Shown piece after piece: positions 1-64,000 of a DNA stretch of 64,000 nucleotides. Positions within the stretch are counted from its first letter, which is position 1. Every line of letters begins with the position of its first letter. Source of the DNA: Clavelina lepadiformis (lineage: Eukaryota; Chordata; Ascidiacea; Aplousobranchia; Clavelinidae); assembly GCF_947623445.1 (NCBI RefSeq), contig NC_135244.1:20336860-20400859 (forward strand), read 5' to 3'. The notes under the pieces were generated by a model. It made no database searches. It was given only the letters and a program-made list of their open reading frames with translations, and was not told the origin of the DNA. Both the position numbers and the translations under genes were made by a program.

Positions 1-152
1 CCTGGTCATTTAATAACAATTATCAAAAAATATCTGTGACATGTACCAGGAAAGATCATAAAAAATCTCGAAAACAACAACATTTAACCCCCCTTTAAAA
101 CCAGTAAGAAATCATAAAAAATTGTTTGATATATACACATAGGTACTTGTAC

Positions 153-1844
153 CTTTAATGGCAACTTTGTTTCTGGTGACTGATGCAATCATTTCTTCTA
201 TTTTCTCATCAGAACAACGGTCTTGCACTTCGCTTATCCAAAATTCTTCAAAATGGATTGGCACATCAGCAGCATTAAAAATTTGCTGAAAACAAGACAT
301 GAAAAGTGTTATAGCATTTTGAGTCTATTGCAATCTTTGTTCATGAAACATCAAACAATTATGCAAGAAGTTTCAAAGATTAGTTAGTCATTAATTCATA
401 ATAACTCTTAATTACTTTAACAGAATTCATGAGTTCTGGTCCAATGCCATCTCCAGGAATCATTGTAACTCGGAACTTGTCCGACACTTCTGCAGCTGTT
501 GACATTTTCTGAAACAGAAATACTTTGCAAGTGACATTAGTGCATTGCATGTTTTCTTAGCCACATACCATATATCTATGTCTGCAAGGCAACCAATAGC
601 TTACAGAACGGTCTACATTTTCTACGTTGTGTAGATACGGCACTCTGAAATTAAAATATTATCCATAGCTATCCAAATTCGAAACAGCATCTTACCTGAG
701 CAAATAATGTCTGTGGCAGACGAGTTTGTGATGTCAACACCGACGAACATGCTGGAAAAGCCCGCTGAAATTCAAACCAACAATAAAGAATACAGCGAGC
801 ACAATAAGTACTAAATTCACTAACTACAGAGCAAATTAGATTTCTTTTTGCATAGCAAAGCTTACATCATTGTTTAAACAAATGCACATGCTGGCATGGT
901 ACCCCCAATTTTATAAAATGTCCTGCTTATAGAAGCTGAACAGACTGCTGCATTTGGCATAAGCACACTCAATATAGTTTCCTACAACTCATTTTCTACT
1001 TAAGGCACATGATTTTGCATAACGCTTTTTGTGCACCATTCAGAAGCAGAGAAAATTATAATCAAGTGATTTTGAGGCCTACAGGTCAGAAAAACTGATA
1101 AAGCCTATTTTTCTATTATTTTGAATACACTTTCCTTTTATCTTCTGAATGATACCAAAAGATACTAACGATACTACCACAATTTTGCACTGAACAATTG
1201 CCCTGGACAAAACTTTTGTGCATTTAATTTTAAATTCAATCAGAAATTGAATTTGTCAGATTCTGTAATTGCACACATCATACATTCTAGCATTTTTGGG
1301 CAGCTGTAATTGCGATTTTTGGTTATTTAGCGCACACAAGATCTTGTTGAAAACGGTCAAATTCTAGTCAACAGTCTGAGAAGCTGAGCCAGCGAGGATA
1401 ATGGATCAATGTCACGAAAACAAAGTTCTCAATGAAGACAGAATTCCATTTATTTATTCACATACAATAAAATAAACGCTCCACCTATAGTCTTCTCTGC
1501 TAGTCTATTAAAGTTAAAAAACCACAACAAAATGTAATTACTGTATAGGCCAAGCGCTCTTGGGCTCGCCAAACAACCAAAAATAACAAGTGCGGTGCAC
1601 AAAAAATGCTCAGACGCAATGAAAGTGGGCAATTTCACAGTACTGCTATCCATTACATTAAGTGCAAAATAACGCACCTTAAGTGGAGCACTGAAGCTGT
1701 ATGGTGTACGGGTATGCCAAACTCTGCAGTGTGGCCCTAGTGTATAAGCCTTATAAGGTAACTATAAGGTATACTATAAGGTAACCAATCAAGAATGTTT
1801 ACCTGAGTCGCTAGAAATGCAAACCTTCTTGCAACTCCTGCCAT
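153..1844 (-). CDS. IDH3B: NAD-dependent isocitrate dehydrogenase beta subunit, mitochondrial (5' part, runs off left edge)
   Basis: Four coding exons read on the minus strand: 1844-1803, 764-696, 508-416 and 285-153. All have GT-AG borders; the first three junctions are phase 0 and the last exon ends in phase 1. The start is MAGVARRFAFLATQ, and exons 1-2 together form an Arg/Ala/Phe-rich, acid-free leader typical of a mitochondrial presequence. Exon 3 carries the family's N-terminal motif TMIPGDGIGPELMNSVK. Exon 4 (QIFNAADVPIHFEEF...) resembles the vertebrate beta subunit more than alpha, for example in the SEVQ and NKVAIKG stretches. IDH3B is the non-catalytic structural/regulatory subunit of the matrix alpha2-beta-gamma enzyme that oxidises isocitrate to 2-oxoglutarate in the TCA cycle. 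The remaining exons, including most of the fold, lie left of the window. The leading intron is about 1 kb. It is divergent from WDR1 with 2.9 kb between start codons. Confidence 0.88.
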
Positions 1845-2540
1845 AACACAACTTGCAGCAAAAACGAAAGGATAAAGAATCAATTAATTTCCAGCGAAAC
1901 CAAGCTTGCTTGAAGATGACAGAGCGCAGTACCAACTACCAAGCTAACACACAGAGGTTGCCATGCGGAATGTCCTTCATGTACTGTACAATCCTTTACT
2001 TTCGTACTCACTTGGTGCCGCAATTGTGACTTGATAAAACATCTATGACATAAAGAATGTAAGATTATTTGTAAAAGATTTGTTTTCATGTGCTTTGTTT
2101 TAGCAACGGCGAGTCTCTTGGATATGGGTTTCACTACTTCTTCCTTTTTACATGCATTAATTATTATCAATTACTTTGCATACTGCTGCTATCTCCAAAG
2201 TAACTTAAACAAACCTCTTATTTGAAACCGCTATACCGCAGTAAAGTGTTTTCATTCATTTTGCACCTAACAGACAAAAAGTTTATTGATGGGGGATTAC
2301 TTAAGCTAAGATTAATAAGCAAATCTCTCCGAAAGAGGTAGGTATAAAATCAATACAGGTTTTAAGATCATTAGTTCTTAACCTGCTGCATATTTACCCC
2401 TACATTTCAATTTCATTTATCAATAGGATAAATTTGCGATTATAATGCTGTAGTTACAAATAACATCTCCACCGACAAAAAATAAATTGATGTTGTCTGA
2501 ACCGTGTTAAACAAATTTTAAAGTAAAATTTAAATAAAAA

Positions 2541-2660
2541 AACAGGGTACAGTTTGGCACTCTTAAGGTTAACTTTATATTTTTCGACACGAGCTTTCGC
2601 AAGCATAAGCTTGCTTCTTAAGGTGTAGGCTACTGTGAACTGTGAAAAACATTTTCATCG
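2541..2660 (+). repeat. Solo end of a fold-back MITE family (copy A)
   Basis: Begins near AAACAGGGTACAGTTTGGCA and includes the shared core TCGACACGAGCTTTCGCAAG followed by CATAAGCTTGCTTCTT. The same stretch recurs at 48651-48861, as both inverted ends of one element, and at 63617-63720. Here only one arm is present. Non-coding and probably non-autonomous. Confidence 0.7.
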
Positions 2661-3174
2661 TACGAAACAAAAATAAATTGGAAGCGTTAAGTTTTGTTAT
2701 TAGTCATTTATTTAGTTGTAGTATTTGAAAAGGTTCATTGTTTTACCGAAATCATCCTTTTGAAGGTTTGTAACCTTGAAACAGTAGGTAGTCCTATATA
2801 CATGCGTATGTCTATTGTGTTGGGGTAAAGTTTTTGTGGTGGTAAATACGACGAAAACGGTCAAAAACCATTAATTAGATCAAATGTCGTTGTAATGAAA
2901 ACAAATTTGTTAATATTCCAATGGAATTATTATAGATTTGATTCTGTACCAGTAATTCGTTTCAATCCCACGTTGGTTATCAACATATCAACCAAGATAA
3001 CCTCAAACCAGAGGTATATAAACTACAGTATATCGATAGTTTATACATCGCTACTCAAAGGGGGTGTCTACAATACATAGCGAGGTGTTAATAGTAACAA
3101 CCTTACCATTCCATTATTTGCTACACAGTAGTTGACTTTAAAGACGCCTCTAACCTTTGGGCAGAACCAGTTTT

Positions 3175-3615
3175 AGCAAACCGGAAGTCTAGAATATTAA
3201 CCTCAGGATAAACTCGAAATTGTTGCGTTACACGAATGGGATAAACGAAGAGATGACAAAATTAGATTCGCTTCAAATCGTGTTTTGTATTTTTTTTAAG
3301 ATGTAATAACACTTTTCGTCACGCTTGAGCTGTCTTTATGTTGTGTGCACCAGAAGTTGCCGTATTTGGTAAGTTCCGAAAACCCAGACCAGAGAAATTT
3401 ATCGTGAAGATAAACTCCAATTTGTTGCGTTATAGGCTACAGCAATGAGATAAACAAAGGGCTGGGAGAATTAGATCCGCCTTAAATGGGGTGTTGTATC
3501 ATTATGATGTAATAAGGTAATAACACTTTTCGTCACGCCTGAGTTCGTTTCAATATTGTGTTCACCGGGTGTTGCCGTATTTGGTAAGTTCCGGAAGAAC
3601 CAGCCATAAAAGGGT
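3175..3615. repeat. Two-copy diverged tandem repeat, unit about 205-214 bp
   Basis: The two units share ACTTTTCGTCACGC at 3311 and 3525, CGTATTTGGTAAGTTCCG near 3361 and 3574, and a TTGTTGCGTTA block near 3220 and 3421. The offset grows from about 202 to 214 bases because the right unit carries about 12 extra bases in its middle. A third unit may begin near 3595 but fades out. Several substitutions separate the units, so the duplication is not recent. Both lie upstream of WDR1 and could affect its regulation; that is inference. Confidence 0.65.
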
Positions 3616-4709
3616 TTGGTGGAGATGCTAGGTTTGAAAGTAAACAGTGTGACTGTTACATCACACAAGTAACTATCAACTGTTCGTTTTAGTTAAGAAG
3701 TTAGCCTGTAGAATGGCGATTTGTTTGATACCGCCGCTCAACGGCGTTTTTCAACCTTTTTATGGTACTGTAAACAATATCCTAGGCTGGTGTCTAGCTT
3801 ATATAATCAACATACGGCGGTGCGGGACATAGCCTATCCTGATTGTAGGCCATGCAGGCGCCATGAAGCTGTAGCCTACTAAAGTCAAAAAGTAAAGGTG
3901 AAGCACTGGCCAGTAAAATGGCGAAATCAGAGACCAGCGTAGTATGTGAACAGAACACACTGACGTTTTTTTTCTTTCTTCATGTTTATAAGCTACAAAA
4001 CAAATTTGACATGAGAACAAATTAGGGTTGAGCTGTTTTATAAGCTCTTTTAACTAAACAACTCAGCCCCATGCAAACTTACTGTATTAATAAACTAGAC
4101 TTTAAAATGGTCTTTCTTTATTGAACGATTTTTGTATATGATTCAATGGTTGTTCTTTTAATCATTTTGTTTTGTCCCATCATGGAATACATCTTTTTAT
4201 TATCTATTTTTTTTATAGTAGTTTTTATAGTGGTACTGAATTATTGTTGCATTACATTGAAAAAGGGCAGGGCCTAGGCTAGCGCAGAAATGCACAATCA
4301 GATTAAATCACAATTTGAGTAGCTGGAGTCTAATATGCAAAACCATCTAGTGGTTGTGCACTTCTTCATTAGACCCAAAGGGCAATTGACATGTAATCGA
4401 AATTTTGTCAGTTTTTTGTCTGTGCTTTTGTAGTATATACTGAATGCAACAGTTTAGTATAATAAGTTTGAAAACTCAACCTGACCGGCTGGAACAAGTT
4501 GGAAAGTCATAAATTATAGATCTATGATTGTGAAGTTGCTAACACTTTTTACACCATGCAGTATATTTGTGATGCATGTTGACTGAGGTTTTGTTTTTCT
4601 GCTATTTAGATAATTATAGAGTTGGTTGCTTTTCAGATTTAGTTTCATCCAAACGTTCCTTGTGTTAAAATTTTTCTTGTTAAAGTTTGTTGGTATTAGC
4701 CTTATTAAG

Positions 4710-7700
4710 ATGGTAAAAATAAGCAAAAGTAAGTATAGCTGTGCTCTGATTGGCTTTCGATTATTGTGTCGTCTAAGCAAGGCAGCAATTATTTCCTCAG
4801 CCTAAACTACCCATTCAGAGAACCTTTTTTGTACTTAAGGAATAACATAATCAGTCTGAATTTTGAATGCTATTCTTGACCTAATTTTTATCTATCTTCT
4901 TACGTTAAGAACTCAAACCTTAATCCAATTATTATGTACTAACAAAGCTTGACAGTGTGCTAGATGTCATAATTGCATGTTTTTTGTTCTAATTTAACTG
5001 CTGCTATGTCAAGTTAGTTAATATGCCTATGAAATATTCCATTTGTCTGGTAAAATGTTTATAAAATTATTCACATTTTGTTCCAGAATCTGCATTTGCG
5101 CCTCTGCCTCCCACAACTCGGGCTACGTCTTTGGTGATGGGCGCTGATCCAAAGGGAAAGAATTTTCTCTATTGCACAAAAAATTGTGTAGTTATTCGAG
5201 ATATAGAGGTACGGCCACCGCTTAAAAACTTACTATTGGTGTGCAGTGTCGACTTCCGCAGCCTTGGTGTATGCCATTAGATTTTATTGTCGAATGAGGT
5301 TCGACAAGAATAAGCAACAAACAATTAAGCTTTATAAAAATTATATTTCTATACCAGTTAATTATTGAAAGGCTCATTGCCTGTAGCACAACATTGCATT
5401 GTTGCACATTACATCACAACATCACCCTTATATCATATTGTATCATTTGCACTATAGAATCCAATGGAATTTGATGGTTACTATGCTCACCAAAAACCTC
5501 CGACTTGTGCCAAATATTCTCCATCTGGCTTCTACATTTGCTCTGGTGATTCATCTGGGAAAATTAGAATTTGGGACACCACACAAGCTGAACATATCTT
5601 AAAGGTTTGTCATTATGACTGTTGTCAAGCAGCTAACTCAACCCCAACTAATTGTAGTACACGGAATCTACCTACCTACCCGATTCTGGTAGATGTTATG
5701 TATGTGGTGGATATTGTATTTTATGCTGTTTCTAGTATGAGTATCAACCGATTAGTGGAAAGATCTGTGACATTGCTTGGGATGGCGAAAACAAGCGCAT
5801 CGCTGTTTGTGGTCAGGGGCGTGAGAAGTATGTTTTCAAACCCAAATTGTTTTAATATCCATTCGAAACTTTAAACATATAATAATGCTATATATCTATC
5901 AACTGCATTAGGTGTCATGAACAGCACTTATATGATCGATATACTCCTGATTTCAGTGATGCTTTAATGAATTTTTCAGATTTTCTCATGTATTCTTATG
6001 GGATAGTGGTTCAAGTGTTGGTACGTTAAGTGGACCCGGTAAGTCTTGCAACTCTTGCGACCTCAAGATGAGTAGGCCCTACCGCTGTATTGTGGCATCT
6101 GAAGACTTCAACACTTACTTCTACGAAGGGCCTCCTTTCAAATATAAGCTTAAACAGGCATGGATATCTGTAACTTGTTTTACTGACATTTTATAATTTA
6201 GTTACAATGCTTAGTATAATTAAATTAATGTCTAGTGCATTTCGTCTGGTGAATCATATACAGTAGAATTCGCCTATATCAACTTTGACTATATCGACAC
6301 CTTTTTTGATCCCCCAGAGCATTTTGCTCGTTTATAGTGACAGTTGTAGCTTTTCTTTTCACTCCGGGTCGTAATCCCACTTACGCCTTTATGACGGTTT
6401 AGGTTGCCTAGTCGTATTTGAAGTAATTATGATTTATTTATGTCACCTTACTGTAGTAACGCCATATTGCTCCACATCAGTACTGTCTGCGAGCGTGTTA
6501 CATGTCAATGCAACTACCATTATTTTTCACAGTCTTTTTTGTGTTGTTCTTTGCTGTAGTATACGCAAAAACATAAAATTTAACGGCAGTGCTGATTAGA
6601 GTACACATTGAACCCTTACCAGGCCCTTACATAGAACTAAAACCGGAATTTAGGAACAATTTACATTGATTCGTCTATTTCGACACTTTTTCTTCATCCC
6701 CTTGAGGTGTCGATATAGGCGAATTCTACTATAAATATTTTTGAATTCAACAATTGCCGCTTGTTATCTTTGAATTATATTTTTAATTTGCTTAATTAAC
6801 AGGAGGGTACAAGGTTTGCCAATTGCTGTAGATTTTCTCCTGACGGAAAATACTACGCTGCTGCTAATTCTGACGGAACAATTGAACTTTGCGATGGAAA
6901 GACCGGCGAACAGGTTGTTTATTCTGTCATTTTCTGAAAATAGTTAGTTACGGGAAAAATGAAGCTTGATTGCAATCGAGGGCAAACATATACTTACTAC
7001 ATGTTTTTTCCTTGTTTGCTGTTAGATTGGAGGATTTGGCGAACCAAAAGCTCATGATGGAGGGGTGTACAGCATTTGTTTCAGTCCAGACAGCTCTGAG
7101 TTGCTCTCGGCCTCTGCTGACAAATCCTGCAAGATTTGGAATGTGGAATCGAGAGAGACAGTTGTGTAAGCTATAACACCGAGTAGCTGGTAGTTTCATG
7201 TTAAGTCGAGTTCAACGTGGATATAGGTTTATCCCACTTCTGTTTATTTATGGCACACTTTGCTATAAGTTTGTCCAGTGCTGACATTCTAGAATCTAGT
7301 ATATAACTGGAGTTTGCAAAAAACACCTGCCACCACCAAAGAAACAAATTGTCGCAACAAGTGTTATTTTATTATTACATCTAGGACAAATACAAGAGCC
7401 AAAATGGTAGAAAATGTGTTGGCATTTTACCTATAAGTTGTAACTTCAAGCACCTTGCTCCAAAATGTGTGTGGTATTGAAGTATGTGTGTTCCTGTAAT
7501 ACATGCTGTCCTAATACCGAGTGTGAATTTCATGTTTTGTGTTGGTACAAGTTGCAACATATATGGAAATCGGTGTTTCATATCTTAAATAACGCTAAGA
7601 AGTTAATATTCATTAATTATATCAAACAAAAAATGTTCAATGGATTAAGATGTAACCTGTGTTTTCTCTTTTCGATTATTGATTTTTAACCTTTAGACTT

Positions 7701-9994
7701 TTATCATTAGAAAATTTGTAATGGGAAACACAATCGATGACCAACAGTTATCCTGTCTCTGGCAAGGGAAATATCTCCTCACTGTATCTCTATCTGGTAA
7801 GTCCAGGATTTCTTCTTTACATCTCAGGAGGTATAATTTAACCTACTATGTCGTGTCATTAGCTTTAAAGTCTTTGGATATTGCCTCTCAATCAGAACCA
7901 CAGCGTTTGTAGTTTGCTTGAAGTTAGTTTCCTGTGGTATAGTGTTTCCATACTCGTGTGTGATTTTGTTACCAATCCACTATCATGCGTCACAGGTGAT
8001 ATTACATACTTGAATCGGGATGATCCCTGCAAACCTTTGCGCGTTCTCTCTGGTCACAACAAGTCCATTTCAAGCCTGGCTTTAAAGCCGAATGAAGCCA
8101 TTTTCACCGGTATAAAGCACTTAATGACTTGACTTGAACTGGTAGAAGAAATTTCGATTTAAATTTAACATTTGAAGTTTGTTAGTAAGTTTAAAGTTCG
8201 ATTTGAATGTAAAATTTTATTAGCGAGTTTTGACGGCAATATTGTGAAGTGGAACCCTGAAACTGGAGATACTGTAAGATTAAGTGGGAAAGGACATGGC
8301 ACCATAGTAAGTTCACAAATAACTTGTAAAATGCATACTTTTTAGCTTTTGACCGGGATTTTCCTTTTGACCCACAGGTTAAGGCCATGGTGTACAATGC
8401 TTGTGAAAATCAGTTGGTTTCTATTGGCTCGGACAACAAAGTTCGTTTCACTGACTGCGACAGCTGCGTATACAGCCCTGATGCAGTTATCAGCGTCGAT
8501 AGCGAACCTGCTTCAATGGCGATAACTGCTGATGAATATATCGTTGTCGCTTGCGAAAAAGAGGTCCCTAATTTTATGCTCTTTCTGTAATTTACTCTGG
8601 AAGTTCCAAGTTATATTAGGAACTAACATTGACATGTAAAGATGGTCTTTTCAATGCTCTCCTGGGAGTTAAACTTTTGATCAGTTCTTTCTATCAGATG
8701 GACTAGTTGTTGTCAACACTTCGCTTTCCTCTTTTGCAGATGCTACTCATAAAAGACCAGAAGAAGCTGTCAGCTTTCCCGTTCAAGGATAATTCTCACC
8801 CGGTCGTGTTGGCTGTCGCTGGGAGCAAAATAATCGCGAGTGGAAAAGTACGTGACCTAGCGGGACGAAGTTACCAATATTGTTTTGTTATAAACATCAT
8901 AATATTGAGGCTAGTTTTTGTTTTAACCGAGTGGTTAAAAGCCAGAATATTTCACTATTTAGTTTGTATTTTAAGATTTTAGGTTTAAGTATCAAAACAT
9001 TTAATAAGTATTCATCCTTATCTTAGAAAGAGCACGGGCACAATATCCAAGGGCAGATCTGCCATGTTTACGACATCGGAGGCCACTCAATAACAGACAC
9101 CGGTGTCACTTTCGAACTGAGGAACAAAGTCAGCGCCATTGCATCTTCCCCGGATGGCGCTAGACTAGCTGTGGCTGATGAAAAAGTTATTAAGATATAC
9201 GAAGTTTGTGATGGCTTCAAGGTAAAAATTTCAAGGCACACAACTAATAAAACGTTTTGCGGTAATTTTAACATGACTTCAACGTCGTAGGAAAAGCCAA
9301 AAGAATTGCATGGACATAGTAACAACTGTACCTCCCTGGCATGGGCACCTGACAACCAACATCTTGCATCTGGTAGTATTGACAACAGATTGTTTGTTTG
9401 GGACACATCGGATCAGAAAAACCACTCCATAAGTGAGATATTTAACATGACTGAGTATAAGAGCAGACTGTGTTGTAACTTGGCTTGTGCAAGTGACCTA
9501 TGTGCAATCATGCATATCATTGTTACAAAACCTGGTCGTTAAAACCCATATCATTTTTGAATAAAGTAGCATTGGTCCACTGAAGCCATGTAAAATGACT
9601 TGATGTGTTTCCAGTCTGCTCAAAATGTCCTTGGCTAGTTCCAAAATGTAAAATTTAACCTGAAAAGTGGGGTTTAATGAAGAAAAGGCAAGAGATAAGT
9701 TCCTTTGAGGTTTTCCTTACTATGAACGCATGTGCATAACAAACTTTGTGCCTCACAAGTTCCCTTCTATGCTCAAAGTTTTGAAATATCAGTTTTTAAT
9801 GTAGGCACATAACACATTCAGTTCCTGAGTACAAACTCTATTACCAATTTAGTTTAGGGCTGCGGTAACATCTTTTTCTCATTTTAGTCGCCCATTATAA
9901 AAGTGATATCCGCGCAGTCGGTTGGCTAAACGGAAACACATTGGTCTCTGTTGCGGATGATGCTATTGTGAAGCAATGGACGGTTTCTTTCTGA
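4710..9994 (+). CDS. WDR1: WD repeat protein 1 / actin-interacting protein 1
   Basis: Fifteen coding exons: 4710-4728, 5087-5208, 5458-5604, 5736-5827, 5980-6157, 6803-6913, 7026-7165, 7711-7796, 7996-8109, 8224-8306, 8378-8563, 8740-8847, 9027-9221, 9291-9432, 9888-9994 (TGA). All phases agree, giving about 609 aa; the human protein is 606. The start exon MVKISK joins to [11 protein letters not shown], parallel to human MPYEIKKVFASLP. Family stretches include [60 protein letters not shown] and DQQLSCLW, and the C-terminal VKQWTVSF. The family has two seven-bladed WD40 propellers and works with cofilin to disassemble actin filaments in the cytoplasm. The end of exon 5 is uncertain: a GC donor at 6158 fits the alignment best, while a GT donor at 6170 would add four residues. 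Intron 5 carries a MITE. A candidate AATAAA lies at 10512. Confidence 0.95.
6261..6731. mobile_element. Pogo/Tc1-type MITE in WDR1 intron 5
   Basis: The left end is CAGTAGAATTCGCCTATATC. The right end is its inverted complement (GATATAGGCGAATTCTACTA), with one terminal mismatch. Both ends abut TA dinucleotides (6259-6260 and 6732-6733), the target duplication of the Tc1/mariner/pogo superfamily. A second inverted block around TATCGACACC lies inside both ends. The length is 471 bp with no transposase ORF, so it is non-autonomous. It lies wholly in an intron. Confidence 0.8.
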
Positions 9995-11414
9995 TGTCAT
10001 CCTATCAAAGTTTAATGTTGCAAACCTGTTCAGACAAGATTTGCAACACAACTGCATTGTATGCCTTTTAAATTAGACCAGCTTGCACTTTTGTTTAAGT
10101 AGTAAGCGCTATGATGAATTTCAAACGTGGTTTTTAAGGTTGTAAACAAACTACAATAGTCATTTAATCATTACTTATCATAATCCTTTTGGCTTGAAGT
10201 ATAGATTGTCTCACAGAAAACCGTGATCATAACGGTGATGTAACATGAAAAATCTATATCGTGTGGTAAGAATTATGACGGTGTTTGCGCAGTATTATAA
10301 GATGGTTCCAGAAAGTTGTTGTGGATGTAATATTTGTCTTTGATTTTCTTCCTTTTTGCAACATTATTAGCAACGGCCGCAAAGTACTATTGTAATTGAA
10401 ATAATCAAGATCTGTTCTGTCAATCATTTATAATGCATTGTATTGCTATGACTTATTTCAATTTGTTTTCCGCATAATTTAATCGGATTTTGTAGCTTGC
10501 AAACCGAAACCAATAAAAGATTCCTCCAAGACTGACCGATAAAAGATTTGGTGCTGGTGAATATAAAATCTTTAAAAATGTTTGATCGAATTTAGTAAAT
10601 TCCCTTCATAATAAAATAAAGCAATTAGGTCTTTTAGGTAATACATGAAGACGGTATTTCTTGCATCATTAATTTACTTTATATCAATATCTGTAGACTC
10701 AGTTGTAAGTATGTAGTTTTACACTAATGAGCAAATCGAATTTCCATGATTTGCTTTGACATGCCCAGCATCACCAAAAAAATATGCTGGAAGCCATTGT
10801 GGTGCAATAGATTGATCCGTTGATTTTATGGAGGCAGCGTTTATTACACATTGCAAAGTGCAAAAAATATATTCCTGGGTTAAATGCAATCTTCAAAATA
10901 ATGATACGCAGTAATATTTGTATTAAAGTGAAAGATAAATTGACAATGGGAAAAAAACAGGTTGGTTTTCCCACGGTACGGTGGCAGAACATATTTTGCA
11001 TAAAAGAATAAATTGAAAGTAAAAGTTATTCGCATAAGGAACTGGACACAATTACGTGATCAACATAAAAAGTACTGACCATGAATTAAAGAAATGCCAA
11101 CCTTAATTGAAGAAAAGTCAAAATCATTTCTGTGCAAGTCTCTGGCACAGAAGACAAATTATATTTGTCAAATACAGTAAACACATTGCTTCAACCAAAA
11201 AAACATTGCATATTTGTGTTAAAGCCGTATTTAAGTAACTAAGAATTTCTTTAGTCACGGTTGAAACACTGACGGCCCATTTCAGAGGATTAGACAGGCA
11301 GCAGAACATGATCAAGCTCTGCATGTGTTAAATCTGACCATCTCATCAGCATCAAACGCTCGACTTTTCTGCACCACACAAAGTATTTTGAAAACGCAAA
11401 CACTTTGAGATACT
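9995..11414. other. Intergenic region between 3' ends of WDR1 and transporter copy 1
   Basis: Convergent 3' ends. The WDR1 3' UTR probably ends near the AATAAA at 10512-10517 (UTR about 0.5 kb), which is an inference. No coding exon was recognised between there and the stop codon of transporter copy 1 at 11415. Short ORFs on both strands overlap each other and look like chance. Confidence 0.55.
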
Positions 11415-14117
11415 TCACGTTACTGTTGATTCAATCTTTGAAACACCGTCTTCTGATTGACCTAACTGAGCGGAAAGGTTTCCTAACACATCCCTGCAAA
11501 AATACCTTGCATTGTATAAAGAGAATTTACAGGTCAATTAAATTTACAGATGCAGAATGTTTTATTGAAAAGCAACTTGATAAAAGTTACCTTTTAAGCC
11601 TCTGGCCCTGCGTGGAAGCAAATTTCCTCATTGCAACAAAAAGAAGTATCAAGCTTAGTGTAAAACCGCCATGAAAATACAAAAAGGACAGTGGTTCCGA
11701 TGCGATCAGTTGACCAACGGGAATAGGCAAAGTCATTTCGCCCAAGGCACCACCAATAATGAATGTACAGGCAGCTCTTAACAAAAAGCACGAAAAATTA
11801 TTTAAATAATACTTACAAGATAGTAAATATGCAAATAGTTGTAAAGTTAACTAAAGTTTTGAGACTGACACACAAAAAACTATTTTTCACCTGCCATTGA
11901 CAGTGATGTATCGTTCCGCCCATAAAAACGTTGTTCCGTAAATGCTAGTTCGAAAGAGACCTGTCATTGCAATGGCTATCCAAAATATCCACGGCGCGCC
12001 TTTCGAGTAGGTTGGAAGAATCATCATAATAATGGCTCCAACAGCGACACCCAGCAAGTCAACAGTTAATATTGCTAAAAATTACATCGAGATTAAAATT
12101 AAGCATAATTTATAAAAACAGCAAAGACTAATTTCATGAAAAACGTTTTTTATTCATTTATATATTTACCAAAATAGTACAGTAAGTTTGCTGTTAGAAA
12201 ACCATTTATTTTACCCTCTAAGATCAGTATAGTTTTAAAAGTACATGCAATAAATTTAAGGCTCACTGGTTGGGGAGAATTTCTTCGACATAAAAATAGC
12301 ACAGAATTGACCGACGACAATCGAAAAAAGTGAAAGTGCAATTAGATTTGAACCAATCTCTTTGGAATAACCGAGCCCAGACTTTGAACTTATACTAAAT
12401 GCGTAGAGAAAACTGGAAAAACTGGCTTCCATGGCAACATAAACAAAATAAAACGTGAAGAGAAATAATAACATTCCAAGCCTGTGATGAAAATAGATTT
12501 TTTAAATGGTTACGTTAATGTTGTTCTAAAAAGGCAATGTTTATGTAGAGTAGCTAATGACAGTTGACCATAGGTTTTATTTCAATTTTATCTTTTATTA
12601 ATTTAGGTGATAGTTTATTTTTTTTAATTATGACAAACGTTTTTAAAAATAATGAACTTTCACCTAAATCGTTTTCCTTCAAGTTTTATAGTGTTTTTCT
12701 GCTGAGATTCCGATAAGCTCAATGGCTTGCAAGTTCTTAACAATGCAATAAAAATTATAATAACGACGAGAAACACCGAAAATATGAAGTAGGGAATGCT
12801 GATAAACGGTATTCCAGAAGAATCTATGTACTTCAACGTGACATATGACTCTAGAAAAATGTTTCAATAAACAAATTCAACAATTTACACGGACAAAATT
12901 AGTAAACATAACTCTTACGAAATCTCACATATAATGCCGGAATTATATGCTGCCTAGCACCAGCAGATTTACCGTTAACTGAACTGTTGGCATGTTGGGC
13001 TTCATTGAGAAAAGGCTTGGCTACAAATGGAGTGATTGCAGAGCCGAGACAAAAGCAAAAATGAAGAAACTGCATCACTGGTTCCGCTTTTTTGCCCCAA
13101 AGGTAAAGGCAAAAGACATTTGCAACTAGAAGTTGAAAAATTTAAATAAACAATAAAAAATTGTGACATAAAAATAATAAAGTGTTGTTCATATTTCAGA
13201 ATGCTCTAACAATTGAAACAAAAATATTTCATTAAACTACTTTACATAGATAAACTTACTTGTTTCGTATGAGCCCATACCAAGGCGGGATAAGGCAATA
13301 GTGACATAAAACACAACCAGATTAAGAATCACAGGAGTTAGAACCAACCCAACTGTCATCACTGTCAAAGCACTTATGGTAAGAAAATGAATATCCACCT
13401 TCCTAAAAAAACAGCTTTTATTTTTATTTTGTTGTGTGCTTGTGGCCGATGTGTCATGTGTTAGCTACTTTATTGATATCTTTAAAAAATAAATAAACTT
13501 AACTAAGTATATTGAAAGTTATACTACTGTACGACAGAAATTGATTGAATGATTCTAAGTGATTATTGTAAAAGGTAACGTGTTGAAAGTTACGTCCCAG
13601 ATAATTTAAGTTTATAGTAGAGCACAACAGAAATAATAAAATACTGTACATAGCTTTATAACCTCTCCAAGAAACCCATAATAAGTGAGCCAGATAGATA
13701 ACCAGCCCCTCGAGCAATCAACACAGGAGAGACATCTTTTAACTCTATTGAGAGATTTTCGGCTAATGTAGGAAGAGCAAGGCCAAATATGCTGGATGCA
13801 AATCCCTAAGTTTAAATCAAAAAACAGAGTCATGCAAACATAAATATATCACATAATAGCTGACGTCTTATCCAAAGTCAATATTTTTTCTTAACTCAAA
13901 GCGATTCATTGATATGTTAATTGAAAACAAAGTGTGTTTAACAAACCATGCCAAAGAAGCCGCCTCCAAGTGCAATGCTCAAAAGATATCGCGCCAAATT
14001 CACAGAAGGATTACAACTAGATTTATCATTCTTGCTGGCTTGTGATTGGGCATTTTCAGCCAGTAATGTTCCAGTAACCTGTTTTTCAGTTTGCACACAA
14101 TCTAAGCTATCCGTCAT
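11415..14117 (-). CDS. MFS transporter, MFSD4B/NaGLT1-like, array copy 1
   Basis: Nine exons (minus): 14117-13947, 13805-13663, 13402-13260, 13125-12961, 12850-12664, 12481-12267, 12074-11891, 11776-11591, 11493-11415. Phases agree throughout, about 490 aa, stop TGA. Start MTDSLDCVQ; a GTG nine bases upstream is ignored. The predicted topology is a cytosolic N-tail, TM1 across the exon 1/2 junction, six TMs, a polar central loop in exon 5 and six more TMs. Family marks: FGLALPTLAENL, a GAGYLSGSLIMGFLER loop, ANVFCLYLWGKKAEPVMQFL, WAERYITVNGR and LPIPVG. MFSD4B-type proteins are plasma-membrane sodium-linked glucose carriers, but the substrate here is unproven. Among the six copies this one is divergent: IIMMILPTY in TM9, a shorter extracellular exon 4 and a C-tail lacking the NNP motif. 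Introns are short. Confidence 0.9.
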
Positions 14118-16646
14118 CTTACGCACCTACAATCATCTGGCCAACTGTAATACAACTTATTACATATAACATAATACCTTAAAATAAATCAATGATATAA
14201 TGCAAGAAAGCTGAATCAGATTAACTTCAGGTATGGTGTAAAATCATCAACTTGGTATGGAAAACTGCAAAATCATACCGTATCACCCTGGAATGGAAAT
14301 TGAGCGCGATAGGCAAAGTACAAAAACATGTGCAAATGTACAAGTCACATGTTTAAGAAAACAATGCAAATATAGTTGAGAACTTTAAACTAAAAGTAAC
14401 TTTAGTAAAACTTAAAGCTAAAAAATGTAAGTAAAAACATAAAAATCACACCAAACTGTCTTAAACACCGTGTTTCAACACAACAGGCCATTACTCTGAA
14501 ACAGACAACTTTATAAATACATTAGAATAGAGAAATCATGCAACGTTGCTGTGGTGTTAAAATGAGAACAAAAGACAACTCAAATGTATAAATAGATTAC
14601 TATTCCTTAGCATTAGCACACACATTCCAGATAGAGTAAGAACATCAACAATCAAATTACGCACAATTACCAGTAAAAGTAATTGATTTTGGAAAAACCA
14701 GGAAATGCAATTTATACGGTTTTAGTAAGCTTAACAAGTAATGAGTTAGTATTTCAGTGAAAGAACATCTGAGAAGTAGCATTAGTACACAAAACTTGTA
14801 ACGGTTTACAAACACCAACAAAAATAACTGCGTATGAAATGTAAGGTTAGGTATTAAAATAATATCAATCAATATCATCATATCACAATCTCCACCTTTA
14901 GAGCAGTGATTCTGCAGTATACATAAACTTTTGTTTATGAACATACAACAAACTCATAAAATCTTTCAATGTGCAGTCTTTTCCAATAAAATGTAATCAA
15001 TGTTTTTAAACCAAATTTTAACCTAAGGTAAGCCTTAGAATAGATATAGTATTTCTTGAAAAATTGCTCCTTCAAGTCCTAACTTGTAAAATCTTAAGCA
15101 ATTCCGGCAAAAAAAACAACCATAAAAGCTATCATTTTTTCCAAATATTATCAAATATCAAACTACATTAAACACTAGAAATCTAGTAATAATAGTAATA
15201 ATTAAGTAATAATAGTAATAAGTAATAATAATTATTAAGTAATAATAATAATTAATTAATAGTAATAATAATGAAATAATAATAGGAATAGTAATAGCAG
15301 TAATAATTTTACATAATAACTAGTGGAATAGAAAGTGAATGAAAATAAAGTTAAGATAGCAGTACTGTATTACTCAGTACTGTATTACCCTACACCTTAC
15401 CTGTATATAGCCCTGTAGGTATTTTGCAGCAAAGTTAATGAATTAAAGACATCACTGCATGCGATTAGCACAGCAATTTATTTTTAAAAATCGGCAAAAA
15501 TTGCAATTGTGCAGCCAAAAGATTATTCGCAAAGAAATTTAAGCTCAGTATTTTGAAAATGACAGATAGGAACTTAACAAAACAAACAAAATATTTTGTA
15601 AATGTCCAATTTATAACTTAACGTATATACATCTTAATGTACAGGGTATATTATGAAAATATACCATTGTGTTTTGCATATATTATACAGTACCAGCATA
15701 TTTCGAGATTGGATCTCTGTCAAATGCAAAACTAAGACACAAAGGCTTTTCATAGAATCAAGAAGAAATATTTCCAGGCACCATAAATGCAACTGTGTAT
15801 TGCACAAAACAATTACAACAAATAACACATTGTGAGTGGACATAAAATACATTAAATTGTAAAACAGTAAAAGCTTGGCTTTCTATTCAGCAATAAACAA
15901 TTAAAAGCAATCAACAATTTATGCAGGTTACAATCAAAGACAGCTGTTAGCTTAATTGATTTGAGAGGTATTGCCTGTAGAACAGATAGTTGTCAAAACT
16001 GATTTTTGGAAAAGTTTGCACTAATATGCTAGATATTTTTTCAGAAATTTCCAAGTTTTTTTGTCGTATATAAGACTTGTATTGTTGTACATTTGTAAAG
16101 CTTTACAAGTATGTGTAAAATCCTTTCTTTATCTGATATAAAAATCATATAAAAATTAATGGCGGAATCTGAAAGAATAACAACAACATATACATGCTAT
16201 AACAAATTTTCAAACGAAACGAAATTACATATTTTCAGCTTATCACTGAGCACAATTCATGCGATGTGTTCGTGTATCTTAACAGCGATCGGTAAAAATT
16301 ATATAACTTGTGGGCAAAGTTTGCAACACAAAATGTGTAAAACAAAAAACCAGGTTAACAACATAAATTGTGTGAAGTATGGGAACATAATCTCACTGGT
16401 TTAAATTATTTCAAAAGCTTGTGTAATATGATCTTCAAAAATTTTTGTGTAAACAAATGCAATTTATTTAATCACTTCAACACGACAGAGAAATTAACTT
16501 GTGCAATAATTTATGATTAGATGCATATTGTCGTATATTAACGTATAAAGTTGTGCCAGAAAAATTAATTAAATCATTAGTAGTCACAGTGCAAGACAAA
16601 TTAAAAGGCAGAAATTAAAAAGCAAAATAAGAATTTCTTTCCTCGT
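14118..16646. other. Intergenic region upstream of transporter copy 1, downstream of copy 2
   Basis: About 2.5 kb between two same-strand paralogues. It includes an A/T-only microsatellite-like patch (15181-15310) and otherwise AT-rich sequence. Small ORFs on both strands have no recognisable domain. The promoter of copy 1 should lie at the left end of this stretch. Confidence 0.5.
15181..15310. repeat. (TAA)n/(TAGTAA)n low-complexity tract
   Basis: About 130 bases of imperfect TAATAATAGTAATAAT-type repeats broken by TTAAG and AATTAATTAA. This is an impure microsatellite with no coding potential. Confidence 0.85.
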
Positions 16647-19600
16647 TTAAACTCTGATATCAAGCATTTCGTCATCTTTGGAAGTCCCATTGTTTGCTTT
16701 GTTTTTGCTGAACAAAAATAATATGACTGTTCAAAACAATTTTATTAGCCATATGTAACAATGATGATCATCCAAATAAGCGAAAATGTTTTAATCAATA
16801 TAGACCAACTAAAATTAAAACATTAAACAAAAACATGACAAACTTTGAACTAATCCTTTTTTTTAATGAAAACTGCACTTACTCAGAGTGTCTTCGGCCT
16901 TTTGTGTGAGCAAACTTGACAGATATGATAAAGACAATCACCAAAGCAAATACATAACTACTGCTGAGATATACAAATGATAGCGGCATTTTCTCTATCA
17001 GCAAACTAATTGGGATTGAAAGAATCATTTCACCAAGGGATCCACCGATGATAAATATACTTGCCGCTCTAGATCAAAAGTTAATTGGTTAACAAACTTT
17101 GGGAGTTACATTTACTATACATAATACAAATATAAATAAAACTGTAAAAAATTTGATGTGTAAAATTAGTTATTTTCGCAGTATGTGTTGTATGTAATAT
17201 TGTTCATGAGAGCGCGGCACATAACATAACACAGCTCACCTTCCATTAACAGTAATATAGGATTCTGCCCACAAGAATGTTGTTGCATATATGCTTGTCC
17301 CGAACAAAGCAACAGCACCTACTGCAATCCATAACAGAACTGGTGTTGTTTGTGAATACAGTGGAAATAAAATCAAAGCCATAGCTCCAACTCCGAGACC
17401 AACAAAATCGACTGCCAAAATTTCTGGAAAAAATTCCAATGTCAGGATATTGAGATAACGTTTATTCCCTTTGAATAATTCCGCTTAGGGACAATAAGGC
17501 TTAGGGAATAACGTGAGTAGCATTACTTTTTAATCAGGCAACCTGGTTGTGGCATAAACTGATGTCAATTGACTCACAAATATAGCTAATCTATGCAAAT
17601 TATAAACAAACGATCTTTTACAATATATAGTAGACTTGGGTATTCAGTCTCAAAACTAGAAACAACTGCTATTCAACAAAACAATGCAGTAGCAATTTAA
17701 CGAAAGTGAAGTTGTATGAAATTCCAGGGCATGCTACAAACGTTTGTATAGAAAAGCTAAATAGACATATTAAAAATCTTATGTCACTGACTGCCTGGAG
17801 AAAACTTTTGTGACCAGAAGATGGCAAAAAATTGACTAGCAACGATGGTAAAGTGGAACATTGCGCTGAGATGTGTGGATACATCTCTGCTGTACGCAGG
17901 GCCTGGCGGCTCGCTTATACCGAATTTGTAAATGAAGAGAGAAAAGGAAACTTCCACTCCAACGTAAAGAAAATAGAAGAGAAACATGAGAAAGAGCATT
18001 CCACATCTGAAAAAAAATAACTTCAGTGAAAACAACGATAACAATGAACACTGCCTTTGACCAATACCAACAACAATAAACAAAATGATCGCTATCACAA
18101 TTTCAAAACCCTGCAATACAATCTAGAAGACAAGACAACTTGGATATTGAAATCAAACCACTGAGACCAAACCTGAAATGTGTTCCTTCCTGCTCAATTG
18201 TATTTTCTTGTTGCGATTCGTTCAAATCAATGGAAGTAAGGAAAGTTACAGCCAGCATAAATATCACAACCAATGCAACAAATGAAGCAATTACTAGATA
18301 AGGGACGCTCACTAATGGCACAGCACTGCCTTCAATCAAGGTGATATTTGGAATTGATGCAGACTCTAGAAGACAAACATTGCTAATTTTTACTTATCAC
18401 AAGTTGTTTTCTTTTGTGTCATATATTTTACGCAACGACAACAACTTATTGAATCACAAATTACTGACCAGTGTACATAGATAAGGAACCGTTCATGCCA
18501 CTAGTGTTGTGAAAAACCTCATTCAGAAACGGTCTCGCTAAAAATGGGGTCATTGCGGATCCAAAGCAATAACAGAAGTGAAGAAATTGTAAAACCGGTT
18601 CGGCTTTCTTGCCCCACAGATACAAACACAAAACATTCCCAACTGCAATAAAATTGTAAAGTCTTGCAAGTTTTAACACACAACTTAAAAAATGAAAAAT
18701 AAACTAACAAAAAACTTATCACTCAACAGATTTAGATGATACAAAAACGATTGCATAAACTGCAAATCACTTTTTCGGAAAAGAAAGCAGACTTGATACA
18801 TGAGTTATGTACCTACCTGTCTCATAAGCTCCTAGCCCAATAGCTGCAATCGCAGTGCTGACATGAAGTGCAACAACATCAAGAATCAATGGAGTCATTA
18901 GCATTCCAACAGCAATGGCGAATAATGGTGATACAGACAAGACCATGAGGTTAAATTTGCTACAGGGATAAAAAATAACCTCATTAAGTTAACCAAATGT
19001 ATAACAGTGATACGTAAAACGTGTAACAGCGTTTTATAACAGTGACCCATCCTTTTTACAGCATGACTCCATCATATATTTTGACAAAGTACAACTGTTG
19101 AAAAATGAAACGTCTAGAATGCTTCAACATGTTTTTTACAAAACTGATATAAGTGAAGGATAATGATATCAGTTCAAGAATAAGCCCAGAAGTAAATAGT
19201 TTTTAACCACAAATTGGTCTTAATACCTTTCTAAAAGACCAATAAAAAGAGAACCAGCAAGATAGCCACCTCCTCTCACAACCACCAACATCGGCAGGTC
19301 ATTGATAGTTTTGTGCAAGTTTGCTGCCAGGGTGGGAAACGTCAGACCCAATATACTCAAACTGGACCCCTACACATGATAAATGACAGTAGAGACGGGT
19401 CTGCTTCATATGACAACGGATAATATGACCACTCACTTTATATGAACATTTTGGTGCAGTCCCGAATTTTGCCAAATAAAATTCTCTTTTTAACTTTACA
19501 ACCAGTTCTCAGATACCATGAGATATTACATTAATTATAACACAAGCCACTTTTCTAAGATATTTCCAAACACTACACTAAACTTTAAAATTCAAACTGA

Positions 19601-19830
19601 AGTGAAAAGCACATAAAAAGACCTAGCAAGTGGTTAAGAAAACTCCGTAATCTCACCATGCCAAGAAAGCCAGCAGCTAGTGCCAATGTGAAAAGATAAC
19701 GAGCTGGTTGAGGCAAAACTGAAGATTTGGTTTCATCTTTTAATTCTTTCTTGTGCAATGTTTTGTCATTTTTTAAAAGATTATCTAAAGTTTGTTCATT
19801 GTTCTCATTCGGCGGTTCATCCACAGTCAT
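16647..19830 (-). CDS. MFS transporter, MFSD4B/NaGLT1-like, array copy 2
   Basis: Nine exons (minus): 19830-19657, 19369-19227, 18959-18817, 18642-18469, 18365-18173, 18006-17792, 17423-17240, 17068-16883, 16707-16647. All borders are GT-AG and phases match the other copies; about 490 aa, stop TAA. The start ATG at 19830 (MTVDEPPNENN) gives an N-tail of the usual length. Diagnostic stretches: VRGGGYLAGSLFIGLLER, GNVLCLYLWGKKAEPVLQFL, FLARPFLNEVFHNTSG with N-glycosylation sequons, the central loop NESQQENTIEQEGTHFR, and WAESYITVNGR. Oddities: GLTFPTLAANL replaces the usual GLALPTLAANL, LSIPIS replaces LPIPVG in TM11, exon 5 is one codon longer, and the C-tail (DKNKANNGTSKDDEMLDIRV) is shorter and different. 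These suggest an older or functionally shifted paralogue. Transport of glucose with sodium is known for the family, not shown here. Confidence 0.9.
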
Positions 19831-21256
19831 ATTTACATCAGTAACAAGCAAGACACAAATCCTACTTTAAAAGAATTGCAAACTATTTATAAGTCACCTG
19901 AAAAACAGTTAAGCTTATTTAGGATCTGTATGATTTTTTGTAATATATTTCCTACTACAGCAAATTTGACATGTTTTTGGAGTTTCTGTTATGCTATTTA
20001 TTAGGGTATATTTCGTTATAAATTTCTATTCGCACGTCCTTAGACACAATGCAATCAATGAATTCTATGATAGCAACACAAAAAAATGTAAAGAGAACAC
20101 CATAACAGTGACAGCTAAACAACAAAGAAATTAACGTAACAGTATGTGTCTGTAGTACTTTCCTCAACAACAACAAGTCAGAAGATCGCGTTAATTAATC
20201 AGTAAAATCACTAATACAGCTTAACCAGCAACGCACAAAAAATTGCATACAATTGTATAACACTGCAGTTTGCTTAAATGTGATTGTAGCTCCCTAAGTA
20301 GGGCAAAGATTGCAGTGGTTTTAGTGATGGCACAAATTCCAAATAATTACATGAGCACTAGAAAAATGGAAAACATAAATAAAAGATTGCAAGAAGACAG
20401 TGCAAACCACATATCACTACAAATTGGCTTCAGAAAAATACAATTACACAGCATGCAGCCAGTAACTCACACAAAAATTGCATGATGCAGCAAAGCAATA
20501 AAAACATTGCAACATTGATAGAATGATAAGGGTGCAATTAATCTTTCCTTGACTTGCTATGACTTGCTTCTTATTTGGCATGGTTAAGAGCAAACAAACA
20601 GCTGAATTTAACAAACAAACTTTTTATATTTTTGTCTGGGTGTGTTATGAATACACAGTCAGCTAACAATAAAGTCGTTTCACAATTTTAAGATTTCAAG
20701 TGATATTTAGAAATGAGGAAATATTTGCTAAATTTAAAACAGGCTACAAACAAAATAAGTCAAAAATTTCGGCACAAAACAGCAAGTACCTTAACAGGTA
20801 GTTCCAAATACACACTACACAGTGATAATTCTTTCTAACACCAGATAAATATGTATCATTTTCGATCAGGCCTAAGCATCATGCAGTTCAAAAAATCATT
20901 CTTATTACAATCACAAAAAAACAACAAGTATTGAAGTAAACAGGTTGAACATCTAAACAAAACTCACAACCAGAAAAGGTATCCAGCACCAACTGTATAT
21001 CGACGTAAATATCGAAACCATTAAGGCATTGAAAATATTTCTTGGAAGATCAAAGGCTGCAAATTTGAGTTACAATGTAAAATGATATGATTAATACCAG
21101 TATTGATAACAAAAAAACAAGACCTAAGCACCATTAGATTGTAAAAAATGTGGTTACACAATAAAAGTGATTACAATGGAAAAAGATTTTATAAAAATTA
21201 CATTAGAACCAATGCAGAACAAAGTGGATGTTTAAAAGCAATGATTTACTTTTCTT
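19831..21256. other. Intergenic region between transporter copies 2 and 3
   Basis: About 1.4 kb, same-strand neighbours. AT-rich, with no coding exon, terminal-repeat element or RNA gene recognised. Confidence 0.5.
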
Positions 21257-24200
21257 TCAACCATTTTTTTGATTCTGCATCTTTGAATTTCCTTGAATTT
21301 GTAAATTGTCCAACTCGGCTGGGTTGTCCCTGAAAAAAAATCCCGGCCCATAATTTGTTATTTGTTGTAAAAGTAATTTAAACTTAACTAGCTTGAAAGT
21401 TGGACTAAAATTTAATTTTATTATGTATTAAGCATCTGGCTTACAGTGAATGCTTTTCACTCTTCGTTTGAGCAAATTTAACCATCATCAAAAACAGCAG
21501 AATCAGAACAAAAGCATAACCACTGATGAAATATAAAAATGACAGCACATGCTTTTCGATTAGGAAACCAACAGGAATTGGTAAAACCATTTCACCAAGT
21601 GACCCACCAAACACGCTCACACTCATCGCTCTGGAAACAAAGTAAAAATAACAATGCAATCAATTTCTATTTGTAAATTAAAATTAAAACATCAAAAGCG
21701 ATATACAAAGTTTTTTCACCATGGGAATGATTTTTTAGTAATGCAAAAATGCAATCAAAATTTTATCTTGGCAGCTTTTTATTATCTTTTATTCATGGTA
21801 TCAAAATCCTAGTTTTTACACTAACTATGAGTTACATATTGACTGAACCTTACAGACAACATTTTGTCGACTTAACAGTAAATCTAAATTCACAGATTAC
21901 ATCATGCATTAGATATGATACAATTTAAACTATTTGTTCCAATAAAATTGCATTATAAAACAGAGAGCAATAACCAAAATAAAATGGTTACCCATTGGTG
22001 ATTGAACTGAACATTCCACAAATTGAAGTTCTACACATTCAATCATTGGAAACAAACCTGCCATCAAATGTTATGCGATGACTAGCCCATGAAAGCACGC
22101 ATGCATAAATGCTGGTTGAAGAAAAACCAACAAGTCCAACAGTTATCCAAAACAAAATTGGCGCAGTTTCAAAATACAAAGGATAAAAAAGTACAAGAAT
22201 GGCAGCAATTCCAACACCAAGTAAATCTGCTGCTAAAATTTCTGAAACAAAAATCGAGTATGTATATTAGGAATCTCCAATAACTAATGATCAACACATA
22301 AATAAATGGTCATGTATTTTTATGATATTCATTTTAATACACTTACTTTCTGGGGAGAACTTTTGTGACCAAAATATGGCCAAAAACTGACCAATTACAA
22401 CAGAGAAAAAAAAAACCACACTTAAATCAGCGGAAACATCTCTGCTGTATGCCAGGCCTGGACTTTCACTTATTCCAAACTTATAGAGGAATGTACTAAA
22501 AACAACTTCCATTCCAATAAATACAAAAAAGAACCAAAATAACAGAAACAGCACTCCATATCTGCAAAGGTTAGAGATTTGGTTAACTCTACCAAGGGCT
22601 GCACAGTGCACACTTTCAAAATTAAGGAGCAAAAATAAAACAACCTTCTATGTATAAATGGAAAGGAGAACTTCTATAACATCAAACCTGTATCTAGTTC
22701 CTTCAAATTCAGTTGTGTTTTTATCTTGTGACCCAGTCAAATTCCATGAAAAAAACAACTTCAGAATAATCAAAAATATTGTAACAGTTGTGAGAATACC
22801 AGCAATAACAAAGTAAGGCACACTGACAAACGGTAAATCAGTATTCTCTATGTAGGTAACGTTTTGGAATGATGTAACTGAAAAATAAAGAAAGGCTTAA
22901 CTGAACTAAATTTGGAAAACATTCACTGTTATAACACCTAATTATATAAATACATAAGAATGCTATCTTTGTTTTTCTGTCTTTGTAAAAGATTTGATGT
23001 CATAACCATTTAAATTCAAAACTGATAAAAAACATATTACAATAAATATCTACTAATAATATCACACTTCAGATTAAATATAATCACATATAAAGTATTT
23101 TTACTGTTTTCTGCAGCTGAAGAATTACTAGGAATGGTACTGTAGTAAAAAACTTCATTTAAAAAAGGTCTTGCAAAATATGGAGTAATCGCACATCCAA
23201 AACAAAACCAAAAATGAAGGAATTGTAAAACTGGTCCCGATTTCTTCCCCCATAAATATAAACACAAAACATTTGCCACTGTAAAATAAGAAGGTGAAAC
23301 AGGAATGTTAAACCGTAAAACAGGAATGAAATTAATGTCTTATTTTTAAATGGAATAAGAAATACAACATTGTACACAAAATAGAAGATCAGACATTACA
23401 TACAAAATAAATAAAATTACTGACACGATATGGGTGACACCAACTAACCTGTTTCAAAACCACCCATACCAAGTGAAGAAATAGCTGTACAAATGTAAAA
23501 TGAAGCTACGTTTAGTATCAGGGGTGTCAAGATCATGCCAAGAGCCATAGAAAGTAAAGAAACGGCAGCCAGAAAAAGGAAATTAACTTTACTGCAACAA
23601 AATAAAACGTCAAGTTTTTGTAATGAAGTACCGATATAATTGTATATATATATGTGCCAGGGATGGACAAACTTGTTCAATGAAAGACAAAAAAAACTAC
23701 AAACACCAGCGAGCCGCAAAATCAGTAGTGTCAATAGACATACGGTAAACGATGCATGGATAACGAACGATAATGGATATTGCTATTCAGCTAGAAGAGA
23801 CACAAAATACATGTCGGCGAGCCGCAGTTTGTCCACTTTTGATATATGCTCTATATAGATATTATATATCTACACTAATATTTACAATGACATGTAGCTG
23901 TGATGTCAAAATAATGGCGGGGCAATTGAAAAATGCCAGGTGGGCGAGCTTTGAATTGAAACGTACCTGCATATTACATGTGTTACTTTAAGACAGGCAT
24001 GTGCAACCTTTTTCACTGGAGGGTCAAATACAAAATTTTGAATCACATCGCGGGCCACATGAATTTTTTCAAAAAAAAATTAGTATCGTTTTCCTATGAA
24101 AGTAGTTTATGTAGTCAAGAAACAGATTTCATGCAGTCCACGACACACGTGTGTGCGACAGTTTGTTGAAAAACTGTGAATAATTGTTGATGGAAGATGA

Positions 24201-25805
24201 GGAAACTAAATTCAGTCAAGCGTATTTAATCACAAATTATTGTGCTTTTTGCTGTTGCAGATCTTTGCAAACTTTTGGAATATTTGCTTTTACAGAACTA
24301 CATTCTTACGCAACATTCTTACATCACAAAGCTTCAGCGCAATATTACTGTACATAGCGTGCGAAAATTTCATTTGCTTTGATGTAAACCGCATCAAAGA
24401 GTGATGGCTAGCATACACTTCTAACATTCTGCAGAGCACCACGCGGCCGCGGGCCGCACGGAACAACCTGGCGGGCCGCTGGTTGCACATGTCTGCTTTA
24501 AGACAAACATGTTTCTATTGTCAATTTGCGCATTTTGCACAAGTTGCTGAAGGGCTTTCTTAAATTTCTATGTCCATTACAACGTAAACTGACAGTTACA
24601 TAAAAAAAATTCTTAAAAACTTTATGAAAAGCATGCGGCGTATTTGACTCTATAGGCAATTCGAATATGATTCATCCTTAGATCGCAAATGGCTGCTTAT
24701 TTATGAACCATTCAACAAATAACAATGAATCAATATGTCAGCTCGATGCCAGAGTGGTGAGAACGTTAGACTCAAAACATTTTCCGGCAAAGTTTAAATC
24801 ATTTTAACAAAGGATGAATAATATCCAAACATCATAACATTTTAGGGCTGACAATCTAACATTAAGGCTAAAAATGATCACCTCTCGAGAGTTCCAGCAA
24901 TAAATGAACCAGTAACATAACCACCACCTCGAGCAATAAGCACGAGGGAAAGATCATCGATGGACGAGCCTAGATTTGCTGCCAGTGTAGGAAGTGCAAG
25001 GCCCAAGATGGTCAAGCTGGCCCCCTTAAAAAACATAAATATCTGTGTTTCATAAAATATACTGATGAACAAATTCCAGGTTTTGTCAAAAAATTGAAAG
25101 CTTTACTCTCAAACGCTCAAAATAGTGAGTATTTAGTTAAATGTTGCCTATATTTAAGCTGTTTTTAACTATCTAGTACAAACTTTTTCAAAACAGCCAG
25201 TGCAACTGAAAGGATGTTTTAGGGCTGCCTTAAAGCTGTGAAAACCACAGCTTAAAAAAGATTTTGTACAGATGCTAAATCATGAAGTTACGAAACAACC
25301 GGTTATGGAAGCTCAAGCACACTATGCCTAATAACAACAAGTGCAGATGCCGGAATGCAATCGCAGCACACAAAAGCTAAACGCAACCACATGTGCTAAT
25401 ACTCCGTAGTGGAAAGTGTTCCACCTGCATACATGAGACTCAGCTATGTGGACGCCAAACTTTTTTATCTTCGCACCAATTTACAATAAAAAACAAAGAA
25501 AAGCTGGATGTTTGATCGCCAATTATAATAAAGAATTGGGACTTCAGTGCACGCCATCAAGCCAAAATCTGCGTGTTTGTAAGCAAGGTTTCTCGTCAAA
25601 AACTGCCATACTTTCCAGTTGGGCTAATACTTACCAATCCCAGAAACCCTGCTCCAAGAGTTGCGGTCAAAAAATAACGAGCAGCAGTGGTAGAGACGTC
25701 AGGCTTAGAATCTTCTGTTGTTTGGTCCTGCTGTGGCGTCCCATCTTCTCTCAGAAAATTTTCTGAAGCTCCTTTGTCGGCAATGTTATAATTTTCTTCT
25801 GACAT
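21257..25805 (-). CDS. MFS transporter, MFSD4B/NaGLT1-like, array copy 3
   Basis: Nine exons (minus): 25805-25635, 25024-24882, 23591-23449, 23278-23105, 22877-22688, 22561-22347, 22241-22058, 21630-21445, 21329-21257. Consistent phases, about 492 aa, stop TGA. Start MSEENYNIADKG, with an in-frame leftward extension ignored because it lacks homology to the other copies. Twelve TMs expected. Marks: GLALPTLAANL, ARGGGYVTGSFIAGTLER, ANVLCLYLWGKKSGPVLQFL (G where most copies have E), SESPGLAYSRDVSADL and LPIPVGFLI. The extracellular exon-4 loop has NSS sequons. The cytosolic C-tail keeps the shared pattern (DNPAELDNLQ). WASHRITFDGR replaces the usual WANRYITINGR at the end of TM10. Intron 2 is 1,290 bp and contains a 502-bp hAT element and a tRNA-like fragment. 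Closest by eye to copy 6. Confidence 0.92.
23994..24495. mobile_element. Non-autonomous hAT element in intron 2 of transporter copy 3
   Basis: Terminal inverted repeats CAGGCATGTGCAACC and GGTTGCACATGTCTG match at 14 of 15 positions. The element is flanked by perfect 8-bp target duplications CTTTAAGA (23986-23993 and 24496-24503), the hAT signature. GC-rich GGGCCGC/GCGGGCC motifs lie near both ends, as in many hAT MITEs. Length 502 bp with no transposase ORF. Confidence 0.92.
24738..24808 (+). pseudogene. tRNA-like fragment (Leu/Ser-type), possibly a SINE head
   Basis: Contains GCCAGAGTGGTGAGAACG followed by TTAGACTCAAAA. This resembles the D-arm/A-box (TGGCCGAGTGGT) and anticodon arm of class II tRNAs. 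Further on, AGTTTAAATC resembles a decayed B-box (GTTCGAATC). No acceptor stem closes and the T-arm is weak, so it is a degraded tRNA or tRNA-derived repeat inside intron 2 of transporter copy 3. Confidence 0.35.
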
Positions 25806-28800
25806 AATTTTACACAAATTTAGGCATCTATAAAATATCAAAACACCATGAAACCAACCAATGCACATATATTTTATTATTGCAATGCAGAGTTGAAAAG
25901 CAATTCAAGCTCAAGTTCTCTGCCTAGAGTTGAGCAAAGACAACCTAAAATGTGACAATCATCTGGTAAGTCAACACGAATCTAGACAATATTTTGTTGA
26001 CAACTCTTGCTATAGGCCTATGTGGTGCATCATTATACTCACCATGGATTATTTTGCCCTTACAGTGAATTCTGCATCCAGAAGCGGCAGCTGCCATTTA
26101 CCGGCTTGGCAAATAGTAGTTTTAATAGCTAGCCGGTACCGGTACCATACTCAGTCTCAATAAACCATTTGAGGGCTCCCTCAATATTATGCCTGTGCAG
26201 CTATATTTTGAACAAAGTACATAAATGCATGTATTGGAAAATAAGTGAAGCACAGAGCTGGGCATATGCAAAACCTGCATGAGCATATCCATGCAGTAAT
26301 TGGGACCCATCTCGCAAGTGTAGTGTAGCGAAAGGGCCAGCCTGCCAGTTGATAATTCCCAAAGAGATGCGGCAGACTCACAGTTTAGTTTTATTATTAT
26401 CAATGGTCAAGTATATCAACTGATAAGCCGCGTTAGACTTTGCATTTGTGGTGCTTTCTAAATGCGACAGCGGCAATCTACATCAGTATATTGGTAACAC
26501 ATTACTGTGCATTTTTCCTTTTTATCTGACCTTCGACCTTTTGTATATTTACAGCAATATACTAACACAAGTAATATTTTACCCAAAGAGCATAATTGGC
26601 TTTATCAAAATGAATGACAATGTCAATAAAATGAACTTTTTTATGGATATGTTCTGGCGAATTGACAGCGACTGCAATAACATCATACGCTCAGGCTGCA
26701 GAAGTTTTTACGGTCGGTATCTGGCTATAACTTTAGCCTTAGCAAATAGACCGCGAATTCAAATGCTGGGCAAGCTATATTTGCCTTGCGACCGCAACAA
26801 CGAAACTTGTGTAGGCAACCTATACCTTAGCTTTACGACCGTGACGAAGCCTTGTAACTGCATACATTAGTCAACAGCAAAAAGCACTTAATCACAGACA
26901 ACAACAACCATTAGCAGATACAGTACAATTACAATTGCATTATGCTGCATTTTATTGCTTTAGGCAAAATTAACAGAGTTTTGGTTTTTCGAACAAAAAG
27001 AAAACAGACGATTCGGAAAAAATAAACATTTAAAGTATGTCTGTGGCTTCGTGCATTTTCTGGTGTTTAGCAGGACTTTCTTTTTTGCACACTTCTGATA
27101 ATCGCCCATAACACCTCAGGTCAGAAGATCAAGCAAAAGCCATATCTAGGCAATTTAATAAACAACCCATCGTTTCGCCATACTACTCACTTCCTACCAA
27201 ACGTCGACATATTTAAAAAAAGGAATCAAGTCAATTCATGTACTTCCGGATTGACCAGCTGCAGCTTGGTGGTCTGTGCTTTCTATCCTATACCTGTTAT
27301 AAATTGTCAGAAAAAACTGTTGAAGATTTACAATCATACTTCTCTGATATAACATACAGTTACCTTTTTATTAGCCATGTTATTCTTAATAATCATAAAA
27401 CATAATATGTGTTACTTAGACAAGTTGTACTACAGTAATTGCGACATCAACAACCAGCGCTGAATCATTGGTTTCCCATTGTAGACGTCCCATCGGACAA
27501 TTTGAAATTTGGCTAAATATCGAAGGTGATTGAGATGATTCAACAAATTGCCAATGGGTGATAACAAACTTGCCAAATTCCGTATTAGTTCCAAGAAAAT
27601 AGCCAAGTAAGAAAATTAAATCATATGTCATAGTTTATATGAAAAACATTTTGATACCCACTACAAGGTCTATATTCGTACGAAAATTTTTAAACTTAAA
27701 AAATTTAATGCAGACATTTTTATAACCTTTTGAAAAAGGCTTTGCAGGTTATTACGCAACATACACGCAATAACGCACCTCTGAAAACTGAGTGATCATA
27801 AATCTGCCAAACTCTATCGACAAATCCGAAATATCTTAGTTAGTGCATAATCGCCCCAAACTTTGCTAAATTGGCGATATTATCCACGGCTTTTCAAAAA
27901 GCTAAAAATACAAACTAAAAGAAAGCCTGTAGATTTTCAACCTACAATTATAGCTTAACATAGACGACTGGTCGATTTTACCAAATGTAGGCTATATATT
28001 TTTAACACTTTTCTCGATTTTACCCCACTTCTTGTTTACCATTTTTCTCTAAAGTTTACAGTCTATACTCTAAGTCTTAACTAACCGATGAAGAATAGTG
28101 TGACATCGTTTCTTTGTCACGTTCAAATCTATTGTACAGAAACGTCTGCGTAATAGTTGTTCTCTATAGTTTTTGATTTCGTGTTCGTGTTGATGAGTCG
28201 TAACGCTAAACATTTTCCTCCAAGAGTTGACTGCTTGTCCTGTTTATGTTTAATCATAAACAAATCTGTAAGTTTCTTTCACTTCACTTCACAAAGGGTC
28301 GCTTTCTTGATAAACGTCTTTGAATATGACACTTCGCGACAGCAAGAAAGATGACGTAACCTCGTGCATGACGGGATACCGATTACAAAAGGTAGGGTAA
28401 ATATAAACACACGTCACCGGTACTTCTCCTTACCACTTACGTCAGTTCAAATCAGAAGCGAACAATAAAGTTATTTTTGTCACGTACGAACGTTTAAAAA
28501 AATAAACAAAAAATAACAAACAGAAAATGAAAATCAGTAGAAGTATACGATGTATTTGGTAAGGGAAAAATGTAATGTTAAGCAAAATAAAGTTTGCTGC
28601 AATTTCTAGTCTCAGGGGGAATGAGCCAGAGGTTAATTTGGCCATTACCATGTCTAGACTTAAATCTTCATGTCATCACGTGCCGTTAGCCATGCCTAGA
28701 CGAGCATAGCCCAGCCGAAAAGACAACGTAAAACCTCTACAAAGCATTAAATATGTGAACATAATCAACTATTGCGCATCAAGTGACACCTACAACAAAA

Positions 28801-31800
28801 CGTGACTGCCAAGCCTATGATGAAGTAAGTAATTCTCTTTTCAAAACACAAACCAAGCGGATATTAATGAAGTATTCTCTCATCACCTTCCGGCACTAAC
28901 ATGCTCTATACTCGTTGTGTTAATTCTGTATAAAAAATAACATAGTTGTGTGATTAGTACAGCTAAAGCAAGGTCAGAAAATTTTTAAAATCTAATATTT
29001 GCAATATAAAAAATGGCTGGCTTCGGATGTTACCACATGACCTTCGTCAGAGTAGCCTATACATAAACGCAGGTGCAATGCAAATAGCTAGAGGTATAAA
29101 AAAACTTGAGATGGAAAAAATAAAAGTTAGAAAAACGTTTTGGCAGAATGTCACTGTGAGATGTACAGAGACGATTGAGATAAATGATAATGCGCACGTG
29201 TAAACAATAAAAGTAACTACGTTAAATAATTACAAACAAGGTCGTTATAACAACATACTTTTAGAAGACTTTAATTATTGTTTGTTTTGAAGTGAATTTC
29301 GTTGATTGATAAGAAGGACTTTCCACAATTTTTGTGGCGTATGTACTGTTTTTTGTTTGCCTGCTTATGCTTGTACCAATTGCAAGTGCATGGCACTTTG
29401 CTTTTTCTGCTTGAGCTCTTTCTACAGTCTACACTGTTACACTGTACTTATTGCATGTCTTTAACCATTAGATGCTTCTCTTTTTTTGTCCACCACACGT
29501 TTGTGTCTTTTAGAGACGAAAGTCATTGTTTATTGAATACAACTTCAGCTGAGCTTATTTTCATTAGTTCTTGAACAAGAGTATAAATTCAAAGCAATCT
29601 CAAAAACTTTTTAGCAATATAGTCCACAACTACTTCTAGATTAAAATGCCCACGTCATGAAACCTAAGGAGTAAGGACAGAAGAGTAATTACAAGTTGCG
29701 ACTTGTTACTTTTTTTCTAAGCTTTCGTTACATTCAAAAGGAAAAGTACCTAATGGTAATATCCCTTCACAAACAAGAATTCAGAGGTCATACAAATCAT
29801 GAAAGAAAGAATTGGAATGCACAAGTTTGTTTAATTTCATTGGACCATTCTTAGATGTTAAATTATAGCATATATGAGTAATGTAGTTGAAGTAAATAGC
29901 GTATAAAAGAAATAACGGTCTACATTACAGCTGGTACAACTAATATCTAATGTAACTAATGTACTAATGTAGAGAGTGGTTCTTATTTCATCAAAAAACA
30001 AGATCAAAACCAACATTGTATTACGTTGTTCAACGAAAAGATGCAAAATACGGTTTGCGTAAACATTCAGGCCATTTGGGACCTATTCCGAGGATGATAT
30101 ATCATCACTATTGTATACCGTCATTACATAGCCGTCAAGGCTATAGCTAGGGAAGCGTTTTGCCGAACTAAACATGTCAACTACGTCCCTGCTTAAAAAT
30201 ATGTTGTTAAATGAAATTTAGCAGTAAAAATGTTAGGTGCCAAAATTCTAAAAACTTTACGGTCGCAAGTGTCGCATTTACCTCAATGTGCTGTAGCTAT
30301 ACGACTTAGCCCTAGCCTATGTACAATTTGTACATTGACCTGTGGTTCTAAAACTGGGAAGTGCACCTCCTTGCGGGCCGCGAGAAATGACAAACTTTCT
30401 ATGTGTTACGACTAATCATGCTTTCATAACCAAGCTTGACAGTCAATTGCTGTCGGTTGTCAAATATTTGGTTTCGAAAAAGCAGCTACATTCTTCCCAT
30501 TGATGAAAGTTATTTGCAAATAAATTGTTATTCTGTTTAATGTTTTTTGATCTTGCAACAGGGTAGGGCACGAGTTTTTTGGCATCGTCAAAAAAGTCAA
30601 AAGGATTTCAAAAATTTTAAGAATCCCTGACATACAGTAGACGTACAGTGCTACCTATTGAAAGTTATTATTACTACATTTCTGCCACGATCAATGATAT
30701 AGATTCGGTATGCGCGTTCTTAGTGCTTGTTGGATGTTTAACATTTTGTTATGTTAATATTTTGTAGTGATCATTTTTATATGTAATTTACATTTTGCAT
30801 TATTATTGTTTAGGCCAGCAAAATAAACCTGAATAACTGCTTTTGATTTATGAGGGTATCTTAATTACTTAATTACTTAATAACTTAATTTACCTGTTGA
30901 ATTATCTGACTCAATTGTTGCGTGCGGTTAGAATATAAAATATTATAATATATTTGACTGAAGTTTAGGAAATCTCTAGACAAAATTTGCAACCTCCTAA
31001 TTGTTCTTAAGAGTTAGAACGCAATAGAGTAAGATATTTTTGGTTACACATTAACTAGTGTAAGTTATACCAAACTTCAATCAATTATTGCAAAACCCTT
31101 TTACAAGAAATGATGTAATGGTATTACGAAATACCACTCAGGCCGCTACAAACCTATACTGTACGGGCATTTTTTCTTACTTTATATACCTGCTTTATGC
31201 AAACGATTTTTCTTACCATGACATTGCTTTAAGTAAACATTGTCAACTTAACAAGATTTTCAACTTGTGAGTTTCATAACAAAATTATGAAACTTAAACT
31301 GAACAAAAGTTACTATTAAACTTAAGTAATCACCGGATAACCGAAATTAATAAATACGTATTCAATAACTATGGTCAGAGTTTAAATTTCAGTTTCCAGT
31401 AAAAATTTCGGGTTCGTTTTCCTTGATCACTCAGCCAAATCATGAGGATGATGGGCCTATGTCGCCACTGACGCTTTGTTTTTGTCTTTTTGACACTTTT
31501 GTACTTATTTTATTAGTATCTTAGTACAGTATATGCAATACCTTCATGCCTGGCGGCCATTGATTCTGCAAGATTGCGCTTGCTGCAGACTATAATTTGC
31601 AACACGATAGTGCAAACTTGTGTTTCGTACTTTGCACTTTGCTCTTTGCATAAGTCAGTAATTTAATCAGCAAACTTATACAAATTTAGCTTACTTGTTA
31701 ATTGTTATCGTGTTTCTTACAAGTGTGCTTACGTGATCCCTTGGCCAAGGCTTGGCCTTCAAGAAATATTTTTAATACCTTTTCTGCGTAAAGTCAATTC

Positions 31801-32816
31801 TAAGGGTACGCCAGAAAATGGCAATCACAATGAGATATAATGAGAAATGGCGGTTATCAGTATTTCCATTTGTGTTATAACAACAGCCCTTTTCAACAAA
31901 GATTAAGTTTTTAATCATTACCCTGAAATAACCCAGCTTCCACTAAATACCTTAGCTAAATTCTTTTGATGAGTTGATCAATTTTATTCAATATATTATA
32001 TAGTGCTAATGCCATATAGTACTAATACAAAGTCATAGAGACATGTGGCTTGCAGTGCCATTTTTTTGTGTAACCAATTACGTAACAGCTGTAATTAGTG
32101 TCGTGTCAGCACCAGTATAGTACTGTAGCCGCCTGTGAAGCTTAAATGGGAACACCCCTTCAAGAGTAATAATTTATCGAAGTTACTAAAGAACGGCGGC
32201 TTCACACGTAACAATCCTCATATTCACGGATACGTTACAAACATAATACACTATATAGACATATAGTGTACGATTATATTAAGGATATTGGTACATACCG
32301 CTTTCCTAATTCTATGCAGGCTCGACTGCAATGGGAAAGGGACTTTAGGTGTTGGTAAAAAAGTTAACGACTAAAACGGTCAAAGTTGAAAAAGTTACCC
32401 CGGTTGACGGTACCGCGATAAAGTAACTCAGTACGTTTGGATTGCAGAACCGTACTGTTCCGTTGTAGTGCCAAAACCTGTCTTATAGTGATGTCATAAA
32501 TTTTATTCTGATTGTGGTTTTAAATCAGCATAAAAAGTCATAGCGCACTTAAAATATTTAATATTAAACACTGGCATATTGAGCTAAATTGAGAATTAAA
32601 GTTGAAAGTTTGGATAACTTCTTCATAACTGCGCATGCGGTCAACTGCGTAAGTTGCATGTTGACATGCAGCAGTCAAACAAATAGCTATAAATAAACAT
32701 ACAAATAACTATGTTTTACTCAGCAGTAACTCGTATTTATACCCATCACAATTCTTATGTTTTAGTCAAAACTCTTGTCAAAACCATAACTGCATTTGAT
32801 ATATGTCACAATAGAG

Positions 32817-33289
32817 CAGGGGTGACGAACCTATTCGATGACGCGGGCCACTTTGTCAGTTACGGCTGAGCAAGCGGGCCGCACAATTTTTTTAACATTT
32901 TGCATAATAATTAGCATTCAAGCACAACCGCTTCATTTGGCAGATTTTTAGCTGCTCCCGCGGCCACAAAAAATACATCGATTGAGTGCGGCAATCTATT
33001 GAAGACATACTGCTGCGACTCAGTCAGCTTTTGATATCGCATTGCGCAAAGATTAGAAACAGGTGAAAGAAAGTTCAAGACTGCTGGTCTCACCGGACGC
33101 TTCGTTCAAGACTGCTGGTCTCCCGGACGCAAAATTTAACCCTAAATTCCGGACATGTCCGGAATTTTCCGGACGGTATGGCAACCCTAATTCCTATAAG
33201 TCCTATATGCCTTGCATGTATGGGCGTTTGTCAAATCGTTTGGTGGGCCGCACAAAATTGTTTGGCGGGCCGCAGGTTCGTCACCTCTG
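32817..33289. mobile_element. Non-autonomous hAT element with perfect 8-bp target duplication
   Basis: The left end CAGGGGTGACGAACCT and right end AGGTTCGTCACCTCTG are inverted repeats (15 of 16). Flanks are CAATAGAG on both sides (32809-32816 and 33290-33297). The interior holds a short direct duplication (GACTGCTGGTCTC at two places near 33077 and 33110) and, around 33120-33190, a second hAT-type end (TCCGGACGG...GGCAACCCTAA). That suggests another element nested within it or captured by it. Length 473 bp; no transposase. Confidence 0.9.
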
Positions 33290-34236
33290 CAATAGAGGGA
33301 CAGGTTTTGACACTACACCGTACCGTACTGTTGAAAAGCGCATAGTAACGAAAAAAAACAATTGTAATAAACATGAAAGAACGTTTGTTTAAAAATATTT
33401 TAAGCGTAAAATGTTAGCAAAGCTTGCTAAATAGTAAGAGCATAACGATATGGGGATGATGGTGGTGTGGCTTGCTTTTAGGTTGGCCTAAAGCCAAGAC
33501 TAATAGTCTTACTGTTAGACTCCGAGATAATTGTCTTTGACTCCGTTGCGTTTACTGTCTCTATAATGTTTCTTCAAATCAATACCAGCTTCATAAAGTC
33601 TAATTGTTATATTGTCCGAATAGGTTGTATCAAATTAGAAACATTTACACCATCTTTCCACATTTAAACAAAGCTATAACTCGAATTCAGTAATGATTCC
33701 AATTCCGAATAATTCAGCAATAACTTCGATTCAGTAGAACAAAAGAAATAACTCAGAGAGAAGAGAGCGATTTAGACCCAACATTAGCTTTTATATTCCC
33801 GTATTTTAACCAATGAGCGAATGCCAAGCTAGCTTTTACCATCACACGTATACACTTGTCCATGTTACATTCTAAGCTTTTATCACAAAGAACTAAAATC
33901 GATTTACATCGGGTACAGAAAACCACTTGACACACTTAACTACGTCACATGTCGATTTGTAACTAAGATTGAGTAAGGATTAAACTAGGAACAATACATT
34001 TCAAATTTGTTTAGAATTTAACTGGAGAAACAAAAATTGCTTAACAAATGCCAATTATAGAACTTGTTTAATTTTATTATATCCAAACGCCACAACGATA
34101 AAGACATTTTTTCAAAAAAATGATGATTTGAGTCTTTAGTGAAAACTTGGGGTTTTTGCAAGTTACCAAACATGGTAAAGTTTTCGCAAATATTTCAGAA
34201 AAGTGTTGCCCACCCCTATACTCTGAGGTTGAAGTA

Positions 34237-34735
34237 AGGCTACCATATGTCCTCTTTTAGGAGGATTTGTCCTCTTTTCTAAAGAAAAATGAATGGTCCT
34301 CCGAGGACACTGAAAAATGCCCAAATGTCCTCCTTTTTTACATTTTGCGCTTTCTTGCTTATATTTTCAACAGAATTATATGTTTATGTGACTTTTCGGC
34401 ATGAGGTCTAAGTCAAGTCAAATGACTTTTCACTGACAGGCGACAGCATGAGGTCTAATCATTTTTCTTATCATTGTTTTAATATAGACATGCACAAAAT
34501 CTAAATAAACCAAAGCTATAATGCCAAAGAGGAACACTGTGTTTTCTAATGAACTGCGGCAGAAGTATCCTTATTTTAGAAAAGGATATAATGATTTTGA
34601 AGCTGAATGCATTACTTGTGCATATGCGTATAATTAGCCAAAAATATGAGATAAATTCTTTAAACGTAAAACTTTACTTGCATTGTACTTGCTGGAAAAA
34701 TTGTCCTCTTTTTTGGCGATAAAAATATGGTAGGC
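34237..34735 (+). mobile_element. Truncated hAT-like transposon with residual transposase start
   Basis: Ends read AGGCTACCATATGTCCTC and, inverted, AGGCCTACCATATTTTTA. The flanks GTTGAAGT and GTTGAATT are a probable imperfect 8-bp target duplication. Inside, 34521-34637 encodes a 38-residue ORF beginning MPKRNTVFSNELRQKYPYF and ending in a CxxC pair (ECITC). This is like the N-terminal zinc-finger region of hAT/ZBED-type transposases, after which the ORF stops and the remainder of the gene is absent. An internal deletion derivative; boundaries are accurate to a few bases. Confidence 0.65.
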
Positions 34736-35058
34736 CTAGTTGAATTGATCTGTAATAAGGGATACCTTGCCAGCAGGGGACGCCTTACCGTAATTTTTAG
34801 GCTTACAGACATGTATGCCTAAATGACATGACATTTTTAAGCACAGGTTTCGAAAGTCCAAAGTAATAGGTTACGTTTCTTAGCCCTATATCCAACTTCA
34901 AGCCGGAATTAGGCATAAACTATGCCGGGCTAAACGCTAATCCAGTAAACCGATTACAGTATATTTCAACAGTCATAGGATTCAATGTGTTTTGATAAGT
35001 TAGGTTAATGCTCAAATCATAACATTCTGACATTGCAGACATATTAAGGCCTAAAATC

Positions 35059-38000
35059 ATGAAGGACTTTCTAAAAAAAGATGATTTTGCCAAAAAAGAG
35101 GTTTCAAAAAATCTTCTTGGGGAAGATTCTACAGCAAAACAGGATGCAACAACGGATGATTCTAAACGTGAAGCTTTATCCGATTTTCCTCGTTATTTGT
35201 GGAGTGTGGCCCTTGGTGCTGGTTTTTTTGGAATGGTAAGTGATCCACTACATAAAAGTAGGCTATGTATGTTGCTCACTAAAATCAAATTTTCAAAACA
35301 AAAGTAAGCTAAGTTATTCATGTAGCTTGTAGTAACATTTAGTTAGAACTGTTCACTTTTCTTTTTTGGTTTATATCTGGTATATACTTAAAGTTTGAAT
35401 GCATCACTCAAGAATTATATTGAGCTTAGGATACTGTCACAAATTTTTTAAGGGTTTAACTTTGGCAATCTTGGGCCTTGCACTTCCTACACTGGCAGCA
35501 AACTTAAACCTGACCATCGATGATCTCTCTTTGGTGCTTATTGCCAGAGGTGGTGGTTATATTGTTGGTTCATTTATTGCCGGAATTCTTGAAAGGTGAT
35601 ACTTAACATCAGAGACGGCACCACTGGTGAAATACAGAAATTTATTTCTGCCAAAAGTTTGTTAATCCATTCTGATTAGATTCATCGGGGCGATGGCAAT
35701 AGTTTTCAAATTTTTTTCAAAAAGTGTAGAATTACAAGTTGTTGAATTAATTGGAAACAATTATGGTGCAATGATGTGATTTCATTGCCATGATAAAGTT
35801 AACCCCAATGGGTTTATGAAATGTTGGCAGAAATAAAATTCTTTATTTCTCTTCTGATGCTATTATGCCTGGTGGCAACAATAGTATTTTTAAGGTGATA
35901 CTTAAGTTTCGTTTTGTGGCAGTGCTGTTCATTATAAATTGTCACATTGATAATAATTAATCAGGTTCTATGCAAAAGTCAGATGTTGTACTAAAGTATT
36001 CTCAGCAGAACATACATTTAAAATCTAAGCAGTTTGTAAAGTTTGAAGGTTTGTCGACAGTAGTGCCAAAACCACTGATCTTTAAAAACAGTCTAAAAAA
36101 TCACTACCATTGAAAATTGTTCCGATATTAACCAATTTAAGCAAATTTTCTAGTAGCTGAGATACAGATAGAGACCATGACTTCATTTTTACTTAAAACT
36201 TCTTGCTAATAAGATGTAGATAATGGTTTTGTACATCCACATCAATTTGAATAACTAAAAATATATTTAAACAAAGTTTTGTGTGAAATAATTTTTAAGA
36301 AAATCATTTCAACCAAGATATTTACAAGACGTCATAAGCTAAAGGCGAGGACACCTCATCCATAATCGATATACTAAATATGTATTTTTGATACCGAAGT
36401 GTGTATTTTTGCAGTAAATTTGATTTCCATATCTTGGCTGCTCTTTCCCTGCTTGTGATGGGTATTGGCGTAGTTTTGACACCAGTTATACTAAATGTAA
36501 CTTCATTTTACATTTGTACATCTCTTTCTTCGCTTGGCATGGGTGGTTATGAAACAGGTACGTTTGGTTCATGCAAGTTTATTATGGATTTTCATGATTT
36601 TATAGTTATAGCGTTATATAGTATTATACTTTCTATTTATCAACTAACACAAAAATAGTTACGAATTTTATTATATTTTCTTTGTGAATTGTATTTTACA
36701 GTGGCAAACGTTTTATGCCTGTATTTATGGGGAAAAAAATCGGAACCTGTTCTACAATTCCTTCATTTTTGGTTTTGTTTTGGCTCGGCTATGACTCCAT
36801 TTTTGTCAAAATCATTTTTAAACCAAGTGGTTCATAATGCTAGTCATTCTATTAGTATTAATTCTTCAGCTACAGCAACCAGTATGTGTTAATTACAATT
36901 TTTTTTTTGTGTATTCTGTATGGTCTATATATATTTGTGAAAGTATAGTATATACACTTACATGATACATGTATATATTGGTGTATACGGTTTAGTATGA
37001 CTGGACATAATAAGTCAAAATATAAAAACAGTTATGTCTGCAAAATTGTATACATGTGTTAGATATAAAACATATACATCAGCAAAGTTTCAAATTTGAG
37101 TGCTAAGCATTGCTGTTTATTTCAAACTTTTCAACATTTTTCTTCCAGTGGCATCATCCCCAAACATTACCTACATAGAGAATACTACTGTTCCTTTGGT
37201 CAGCGTGCCTTACTTTATTATTGCTGGATTTTTAACGCTTGTTATTATATCCTTGATTTTATTGAAGTTTTTTGCTTCACTTGATTCAACTGAGTCACAA
37301 GATGAAAATACAATTGAACAAGAAGGAACTCGTTATAGGTTTGATTTGGTTGAAGTTACACTTTATCAGAAGAAATATTGAGTTTTTCAACCGCTTTTGA
37401 TATTGAAAAAATGCTTTTGCAAAGTTGACTAATTTTTAAAATATTTCAGATATGGAATGCTCATTCTCTTATTCTGGTTGTTTTTCTTTATGGCGGGCTT
37501 TCAAGTTACGATTTTCACATTCCTCTATAAGTTTGGAATAACTGAAAGTCCCGGCCTGGCTTACAGCAGAGATGTTTCTGCAGATTTAAATGCAATGTTT
37601 TTCATCACCGTTGTAGTTGGTCAATTTTTGGCCATATTTTGGTCACAAAAGTTTTCCCCAGCAAGTAAGTAATTTATCTGCAACTAAACCCAACACATTT
37701 ATCAAGGCAGCTTTTTAACCATATGTCTGATATATCAAACAGGCAAAATGTTAATGCTGTGGTAACTGATGGAGTTTTTCCCAGGTGTGGCTGTAGTCTC
37801 ACATTTTTTTGTTTTTACCATGTAAGTTTACGATTACTATTTATCCATTAACATCTTCTTATTTTTCTAGAAATTTTAACGGCAGATTTCATTGGAGTTG
37901 GAATTGGCTCCGTTCTACTTTTGCTTTACCCACTCTATTTCGAAGCTGCGCCGATTTTATTTTGGATAACTATTGGACTTATTGGTTTTTCTGCAACAAG

Positions 38001-38695
38001 CGTTTATGCATGCATATTTTTATGGGCGAATCGTTACATAACTATAAACGGCAGGTTTGTATAAATTGCATTGGGGAAACAGCCATGGGGCAGAAACTAA
38101 ATTTGTAGTTGAGTCATCTATGCTGATTGTGATTTTTCACAACTTTAACAGATTAAAAAACCCTTTGTGAGTGATCAACTCCATGTGGTTTTTCACTGGT
38201 CAACAAAATTATCAAGATTTAGCAACTACTTATAAATTTAATGCAAAATGCATTAAAAAAAGAGCTACTATAATGTTTTTAATATTGTGATGACGTTATA
38301 ATCGATAAGTTTTTATTGCTTTATTATTATAATAATAATTATTATTTTTCAGTGCTGCAGCCGTGTTCATATTTGGTGTTGCAGTTGGTGAAATGGTCTT
38401 ACCAATTCCTGTTGGTTTCCTAATCAATGAGCATGTGTTGTCATTTTTATATTTCACCAGTGGCTACTCGTTCACTTTGATTCTTATCTTTCTGCTAACA
38501 GTGAAATTTGCTCACACAAAGGGTCAAAGGCTTTCACAGTAAGTAAAATGTTTCCTACAGGTTTAAATGTGATTTCATTGCTTGGCAACAGTTCACTGAT
38601 GAAGAGTTTTATGTAGAAACAATCCGGTTGAAGAGGACAAGTTGAAAGCTGAGGAGTATTTGGCGGATCAGAAAATCCCAGAAACAGTAGTCTAA
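35059..38695 (+). CDS. MFS transporter, MFSD4B/NaGLT1-like, array copy 4 (inverted member)
   Basis: Nine exons (plus): 35059-35235, 35453-35595, 36415-36557, 36702-36881, 37149-37338, 37450-37664, 37871-38054, 38353-38538, 38617-38695 (TAA). Phases 0,2,1,1,2,1,2,2; about 498 aa. N-tail MKDFLKKDDFAKKEVSKNLL, TM1 across exons 1/2, GLALPTLAANL, ARGGGYIVGSFIAGILER, ANVLCLYLWGKKSEPVLQFL. The extracellular exon-4 loop carries several Asn-X-Ser/Thr sequons, the central cytosolic loop is STESQDENTIEQEGTRYR, and TM10 ends WANRYITINGR. TM11 has LPIPVGFLI and the C-tail has NNPVEEDKLKAEEYL. This is the only plus-strand member. Exons and introns are closest to copy 5. Intron 2 holds a 285-bp insertion flanked by a 14-bp direct repeat that includes the 5' splice site. 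Substrate unproven; the family suggests sodium-coupled glucose uptake. Confidence 0.93.
35607..35891. mobile_element. MITE-like insertion next to exon 2 donor of transporter copy 4
   Basis: 285 bp bounded by the 14-base direct repeat AAGGTGATACTTAA (35593-35606 and 35892-35905). The left repeat includes the last exon bases and the GT of the exon 2 donor. The interior folds back imperfectly: ATTTATTTCTGCCAA near 35641 pairs with TTGGCAGAAATAAAAT near 35824, and further inward GGCAATAG/CATTGCCAT also pair. The family is not identified; a 14-bp duplication is long for hAT, so part of the match may be chance. Confidence 0.55.
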
Positions 38696-41600
38696 AGAAA
38701 CAATTTTAATAACAGACTCTCTGAGTGTTTGCTCAGATGTTACATTTTAGTAGGTGGATTCCATTTGATTTCGGAAATACTTTCTTACTGCAACTTTTTT
38801 GCAATGCAAAGGTGTAATTAATTTTTTAAAGTATTGTTTTGGTGCAATCCGTAGACATTACCTATTCCAGTCAAAATCTGCTGCATTGCAGTTTTCAATT
38901 GGTGCACTTAATTTTTTTAATTTATGCAAGTTGCAGAGGTGCTTTGTGTTATCGGTACTGTAAATATGATTATCGATAAAGTGCTAAAAGCATAGAATAA
39001 CATTTAAGTATTGATCGCTGCTACCATTATTGCTTGCCAGTTTGCTAATTTTTTAAAAATTGCTCGCCTTTAAATCCCTGAGATGGGACCTTTGTTGCCT
39101 ATTTTCATCTTTGTTTATAATTATCTTGGTGACTATTTGTCATACTGACTGAAATTGAAAGTAGATTAAGTGGCAGTGGTTACAATAGTTGTTAAATCAA
39201 CTATTGAACATGCATTAAAAAGTATATTTTATAACGAGGTTAAGGTGTGTAGGAATTTTATTAGGTTGTTTCACTAATTTGCGCATTTATTTGAATGTGT
39301 AATAACAGTATTAATATAATTACCTTAAGAACACTTTTGTGTTTATTCTTTGATGATGCCGTTAGTTTCTTAGCCAATTTTTCCAATTTTCAGTACAATA
39401 CTGAGATTCCCCTCTTTCGTTAACCTTCATTGGCAATTTATGGAATGATTTTAGCGTTTTGGTTAATTTCAAGTTCTTCAATAGGACATCCGCTGTGTAA
39501 AGTAAATGACTAGTTGTTGGTTGTTAATGTCTCAAATTATCATTCTGTAACAAGATTTTGTTATCGGTTAGGAGTTATACAAGGGTAGATTTCATGTATC
39601 ACGTAGTTGCGTTTGATAAAACTAAAGCATAAAACAACACTTACGTGCAACATAAAAACTGATTTGTTTCAGACATCGGTCCATAGTAAGAATAAATGAT
39701 GTTAGCTTTCAGCACAGACAGTGACAAGTTTAAAACAACGGAAAATAAAATTTTGATGAATATCATACTGAGGCGTTCGGAAACAATGGAACTGGTGATA
39801 AACGATGATCCTGTGTAGGTAATAGAAGAACTGATCAACAATGGGTATACATAGACGTAATAATATGCTTCCCGAATTTCTCTTCACAAAGTCTCTTTCA
39901 GTTGTGGGTCCCAAAGTGCTAATTACAACCGGAATGTTGATTAAAATAATTATAAAACTTTGCACATTGTTTCCGATGTGGTACATCCTGAATGTATTGT
40001 TTTAATACGACCTGCTTTGCTTGCACTGATCGCAAGCAAATGCTATCTAACTGAAACACACAGCGACAATTTCTAAGCTATATTGGGCTTATGTTTTAAA
40101 CTGGATGCGTCTAATTTTTGTCTAGTACAGGTTGGTGTTTTCTCGGCGCGAAGATCGCTGTTTGCTGAATAAAACTTTAGCTGACTTTCTTTTCATTCGT
40201 AAATGAGAGAGGTGAAAAAACAATGAACTTTTTGGTTCAAGGTTAACGTACCCTGCCATTTATCACCAACTATTACGTGCGAACTAATAGATAGCAATTG
40301 GATTAAGATGATAAACTTTTCATCCTTCCACGTTCATTGTGACGTCATAGTTGCGGTGAACATTTCTTGAAACTCACATTCTTGCGTGTTGGCAAAACAC
40401 CTACAAGCATGCTTTAAGGCGGTTAAAAAGATTAGCTTCTCACGGCGTCTCACCCCCACAATCCGAAACTTGACTTCACCAACAGGTATAAATTGTATAC
40501 AATGAAAAATTAATAAAAATGAAACCACCGAAAAAATGAAAATGAATTTCATTAAAATCAGTAATGCTAATTCTTTCAAAATAATCAAAATATCGAGTAA
40601 TAAAGTTTTTAAATTATTGCAACAACTTGTGATTTGGGTGATAATAACATCTGGTTGCTATCGACGCAATGACGTCACAACTTACCGAGCAGATCGCATA
40701 AAAATACATAACTTGGAGATATGGCATCGACAGATTGCGTTCTTTTTTCTGGACACTTCTGTCGTCACATTTTGAAAAATTGTTCGTGGAAGGGGCGCTG
40801 AAGAGCAAATTTAAACACTATTTACAACATAATTTTAAGGTTTTGTTCAAAGTTATTATCATTTCTATTGTCGTCATCAAGTCAGTTACTTAATTCACCA
40901 CAGTAAATCTTTTGCAAAAAATGTTAAGGTAAGAATTTCGCCGCGTTCACTTTTTCAAGAATTACTTCCTTAGTGGTTGGGTAAAGCCTCTACTCAACAT
41001 TTACAAAGCGGAGAGTGCGCCATCTTTCTTCTGGTGGGTAAATAACTCAACTACGTCCTTCCTGCCAGTGCAAAATTACTCAAGTATAATAAAAAGTAGC
41101 CAAAGGCTTTACCGGGTAGTTGGTCTATTTGCAGGGGAAGTACCTAGCGGTTATGTCCCTCTTCATAAAAATCAAACACTTGCATCATTTAACATTGATT
41201 AATTCTGTCCGGCGCCCTCATCAAATCATCACCAGATAAATTAAGACCAACAACACTTCATAAATCTAATCATAAAAAGATAGGCGAACTTATTCATTTG
41301 CTGAAGATGCCTTATTCTGAGATCAAATTGAACCTATTCCAAGATTATTCTGTTACTGGTGTAAAATACGTTCCCGAGTTGCTTACCAGTTTTTTAAAAG
41401 TGACAACCATTTTTAAGGGTATAAAAAATTTTGCTTTGGAGCTAGTAACTTAGTTTAGTAACAGCTTAATATTATCAAGACCTGAACTAATTAGGCAAGC
41501 TTCACTGAGATAAGGTCAAATTACGCATTATCAGTTAAGAAAAAAGGAATTATAACTTAGGAAAACTTAAAATAGATTTCAAATATCATGTGGTTGCAAT

Positions 41601-43189
41601 CGTAATGATAAGAGCAGTTAGGTTCATAGTAGAACATTTATTATTAACCTGCTGAGTAGGAGTTAACATGTCTGCTTCATCTGAGCAAATCTAGAATGAA
41701 ATGATTTTACAGATGCGAATTTATAATAAAATGGTTACAAAAAAAAACATTTGAGAATCAAACGAAAAGGAAAGGTTTTTGGTGATAAAAGACGGTAAAC
41801 GAAATAAAGCGGTGGACAATATGAAACTACGTGATAAGAGTGCAGCCAAACAACTACCATGGTCCCATGAATATAATTATTGTATCGGTAGTTGTAGATT
41901 CTAATTTTAATAATTAATTACGTGTACGTAATTGCTTACCTTTTAATTAAAATCATGAAAAAACCGAAACATTCATTGGAAATTTTTCCTTCAACGCATA
42001 TTGACACGATACTTGCCTACAAACGAGAAAGCGTTGTGATCTACTAAAACAGGATTTTCATTGAATAAACGGAATAGATATATATGTCATCACTCATCAG
42101 CAAATAGTTATTCTGTTACGATAAGATGACAATTTAAGAGAAAAGTTTTTCTTTGTCTTACGTATAAATAACAAAGTATTTAAACACGAAAGAGAAATAT
42201 TTTACTGGAATGTCCAGTGTAGATAACTTGAAGGAGAAATTGATATATTATAAGTTAAGATTGGAAATCAGCGTCAACATTATTATGATGATTGTATTCT
42301 CAACGAAACAAATCTAATTTGTACAGGAACTAGACTAGACAGAGCCTAAATATCTTATGACTTACATACATAGCATGACCATTAGGCTATCACGGTGGAT
42401 TCAATACTTTTGTGACGTTTAGTGCCGCGGGGATTCCTTTTAAGTTAAGATAAAGAAAGCACAATGATTTCCTAAAACCTTCATTAATGTATTGCAGGCC
42501 ATATCACACTTGAAGTCATGCCAGCGTTTCAGATATACTTTTCCTTTCACTAAATAGGCGATTATGAACTGGTTAACGCAAAAAACAAATTAATGACCGA
42601 AGAAGCACACGACGAAACCACCGCAAGTTACCAATTTCAAATTGTTTAACGCACAGTCACGTAAAAGTAATCGAAAAACGTTCAAATAAAGCAAAAAAGT
42701 TCAAAGTATCAGGGAACAAAAATCGTAAGCAAGCAATTACCTAGAAAATAAGAATACGGCAAACAACAGTGTTTTCTGCAGCCAACATGAACTTTTTGAA
42801 CACAATTTTATAATTATTCCGTTTTAATATGACGATTATGTACAGTGTGTTTATTGCATAAAATCTATTCGCTATAACGCGTCATCGATGACTTCATTGA
42901 TAAGAGCGCCAAGAACAGATAAAAAAGCAAGCATTTTCCTATGCATAAATATCAAAAACACTTTTAAGTCAGTTCAAAAGCGTGAAGCATTTCACATCAA
43001 TTACAATGCATCAAGAGTATAATAAAGCAATATGCAACGACCTCACCAAAGTAGGATCTACTGTAACAGAAGAGGTTACATCTGAGCATGATTACAAAAG
43101 TTGCAATCAGAAAGTGATTGCAAAATCAATCCAAATGAATAACATATTAAATAAAACGTGCAAAGTATATATTTCAAAGAACGATTTCT
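38696..43189. other. Intergenic region between 3' ends of transporter copies 4 and 5
   Basis: About 4.5 kb between convergent paralogues. No coding exon recognised. A 94-codon minus-strand ORF (39702-39986) has no family resemblance. AT-rich throughout with no clear terminal-repeat element. Confidence 0.5.
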
Positions 43190-46100
43190 TCAGGCAGCTG
43201 TTTCGACCCTATTTGGAGTTGTCAATTTTTCTTCGATCTGCAACTTGTCTAGGTTGGCGGGATTGTTTCTGCACAAAATTTTGCATCGATAAACTGTTCT
43301 TAAACAAACAATTTACATTTCAAATAACATGAAACATTTTACTTACTGCGAAAGCCTTTGGTCTTTTGTGTGAGCAAACTTGACTGCAACCAGAAACACC
43401 AGAATTAATGCAAATGTATAACCACTGGCAAAATATATAAATGACATCACATGGTCTTCGATTAGGAGACCAACAGGAATTGGTAAGACCCTTTCGCCTA
43501 TGGCACCACCAATCATGAACACAGATGCAGCACTGAAAAATAATAATTATTATAATAATAAAACAATAAAAATCATAGTAAAAAACAGTAATTGTGAAAA
43601 ATAATGAAGTTTATAACTTTTTTTAAGCGCTTTAATATCTTATCAAAAGAGTTATGTGCTTCAAACATACTTGAGTAATGACAGATAGTTACTCAGAGAC
43701 CATGATGGACAGTTTTATGTCAAAATGAAATGCTTTTCTAAAGTCATAAAATTCCATTCACTAAAAACCCTGGCGCATTGTAAAATAATAAAAAGTATAG
43801 AACAAAAACATTTAAAAATCGTATTTTTCGATCTGTAATAGGAAGGATTCAAAATGAACAGGCTTACTTAGATCACAGTCATAGCAAATACAGCTTTTAG
43901 TATGCACAGCAATCATATAAATGGAAACCGGTCAAATTGAAATTCATCATCCAAGTATAAATGAACCAATCAATATTGATTTATGTTGCAACTCAAGCCA
44001 ACTAAGAGAACGTTTACTTGCTGAAGGTATTTTAGACAAATAAGAAATTTTTTTAGAAAAATGCAATAAAAATGAAACAAAAATGCCACTTGCACATATG
44101 GTTACAACATTTAACACATAAATCAGTAAACTAGCTTATCACAGGTGCACATTGCACAATCTATTTATTGAAATGCTATCCCAAGATTTTTTTGCCATTC
44201 TACTTTATACATACCTGCCGCTAATAGTTATGTAATGATTAGCCCATAAAAATAAGCATCCATAAACGCTTGTTACAGATACACCAATAAGTCCGGTAGT
44301 GATCCAAAATATTACAGGAGCAGTTTTGAAATACAGTGGATAAAAATGTACAAGAATGGCACCAATCTCAACACCAAGGAAATTTGCCGTTAAAATTTCT
44401 GAAACAGGAAAATTTTAATACTTACATAATAATGGTAGCTCTGCGTTGTAAAAAGATTAAAAATCAAAGAGTATGACAAACAACACCCTTCAAAAACTTC
44501 ATGTAATTTTAGAATAACTTTTCATATACTGTAATAAATATTCAACATATACAATTAGTGTTAGAGTAGGCCTACCAATAAAGTTGCCTTGATAACTGTG
44601 TTTGATTTAGTAGAGTAGCAGGTAAAACACTTAGGCTACTTCCAAGGGAGAACTTTCGTGACCAAAATATGGCAAAAAATTGACCAATTACAACGCTGAA
44701 AAGGAAAACTGCACTTAAATCTGCAGAAACATCTCTGCTGTATGCCAGGCCGGGAGTTTCACTTATTCCAAATTTATAGAGGAATGTGAACATCACAACT
44801 TCAGAGCCCACCAACAGGAAAAATAACAAGAACATCAGTATGAGCATTACATATCTGAAATATTTTACAAATTCGACAACTTTGCAAAATGCTTTATTTT
44901 TCAAGATCAAAGGTGGTTGAAAAACTCAATTTTTCTTCAGACAATGTATAACTTCAACCAAATCAAACCTGTAACGAGTTCCTTCTTGTTCAATTGTATT
45001 TTCATCTTGTGACTCAGTTGAATCAAGTGAAGCAAAAAACTTCAATATCAGCAGAGATGAAATAACAAGCGTTAGAAATCCAGCAATAACAAAGTAAGGC
45101 ACGCTGACTAAAGGAACAGTAGTATTCTCTATGTAGGTAATGTTTTGGAATGATGCCACTGGAAGTAAAATGTTGATATAAACAGTAATAAACGCATTCC
45201 TTGCTTACTGCTAGAACCTAAATCTTTGTTAATTTATTTCATGTTCAATATACATTCTTGAATACATAACAACTTGTACTTACTATGGGAAATCAAATCA
45301 AAACATGCACAATGTAACACCGATATACACCTACTTAACATATGTTCACAACATTTTCTGATATCTTGGCAGACACATCCATGATCTACTTTTATTTACA
45401 GTCAAAAAAACAAAGCCAATGAAACAAAGACAGTTTTAAACTGTTTTTATATATACTTGTTATGGTATGGAACCATGTGCTATACATTTACTTACAACAA
45501 TACATGATAATACAATATAACAATTCAAATGTTACGTACTACTTGTTGTAGCTGAACCATTAACAGAATGATTAGTGTAGTGAAACACCTTATTCAAAAA
45601 AGGTTTTGATAAAAATGGAGTCAGAGCCGAGCCAAAGCAAAACCAAAAATGAAGAAATTGTAGAACTGGTTCTGACTTTTTTCCCCACAAGTACAGGCAT
45701 AAAACATTTGCAACTGTAAAACAAATATCTGCAATAATTTTGCTTGCAATTTGATAAACACAAAGTGCCATATCACTCTACAAAATACATGTAAATAGTA
45801 AGATAATTACAAAATCATATGAAGACATTTCATAAAATCTGCTCTACTAAAACTTACCGGTTTCATAACCACCCATACCGAATGCAGAAAGACCAATAAA
45901 AATGTAAAATGAGGCCACATTGAGTATTAGTGGTGTTAAAACTACACCAATACTCATCACAAGCACAAAAATAGTAGCCAACAAATGGAAATTAACTTTA
46001 CTGCAAAAAAAACAATTCTGAGATTTTATAAATGCATAAATTTATAGTTTATTTTTTTGCGTGTTTTAAATTATTTTTAAAAACCTTCATTTGACATTAC

Positions 46101-46661
46101 AAACAATGTATTTTCAGCTGCTAATATCATTTGAGGCAAAAGAACTAGCGAAAATTTCTCTTTGGTTTTAAAGTTCATTTTCAGCATAGCTGCAAAGAAT
46201 GAATTATAAAAAACATTTTTCACCTTTCAAGAATTCCAGCAATAAATGAACCACTAACATAACCACCACCTCTGGCAACAAGCACCAACGAAACATCATC
46301 AATAGTCTTATTCAAGTTTGACGCTAGGGTAGGAAGTGCAAGTCCCAAGATGGACATACAGGAACCCTTAAAATAGTTCCGTTATCCAAACCTCAAAAGA
46401 CAAATAGAACTTTGAAGCCCTGCTTGAAAATACAACGCATTATGCATTGAAATCACATAACGGTCAAGAAACATGAATACATACCACCCCAAAAAATCCT
46501 GCTGAAAGGGCTGCAGTCATCAAATAACGAGGAACATTTGATGAAACTTTAGATATGGAATCTTTTGTGCTATCATTGTGTTTCACTATTCCATCTCCTC
46601 CAAGAAGATTTTCAGAAACTTGCACCTCAGCAATATTATTTTCTTTCGGCATGTCTCGCAT
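43190..46661 (-). CDS. MFS transporter, MFSD4B/NaGLT1-like, array copy 5
   Basis: Nine exons (minus): 46661-46485, 46366-46224, 46000-45858, 45713-45540, 45158-44969, 44854-44640, 44398-44215, 43532-43347, 43268-43190 (TGA). About 496 aa. Start MRDMPKENNIAEVQVSENLL; an upstream in-frame ATG (46676) would add five residues but has no counterpart in copy 4. Exon 4 could end three bases earlier (45543), since two in-frame donors sit side by side. Family marks: GLALPTLASNL, ARGGGYVSGSFIAGILER, ANVLCLYLWGKKSEPVLQFL, the STESQDENTIEQEGTRYR central loop, WANHYITISGR, and NNPANLDKLQIEE in the C-tail. ERVLPIPVG replaces the EMVLPIPVG of copies 3 and 4. Intron 5 is about nine-tenths identical to that of copy 4, implying recent duplication or conversion. 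Confidence 0.93.
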
Positions 46662-46917
46662 AATTTTAGGCAACACAGCAATATTATAAATAAAGCGTTA
46701 AGCTAAATATATCAAATTACAGTGAAAGCTAAGATTGACGATATAATGTATGGTAGCACGTAGGCCACAGTATATATGTATACCGTATAGCCCATAGCCT
46801 ACATATATGTGTTATGGTAGTATGATATCAAAATCTTTGCCTTTCAAAAGACGGAAAGTCTGGCTCTTCTTTACTTTTCCACTCCTTAATACCGGTACCG
46901 CCTAAGTACCTATACTC

Positions 46918-47010
46918 AGTGGTGAGATTCAGCCGGTTTGCACCGGTACGTACGAACCGGTTCTTGGAATTTTAATGACCTAAGCGAACCGGTTGTTAAC
47001 AAGCGTATGT
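46918..47010 (+). repeat. One end of a hAT-type repeat
   Basis: Starts CAGTGGTGAGATTCAGCCGG and continues with repeated ACCGGTT/AACCGGTT boxes. This is a pattern seen at the ends of widespread animal hAT elements (CAGTGGTGGGATTCA...). The matching opposite end was not found nearby, so it is a fragment; the right boundary is arbitrary. Confidence 0.5.
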
Positions 47011-48650
47011 GTAGGACTATGTTTCACTTCGAGTACTGTATTACCGCGGCTAATAATGCTATTAATAGAACTAATATTTATTATAATAACGTTACAACTT
47101 ACAAACAAGCGTGTTTACAACGCATTGTGCAGTTACAATACAGTAGAACTCGCGTATAACCTCGTATAAAACGGTTCCATTCATCATTGCAAAGAAATCG
47201 ATTGGCGACACTACAATTGCAAAATAAATATTATAATGAATAATTTCACTTGCTAAACTCTTGCTTGTGGCAATCCAAACATCAATCTTTGATCTGTACA
47301 CTGTATATATCGGCCCCGGGTCAATATGGCATGCTGCTAGTGAGAGAACCGTATGTTAAAATGTTTGAATCCTTCCGCTGTCTATGCTCTCTATAGTGCT
47401 AAATGAGCTACTGCTAAAGGCTCCATATACACGTCCGGTCTCTGAAACTAAAAAACGTGTTAACCAGCAGGGTTTATGGACGGTTTTTTTTTTATAAACC
47501 AGGCAGGTAGGCCTACTGGATAACCTGGCATTCGAATAAGTCGATATTGACTACTTCTAGTACTTCACCGTAAGTAGGTGACGCAGTCCATAAAAAGATA
47601 TAGGCGGTTAGATTAAGACAAAAACAACGCAAAAAGTTGAATTTAGCTATTTTAGGTATTATTGAATTTTAGATTTAGGTTAACTAACTACAGTATATTG
47701 TAACATTTAAGTTAGGTTAACAAAAAACTGTCAAAAGTAGCTTTGAACGCACGATTTTTTTCTGGTGAGATAGTGGCAGCCTAATAAGTCATCACTCACG
47801 CACTCACCAGTCAAGCAAGTGTTTACACTCGCTGCTTTATTGATTGCGCAACGTTGTGCAATCAGCTGTTTTGGTTTTTGCACTGGTAGCAACGGTGCGC
47901 TAGAAAATGGCAGTAATGGTTTATGGCGAACAGCTGTTTACCTTAAATTCTGACAGATATTTTTTCACTTTATTCAAGTCGTTAATTGCTCACTTTGAAC
48001 GATTGGCCAAGCTTTCTTACCGTTGAGGTTAAGATACTTAAAATATGAACTACTGTACCTGAGTTTTCTTGGACCTCCTCGTTTCGTGTAGGTGACATCA
48101 TACTGTAACTGCAGGTGCTTCAGCCTTCAAGTAAGCCTACTTCCTTCCGATTACGTGCTTTGCCTAACAATTCAAAACTGCAAGACAAACTTCACACAAG
48201 TGTTTTGATAACGAACAGCTAAGGATTTATAACTTTAAAGGTTTAATTTTTTTATAAACTAAGACTAACTTGTATCGCAGACTAGAAAATAGAGAAATGC
48301 CTCAAATCACTCTCAAGGAATTTAGCATGTAGATGAAATTCATAGTTAGCTAAAATATGTCAATAAAAATCCGAGAGAGGATTTTGTTTTCACAAAAAAT
48401 GACTAACCCTTGACATAAATTAAATACGGCGCCAAATGAAAATGCCTTCCAAGATCCAGCAACAAAATAATTACGACGCCGATGAATGAATCATACGAGT
48501 TATTGCTGGCCATCGTCGATATCATGCATAAAAATTTACAGCTTGTACTCTACATGACACTAAAATAGCGTACTATGCTGTTGTTGCAGAAGTACCAAAT
48601 TCTCCCAGCGAAAATAACCATGACTATTATTGTTGCTAACTTAGTATAAT

Positions 48651-48861
48651 AAAAAACAATATATAATAATTTGGCACTCTTGAGGGTTAACTTTATATTT
48701 TTCGACACGAACTTTCGCAAGCATAAGCTTGATTCTTCTGCAGCTGTGAAAACATTGTCACAGTACACCTGAAGAAGCAACCTTATGCTTGCGAAAGCTC
48801 GTGTCGAAAAATATAACGTCAACCTTCAGAGTGTCAAACTACATCCTGTTTCCTATTTTAG
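48651..48861. mobile_element. Fold-back MITE, both arms present
   Basis: The left arm (TTGGCACTCTTGAGGGTTAA, then TTTTTCGACACGAACTTTCG) and right arm (CGAAAGCTCGTGTCGAAAAA, then TCAACCTTCAGAGTGTCAAA) are inverted copies about 85 bases long. They meet around a short centre (GAAAACATTGTCACAG). Solo arms of the same family lie at 2541-2660 and 63617-63720. No ORF; the superfamily is not determinable because target duplications are unclear. Confidence 0.8.
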
Positions 48862-49971
48862 GCTACTTTAAAATCTGGTTGACACGGTGCAAACAACATC
48901 AAGTTTGTTTGTAACTTGTGAGTTTTACTACAAAGGAAAAGCTCTATCAACCTTGAAGGACCTTCTTCGTTGAAGAACCTTCAACGTTTCTTAATTTAGC
49001 AATTGAACTGTAAAAACAAACTAACTCGCCGCGTAATAGTAAAAGCGTAAGTGCCACTTGTCACCGTTTAACCAAAACGTTAACGCACTGCATATCACCA
49101 AAACTAAAATATGAGCTTGAAACAGAAAAACTAAGAGACAGGCAAGTGAGCAGGAAAAACATTGCATGTTAAATTAAAAAGGAGGCCACGCTTAGTTCGA
49201 AATTATAAACCCACCCAACATGTTTCAGCTTCACGAATGAGTGAATGATTGAACATAGAATAGTCAAGTGCGTCAACAACAGACACCCAATCGCCATAAT
49301 TTAACGAAGACATCTACATCTGTTTATCGTCCTGCACAATAGATCACATGAATTTGTAGTTATATGATATCACATGAATGCAAACGATCACCTAACAATC
49401 GGCAACAAAACAAATAGTGCAATGAAGAATAAGAAATGCGTACACGACCCTAATAAATTCATTTGCTACCCACCTTGAAAAAAATTATTGTATGTACGAG
49501 TATGAGGTTGATAATTACAACACATGTTTAAGGAAAACTTTACACAACTATCATAAGCAAGAATATAAAATATGTCGAAAACAACATATTAGAAAAATTG
49601 CAACAACAATTAGAAAAATATTTTGTAGTACACAAGTTCTGGCACAAAATAAAACAACTTGAAACAAAGTGGCATGTTATAAATGGATATTTTCAATACA
49701 ATATATCTTTGCACTGCATTGCAATTCAACCATGTGCAGTGCGCATGCTACAGTGAAACAGCAACAGTTTAAAAGCACTGCATTAACAACACCACTATGC
49801 ATATTAAAGCAATATCATAAATCAACATTAATAATTTTATTTACATCAAATTAAAAAATAAAATCTGTGAGTGCATTTGTACGTAGTACGTGTGATAAAA
49901 GTGATTGCAAAAATGGAGTATGTTTTGTAAAAAATTCCATCACAGACAACACTGAACAAATCAGCATTTCT

Positions 49972-52900
49972 TCACACTTTTGCTTGTTCCAGAGGATCCA
50001 GCTTTGGGTTGCTTTGAGTCTGTAGTTTGTCCAGTTCAGTTGGGTTGTTTCTGGAAAAAATTGTTTAGCATTGCCATATTGCGAAGTACGATAATTTGGT
50101 TAAACTGAAATAAAAAACCTTTGTTTATTCTTATGCATTTAAGTAGATAACTTACTTTAAAGACCTTTCACCTTTTGTCTGAGCGAACTTTAGTGTCACA
50201 ACATACATCAGTATTAAAGCAAATACATAACCACAATGGAAATATAACAAAGACAACACATGATCCTCGATTAGAAGGCCTACAGGTATTGTTAGCACCA
50301 TTTCGCCAAGCGAGCCACCAAAAATGAATACAGCAGCAGCACTAAAAGAATAAAAAAGTGATTTCTACTTCTGATCATCACATCACATATTCGATGTGTT
50401 TATACCATACAACAGTCATCAGCTAATTTGAACATTTAAAAAATTTTAAATTAATATTTTATTTTAAAAAGTTTTAAATATCTTTGAGCAATTACAGTCT
50501 GCAACTCACTGTTTTGAAGTAATTAAAAACTTCATATCTACATAGTTACCTTAAAAAGCTAATATGAAAACTAATTCGAGCACATTAACTACTTTGTAAC
50601 AGTTGCAATGTCGATGTTACTGCAAGTTTATAGAAACGAGGACAAAAGGTTAACAAAAAGTCAAACCCTTTTCACAGCTGGTTTGTCACAAATATATAAT
50701 AGCGACAAAGACAAACAACTATATAAAATACGAGCAGTTGGGTAGTTCAAGGCTACATATTTTGTTTCTATCTCCATGTTAATTCATTGTTATGCTAACA
50801 AACCTGCCATTTATGGTTATGTAGCGATTTGCCCATAAGAACATGCTTGCGTAAATGCTGGTTTGAGAAAAGCCTAAAACTGCGACAGCTATCCAGATCA
50901 AGGTTGGAACAGCTTCAGAATATAATGGATAGAATAGCATAGTGATGGCGCTGACTCCAACTCCAAGAAAATCTGCTGCTAAAATTTCTAAACAAGAGTT
51001 GAAAAATTAAGACAAATATCACAATGAAAGAAAAACAAAAAATCACTATAAAAATTAAACATTCACAAGAGCTTCACATAATCTGCAAAACATTTTTTAT
51101 TTATATATCATGGCAAAGTTTTTGTGGAATTTTTGTTAATGCTGCAAAACTCACTTTCTGGGGAAAATTTTTGCGACCAAAATATGGCAAAAAATTGACC
51201 AATAAGAACCGAGAAGAACAAAACTGCATTTAAATCAGAAGCTACATCTCTGGTGTATGCTGGACCCGGTTTTTCACTTATTGCAAATTTATAAAGGAAA
51301 GTGGCAAGCACAACTTGCCCACCCATGAGGAAGAAATATATCAAAAAAATGAGAAACAGCATCGTGTATCTGTCGAAATGTTTTCGAAAATAGATAACTC
51401 CATAAAATGTTGTCTCAACAAACAAAATCACAATATAAGCTTTATTTTATTCACAAAACTTGATCAAATGTTTACTTTGTTAACATTATATGGTTGGTGG
51501 AAAGAAATATCGATAAGTTTTTTACGCATATAAACTACATAATGCATCAACCTCAACCTAACCGGTAAGAAGTTTCTTCCTGTTCAATTGTATGTTCATG
51601 TTTGGTGTTGGTCAAATTCAGTAAAAAAAACAGCTTCAATGGCAGCAAAAATATTATAACGGTCATCAGGAAGCCAGCAATAACAAAATAAGGCACACTG
51701 ACTAGTGGGAGTGTGGTATCTTCTATGAAAGTAATATTTTGGAATGATGTAACTGAAAGAAAAGTATTGAGAAAAGCTTAAATAACTTAAATGGAATGTA
51801 TTCTATTGCTAAAGGTTATGCTGTTTTTACATAATAAGTGTGTGTACGACATTGTACCATAATGCATAGGCTATGCAGTGCATATATGATACACATATTG
51901 CATAATTCGTACAGAATTATTCTTTACATCATATATGTTTAAAAGTAAAATCAAGATCCTAAATATATAGATATTGACCATACTAAGAATAATACATAAC
52001 AGTAAGCAAAAGTTAGAGAAATAGAATGGTACATACTGGTTACAGCAGATGAAGAATTGTTAGGAAGACTACTGTTGTGAAACACTTCATTTAAAAATGG
52101 TTTTGCCAAAAACGGAGTAATTGCATGACCAAAACAAAACCAAAAGTGAAGGAATTGTAAAACTGGTTCCGATTTCTTCCCCCATAAATATAAACACAAA
52201 ACATTTGCCACTGTAAAATTAATATCTGGAATTAGTTTTGCATTTCAAGCAAGAAGAATAACGGAAAGTAGGATAAAATAAAGTACTGGTAAGTATATTT
52301 TTACCAACTAGAAACAATTGGACATAGGCAATGCCTATAGAATCTGAATGACTCAAACGTACCTGTTTCAACACCACCCATGCCAATTGAAGAGACGGCT
52401 GTGCAAATGTAAAATGATGCCACATTTAGTATCATCGGTGTTAAAATCATACCAATGGCCATCAAAAGCAAAGAGATTGTTGTCAAATAATAGAAGTCAA
52501 CTTTACTGCAAAATATAATTTTCTTTACTTTAAACATCATTGTTAGCTAATAACTAATATAGGCTATACAAATATAAATATTTTGTTATTATTTTTGTGA
52601 GATTATTTTTCTTGTTAATAAATGTACTTTGGTCCAAAATTGTTTTAGGTTTAATAAGCAACAATTGTATAAGCCAGCGTACTTAGACCATCAGCAAAAG
52701 AAGAAACTTGGATGGTAAAGATGCCATCAATCATTTATTCAGCATAAAGGAAAGATATAAGCCAAGCAGTTTGTATAAGAGGAAATTTTTATTAAGATGA
52801 TCATCTACTTTAGTTTTTTCAGAATAAATCATAGGATATAAGTGCCTCTGTCATATCATACCAATCAGGACATGCATAAAGAACAGTCAGTTCTGTCACA

Positions 52901-53778
52901 TTGGTGAAAGCTACGAAGCCTTTACTTTTACAAATTTATACAATGCACACAAAATTTAAATTGAGTTTATGAAGCAAAGTCTGGATTTATAATCCAAAGA
53001 TTTTATAACATATTTCAAATGAGATTTATTAAGTTGCTTTTACTGCTTGTACATTCAGATATAGTAAACCTCTGATAACAATTGGTAATATCAGTTTCGA
53101 CAATAAAACTATTTAAAATCTTGATTTGCGATTGAAAGTAATAACTTCTGAATAAACCATAAAACAAAACTTATATATATCACCAGTGCTGTAACCAAGT
53201 CATTTTTTTAGGATTCGAGTCAAGTCAAGTCATTGACTCGAGTCATTACAACACTGTATATCACCTTTCAAGAGCTCCAGCAATAAATGAACCGCTAACA
53301 TAACCACCACCTCTGACAATAAGCACCAGTGAGAGATCATTGATAGTTTTGTGCAAGTTTTCCGCCAGTGTAGGAAGTGCAAGTCCCAATATCATTATAC
53401 TGGCACCCTTGAAAGAAACTTAAGCTCTTAAGCTAATATATAGCTCCAAAGCCCTGCTTGAAATTTCAAACACTCCACAAAAATAGAGATGAAAAATACC
53501 GTTATTCAAATCACAGAATTCCTTGAAATAACTTAGCATGGCTTAAAAGTATATATAACATATTCAACACACAAAATTGAACATTATCAAACATGAATTC
53601 TCACCAAACCCAGAAAACCTGCAGCAAGTGCTGCGCTCAACATATAGCGATGAAAATCAGATGAATCTCCAAGTTTGGAATTATCTTTTGTTTGATCATG
53701 TTTCGATATTTCTTCCTCAATAAACTTCTCTGAAACCTCGTCGTCGGAAACACTGTGCTTTTTTGGCGAATCTTGCAT
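49972..53778 (-). CDS. MFS transporter, MFSD4B/NaGLT1-like, array copy 6
   Basis: Nine exons (minus): 53778-53605, 53407-53265, 52505-52363, 52210-52037, 51752-51563, 51369-51155, 50987-50804, 50341-50156, 50050-49972 (TGA). About 495 aa with the array's standard phases. Start MQDSPKKHSVSDDEVSEKF. Marks: GLALPTLAENL, VRGGGYVSGSFIAGALER (V for A before RGGG), ANVLCLYLWGKKSEPVLQFL, an NNSS sequon in the extracellular loop and WANRYITINGR. LTIPVGLLI stands in TM11 and NNPTELDKLQTQ in the C-tail. The central loop is altered to NTKHEHTIEQEETSYR, and exon 6 has SEKPGPAYTRDVASDL where others have SESPGLAYSRDVSADL. Exon 4 is nearly identical in DNA to copy 3 over about 90 bases. A 73-bp hAT MITE sits directly after the exon 2 donor. 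Confidence 0.93.
53184..53256. mobile_element. 73-bp hAT-type MITE abutting the exon 2 splice donor of transporter copy 6
   Basis: Ends are CAGTGCTGTAA and TTACAACACTG (inverted, one mismatch). Perfect 8-bp target duplications TATATCAC lie at 53176-53183 and 53257-53264. On the gene's strand this octamer is GTGATATA, the first eight bases of intron 2, so the duplication copied the 5' splice site. The interior is made of GAGTCAAGTCAAGTCATTGA-type repeats. Confidence 0.85.
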
Positions 53779-56700
53779 GATTCAACATTACAGACTGACA
53801 ACTTCAACAACAGATTCTGCTTTTTAAGATACAGATATAGCCAGTTAAAATCCTTCTATACGCATAGCCACCATTTGTCACCACAGTAATTTGCAATCAG
53901 CATTAAAATTTGCACAGTGGGTGACAGTGATCGCTACTGGAAAGTTTTCTTTTAGTGCATCTAATAAATGCGCCAATAAATGTATGATGCTAAAATTTGC
54001 CCCGTGCTAACATAATACTTTTAATATATGGCAATTTTGTGACAGAAAATTGGCACAAAAGTAGACAGAACTCAACTTTTTGAGGCGGAAAACATTTTCC
54101 GGCGTATCATACTGTCAAACTAACTTTCCAGTGAGGATATGGACAGGCTAAAACCTATTGCCATCACTGTCTGATGTCCCAATGAAACAGTTTGAGAATA
54201 AAGGATAAATTTAATTATGTTGGTATGGCATGATAATGTTTATCTTTGGACTGAGGAAAGTCTTCCCACGACTTAAACCTGACGAGGATTCCTCATTGCT
54301 CGAGCCTCAGTTACCGAGCTACTCACAGTTACTTTCTTATAATTTGGTTTTTTGACTTTTTAAAGTATTGCACGAATTTACAACTGTCCATCAGATCCAC
54401 TCAACTGGAGTGAGTGTTGTTAATGCCTCGCACAAAAAATTACATTCACAACCAATCTTTTTTGCTCCGCAAATTTGTTTATCGCATTTTTTCTATTGAT
54501 TTAGCACATCTGTTCCGAAACTACTCTGTCGGAGTCGGACAACAAATTTTCCGGATTAAAAGGGTAAAATTCATGGGAAGAAATCATTTCCCTGCAGTTT
54601 TGTGTCGGATAACGGGGATTTCGGTTGTTGGGGGTTTGGCTCAACGAGGTCTGACTGTATGGTTGTTGTAGCCTACTTGTAGATTTTGTGCAGTTGACTT
54701 TTCTGTATAACAAAGTCCCCTAAACAGCGACAACAACAATACCGTTGTTAAAATTGGTGGAGTCTTTTACTCGTTATTATTCAGAAGGCGAAAGAGAAAA
54801 TAGCTATGCTCGATATATTTTGGATCTATGGACTGGCAAGCTTAGTAGAAACTTTTTTCCATCATTCCAAGGAAAGTTTTCTCCTTCTTGCTTTCTTAGT
54901 AGTGATCAGAAACCGCTATTGCTTTTGCAACGTGTTGTGCAAACATAGACACTATATTAATAATATATGTATTCGTGTTATCTATGAATTAAGGCTGAAG
55001 TCACGTGATACTTTTCGATAACACTTGGCTACTTCACCTATCTTTTACAATGAATATTTTTGTACATTTTTTCAATTTTGAGAAACTGTAAATTTTCGAA
55101 GTTTTTTTTTGTGTTTTGAATAGATACCATACATAGTTTCTCCACAAAAATTATAACTTAAGGAAACAATTGGTTTCTCGTGGTAAACTGCAATATTTTC
55201 CAATCAGGCGCTAGCCTATATCACCATCTATTGGATGTCCGGTATCTATCGTACTTTTCTAAATTATTGTCAGTTTGTCAGGCCGAAAAATATGAATTTA
55301 ACTTTCATTTAAATCTAAATAAGTTATCTTCATTTAGCGACCTTAACCTTTCCCTTCAATACGGCAAAATTATCACGTGGTTTATTTTTGTTGTATATCT
55401 TTTAGTACAGCCTAACTTTTGAATGGTTTACCACTCAGGACTTGTCCGATGATTATCGCAATGCATGAGTTCGTAACCTATAATGCTTTTTCAAAAATGG
55501 TGATGTCGAGATTTAAGAAATAATGAAAACACTGTCTGTAAAAAAACATAGCACTTTCTAGGATCTGGATCTCATTTGTCATCAAAGTTATGGATATTTC
55601 CTTTTTCGCGCATGCGCACAACGGATTACGCAAAAAATAAATTGCCAAATTTTTGAGTTGGCGTTTGGCCCCCTTCGATTAATGTTAGTGTTGTATCTGA
55701 AAATATGATGATGTCACTTCTATATGAGGGATATGTTAATTAGGTATAATATATGTGCAATTACTGTAAACATTCAGTGGAAATAAAAGTAAAATTAAAA
55801 GAATCACTATTTAAACTTTATCAGTAATTCCATTTTACTTGAACTCTTTCTGAAAGTTAATGTGTGGTTGAGATTCATTCACATTGATTTGAAGTTGATA
55901 TTATATTGATGCTTGTGCTTTTTAACAGGTTCAGTGATACAATACAACACACTGAAGGATTAATCGAAAGGAAGGTTTTATTGACAGGTTATATACGCTC
56001 CTGGTTGTTTGCGGTATTCTTAAACGTATTTGACACGAACTTATTTATCTGTTTGGCGTTTGCACCTTTTGTTTCAACAAAACGGAAAAATAATTGTTAA
56101 AATAAAACAATTTTTGTACAATTGCACCACATATCTGACTTATAATTACAATTTTCCACGATTTAATGTGGCCACAACTATGTGTTCAAATGTCCTTTGT
56201 ATTTGATCTTGTTTGACCTACCAAAGTGCCTACACACAAACACAACAAAATTTAACCGTTTCTTGTTTTATTACACGTGTTCCATTTTAATGCAACATGA
56301 CATTTGAAATGATTTTATCGAATTCTTTTTGGTCGTCTTCATCCGAAAGTCTGCAGTGTTTTTTAATGATTTTAGTGCCTGGTACTCTTTTCAAGACAAA
56401 CTTCAAGTAGGATTCTGCATTAAACACGGGCTTTCAAGAAAATCGGATTGTCACGCCGTCTGGCTTGACTTGCTTGCGAATTTCTTCCACTTTCTCAAAA
56501 TATTCACACATCGCCGGGTTGGGATTGGAGAAATACATCACACTCACCGAAACGAAGTCCGATGATGCACGGTCGGTCCTTGAATATCAAACGAATCACA
56601 TCTTCGAGGCGTGGCACGTCGTATTAACTGCCATTTCTCGCTTTCACAGAGAGATACGCCTGATACACGCGCGTCATCGGTTCATAATCATTTTTCATCA

Positions 56701-57187
56701 CCACTCGTTCTTCAAACACATTTTGAATGGTAGCAGTATCGATATCGAGTTTTCTTCTTTTACTTTCCAATTCAAATGACATATCGCTTCGTTTTTGTTT
56801 GCCGATATTATGATTTCTATTCTCAAACGCGGGACATTATGAACTCTTCATTCCAAGACACACAACACCACGTCACAACACTCGTCATATATCGTCATAT
56901 ACCACATTTATTTCAAGGCAATCGCCCAGATAATCGTATCCACAAACCCAAGATGATTCTTTCTTTTCTTAGCTAACCTCTACTCGATTTACTTGTAAAT
57001 GTCTCGCTAGACATAATTGGCAAAATTTTTCTCCCACATTTGGAATAGCTCCACTCAATGTGGTCATTTCTATTAAAAAAAACAAACATCATGGTTTCGA
57101 GCAAGGGAAACAAAAAAGCCGTCAAGTGATGTGAAGAAAGGTGCCAAGAAAGTTAAGAATTAGTACTCGGGAACGCGTAGGTGAAGC
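53779..57187. other. Intergenic region right of the transporter array
   Basis: About 3.4 kb. The left part holds the promoter of copy 6. Near 54520-54665 is a stretch ending GCTCAACGAGGTCTGACTGTA that resembles one end of a pogo-like element, without a clear partner. From about 56300 the sequence becomes GC-richer and holds a decayed coding stretch on the minus strand. No intact gene recognised. Confidence 0.5.
56300..56783 (-). pseudogene. Decayed coding stretch of unknown family, probably element-derived
   Basis: The minus strand shows codon-like, GC-richer sequence with a start at about 56783 and charged, protein-like segments on that strand. The frame is broken in a few places. No family was recognised. 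It borders the LINE/CCHC-bearing island, so a mobile-element origin, possibly virus-like, is the simplest guess. Treated as a fossil. Confidence 0.35.
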
Positions 57188-58087
57188 ATGGCCGAGACCT
57201 TCACATACGCCGACAGAGTGAAAAGACAATGGAATAATGACGTGGCCGTAGAATACAGCAACCACCGCGAAGAAACCATACAACTGACCAACGAAAGTAA
57301 GAGGGAAGTCATCTACAGGATGCTAAAAGAAGTCAAGATACCGATAGAGTGTATCGAAGGCATCATACAGAAACCAGGAAACACGGTAAATATTACTGTA
57401 GATAGGAAAAACAATGTAATAAGACTTGCAGACTTACTTCGCAAGAGACCCGAAGTAAAGACTGCCACCGCTCACGGAGACGAGAGAATAGACCTCACGA
57501 TCAGATGGGTACCGATCGACTACCCACAGAGTCACCTCGATGAAATCCTCAAAGAATTTGAAATCCAAGGTCCAGCACAACTGGGTGTCGACAAATATGG
57601 CATCAAAGACGGAAGAAGAATCTATAAAGTCAACAAGAAAACGATGGAACGATACCTACTCCCGTCATACTTATACCTGGGCAAACTCCGATGTGCGGTA
57701 AGCTATAACGGACAAATCCAAACATGCTCTTATTGCACAGAACAGGGACATAAATTCAAGGAATGCCCGAAGAGAATACAAGTAGACAACAACAGTGCAG
57801 GTGAACAAGATATCCCGATGACGACTGCTCAGAATGTAGAATCGGACGTGGAGGGAACAACACCTTCCCCCAGTGATAATCACAAAGAGGTTTCTGACCA
57901 GGCAGAAACAAATGAGCCACGACGAGGAGCAAAGGGAACAAGCGCCAGGGGCGCGAGGAAGAGCCGAGCAAAAACGGGGCTGCCATTGGAGGAGAACCAG
58001 GAATTCGACTCGGACGAACGATCCTCGGAGCGGGAGGAGAGTGAGGGCCGAGGAAACAAAAGAAAACATAAGCGGAGACTCAAATGA
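57188..58087 (+). CDS. CCHC zinc-knuckle protein, LINE ORF1-like (retroelement nucleic-acid-binding protein)
   Basis: Uninterrupted 299-codon ORF starting MAETFTYADRVKRQW. Residues about 40-125 read like the RRM-like, single-strand RNA-binding part of retroelement ORF1 proteins (ERIDLTIRWVPIDYPQSHLD). A family-typical LGKLRCAVSYNGQIQ stretch precedes one zinc knuckle CSYCTEQGHKFKEC (C-x2-C-x4-H-x4-C, about residues 180-193). The C-terminal third is polar and low in complexity, rich in Glu, Arg, Ser and Lys. Its GC content is clearly above the neighbourhood and its codons differ from the host genes. No reverse transcriptase follows on the same strand. A gag-like origin cannot be excluded; a LINE ORF1 is favoured because a LINE remnant lies nearby, though on the other strand. 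Overlapping ORFs in other frames are judged to be shadows. Confidence 0.6.
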   Translation: MAETFTYADRVKRQWNNDVAVEYSNHREETIQLTNESKREVIYRMLKEVKIPIECIEGIIQKPGNTVNITVDRKNNVIRLADLLRKRPEVKTATAHGDERIDLTIRWVPIDYPQSHLDEILKEFEIQGPAQLGVDKYGIKDGRRIYKVNKKTMERYLLPSYLYLGKLRCAVSYNGQIQTCSYCTEQGHKFKECPKRIQVDNNSAGEQDIPMTTAQNVESDVEGTTPSPSDNHKEVSDQAETNEPRRGAKGTSARGARKSRAKTGLPLEENQEFDSDERSSEREESEGRGNKRKHKRRLK

Positions 58088-59112
58088 AGACAAAGAAACA
58101 ATCGAAACACGCCGACATAGGGACAAAACCAGAACACGCCTGTTCGACTTTTCCAGCTGGGAACTAGAGACTACGGGCGACCTCAAGTGTTCCTGCGGAA
58201 ACCTCCTCCGAATAAAAAGAAGCAAGGACTCACAAAGTTTACTGATTTACTGATTTAGTTTACAGTTTACTGATACCCGATTTACTGCGCAGGTTGTACA
58301 GCAGTTATTTTACGGTGTAATTGTACCAAATTTTCGATCCTACATGTCAAAAATAGACTTAAGCGTTTCCAATGTGTAGCATGTGAATATATATACGAAC
58401 CAAACCCTGACGATCTTAATTCCACTGTAAATTAAAGATTGTAAACTTGATGTTTTTTCCTGGTCTAGAACGAGTCCCAGTACAAAATCACAAAATGCAT
58501 TGTGTCTATTCCGAACTTTGGAAGTACTATGTGTTTTTCCGAAACTTATACGATCATTTTTTTACTTTCTATAATTAAGCGTGTCTTAACCGTTTGAGAA
58601 CGTTTAATAAACAAAAAAACAACAAAAATTAAAAAAACACACAATAAAAAAACTTTTTAATAAATATAAATTTTTGTTTCATGAATTTGACGTTGATACT
58701 AATTAACGATACTTCACTTTCATTTCTCTTATATTTTTATCACATAGCAACATAGTAAATATATCTGTCTATTAGAATGAGCAATAAACAATCAATAAGA
58801 AAAAGTACAATTTGTTTATACACCATGTATTTAACATAATACATGCATATTCTAAAACCGTTACGACACAGCAAAGCGATGGAAAGAATGTATAAACTAC
58901 ATATTAAACCACAATTGTGTTTATCAAACTACGATGGCATCAAATCGTTCAATTCAAAATTGTGATCTAAATTTAGTTCTAGTTCCCCACCCTCTGTTAT
59001 TTGATTTATTTTGTATTTGAAAGCCCGATCTATGCTTGTTACCGATTTCTCGAGAGTTGGTGGAGATTGGTTCTCATGTGTACATTTGTTTCTTGCTTTC
59101 TATATCTGGTGT
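58088..59112. other. Spacer between CCHC ORF and LINE remnant
   Basis: About 1 kb. The first 170 bases continue the GC-rich composition of the preceding ORF and are probably its 3' part. After about 58250 the sequence returns to AT-rich. The right portion could be the 3' untranslated region of the minus-strand LINE; no poly(A) tail was identified. Confidence 0.4.
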
Positions 59113-60168
59113 TTAAACCATGGTAATTAATATGCTCAACGTCTGGTCTGCTATTTCAGTTTTGTTATTTTTAAAGTTAAAACTTTCTAAGTCTTCAATT
59201 TTTGTCATAGCCCGGTCGAGGTTGGCGATCTTTTGTGCAAACATTTTGACTGTATCCCAAAGTTGCATTGTCCTGTCGCATTTTCGAAAAGTGTGGTAGT
59301 CGGTATCTGGACCAATGTCGGAAAATGCGCAAGATGTATCCGAATTAAGTTGGAAGAAACTGCTTTTTCCCCTAAAGGGAAGTACATTCCACGCGCATCT
59401 GTAATTTAATATTTTCAAATAATTTAGTAAAAACGGGTTATGGATCCTAGCCCATTTTATTCGATTTTGTTCATTTGACCCCGTGTCTGAAGTGCTTTCC
59501 TTGATTATTCGCCTGTACGTTTTTCCTAAATTTGACTGGCTAATTCAACTTTACTTAATTTCTTTGATTTTCATAAAGTACTGACTCGGTTGTGCGATGG
59601 ACAGTAAATTATTTAATTTCGGAACATTAAGTACATCAGCCAGAGTGTGTCCTAATTGGTACTCGATATATCGATAGTGTGTTGACATTAAGTTATTCAT
59701 TACTCTACCGAGACAATACTTTTGTATCGATTTGACGTAAGTTAGATCAGCGTAGATTTGCATGTTTGGCATTTGGTAACGTCCTTCCAATTTATCGTCT
59801 CGGTTCAAATTAAAATCTTTTGACAGGTGTCCGTTTAGAATTATATTCGCAACGCTATCGCTATACAAATCTCTTACGTGTGCGCATAGTTTGTCTGGGA
59901 ACCGCATTTCAGTCAAAACTCTCATTAACCAAGTATGTTCTATTGAATCAAAGAGCTTTTTTAAAATCAAGGGATACAAAATAAACGCTTTGCATTTTTC
60001 GTGTCGCATTTTCCCATAAATCTCTTTAAATGGATCGTGGCTTCTGAGTGTTGCTTCTTGCTTCCTCCTACTGCTCTGCCCTGTATATGTCATAAATGTG
60101 TTTTTTGACACTAAGCAATAGACGTAAATTGCCGCAATGCAAGACGTGAACCCAACAATACGCGACAA
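59113..60168 (-). mobile_element. Degenerate LINE ORF2 (reverse transcriptase and C-terminal zinc-finger parts)
   Basis: 60168-59551 (minus) encodes a reverse-transcriptase-like stretch. It includes FDSIEHTWLMRVLTEMRFP and ANIILNGHLSKDFNLNRDD, matching the palm of non-LTR reverse transcriptases just before the usual G-x-RQGCPLSP box, which is deleted. The FADD catalytic box is not present intact. 59418-59113 encodes a zf-RVT-like end (RCAWNVLPF, DTSCAFSDIGPDTDYHTF, RKCDRTMQLWDTV); the second zinc ligand is changed to Ser. The two parts are in different frames separated by about 130 bases, and the endonuclease domain is missing. A 5'-truncated, dead LINE copy on the strand opposite to the CCHC ORF. 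Confidence 0.7.
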
Positions 60169-61842
60169 AGCTTTTATTTTCGTTGCTGTTTTCGATATAT
60201 AATTTAACTAGTTTTCAGTAGAATTATTTTCTGTGGCATATAATGGCAATAATGAAATTCTAAAACCAATAAAAAAAATTCATTGCATAAAATTAATACA
60301 AACTCTTTTTAAGATTTTTTAAAATAACAATTGTTTCTTGAAGTTTTGCGGAAAGCATTAGTTGTAAAACACTACAATTGTCAATAAATATTTAATTAAT
60401 AGCTTAATAAAAACAAACAATTAACTAAATAAACTGAAATGCTAGGAGCAAAATTTTCTAGTCGTTCCAGCTAAAATAAGAAAGTTTCTTCCTAAAACAC
60501 TGCAATAAGATATATGTAACAAAGACCAAAAACTTTTGCTGTTTGCATTGTGCATTTTGCAATATCAATATCACAGGAGTGCTGATAGTTGTGCAAATTC
60601 ATTCTAATACCACTATACACATAACAGTACTATAAGGTTTCATGAAAAAAAAAACATCATCATAATTTATTGAAATTTACGTCTAAGTCAAATTTGCCTA
60701 CAATGCTCTACACCTGATAAATGTGATTTGACAAAACTACTGTAGAACAGTGACCCTATGCCTCTTCCGACAAATGTGAATTTTTCGTTAATAGATGAAA
60801 GCGATGTATAAGTCTAAGGTGTTGCTACACAACTACCAATCTTTCATAACATATGCATGTAGCTAGCGTAATCGAAAGGTTGCGTCATAACTTAGACGTG
60901 AGTTATGGGGGGCTTTCACAGTTCCTTCCGCGTTACACGCATCATGCAATCATTAAAGGAATCAGCTACGTCAGCGCACGTAAACGATAGCAGGCGTTAT
61001 TTGAATCATCATTTTAAACGTCTTGTGAATTGAAACTTGTCTTTTCTGCATATACCGTCAGGACTGGTAACTGTTTTAGACTTAGGGAGCATAAGGTCTA
61101 GATTTTTGGACCTGTTGGCGCAAAAGTGAGAGCACGTCAATGTAATGAAGATCATTAGACTAAAATCTGTAAAAAAAATAACTTTAGCACTCAGATATCT
61201 TTTGTGGAAAGACTAATAAGGCCAGCACAGCAAGAATTATTTTGAAGATTAAAAAGAAACGTTTCCATTTGTTCAGCCCATCGGAAGAACAAATGCAGAA
61301 GTGATAGAAATAGGCTTATTGACATTTAGGCTATATCTTGAGCCCAGCCCAACACTTAGGGCCCATACAGCATACGAACAACGAGAGTACAACCAATAAA
61401 AGTTTTAAGTCTAGCTAAACAATGAGTTCAGTCAATCTAACCTTTGAGCCCAGTCCATTTCAATGATGAGTTCAGTTCATTTCAGTCAGAAATGAATTGT
61501 TAAAACGCTTTAGTGGCAGGGTTTAAAGTTTTAAAAGAAACGTATGAAAATGGAATCAACATTTTTCTGGAATGAACTGCAAAACTAAAAGAGTTGGTTT
61601 CAAAAAGTAGGTGAACATTACGTAGTTGACACGAGTACGATGTGTTTTGATTTCAGGGCATAACTACAGAAGTAGAAAAAACATAAATAAAATACGTCTG
61701 ACGTAATGTTTATTTCCACCTGCCATAGTTTCTTACCATGGTTATCTTCTTACTATTGTTTTCAAGGATGAAGTTAAACAAAAATACATTTGTTTCAGAA
61801 ATCTGTTACTTCACAAATATTACTAAGCTCTTTAAGTGCATA
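60169..61842. other. Upstream region of the seven-TM gene
   Basis: About 1.7 kb, AT-rich, with no coding exon recognised. A good splice acceptor-like sequence (CATTTGTTTCAG, 61787-61798) just ahead of the ATG at 61843 suggests a 5' UTR intron. Confidence 0.45.
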
Positions 61843-62889
61843 ATGACAACTTTTTCTCCTACTGGGATTCAGCAAAATTATACAGAGACTTCATCAACAA
61901 TTATGACGTCAGAGCTCGATGAGGACATTATAGACATGAGCCAATATGTCGGTGCTTTGGTTGTCACGTGGTTGTTGGTTGTCATGGGGATTTACCTGGT
62001 TGTATGTTTGTTGTTTTACGAATATCGAGTTAAAATAAAAAATCAGCAAATCGGACAATTAAACAGACAAAGACAAAACCTTATTCGAGATCGCGTCGCT
62101 GATTGGTTGAGATGGTTATGCTTGATTGCTTCCATTCTGGCTTTGGTCAGATTTGGACTTGAAATTGTTGAGATCAAACTGGGTGAAAGTTCATCAATAA
62201 TTTGCGATCCTATCAGGAAATCTAAGGCTGTGCTTCAATGTGCAGTAATCACGTGTCTATATCTTGTGCTCTGGCTACGACAACGTAAGTTCTACGGAAC
62301 ACCAGCTATGTTACATCTGAGCAACAAAATCATCCGATTTTTCAGCAGATCTGTGATTATCATAATGGCAATCGCAAACGTCTTGACAATAACGCTTTAC
62401 GTCGCCACCAGAGGATATCAAAGTTCCGGTCGTGGTTGTCGGTTGGAATGGAGCAGCATCTGGACCAAGCTGCCAGGTCTTCTTCAATTCATTTTCACTA
62501 CTTTGTTCCAAGTCATCTTGCTCGGTCTGTTCATCTACCCGCTCTATAAACACCGGGTGGCAATGAAGAGCGTGGTCTCAAACAGTCCGAATAACGAAAT
62601 CAAAGTCATAAAACGGGTAACTTTGGCAACGGTGGTCGCCGTGGTTACCGATGGACTTGCCGGATTGGTCGCTTTGGTCGCTTTTTCAAAGTCCTTTGGT
62701 GCTTTACGTCAGCTTATTTATGACGTAGACATGTTGGTCAATTTGTTGGCGATCATCTGTTCCTTTGCTGACTGGCGAACACGGCTGGCGCCCTTCCTGG
62801 TCAAACAAGAGAAGATCGTGGGAACAGTGAAGCGGAAGTTGATTGATAACCAAAGGACCGAAGTGACTACCGTCAGCAATAACGTATGA
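61843..62889 (+). CDS. Orphan seven-transmembrane protein, single coding exon
   Basis: An open frame runs from 61738 to the TGA at 62887. I prefer the ATG at 61843 (MTTFSPTGIQQNYTE, 348 aa) because an acceptor-like CAG lies between the two starts. This start also gives a short extracellular N-terminus with an NYT sequon. Seven hydrophobic segments follow: VGALVVTWLLVVMGIYLVV; WLRWLCLIASILALVRFGL; AVLQCAVITCLYLVLWL; VIIIMAIANVLTITLYVA; LPGLLQFIFTTLFQVILLG; LATVVAVVTDGLAGLVALV; DVDMLVNLLAIICSFADW. Basic residues dominate the predicted cytosolic loops (RVKIKNQQ, RQRKFYG, YKHRVAMK), consistent with an outside N-terminus. No DRY motif follows TM3 and no NPxxY is seen in TM7, so it is not a standard rhodopsin-class receptor. 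A divergent GPCR-like receptor is the best guess; ligand and family are unknown. Confidence 0.75.
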   Translation: MTTFSPTGIQQNYTETSSTIMTSELDEDIIDMSQYVGALVVTWLLVVMGIYLVVCLLFYEYRVKIKNQQIGQLNRQRQNLIRDRVADWLRWLCLIASILALVRFGLEIVEIKLGESSSIICDPIRKSKAVLQCAVITCLYLVLWLRQRKFYGTPAMLHLSNKIIRFFSRSVIIIMAIANVLTITLYVATRGYQSSGRGCRLEWSSIWTKLPGLLQFIFTTLFQVILLGLFIYPLYKHRVAMKSVVSNSPNNEIKVIKRVTLATVVAVVTDGLAGLVALVAFSKSFGALRQLIYDVDMLVNLLAIICSFADWRTRLAPFLVKQEKIVGTVKRKLIDNQRTEVTTVSNNV

Positions 62890-64000
62890 TCAATTATTAT
62901 TAATGTGTTATAAACAAGAAAACCGAAGACTCGGACTTATTCTACCACCCGTATGTGAGAGATTTCGAACTACATGGCCAATAGGCGGAACGCATTAGCG
63001 GAAAAATGTTTCCTGCATGGATTGTAAACCCATGAGCAACCCTGAATATTTTATCAAATTTTGCCATCTTTAATCCAGTGCCATGACCCATTAGTAAGTT
63101 GTGAGAGCTACACAACCTTAATTAACAGCGTTCCTTTGAAGGTACAGTTGCATGCATAGTACGGGTAAGCTAGTGACTGAACTACTGAAGTTGGTCGAGT
63201 TTCCATAAAAACTTACAAAAACACTGTTACGTGACATAGCACATCTGCACACAGCAGTTAAGCGATGCAAGTTTGCTTCAATTGTTGCTTTGTATGTTTC
63301 GAAGCGCAACACGTGACGGAACTCACGAACACGAACTGTGTTACTGTATATTGCTGTATATTGCTGATGTATTTTCAGTTTCGACATACTGCTGAATTAA
63401 TACAAGCTTTCATGAGATATTCATGCGTCTTTTTGAAGTACTTTTATTCGTCACCCGACAAAAATACCTCCACTACTATTTTGCCGTATTTATATATACA
63501 CTTACAGTGCAAATGACATAACAGTGACTATATGCTGTTTTTGGTAGGAACGTTACTAAAACAACACTGAGTTGATATTGCTTGAAGCGTGATAACCAAA
63601 TTTTAAGGTGAAATAAGAAACAGGATATAGTTTAGCACTCTTAAGGTTAACTTTATTTTTTTCGACACGAGCTTTCGCAAGCATAAGCTTGCTTCTTCTG
63701 GTGTACTGTGAAATGGCAAAAAATATTTCAAAATTGCTAGGTAAAGGTCTGGTTGGAAATAAAAATCGCAATTTTGACGTAATATCTACATGTATCCAAG
63801 AAATCACAAAATACTTGATGACGTAACAACATAATATAAAATAAATCTGTAAATGAAAGGAAAACGGAAATAAAGACGTATTAAAGTCAAATAATGAATA
63901 TTTATTTATAAAGTCCCATAAAACTGGCGTCTCTGTTAAGGCCTTAAAAGCCATATTTTGATATTTTCAAAATAGGAAAAGTAAAGTGCATGCGAGTTTA
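62890..64000. other. Region downstream of the seven-TM gene to window end
   Basis: AT-rich with no supported gene. Contains the third copy of the fold-back repeat family (63617-63720). A 132-codon minus-strand ORF (63556-63954) runs through that repeat and is therefore judged spurious. Confidence 0.5.
63617..63720 (+). repeat. Solo end of the fold-back MITE family (copy C)
   Basis: Reads AAACAGGATATAGTTTAGCA, then TTAAGGTTAACTTTATTTTT, TCGACACGAGCTTTCGCAAG and CATAAGCTTGCTTCTTCTGG. It is nearly identical to the arm at 2541-2660 and to the right arm of 48651-48861. No second arm follows within the window. Confidence 0.7.

Follow-up and report, generated by a model that had tools for sequence, protein, structure and literature searches.

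Does the run of six similar transporter genes on chromosome 5 of the tunicate Clavelina lepadiformis record an active expansion of NaGLT1-like transporters, as an earlier note on this DNA proposed, or is the array older, and to which transporter family do its genes belong? We analyzed a window of 64,000 nt (the whole stretch of DNA under study, chromosome 5, 20336860-20400859; positions below are those of the window unless a chromosome is named), together with the remainder of the genome. The reading that we prefer, with a probability of about 0.6, is a functional-looking tandem array of MFSD4/NaGLT1-like transporters that arose by old duplications, is held under purifying selection and would, as predicted here, carry out cation-coupled uptake.

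Six Intact Nine-Exon Genes on Chromosome 5

Six intact nine-exon transporter genes lie at positions 11415-53778 of the window. Their models were assembled from conserved exon matches and splice-site enumeration, then joined and verified; the choice among models was guided by resemblance to copy E, and the starts and splice sites are predictions. Copy A (14117-11415, minus strand, 504 aa), the most divergent of the six, has its nine exons at 14117-13947, 13805-13663, 13402-13260, 13125-12919, 12850-12664, 12481-12267, 12074-11891, 11776-11591 and 11493-11415. Copy B (19830-16647, minus strand, 490 aa) comprises 19830-19657, 19369-19227, 18959-18817, 18642-18469, 18365-18173, 18006-17792, 17423-17240, 17068-16883 and 16707-16647, and copy C (25805-21257, minus strand, 492 aa) comprises 25805-25635, 25024-24882, 23591-23449, 23278-23105, 22877-22688, 22561-22347, 22241-22058, 21630-21445 and 21329-21257. 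Copy D (35059-38695, plus strand, 498 aa) runs in the opposite orientation to the other five, on which the earlier note was silent; its exons are 35059-35235, 35453-35595, 36415-36557, 36702-36881, 37149-37338, 37450-37664, 37871-38054, 38353-38538 and 38617-38695. The exons of copy E (46661-43190, minus strand, 496 aa) are 46661-46485, 46366-46224, 46000-45858, 45713-45540, 45158-44969, 44854-44640, 44398-44215, 43532-43347 and 43268-43190, and those of copy F (53778-49972, minus strand, 495 aa) are 53778-53605, 53407-53265, 52505-52363, 52210-52037, 51752-51563, 51369-51155, 50987-50804, 50341-50156 and 50050-49972.

All 48 introns, which are 68-1290 nt long, have GT-AG borders, and the six spliced models, which predict proteins of 490-504 aa, contain 0 internal stops. 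Exons 2, 3, 6, 7 and 8 measure 143, 143, 215, 184 and 186 nt in every copy, and the cumulative exon phases (0,2,1,1,2,1,2,2) are the same in all six. In the remaining exons the length changes in whole codons, being, in the order A-F, 171/174/171/177/177/174 nt for exon 1, 207/174/174/180/174/174 nt for exon 4, 187/193/190/190/190/190 nt for exon 5 and 79/61/73/79/79/79 nt for exon 9. These models reproduce the description given by the earlier note: six intact copies with open frames, five exons of fixed length, shared phases, and whole-codon differences elsewhere. Copies E and F have an alternative exon-4 acceptor AG 15 nt upstream of the selected site, which would add five codons. When the six proteins were searched against the window with tblastn, 238 matches fell within the six spans and a single one, at chance level (E 0.71), fell beyond them, so no seventh copy or relic is seen in the window; the genes are also intact and constrained, and the description of the locus as something other than a graveyard stands.

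The left neighbour of the array is a WD40 ORF at 5458-5874, whose best PDB match is WDR1. Retrotransposon-like ORFs occupy 57185-60207: on the plus strand a 300-aa ORF weakly matches a zinc finger, and on the minus strand some pieces weakly match reverse transcriptase and zf-RVT, all of these Pfam matches lying below the cut-offs. A 386-aa open frame at 61729-62889 (plus strand), in which several hydrophobic stretches are visible by eye, has no match in Pfam at E 0.1. A dispersed repeat of ~150 bp occurs at 2480-2657, 48648-48910 and 63572-63730, its copies being for the most part 81-84% alike, with 94% in one piece of 68 bp, and an adjacent pair of ~200 bp units at 3191-3381 and 3393-3596 shares 74% identity. 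Scans of the window for tRNAs and, at gathering scores, for Rfam families each returned 0 matches.

Likeness to MFSD4/NaGLT1-Type Transporters

Pfam MFS_1 is matched by all six copies at E <= 1 (best 4e-13), copy A scoring 49.4 bits against a cut-off of 33.4, which places the genes in the MFS. All six likewise match one NCBIfam model, for aromatic acid/H+ symport (best E 9.2e-9), with copy A at 17.3 bits against a cut-off of 418.55; this common model is neither fucP nor gluP. Among solved structures the best match of copy F is FucP (E 5e-5), followed by SV2B (E 2.8e-4). FucP was not found when copies A, B, C, D and E were searched singly in the PDB, a profile of the six sequences returned nothing there at E <= 10, and no vertebrate MFSD4A/B member came up in any of these PDB searches. 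In a plasmid collection, the single match of copy F at E <= 0.01 (E 2e-13) is an MFS transporter from Chloroflexota that shares 25.7% identity over 74%, and scans with the six-copy alignment gave 83 pattern matches in a genome contig collection and 165 in a viral contig collection, none of them related. The closest prokaryote proteins, for which we use the name bacterial MFSD4-like, include QRN84520.1, which is 23-25% identical over ~395 positions and, unlike the six, has a shorter TM5-TM6 stretch. Judged from these comparisons of sequence, the six are distantly related to the bacterial MFSD4-like proteins and to FucP.

Collectively, the six have the look of MFS transporters akin to MFSD4/NaGLT1 (SLC60-like), a label given by likeness. 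The NaGLT1/MFSD4-like appearance described in the earlier note is supported to this extent by the MFS_1 matches of all six copies, which do not separate MFSD4B from MFSD4A or from a third lineage. MFSD4B/NaGLT1 (SLC60A2) and MFSD4A (SLC60A1) are MFS proteins as well, likened to the six by description. MFSD4B is a Na+-dependent sugar (glucose, fructose) transporter according to PMC5648162 and PMC7358622, and a table in PMC5648162 assigns one MFSD4A and one MFSD4B to each of the six vertebrates tabulated, whereas the tunicate has a six-copy array. The SLC60 expansions in arachnids, which PMC7487162 discusses in terms of dietary sugar uptake, are similar in that the family in which the earlier note placed these genes grew within one lineage, but they occur in a different phylum, and the growth described here is a tandem array in a tunicate. 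A literature search, with most subscription journals outside its scope, found no paper on sodium-dependent glucose transporter 1 in Ciona and none joining MFSD4, tunicates and solute carriers; among the NaGLT1/MFSD4B matches listed, no title concerned tunicates, and nothing on this array was among the papers listed.

Relatives in the Clavelina Genome and Their Introns

The genome searched comprises 209,060,895 bases in 95 contigs. With copy A as the query, only two matches lay outside the array, both on chromosome 2. The gene found there has 22-27% identity to the six, the value varying with the alignment, and when used as a query in turn it returned many more MFSD4-like loci. They include an array on chromosome 1 (5158001-5257000, or 5.16-5.25 Mb) with 12 loci (g01-g12; the count is based on one conserved exon, and several loci are partial), an outlying relative of that array on chromosome 7, two genes at 8.13-8.15 Mb of chromosome 1, one gene on chromosome 4 and one further gene on chromosome 7. 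Together with the six and the chromosome 2 gene, these 17 loci bring the genome to at least 24 related loci, at least 18 of them outside the window; the true number may be higher, as the search scores no more than its best candidates, and the loci outside the window, several of them partial, are known here as sequence loci and not as proven working genes. The chromosome 1 array looks younger, five sampled copies of its type being ~75-94% alike over long stretches. Chromosome 8 carries two further clusters of MFS genes with uninterrupted frames, four at 3115287-3127159 and three at 3642715-3650448, and one tested gene of these clusters matches sialin (E 5e-50).

In the chromosome 2 relative, intron 1 (phase 0) and intron 3 (phase 1) fall at the same places as in the six, intron 2 is ~10 codons off, introns 5-8 are absent and an extra intron lies inside the region of the six's exon 6, these positions having been read by eye from the alignment with intron 4 excluded. 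Introns were also examined in ten of the remaining 17 loci, a sample that includes six of the chromosome 1 array type. All ten keep the position of the intron 1 acceptor, and nine keep that of the intron 3 donor, the exception being k1, which was unreadable there. Since introns 1 and 3 are common and introns 5-8 are not, the architecture is partly family-wide and partly particular to the six. The "frozen" architecture of the earlier note thus holds within the six-copy clade, while its extension to the whole family is rejected on the evidence of the chromosome 2 gene.

Aligned with one another, the six show 24 gap columns, all of them within residues 2-31, 203-209 and 490-495 of copy E, which correspond to the N-terminus, a loop and the C-terminus and belong to exon 1, the exon 4/5 border region and exon 9. 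The loop at 203-209, which we place between helices five and six, carries at least one N-glycosylation sequon in every copy. Crude hydropathy gives 16 segments, several of which are pieces of one peak, and is compatible with about 12 helices; topology and localisation are given as predictions. An inherited gene structure and helix packing would together suffice for the fixed exon lengths: exons 2, 3, 6, 7 and 8 would encode packed membrane helices that do not tolerate indels, within a single structure passed on to all copies.

Age and Constraint of the Array

Pairwise protein identity among the six copies is 44.6-70.4%. The lowest NG86 dS is that of D and E (~0.48), with other pairs ranging up to saturation, and pairs that include A or B have a dS of at least 1.6 or are saturated. 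In the 13 of 15 pairs with finite dS, dN/dS is 0.16-0.40 (A/B and A/F are saturated). Aligned introns are mostly 42-65% identical between copies, a measure that is unreliable where ungapped introns differ in length, as with intron 5 of A (182 nt) and that of D (111 nt), which score 78%. A codon model covering 485 of 509 codon columns gave omega values of 0.250 and 0.244 in two estimates, and its lnL was -7810.8 vs. -8051.9 with omega=1 and kappa=2, a comparison that is not strictly nested, kappa being fixed; the model averages across sites and branches, so a single weakly constrained copy might stay hidden. With identities of 45-70% and an omega of ~0.25, the six copies are old and constrained. 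Because they are old by dS, the active expansion that the earlier note saw on chromosome 5 is rejected; the younger-looking array of the wider family sits on chromosome 1 instead. That most copies are silent or decaying, and open merely because too little time has elapsed, is highly improbable given dS values from 0.48 to saturation, the absence of stops, the 48 of 48 GT-AG introns and the tree-wide omega.

The six copies are monophyletic in the trees made. In the protein trees A branches first, then B, then C-F, and D pairs with E; the position of C vs. F is weakly supported and depends on the tree. Serial duplication in this order, with inversion of D, would produce the array, and purifying selection would retain the copies; the array itself is ordinary gene-family evolution. 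The 600 bp upstream of the six copies showed no blastn match at E <= 0.01 to one another and no 8-mer common to five of the six.

Local Similarity Tracts

Exon 5, intron 5 and exon 6 of copy D (37149-37664, plus strand) are unusually like 45158-44640 of copy E, with identities of 93, 87 and 83%, respectively, as against 48-70% in the remaining introns of this pair; the introns 5 are 111 nt (D) and 114 nt (E) long. A permutation test of this run gave 0/2000 with all polymorphic codons and lost significance when restricted to silent sites, with p 0.174 among C-F and 0.106 once B was included. Similarly, the start of exon 4 in copy C (23219-23278, an approximate extent, minus strand) is unusually like that of copy F, with 15 shared silent sites in a run, for which permutation among C-F gave 0/2000 with all codons and with silent sites, and 0.0015 with silent sites when B was added. 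Several other copy pairs reach p 0.0035-0.04 in one test or another, and the p values are uncorrected for the number of pairs, so we regard the tracts as suggestive, and local gene conversion in both as possible. Tracts of this kind lend some weight to the view that concerted evolution maintains the array for dosage, with interchangeable copies, which we nevertheless consider quite unlikely, as the proteins are just 45-70% identical, their termini and loop and the introns of the genes have diverged, and the D/E tract loses significance on silent sites.

A Putative Coupling Site

In E. coli FucP, an L-fucose:H+ symporter, D46 is described as a putative H+ binding residue in PMC4882079, and PMC6167325 mentions a possible hydrogen bond between E135 and Y365. 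The positions of FucP E135, N139 and Y365 hold Glu, Asn and Tyr in all six copies, which thus have the TM4 Glu and TM10 Tyr of the FucP type, and homology to FucP is detectable with copy F. Unlike FucP, to which they are 17.7-21.1% identical, all six have Gly at the TM1 position of D46. This position is also Gly in the plasmid protein and in 18 of 18 bacterial loci, so the missing Asp is not special to the six. At the E135 site, where the six have Glu, Asp occupies the plasmid protein and 16 of the 18 bacterial loci (Asn in the other two) as well as five of the seven other Clavelina genes aligned, the remaining two, from the chromosome 1 array, having a hydrophobic residue; the motifs are, for example, GYLDA in h1 (Asp) and GYMLV in g10 (hydrophobic). 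In each of the six chromosome 1 array-type copies read, a hydrophobic residue replaces the TM4 Asp of related genes.

Under the preferred reading, the proteins would work by alternating access, coupling cations to the uptake of a small neutral solute for which a hexose is the likeliest candidate. The invariant TM4 Glu (E135 position), the Asn (N139 position) and the TM10 Tyr (Y365 position) would form the coupling site, with the Glu as the candidate coupling group. Given the Gly at the D46 site, coupling is probably not FucP-like proton symport; it may be driven by Na+, as is reported of rat NaGLT1, and a sugar as substrate is suggested by family resemblance.

Placement of the Six Genes

The same site bears on whether the six belong with the other Clavelina genes at all. 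They could instead form a separate, older MFS lineage without orthology to vertebrate NaGLT1/MFSD4B. The genes on chromosomes 2, 4, 7 and 1 would then be the true SLC60 members, and the six might carry something else, such as a polyol, an organic acid or a different sugar. In the best tree, built with 18 bacterial loci and 7 of 18 other Clavelina loci (six of those block-wise and partly read-through), the six stand apart from all other Clavelina genes used, which group together with support of 100/100, and FucP joins between the six and the group of bacterial and other Clavelina sequences (group support 73.5/93). In another tree, from which g04 and g05 were omitted for short coverage, the six, FucP and the Chloroflexota protein are set against the other Clavelina genes with support of 100. 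The intron set, which differs from that of the chromosome 2 gene, and Glu at a site predominantly occupied by Asp in the bacterial and other Clavelina sequences point the same way. Monophyly of all Clavelina genes, however, is not rejected (AU p = 0.232), and introns 1 and 3, common to the six and other Clavelina genes, argue for common animal ancestry. We therefore hold the separate lineage as a tentative alternative, and the MFSD4/NaGLT1-like array remains our preferred reading. More doubtful still is the proposal that the six represent an ancient branch of FucP/MFSD4-like transporters in animals, distinct from the Asp-bearing Clavelina genes and marked by the Glu/Asn/Tyr site and by Gly in place of the TM1 Asp; if it is true, the tunicate runs two parallel families with different coupling chemistry.

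Implications

To our knowledge, the substrates and coupling of NaGLT1/MFSD4-type transporters are poorly known. The at least 24 loci of Clavelina, with their Glu, Asp and hydrophobic variants of the putative coupling site, constitute a natural mutant series for substrate and ion coupling, and the presence in one genome of an old array on chromosome 5 and a younger-looking array on chromosome 1 adds to this test series.
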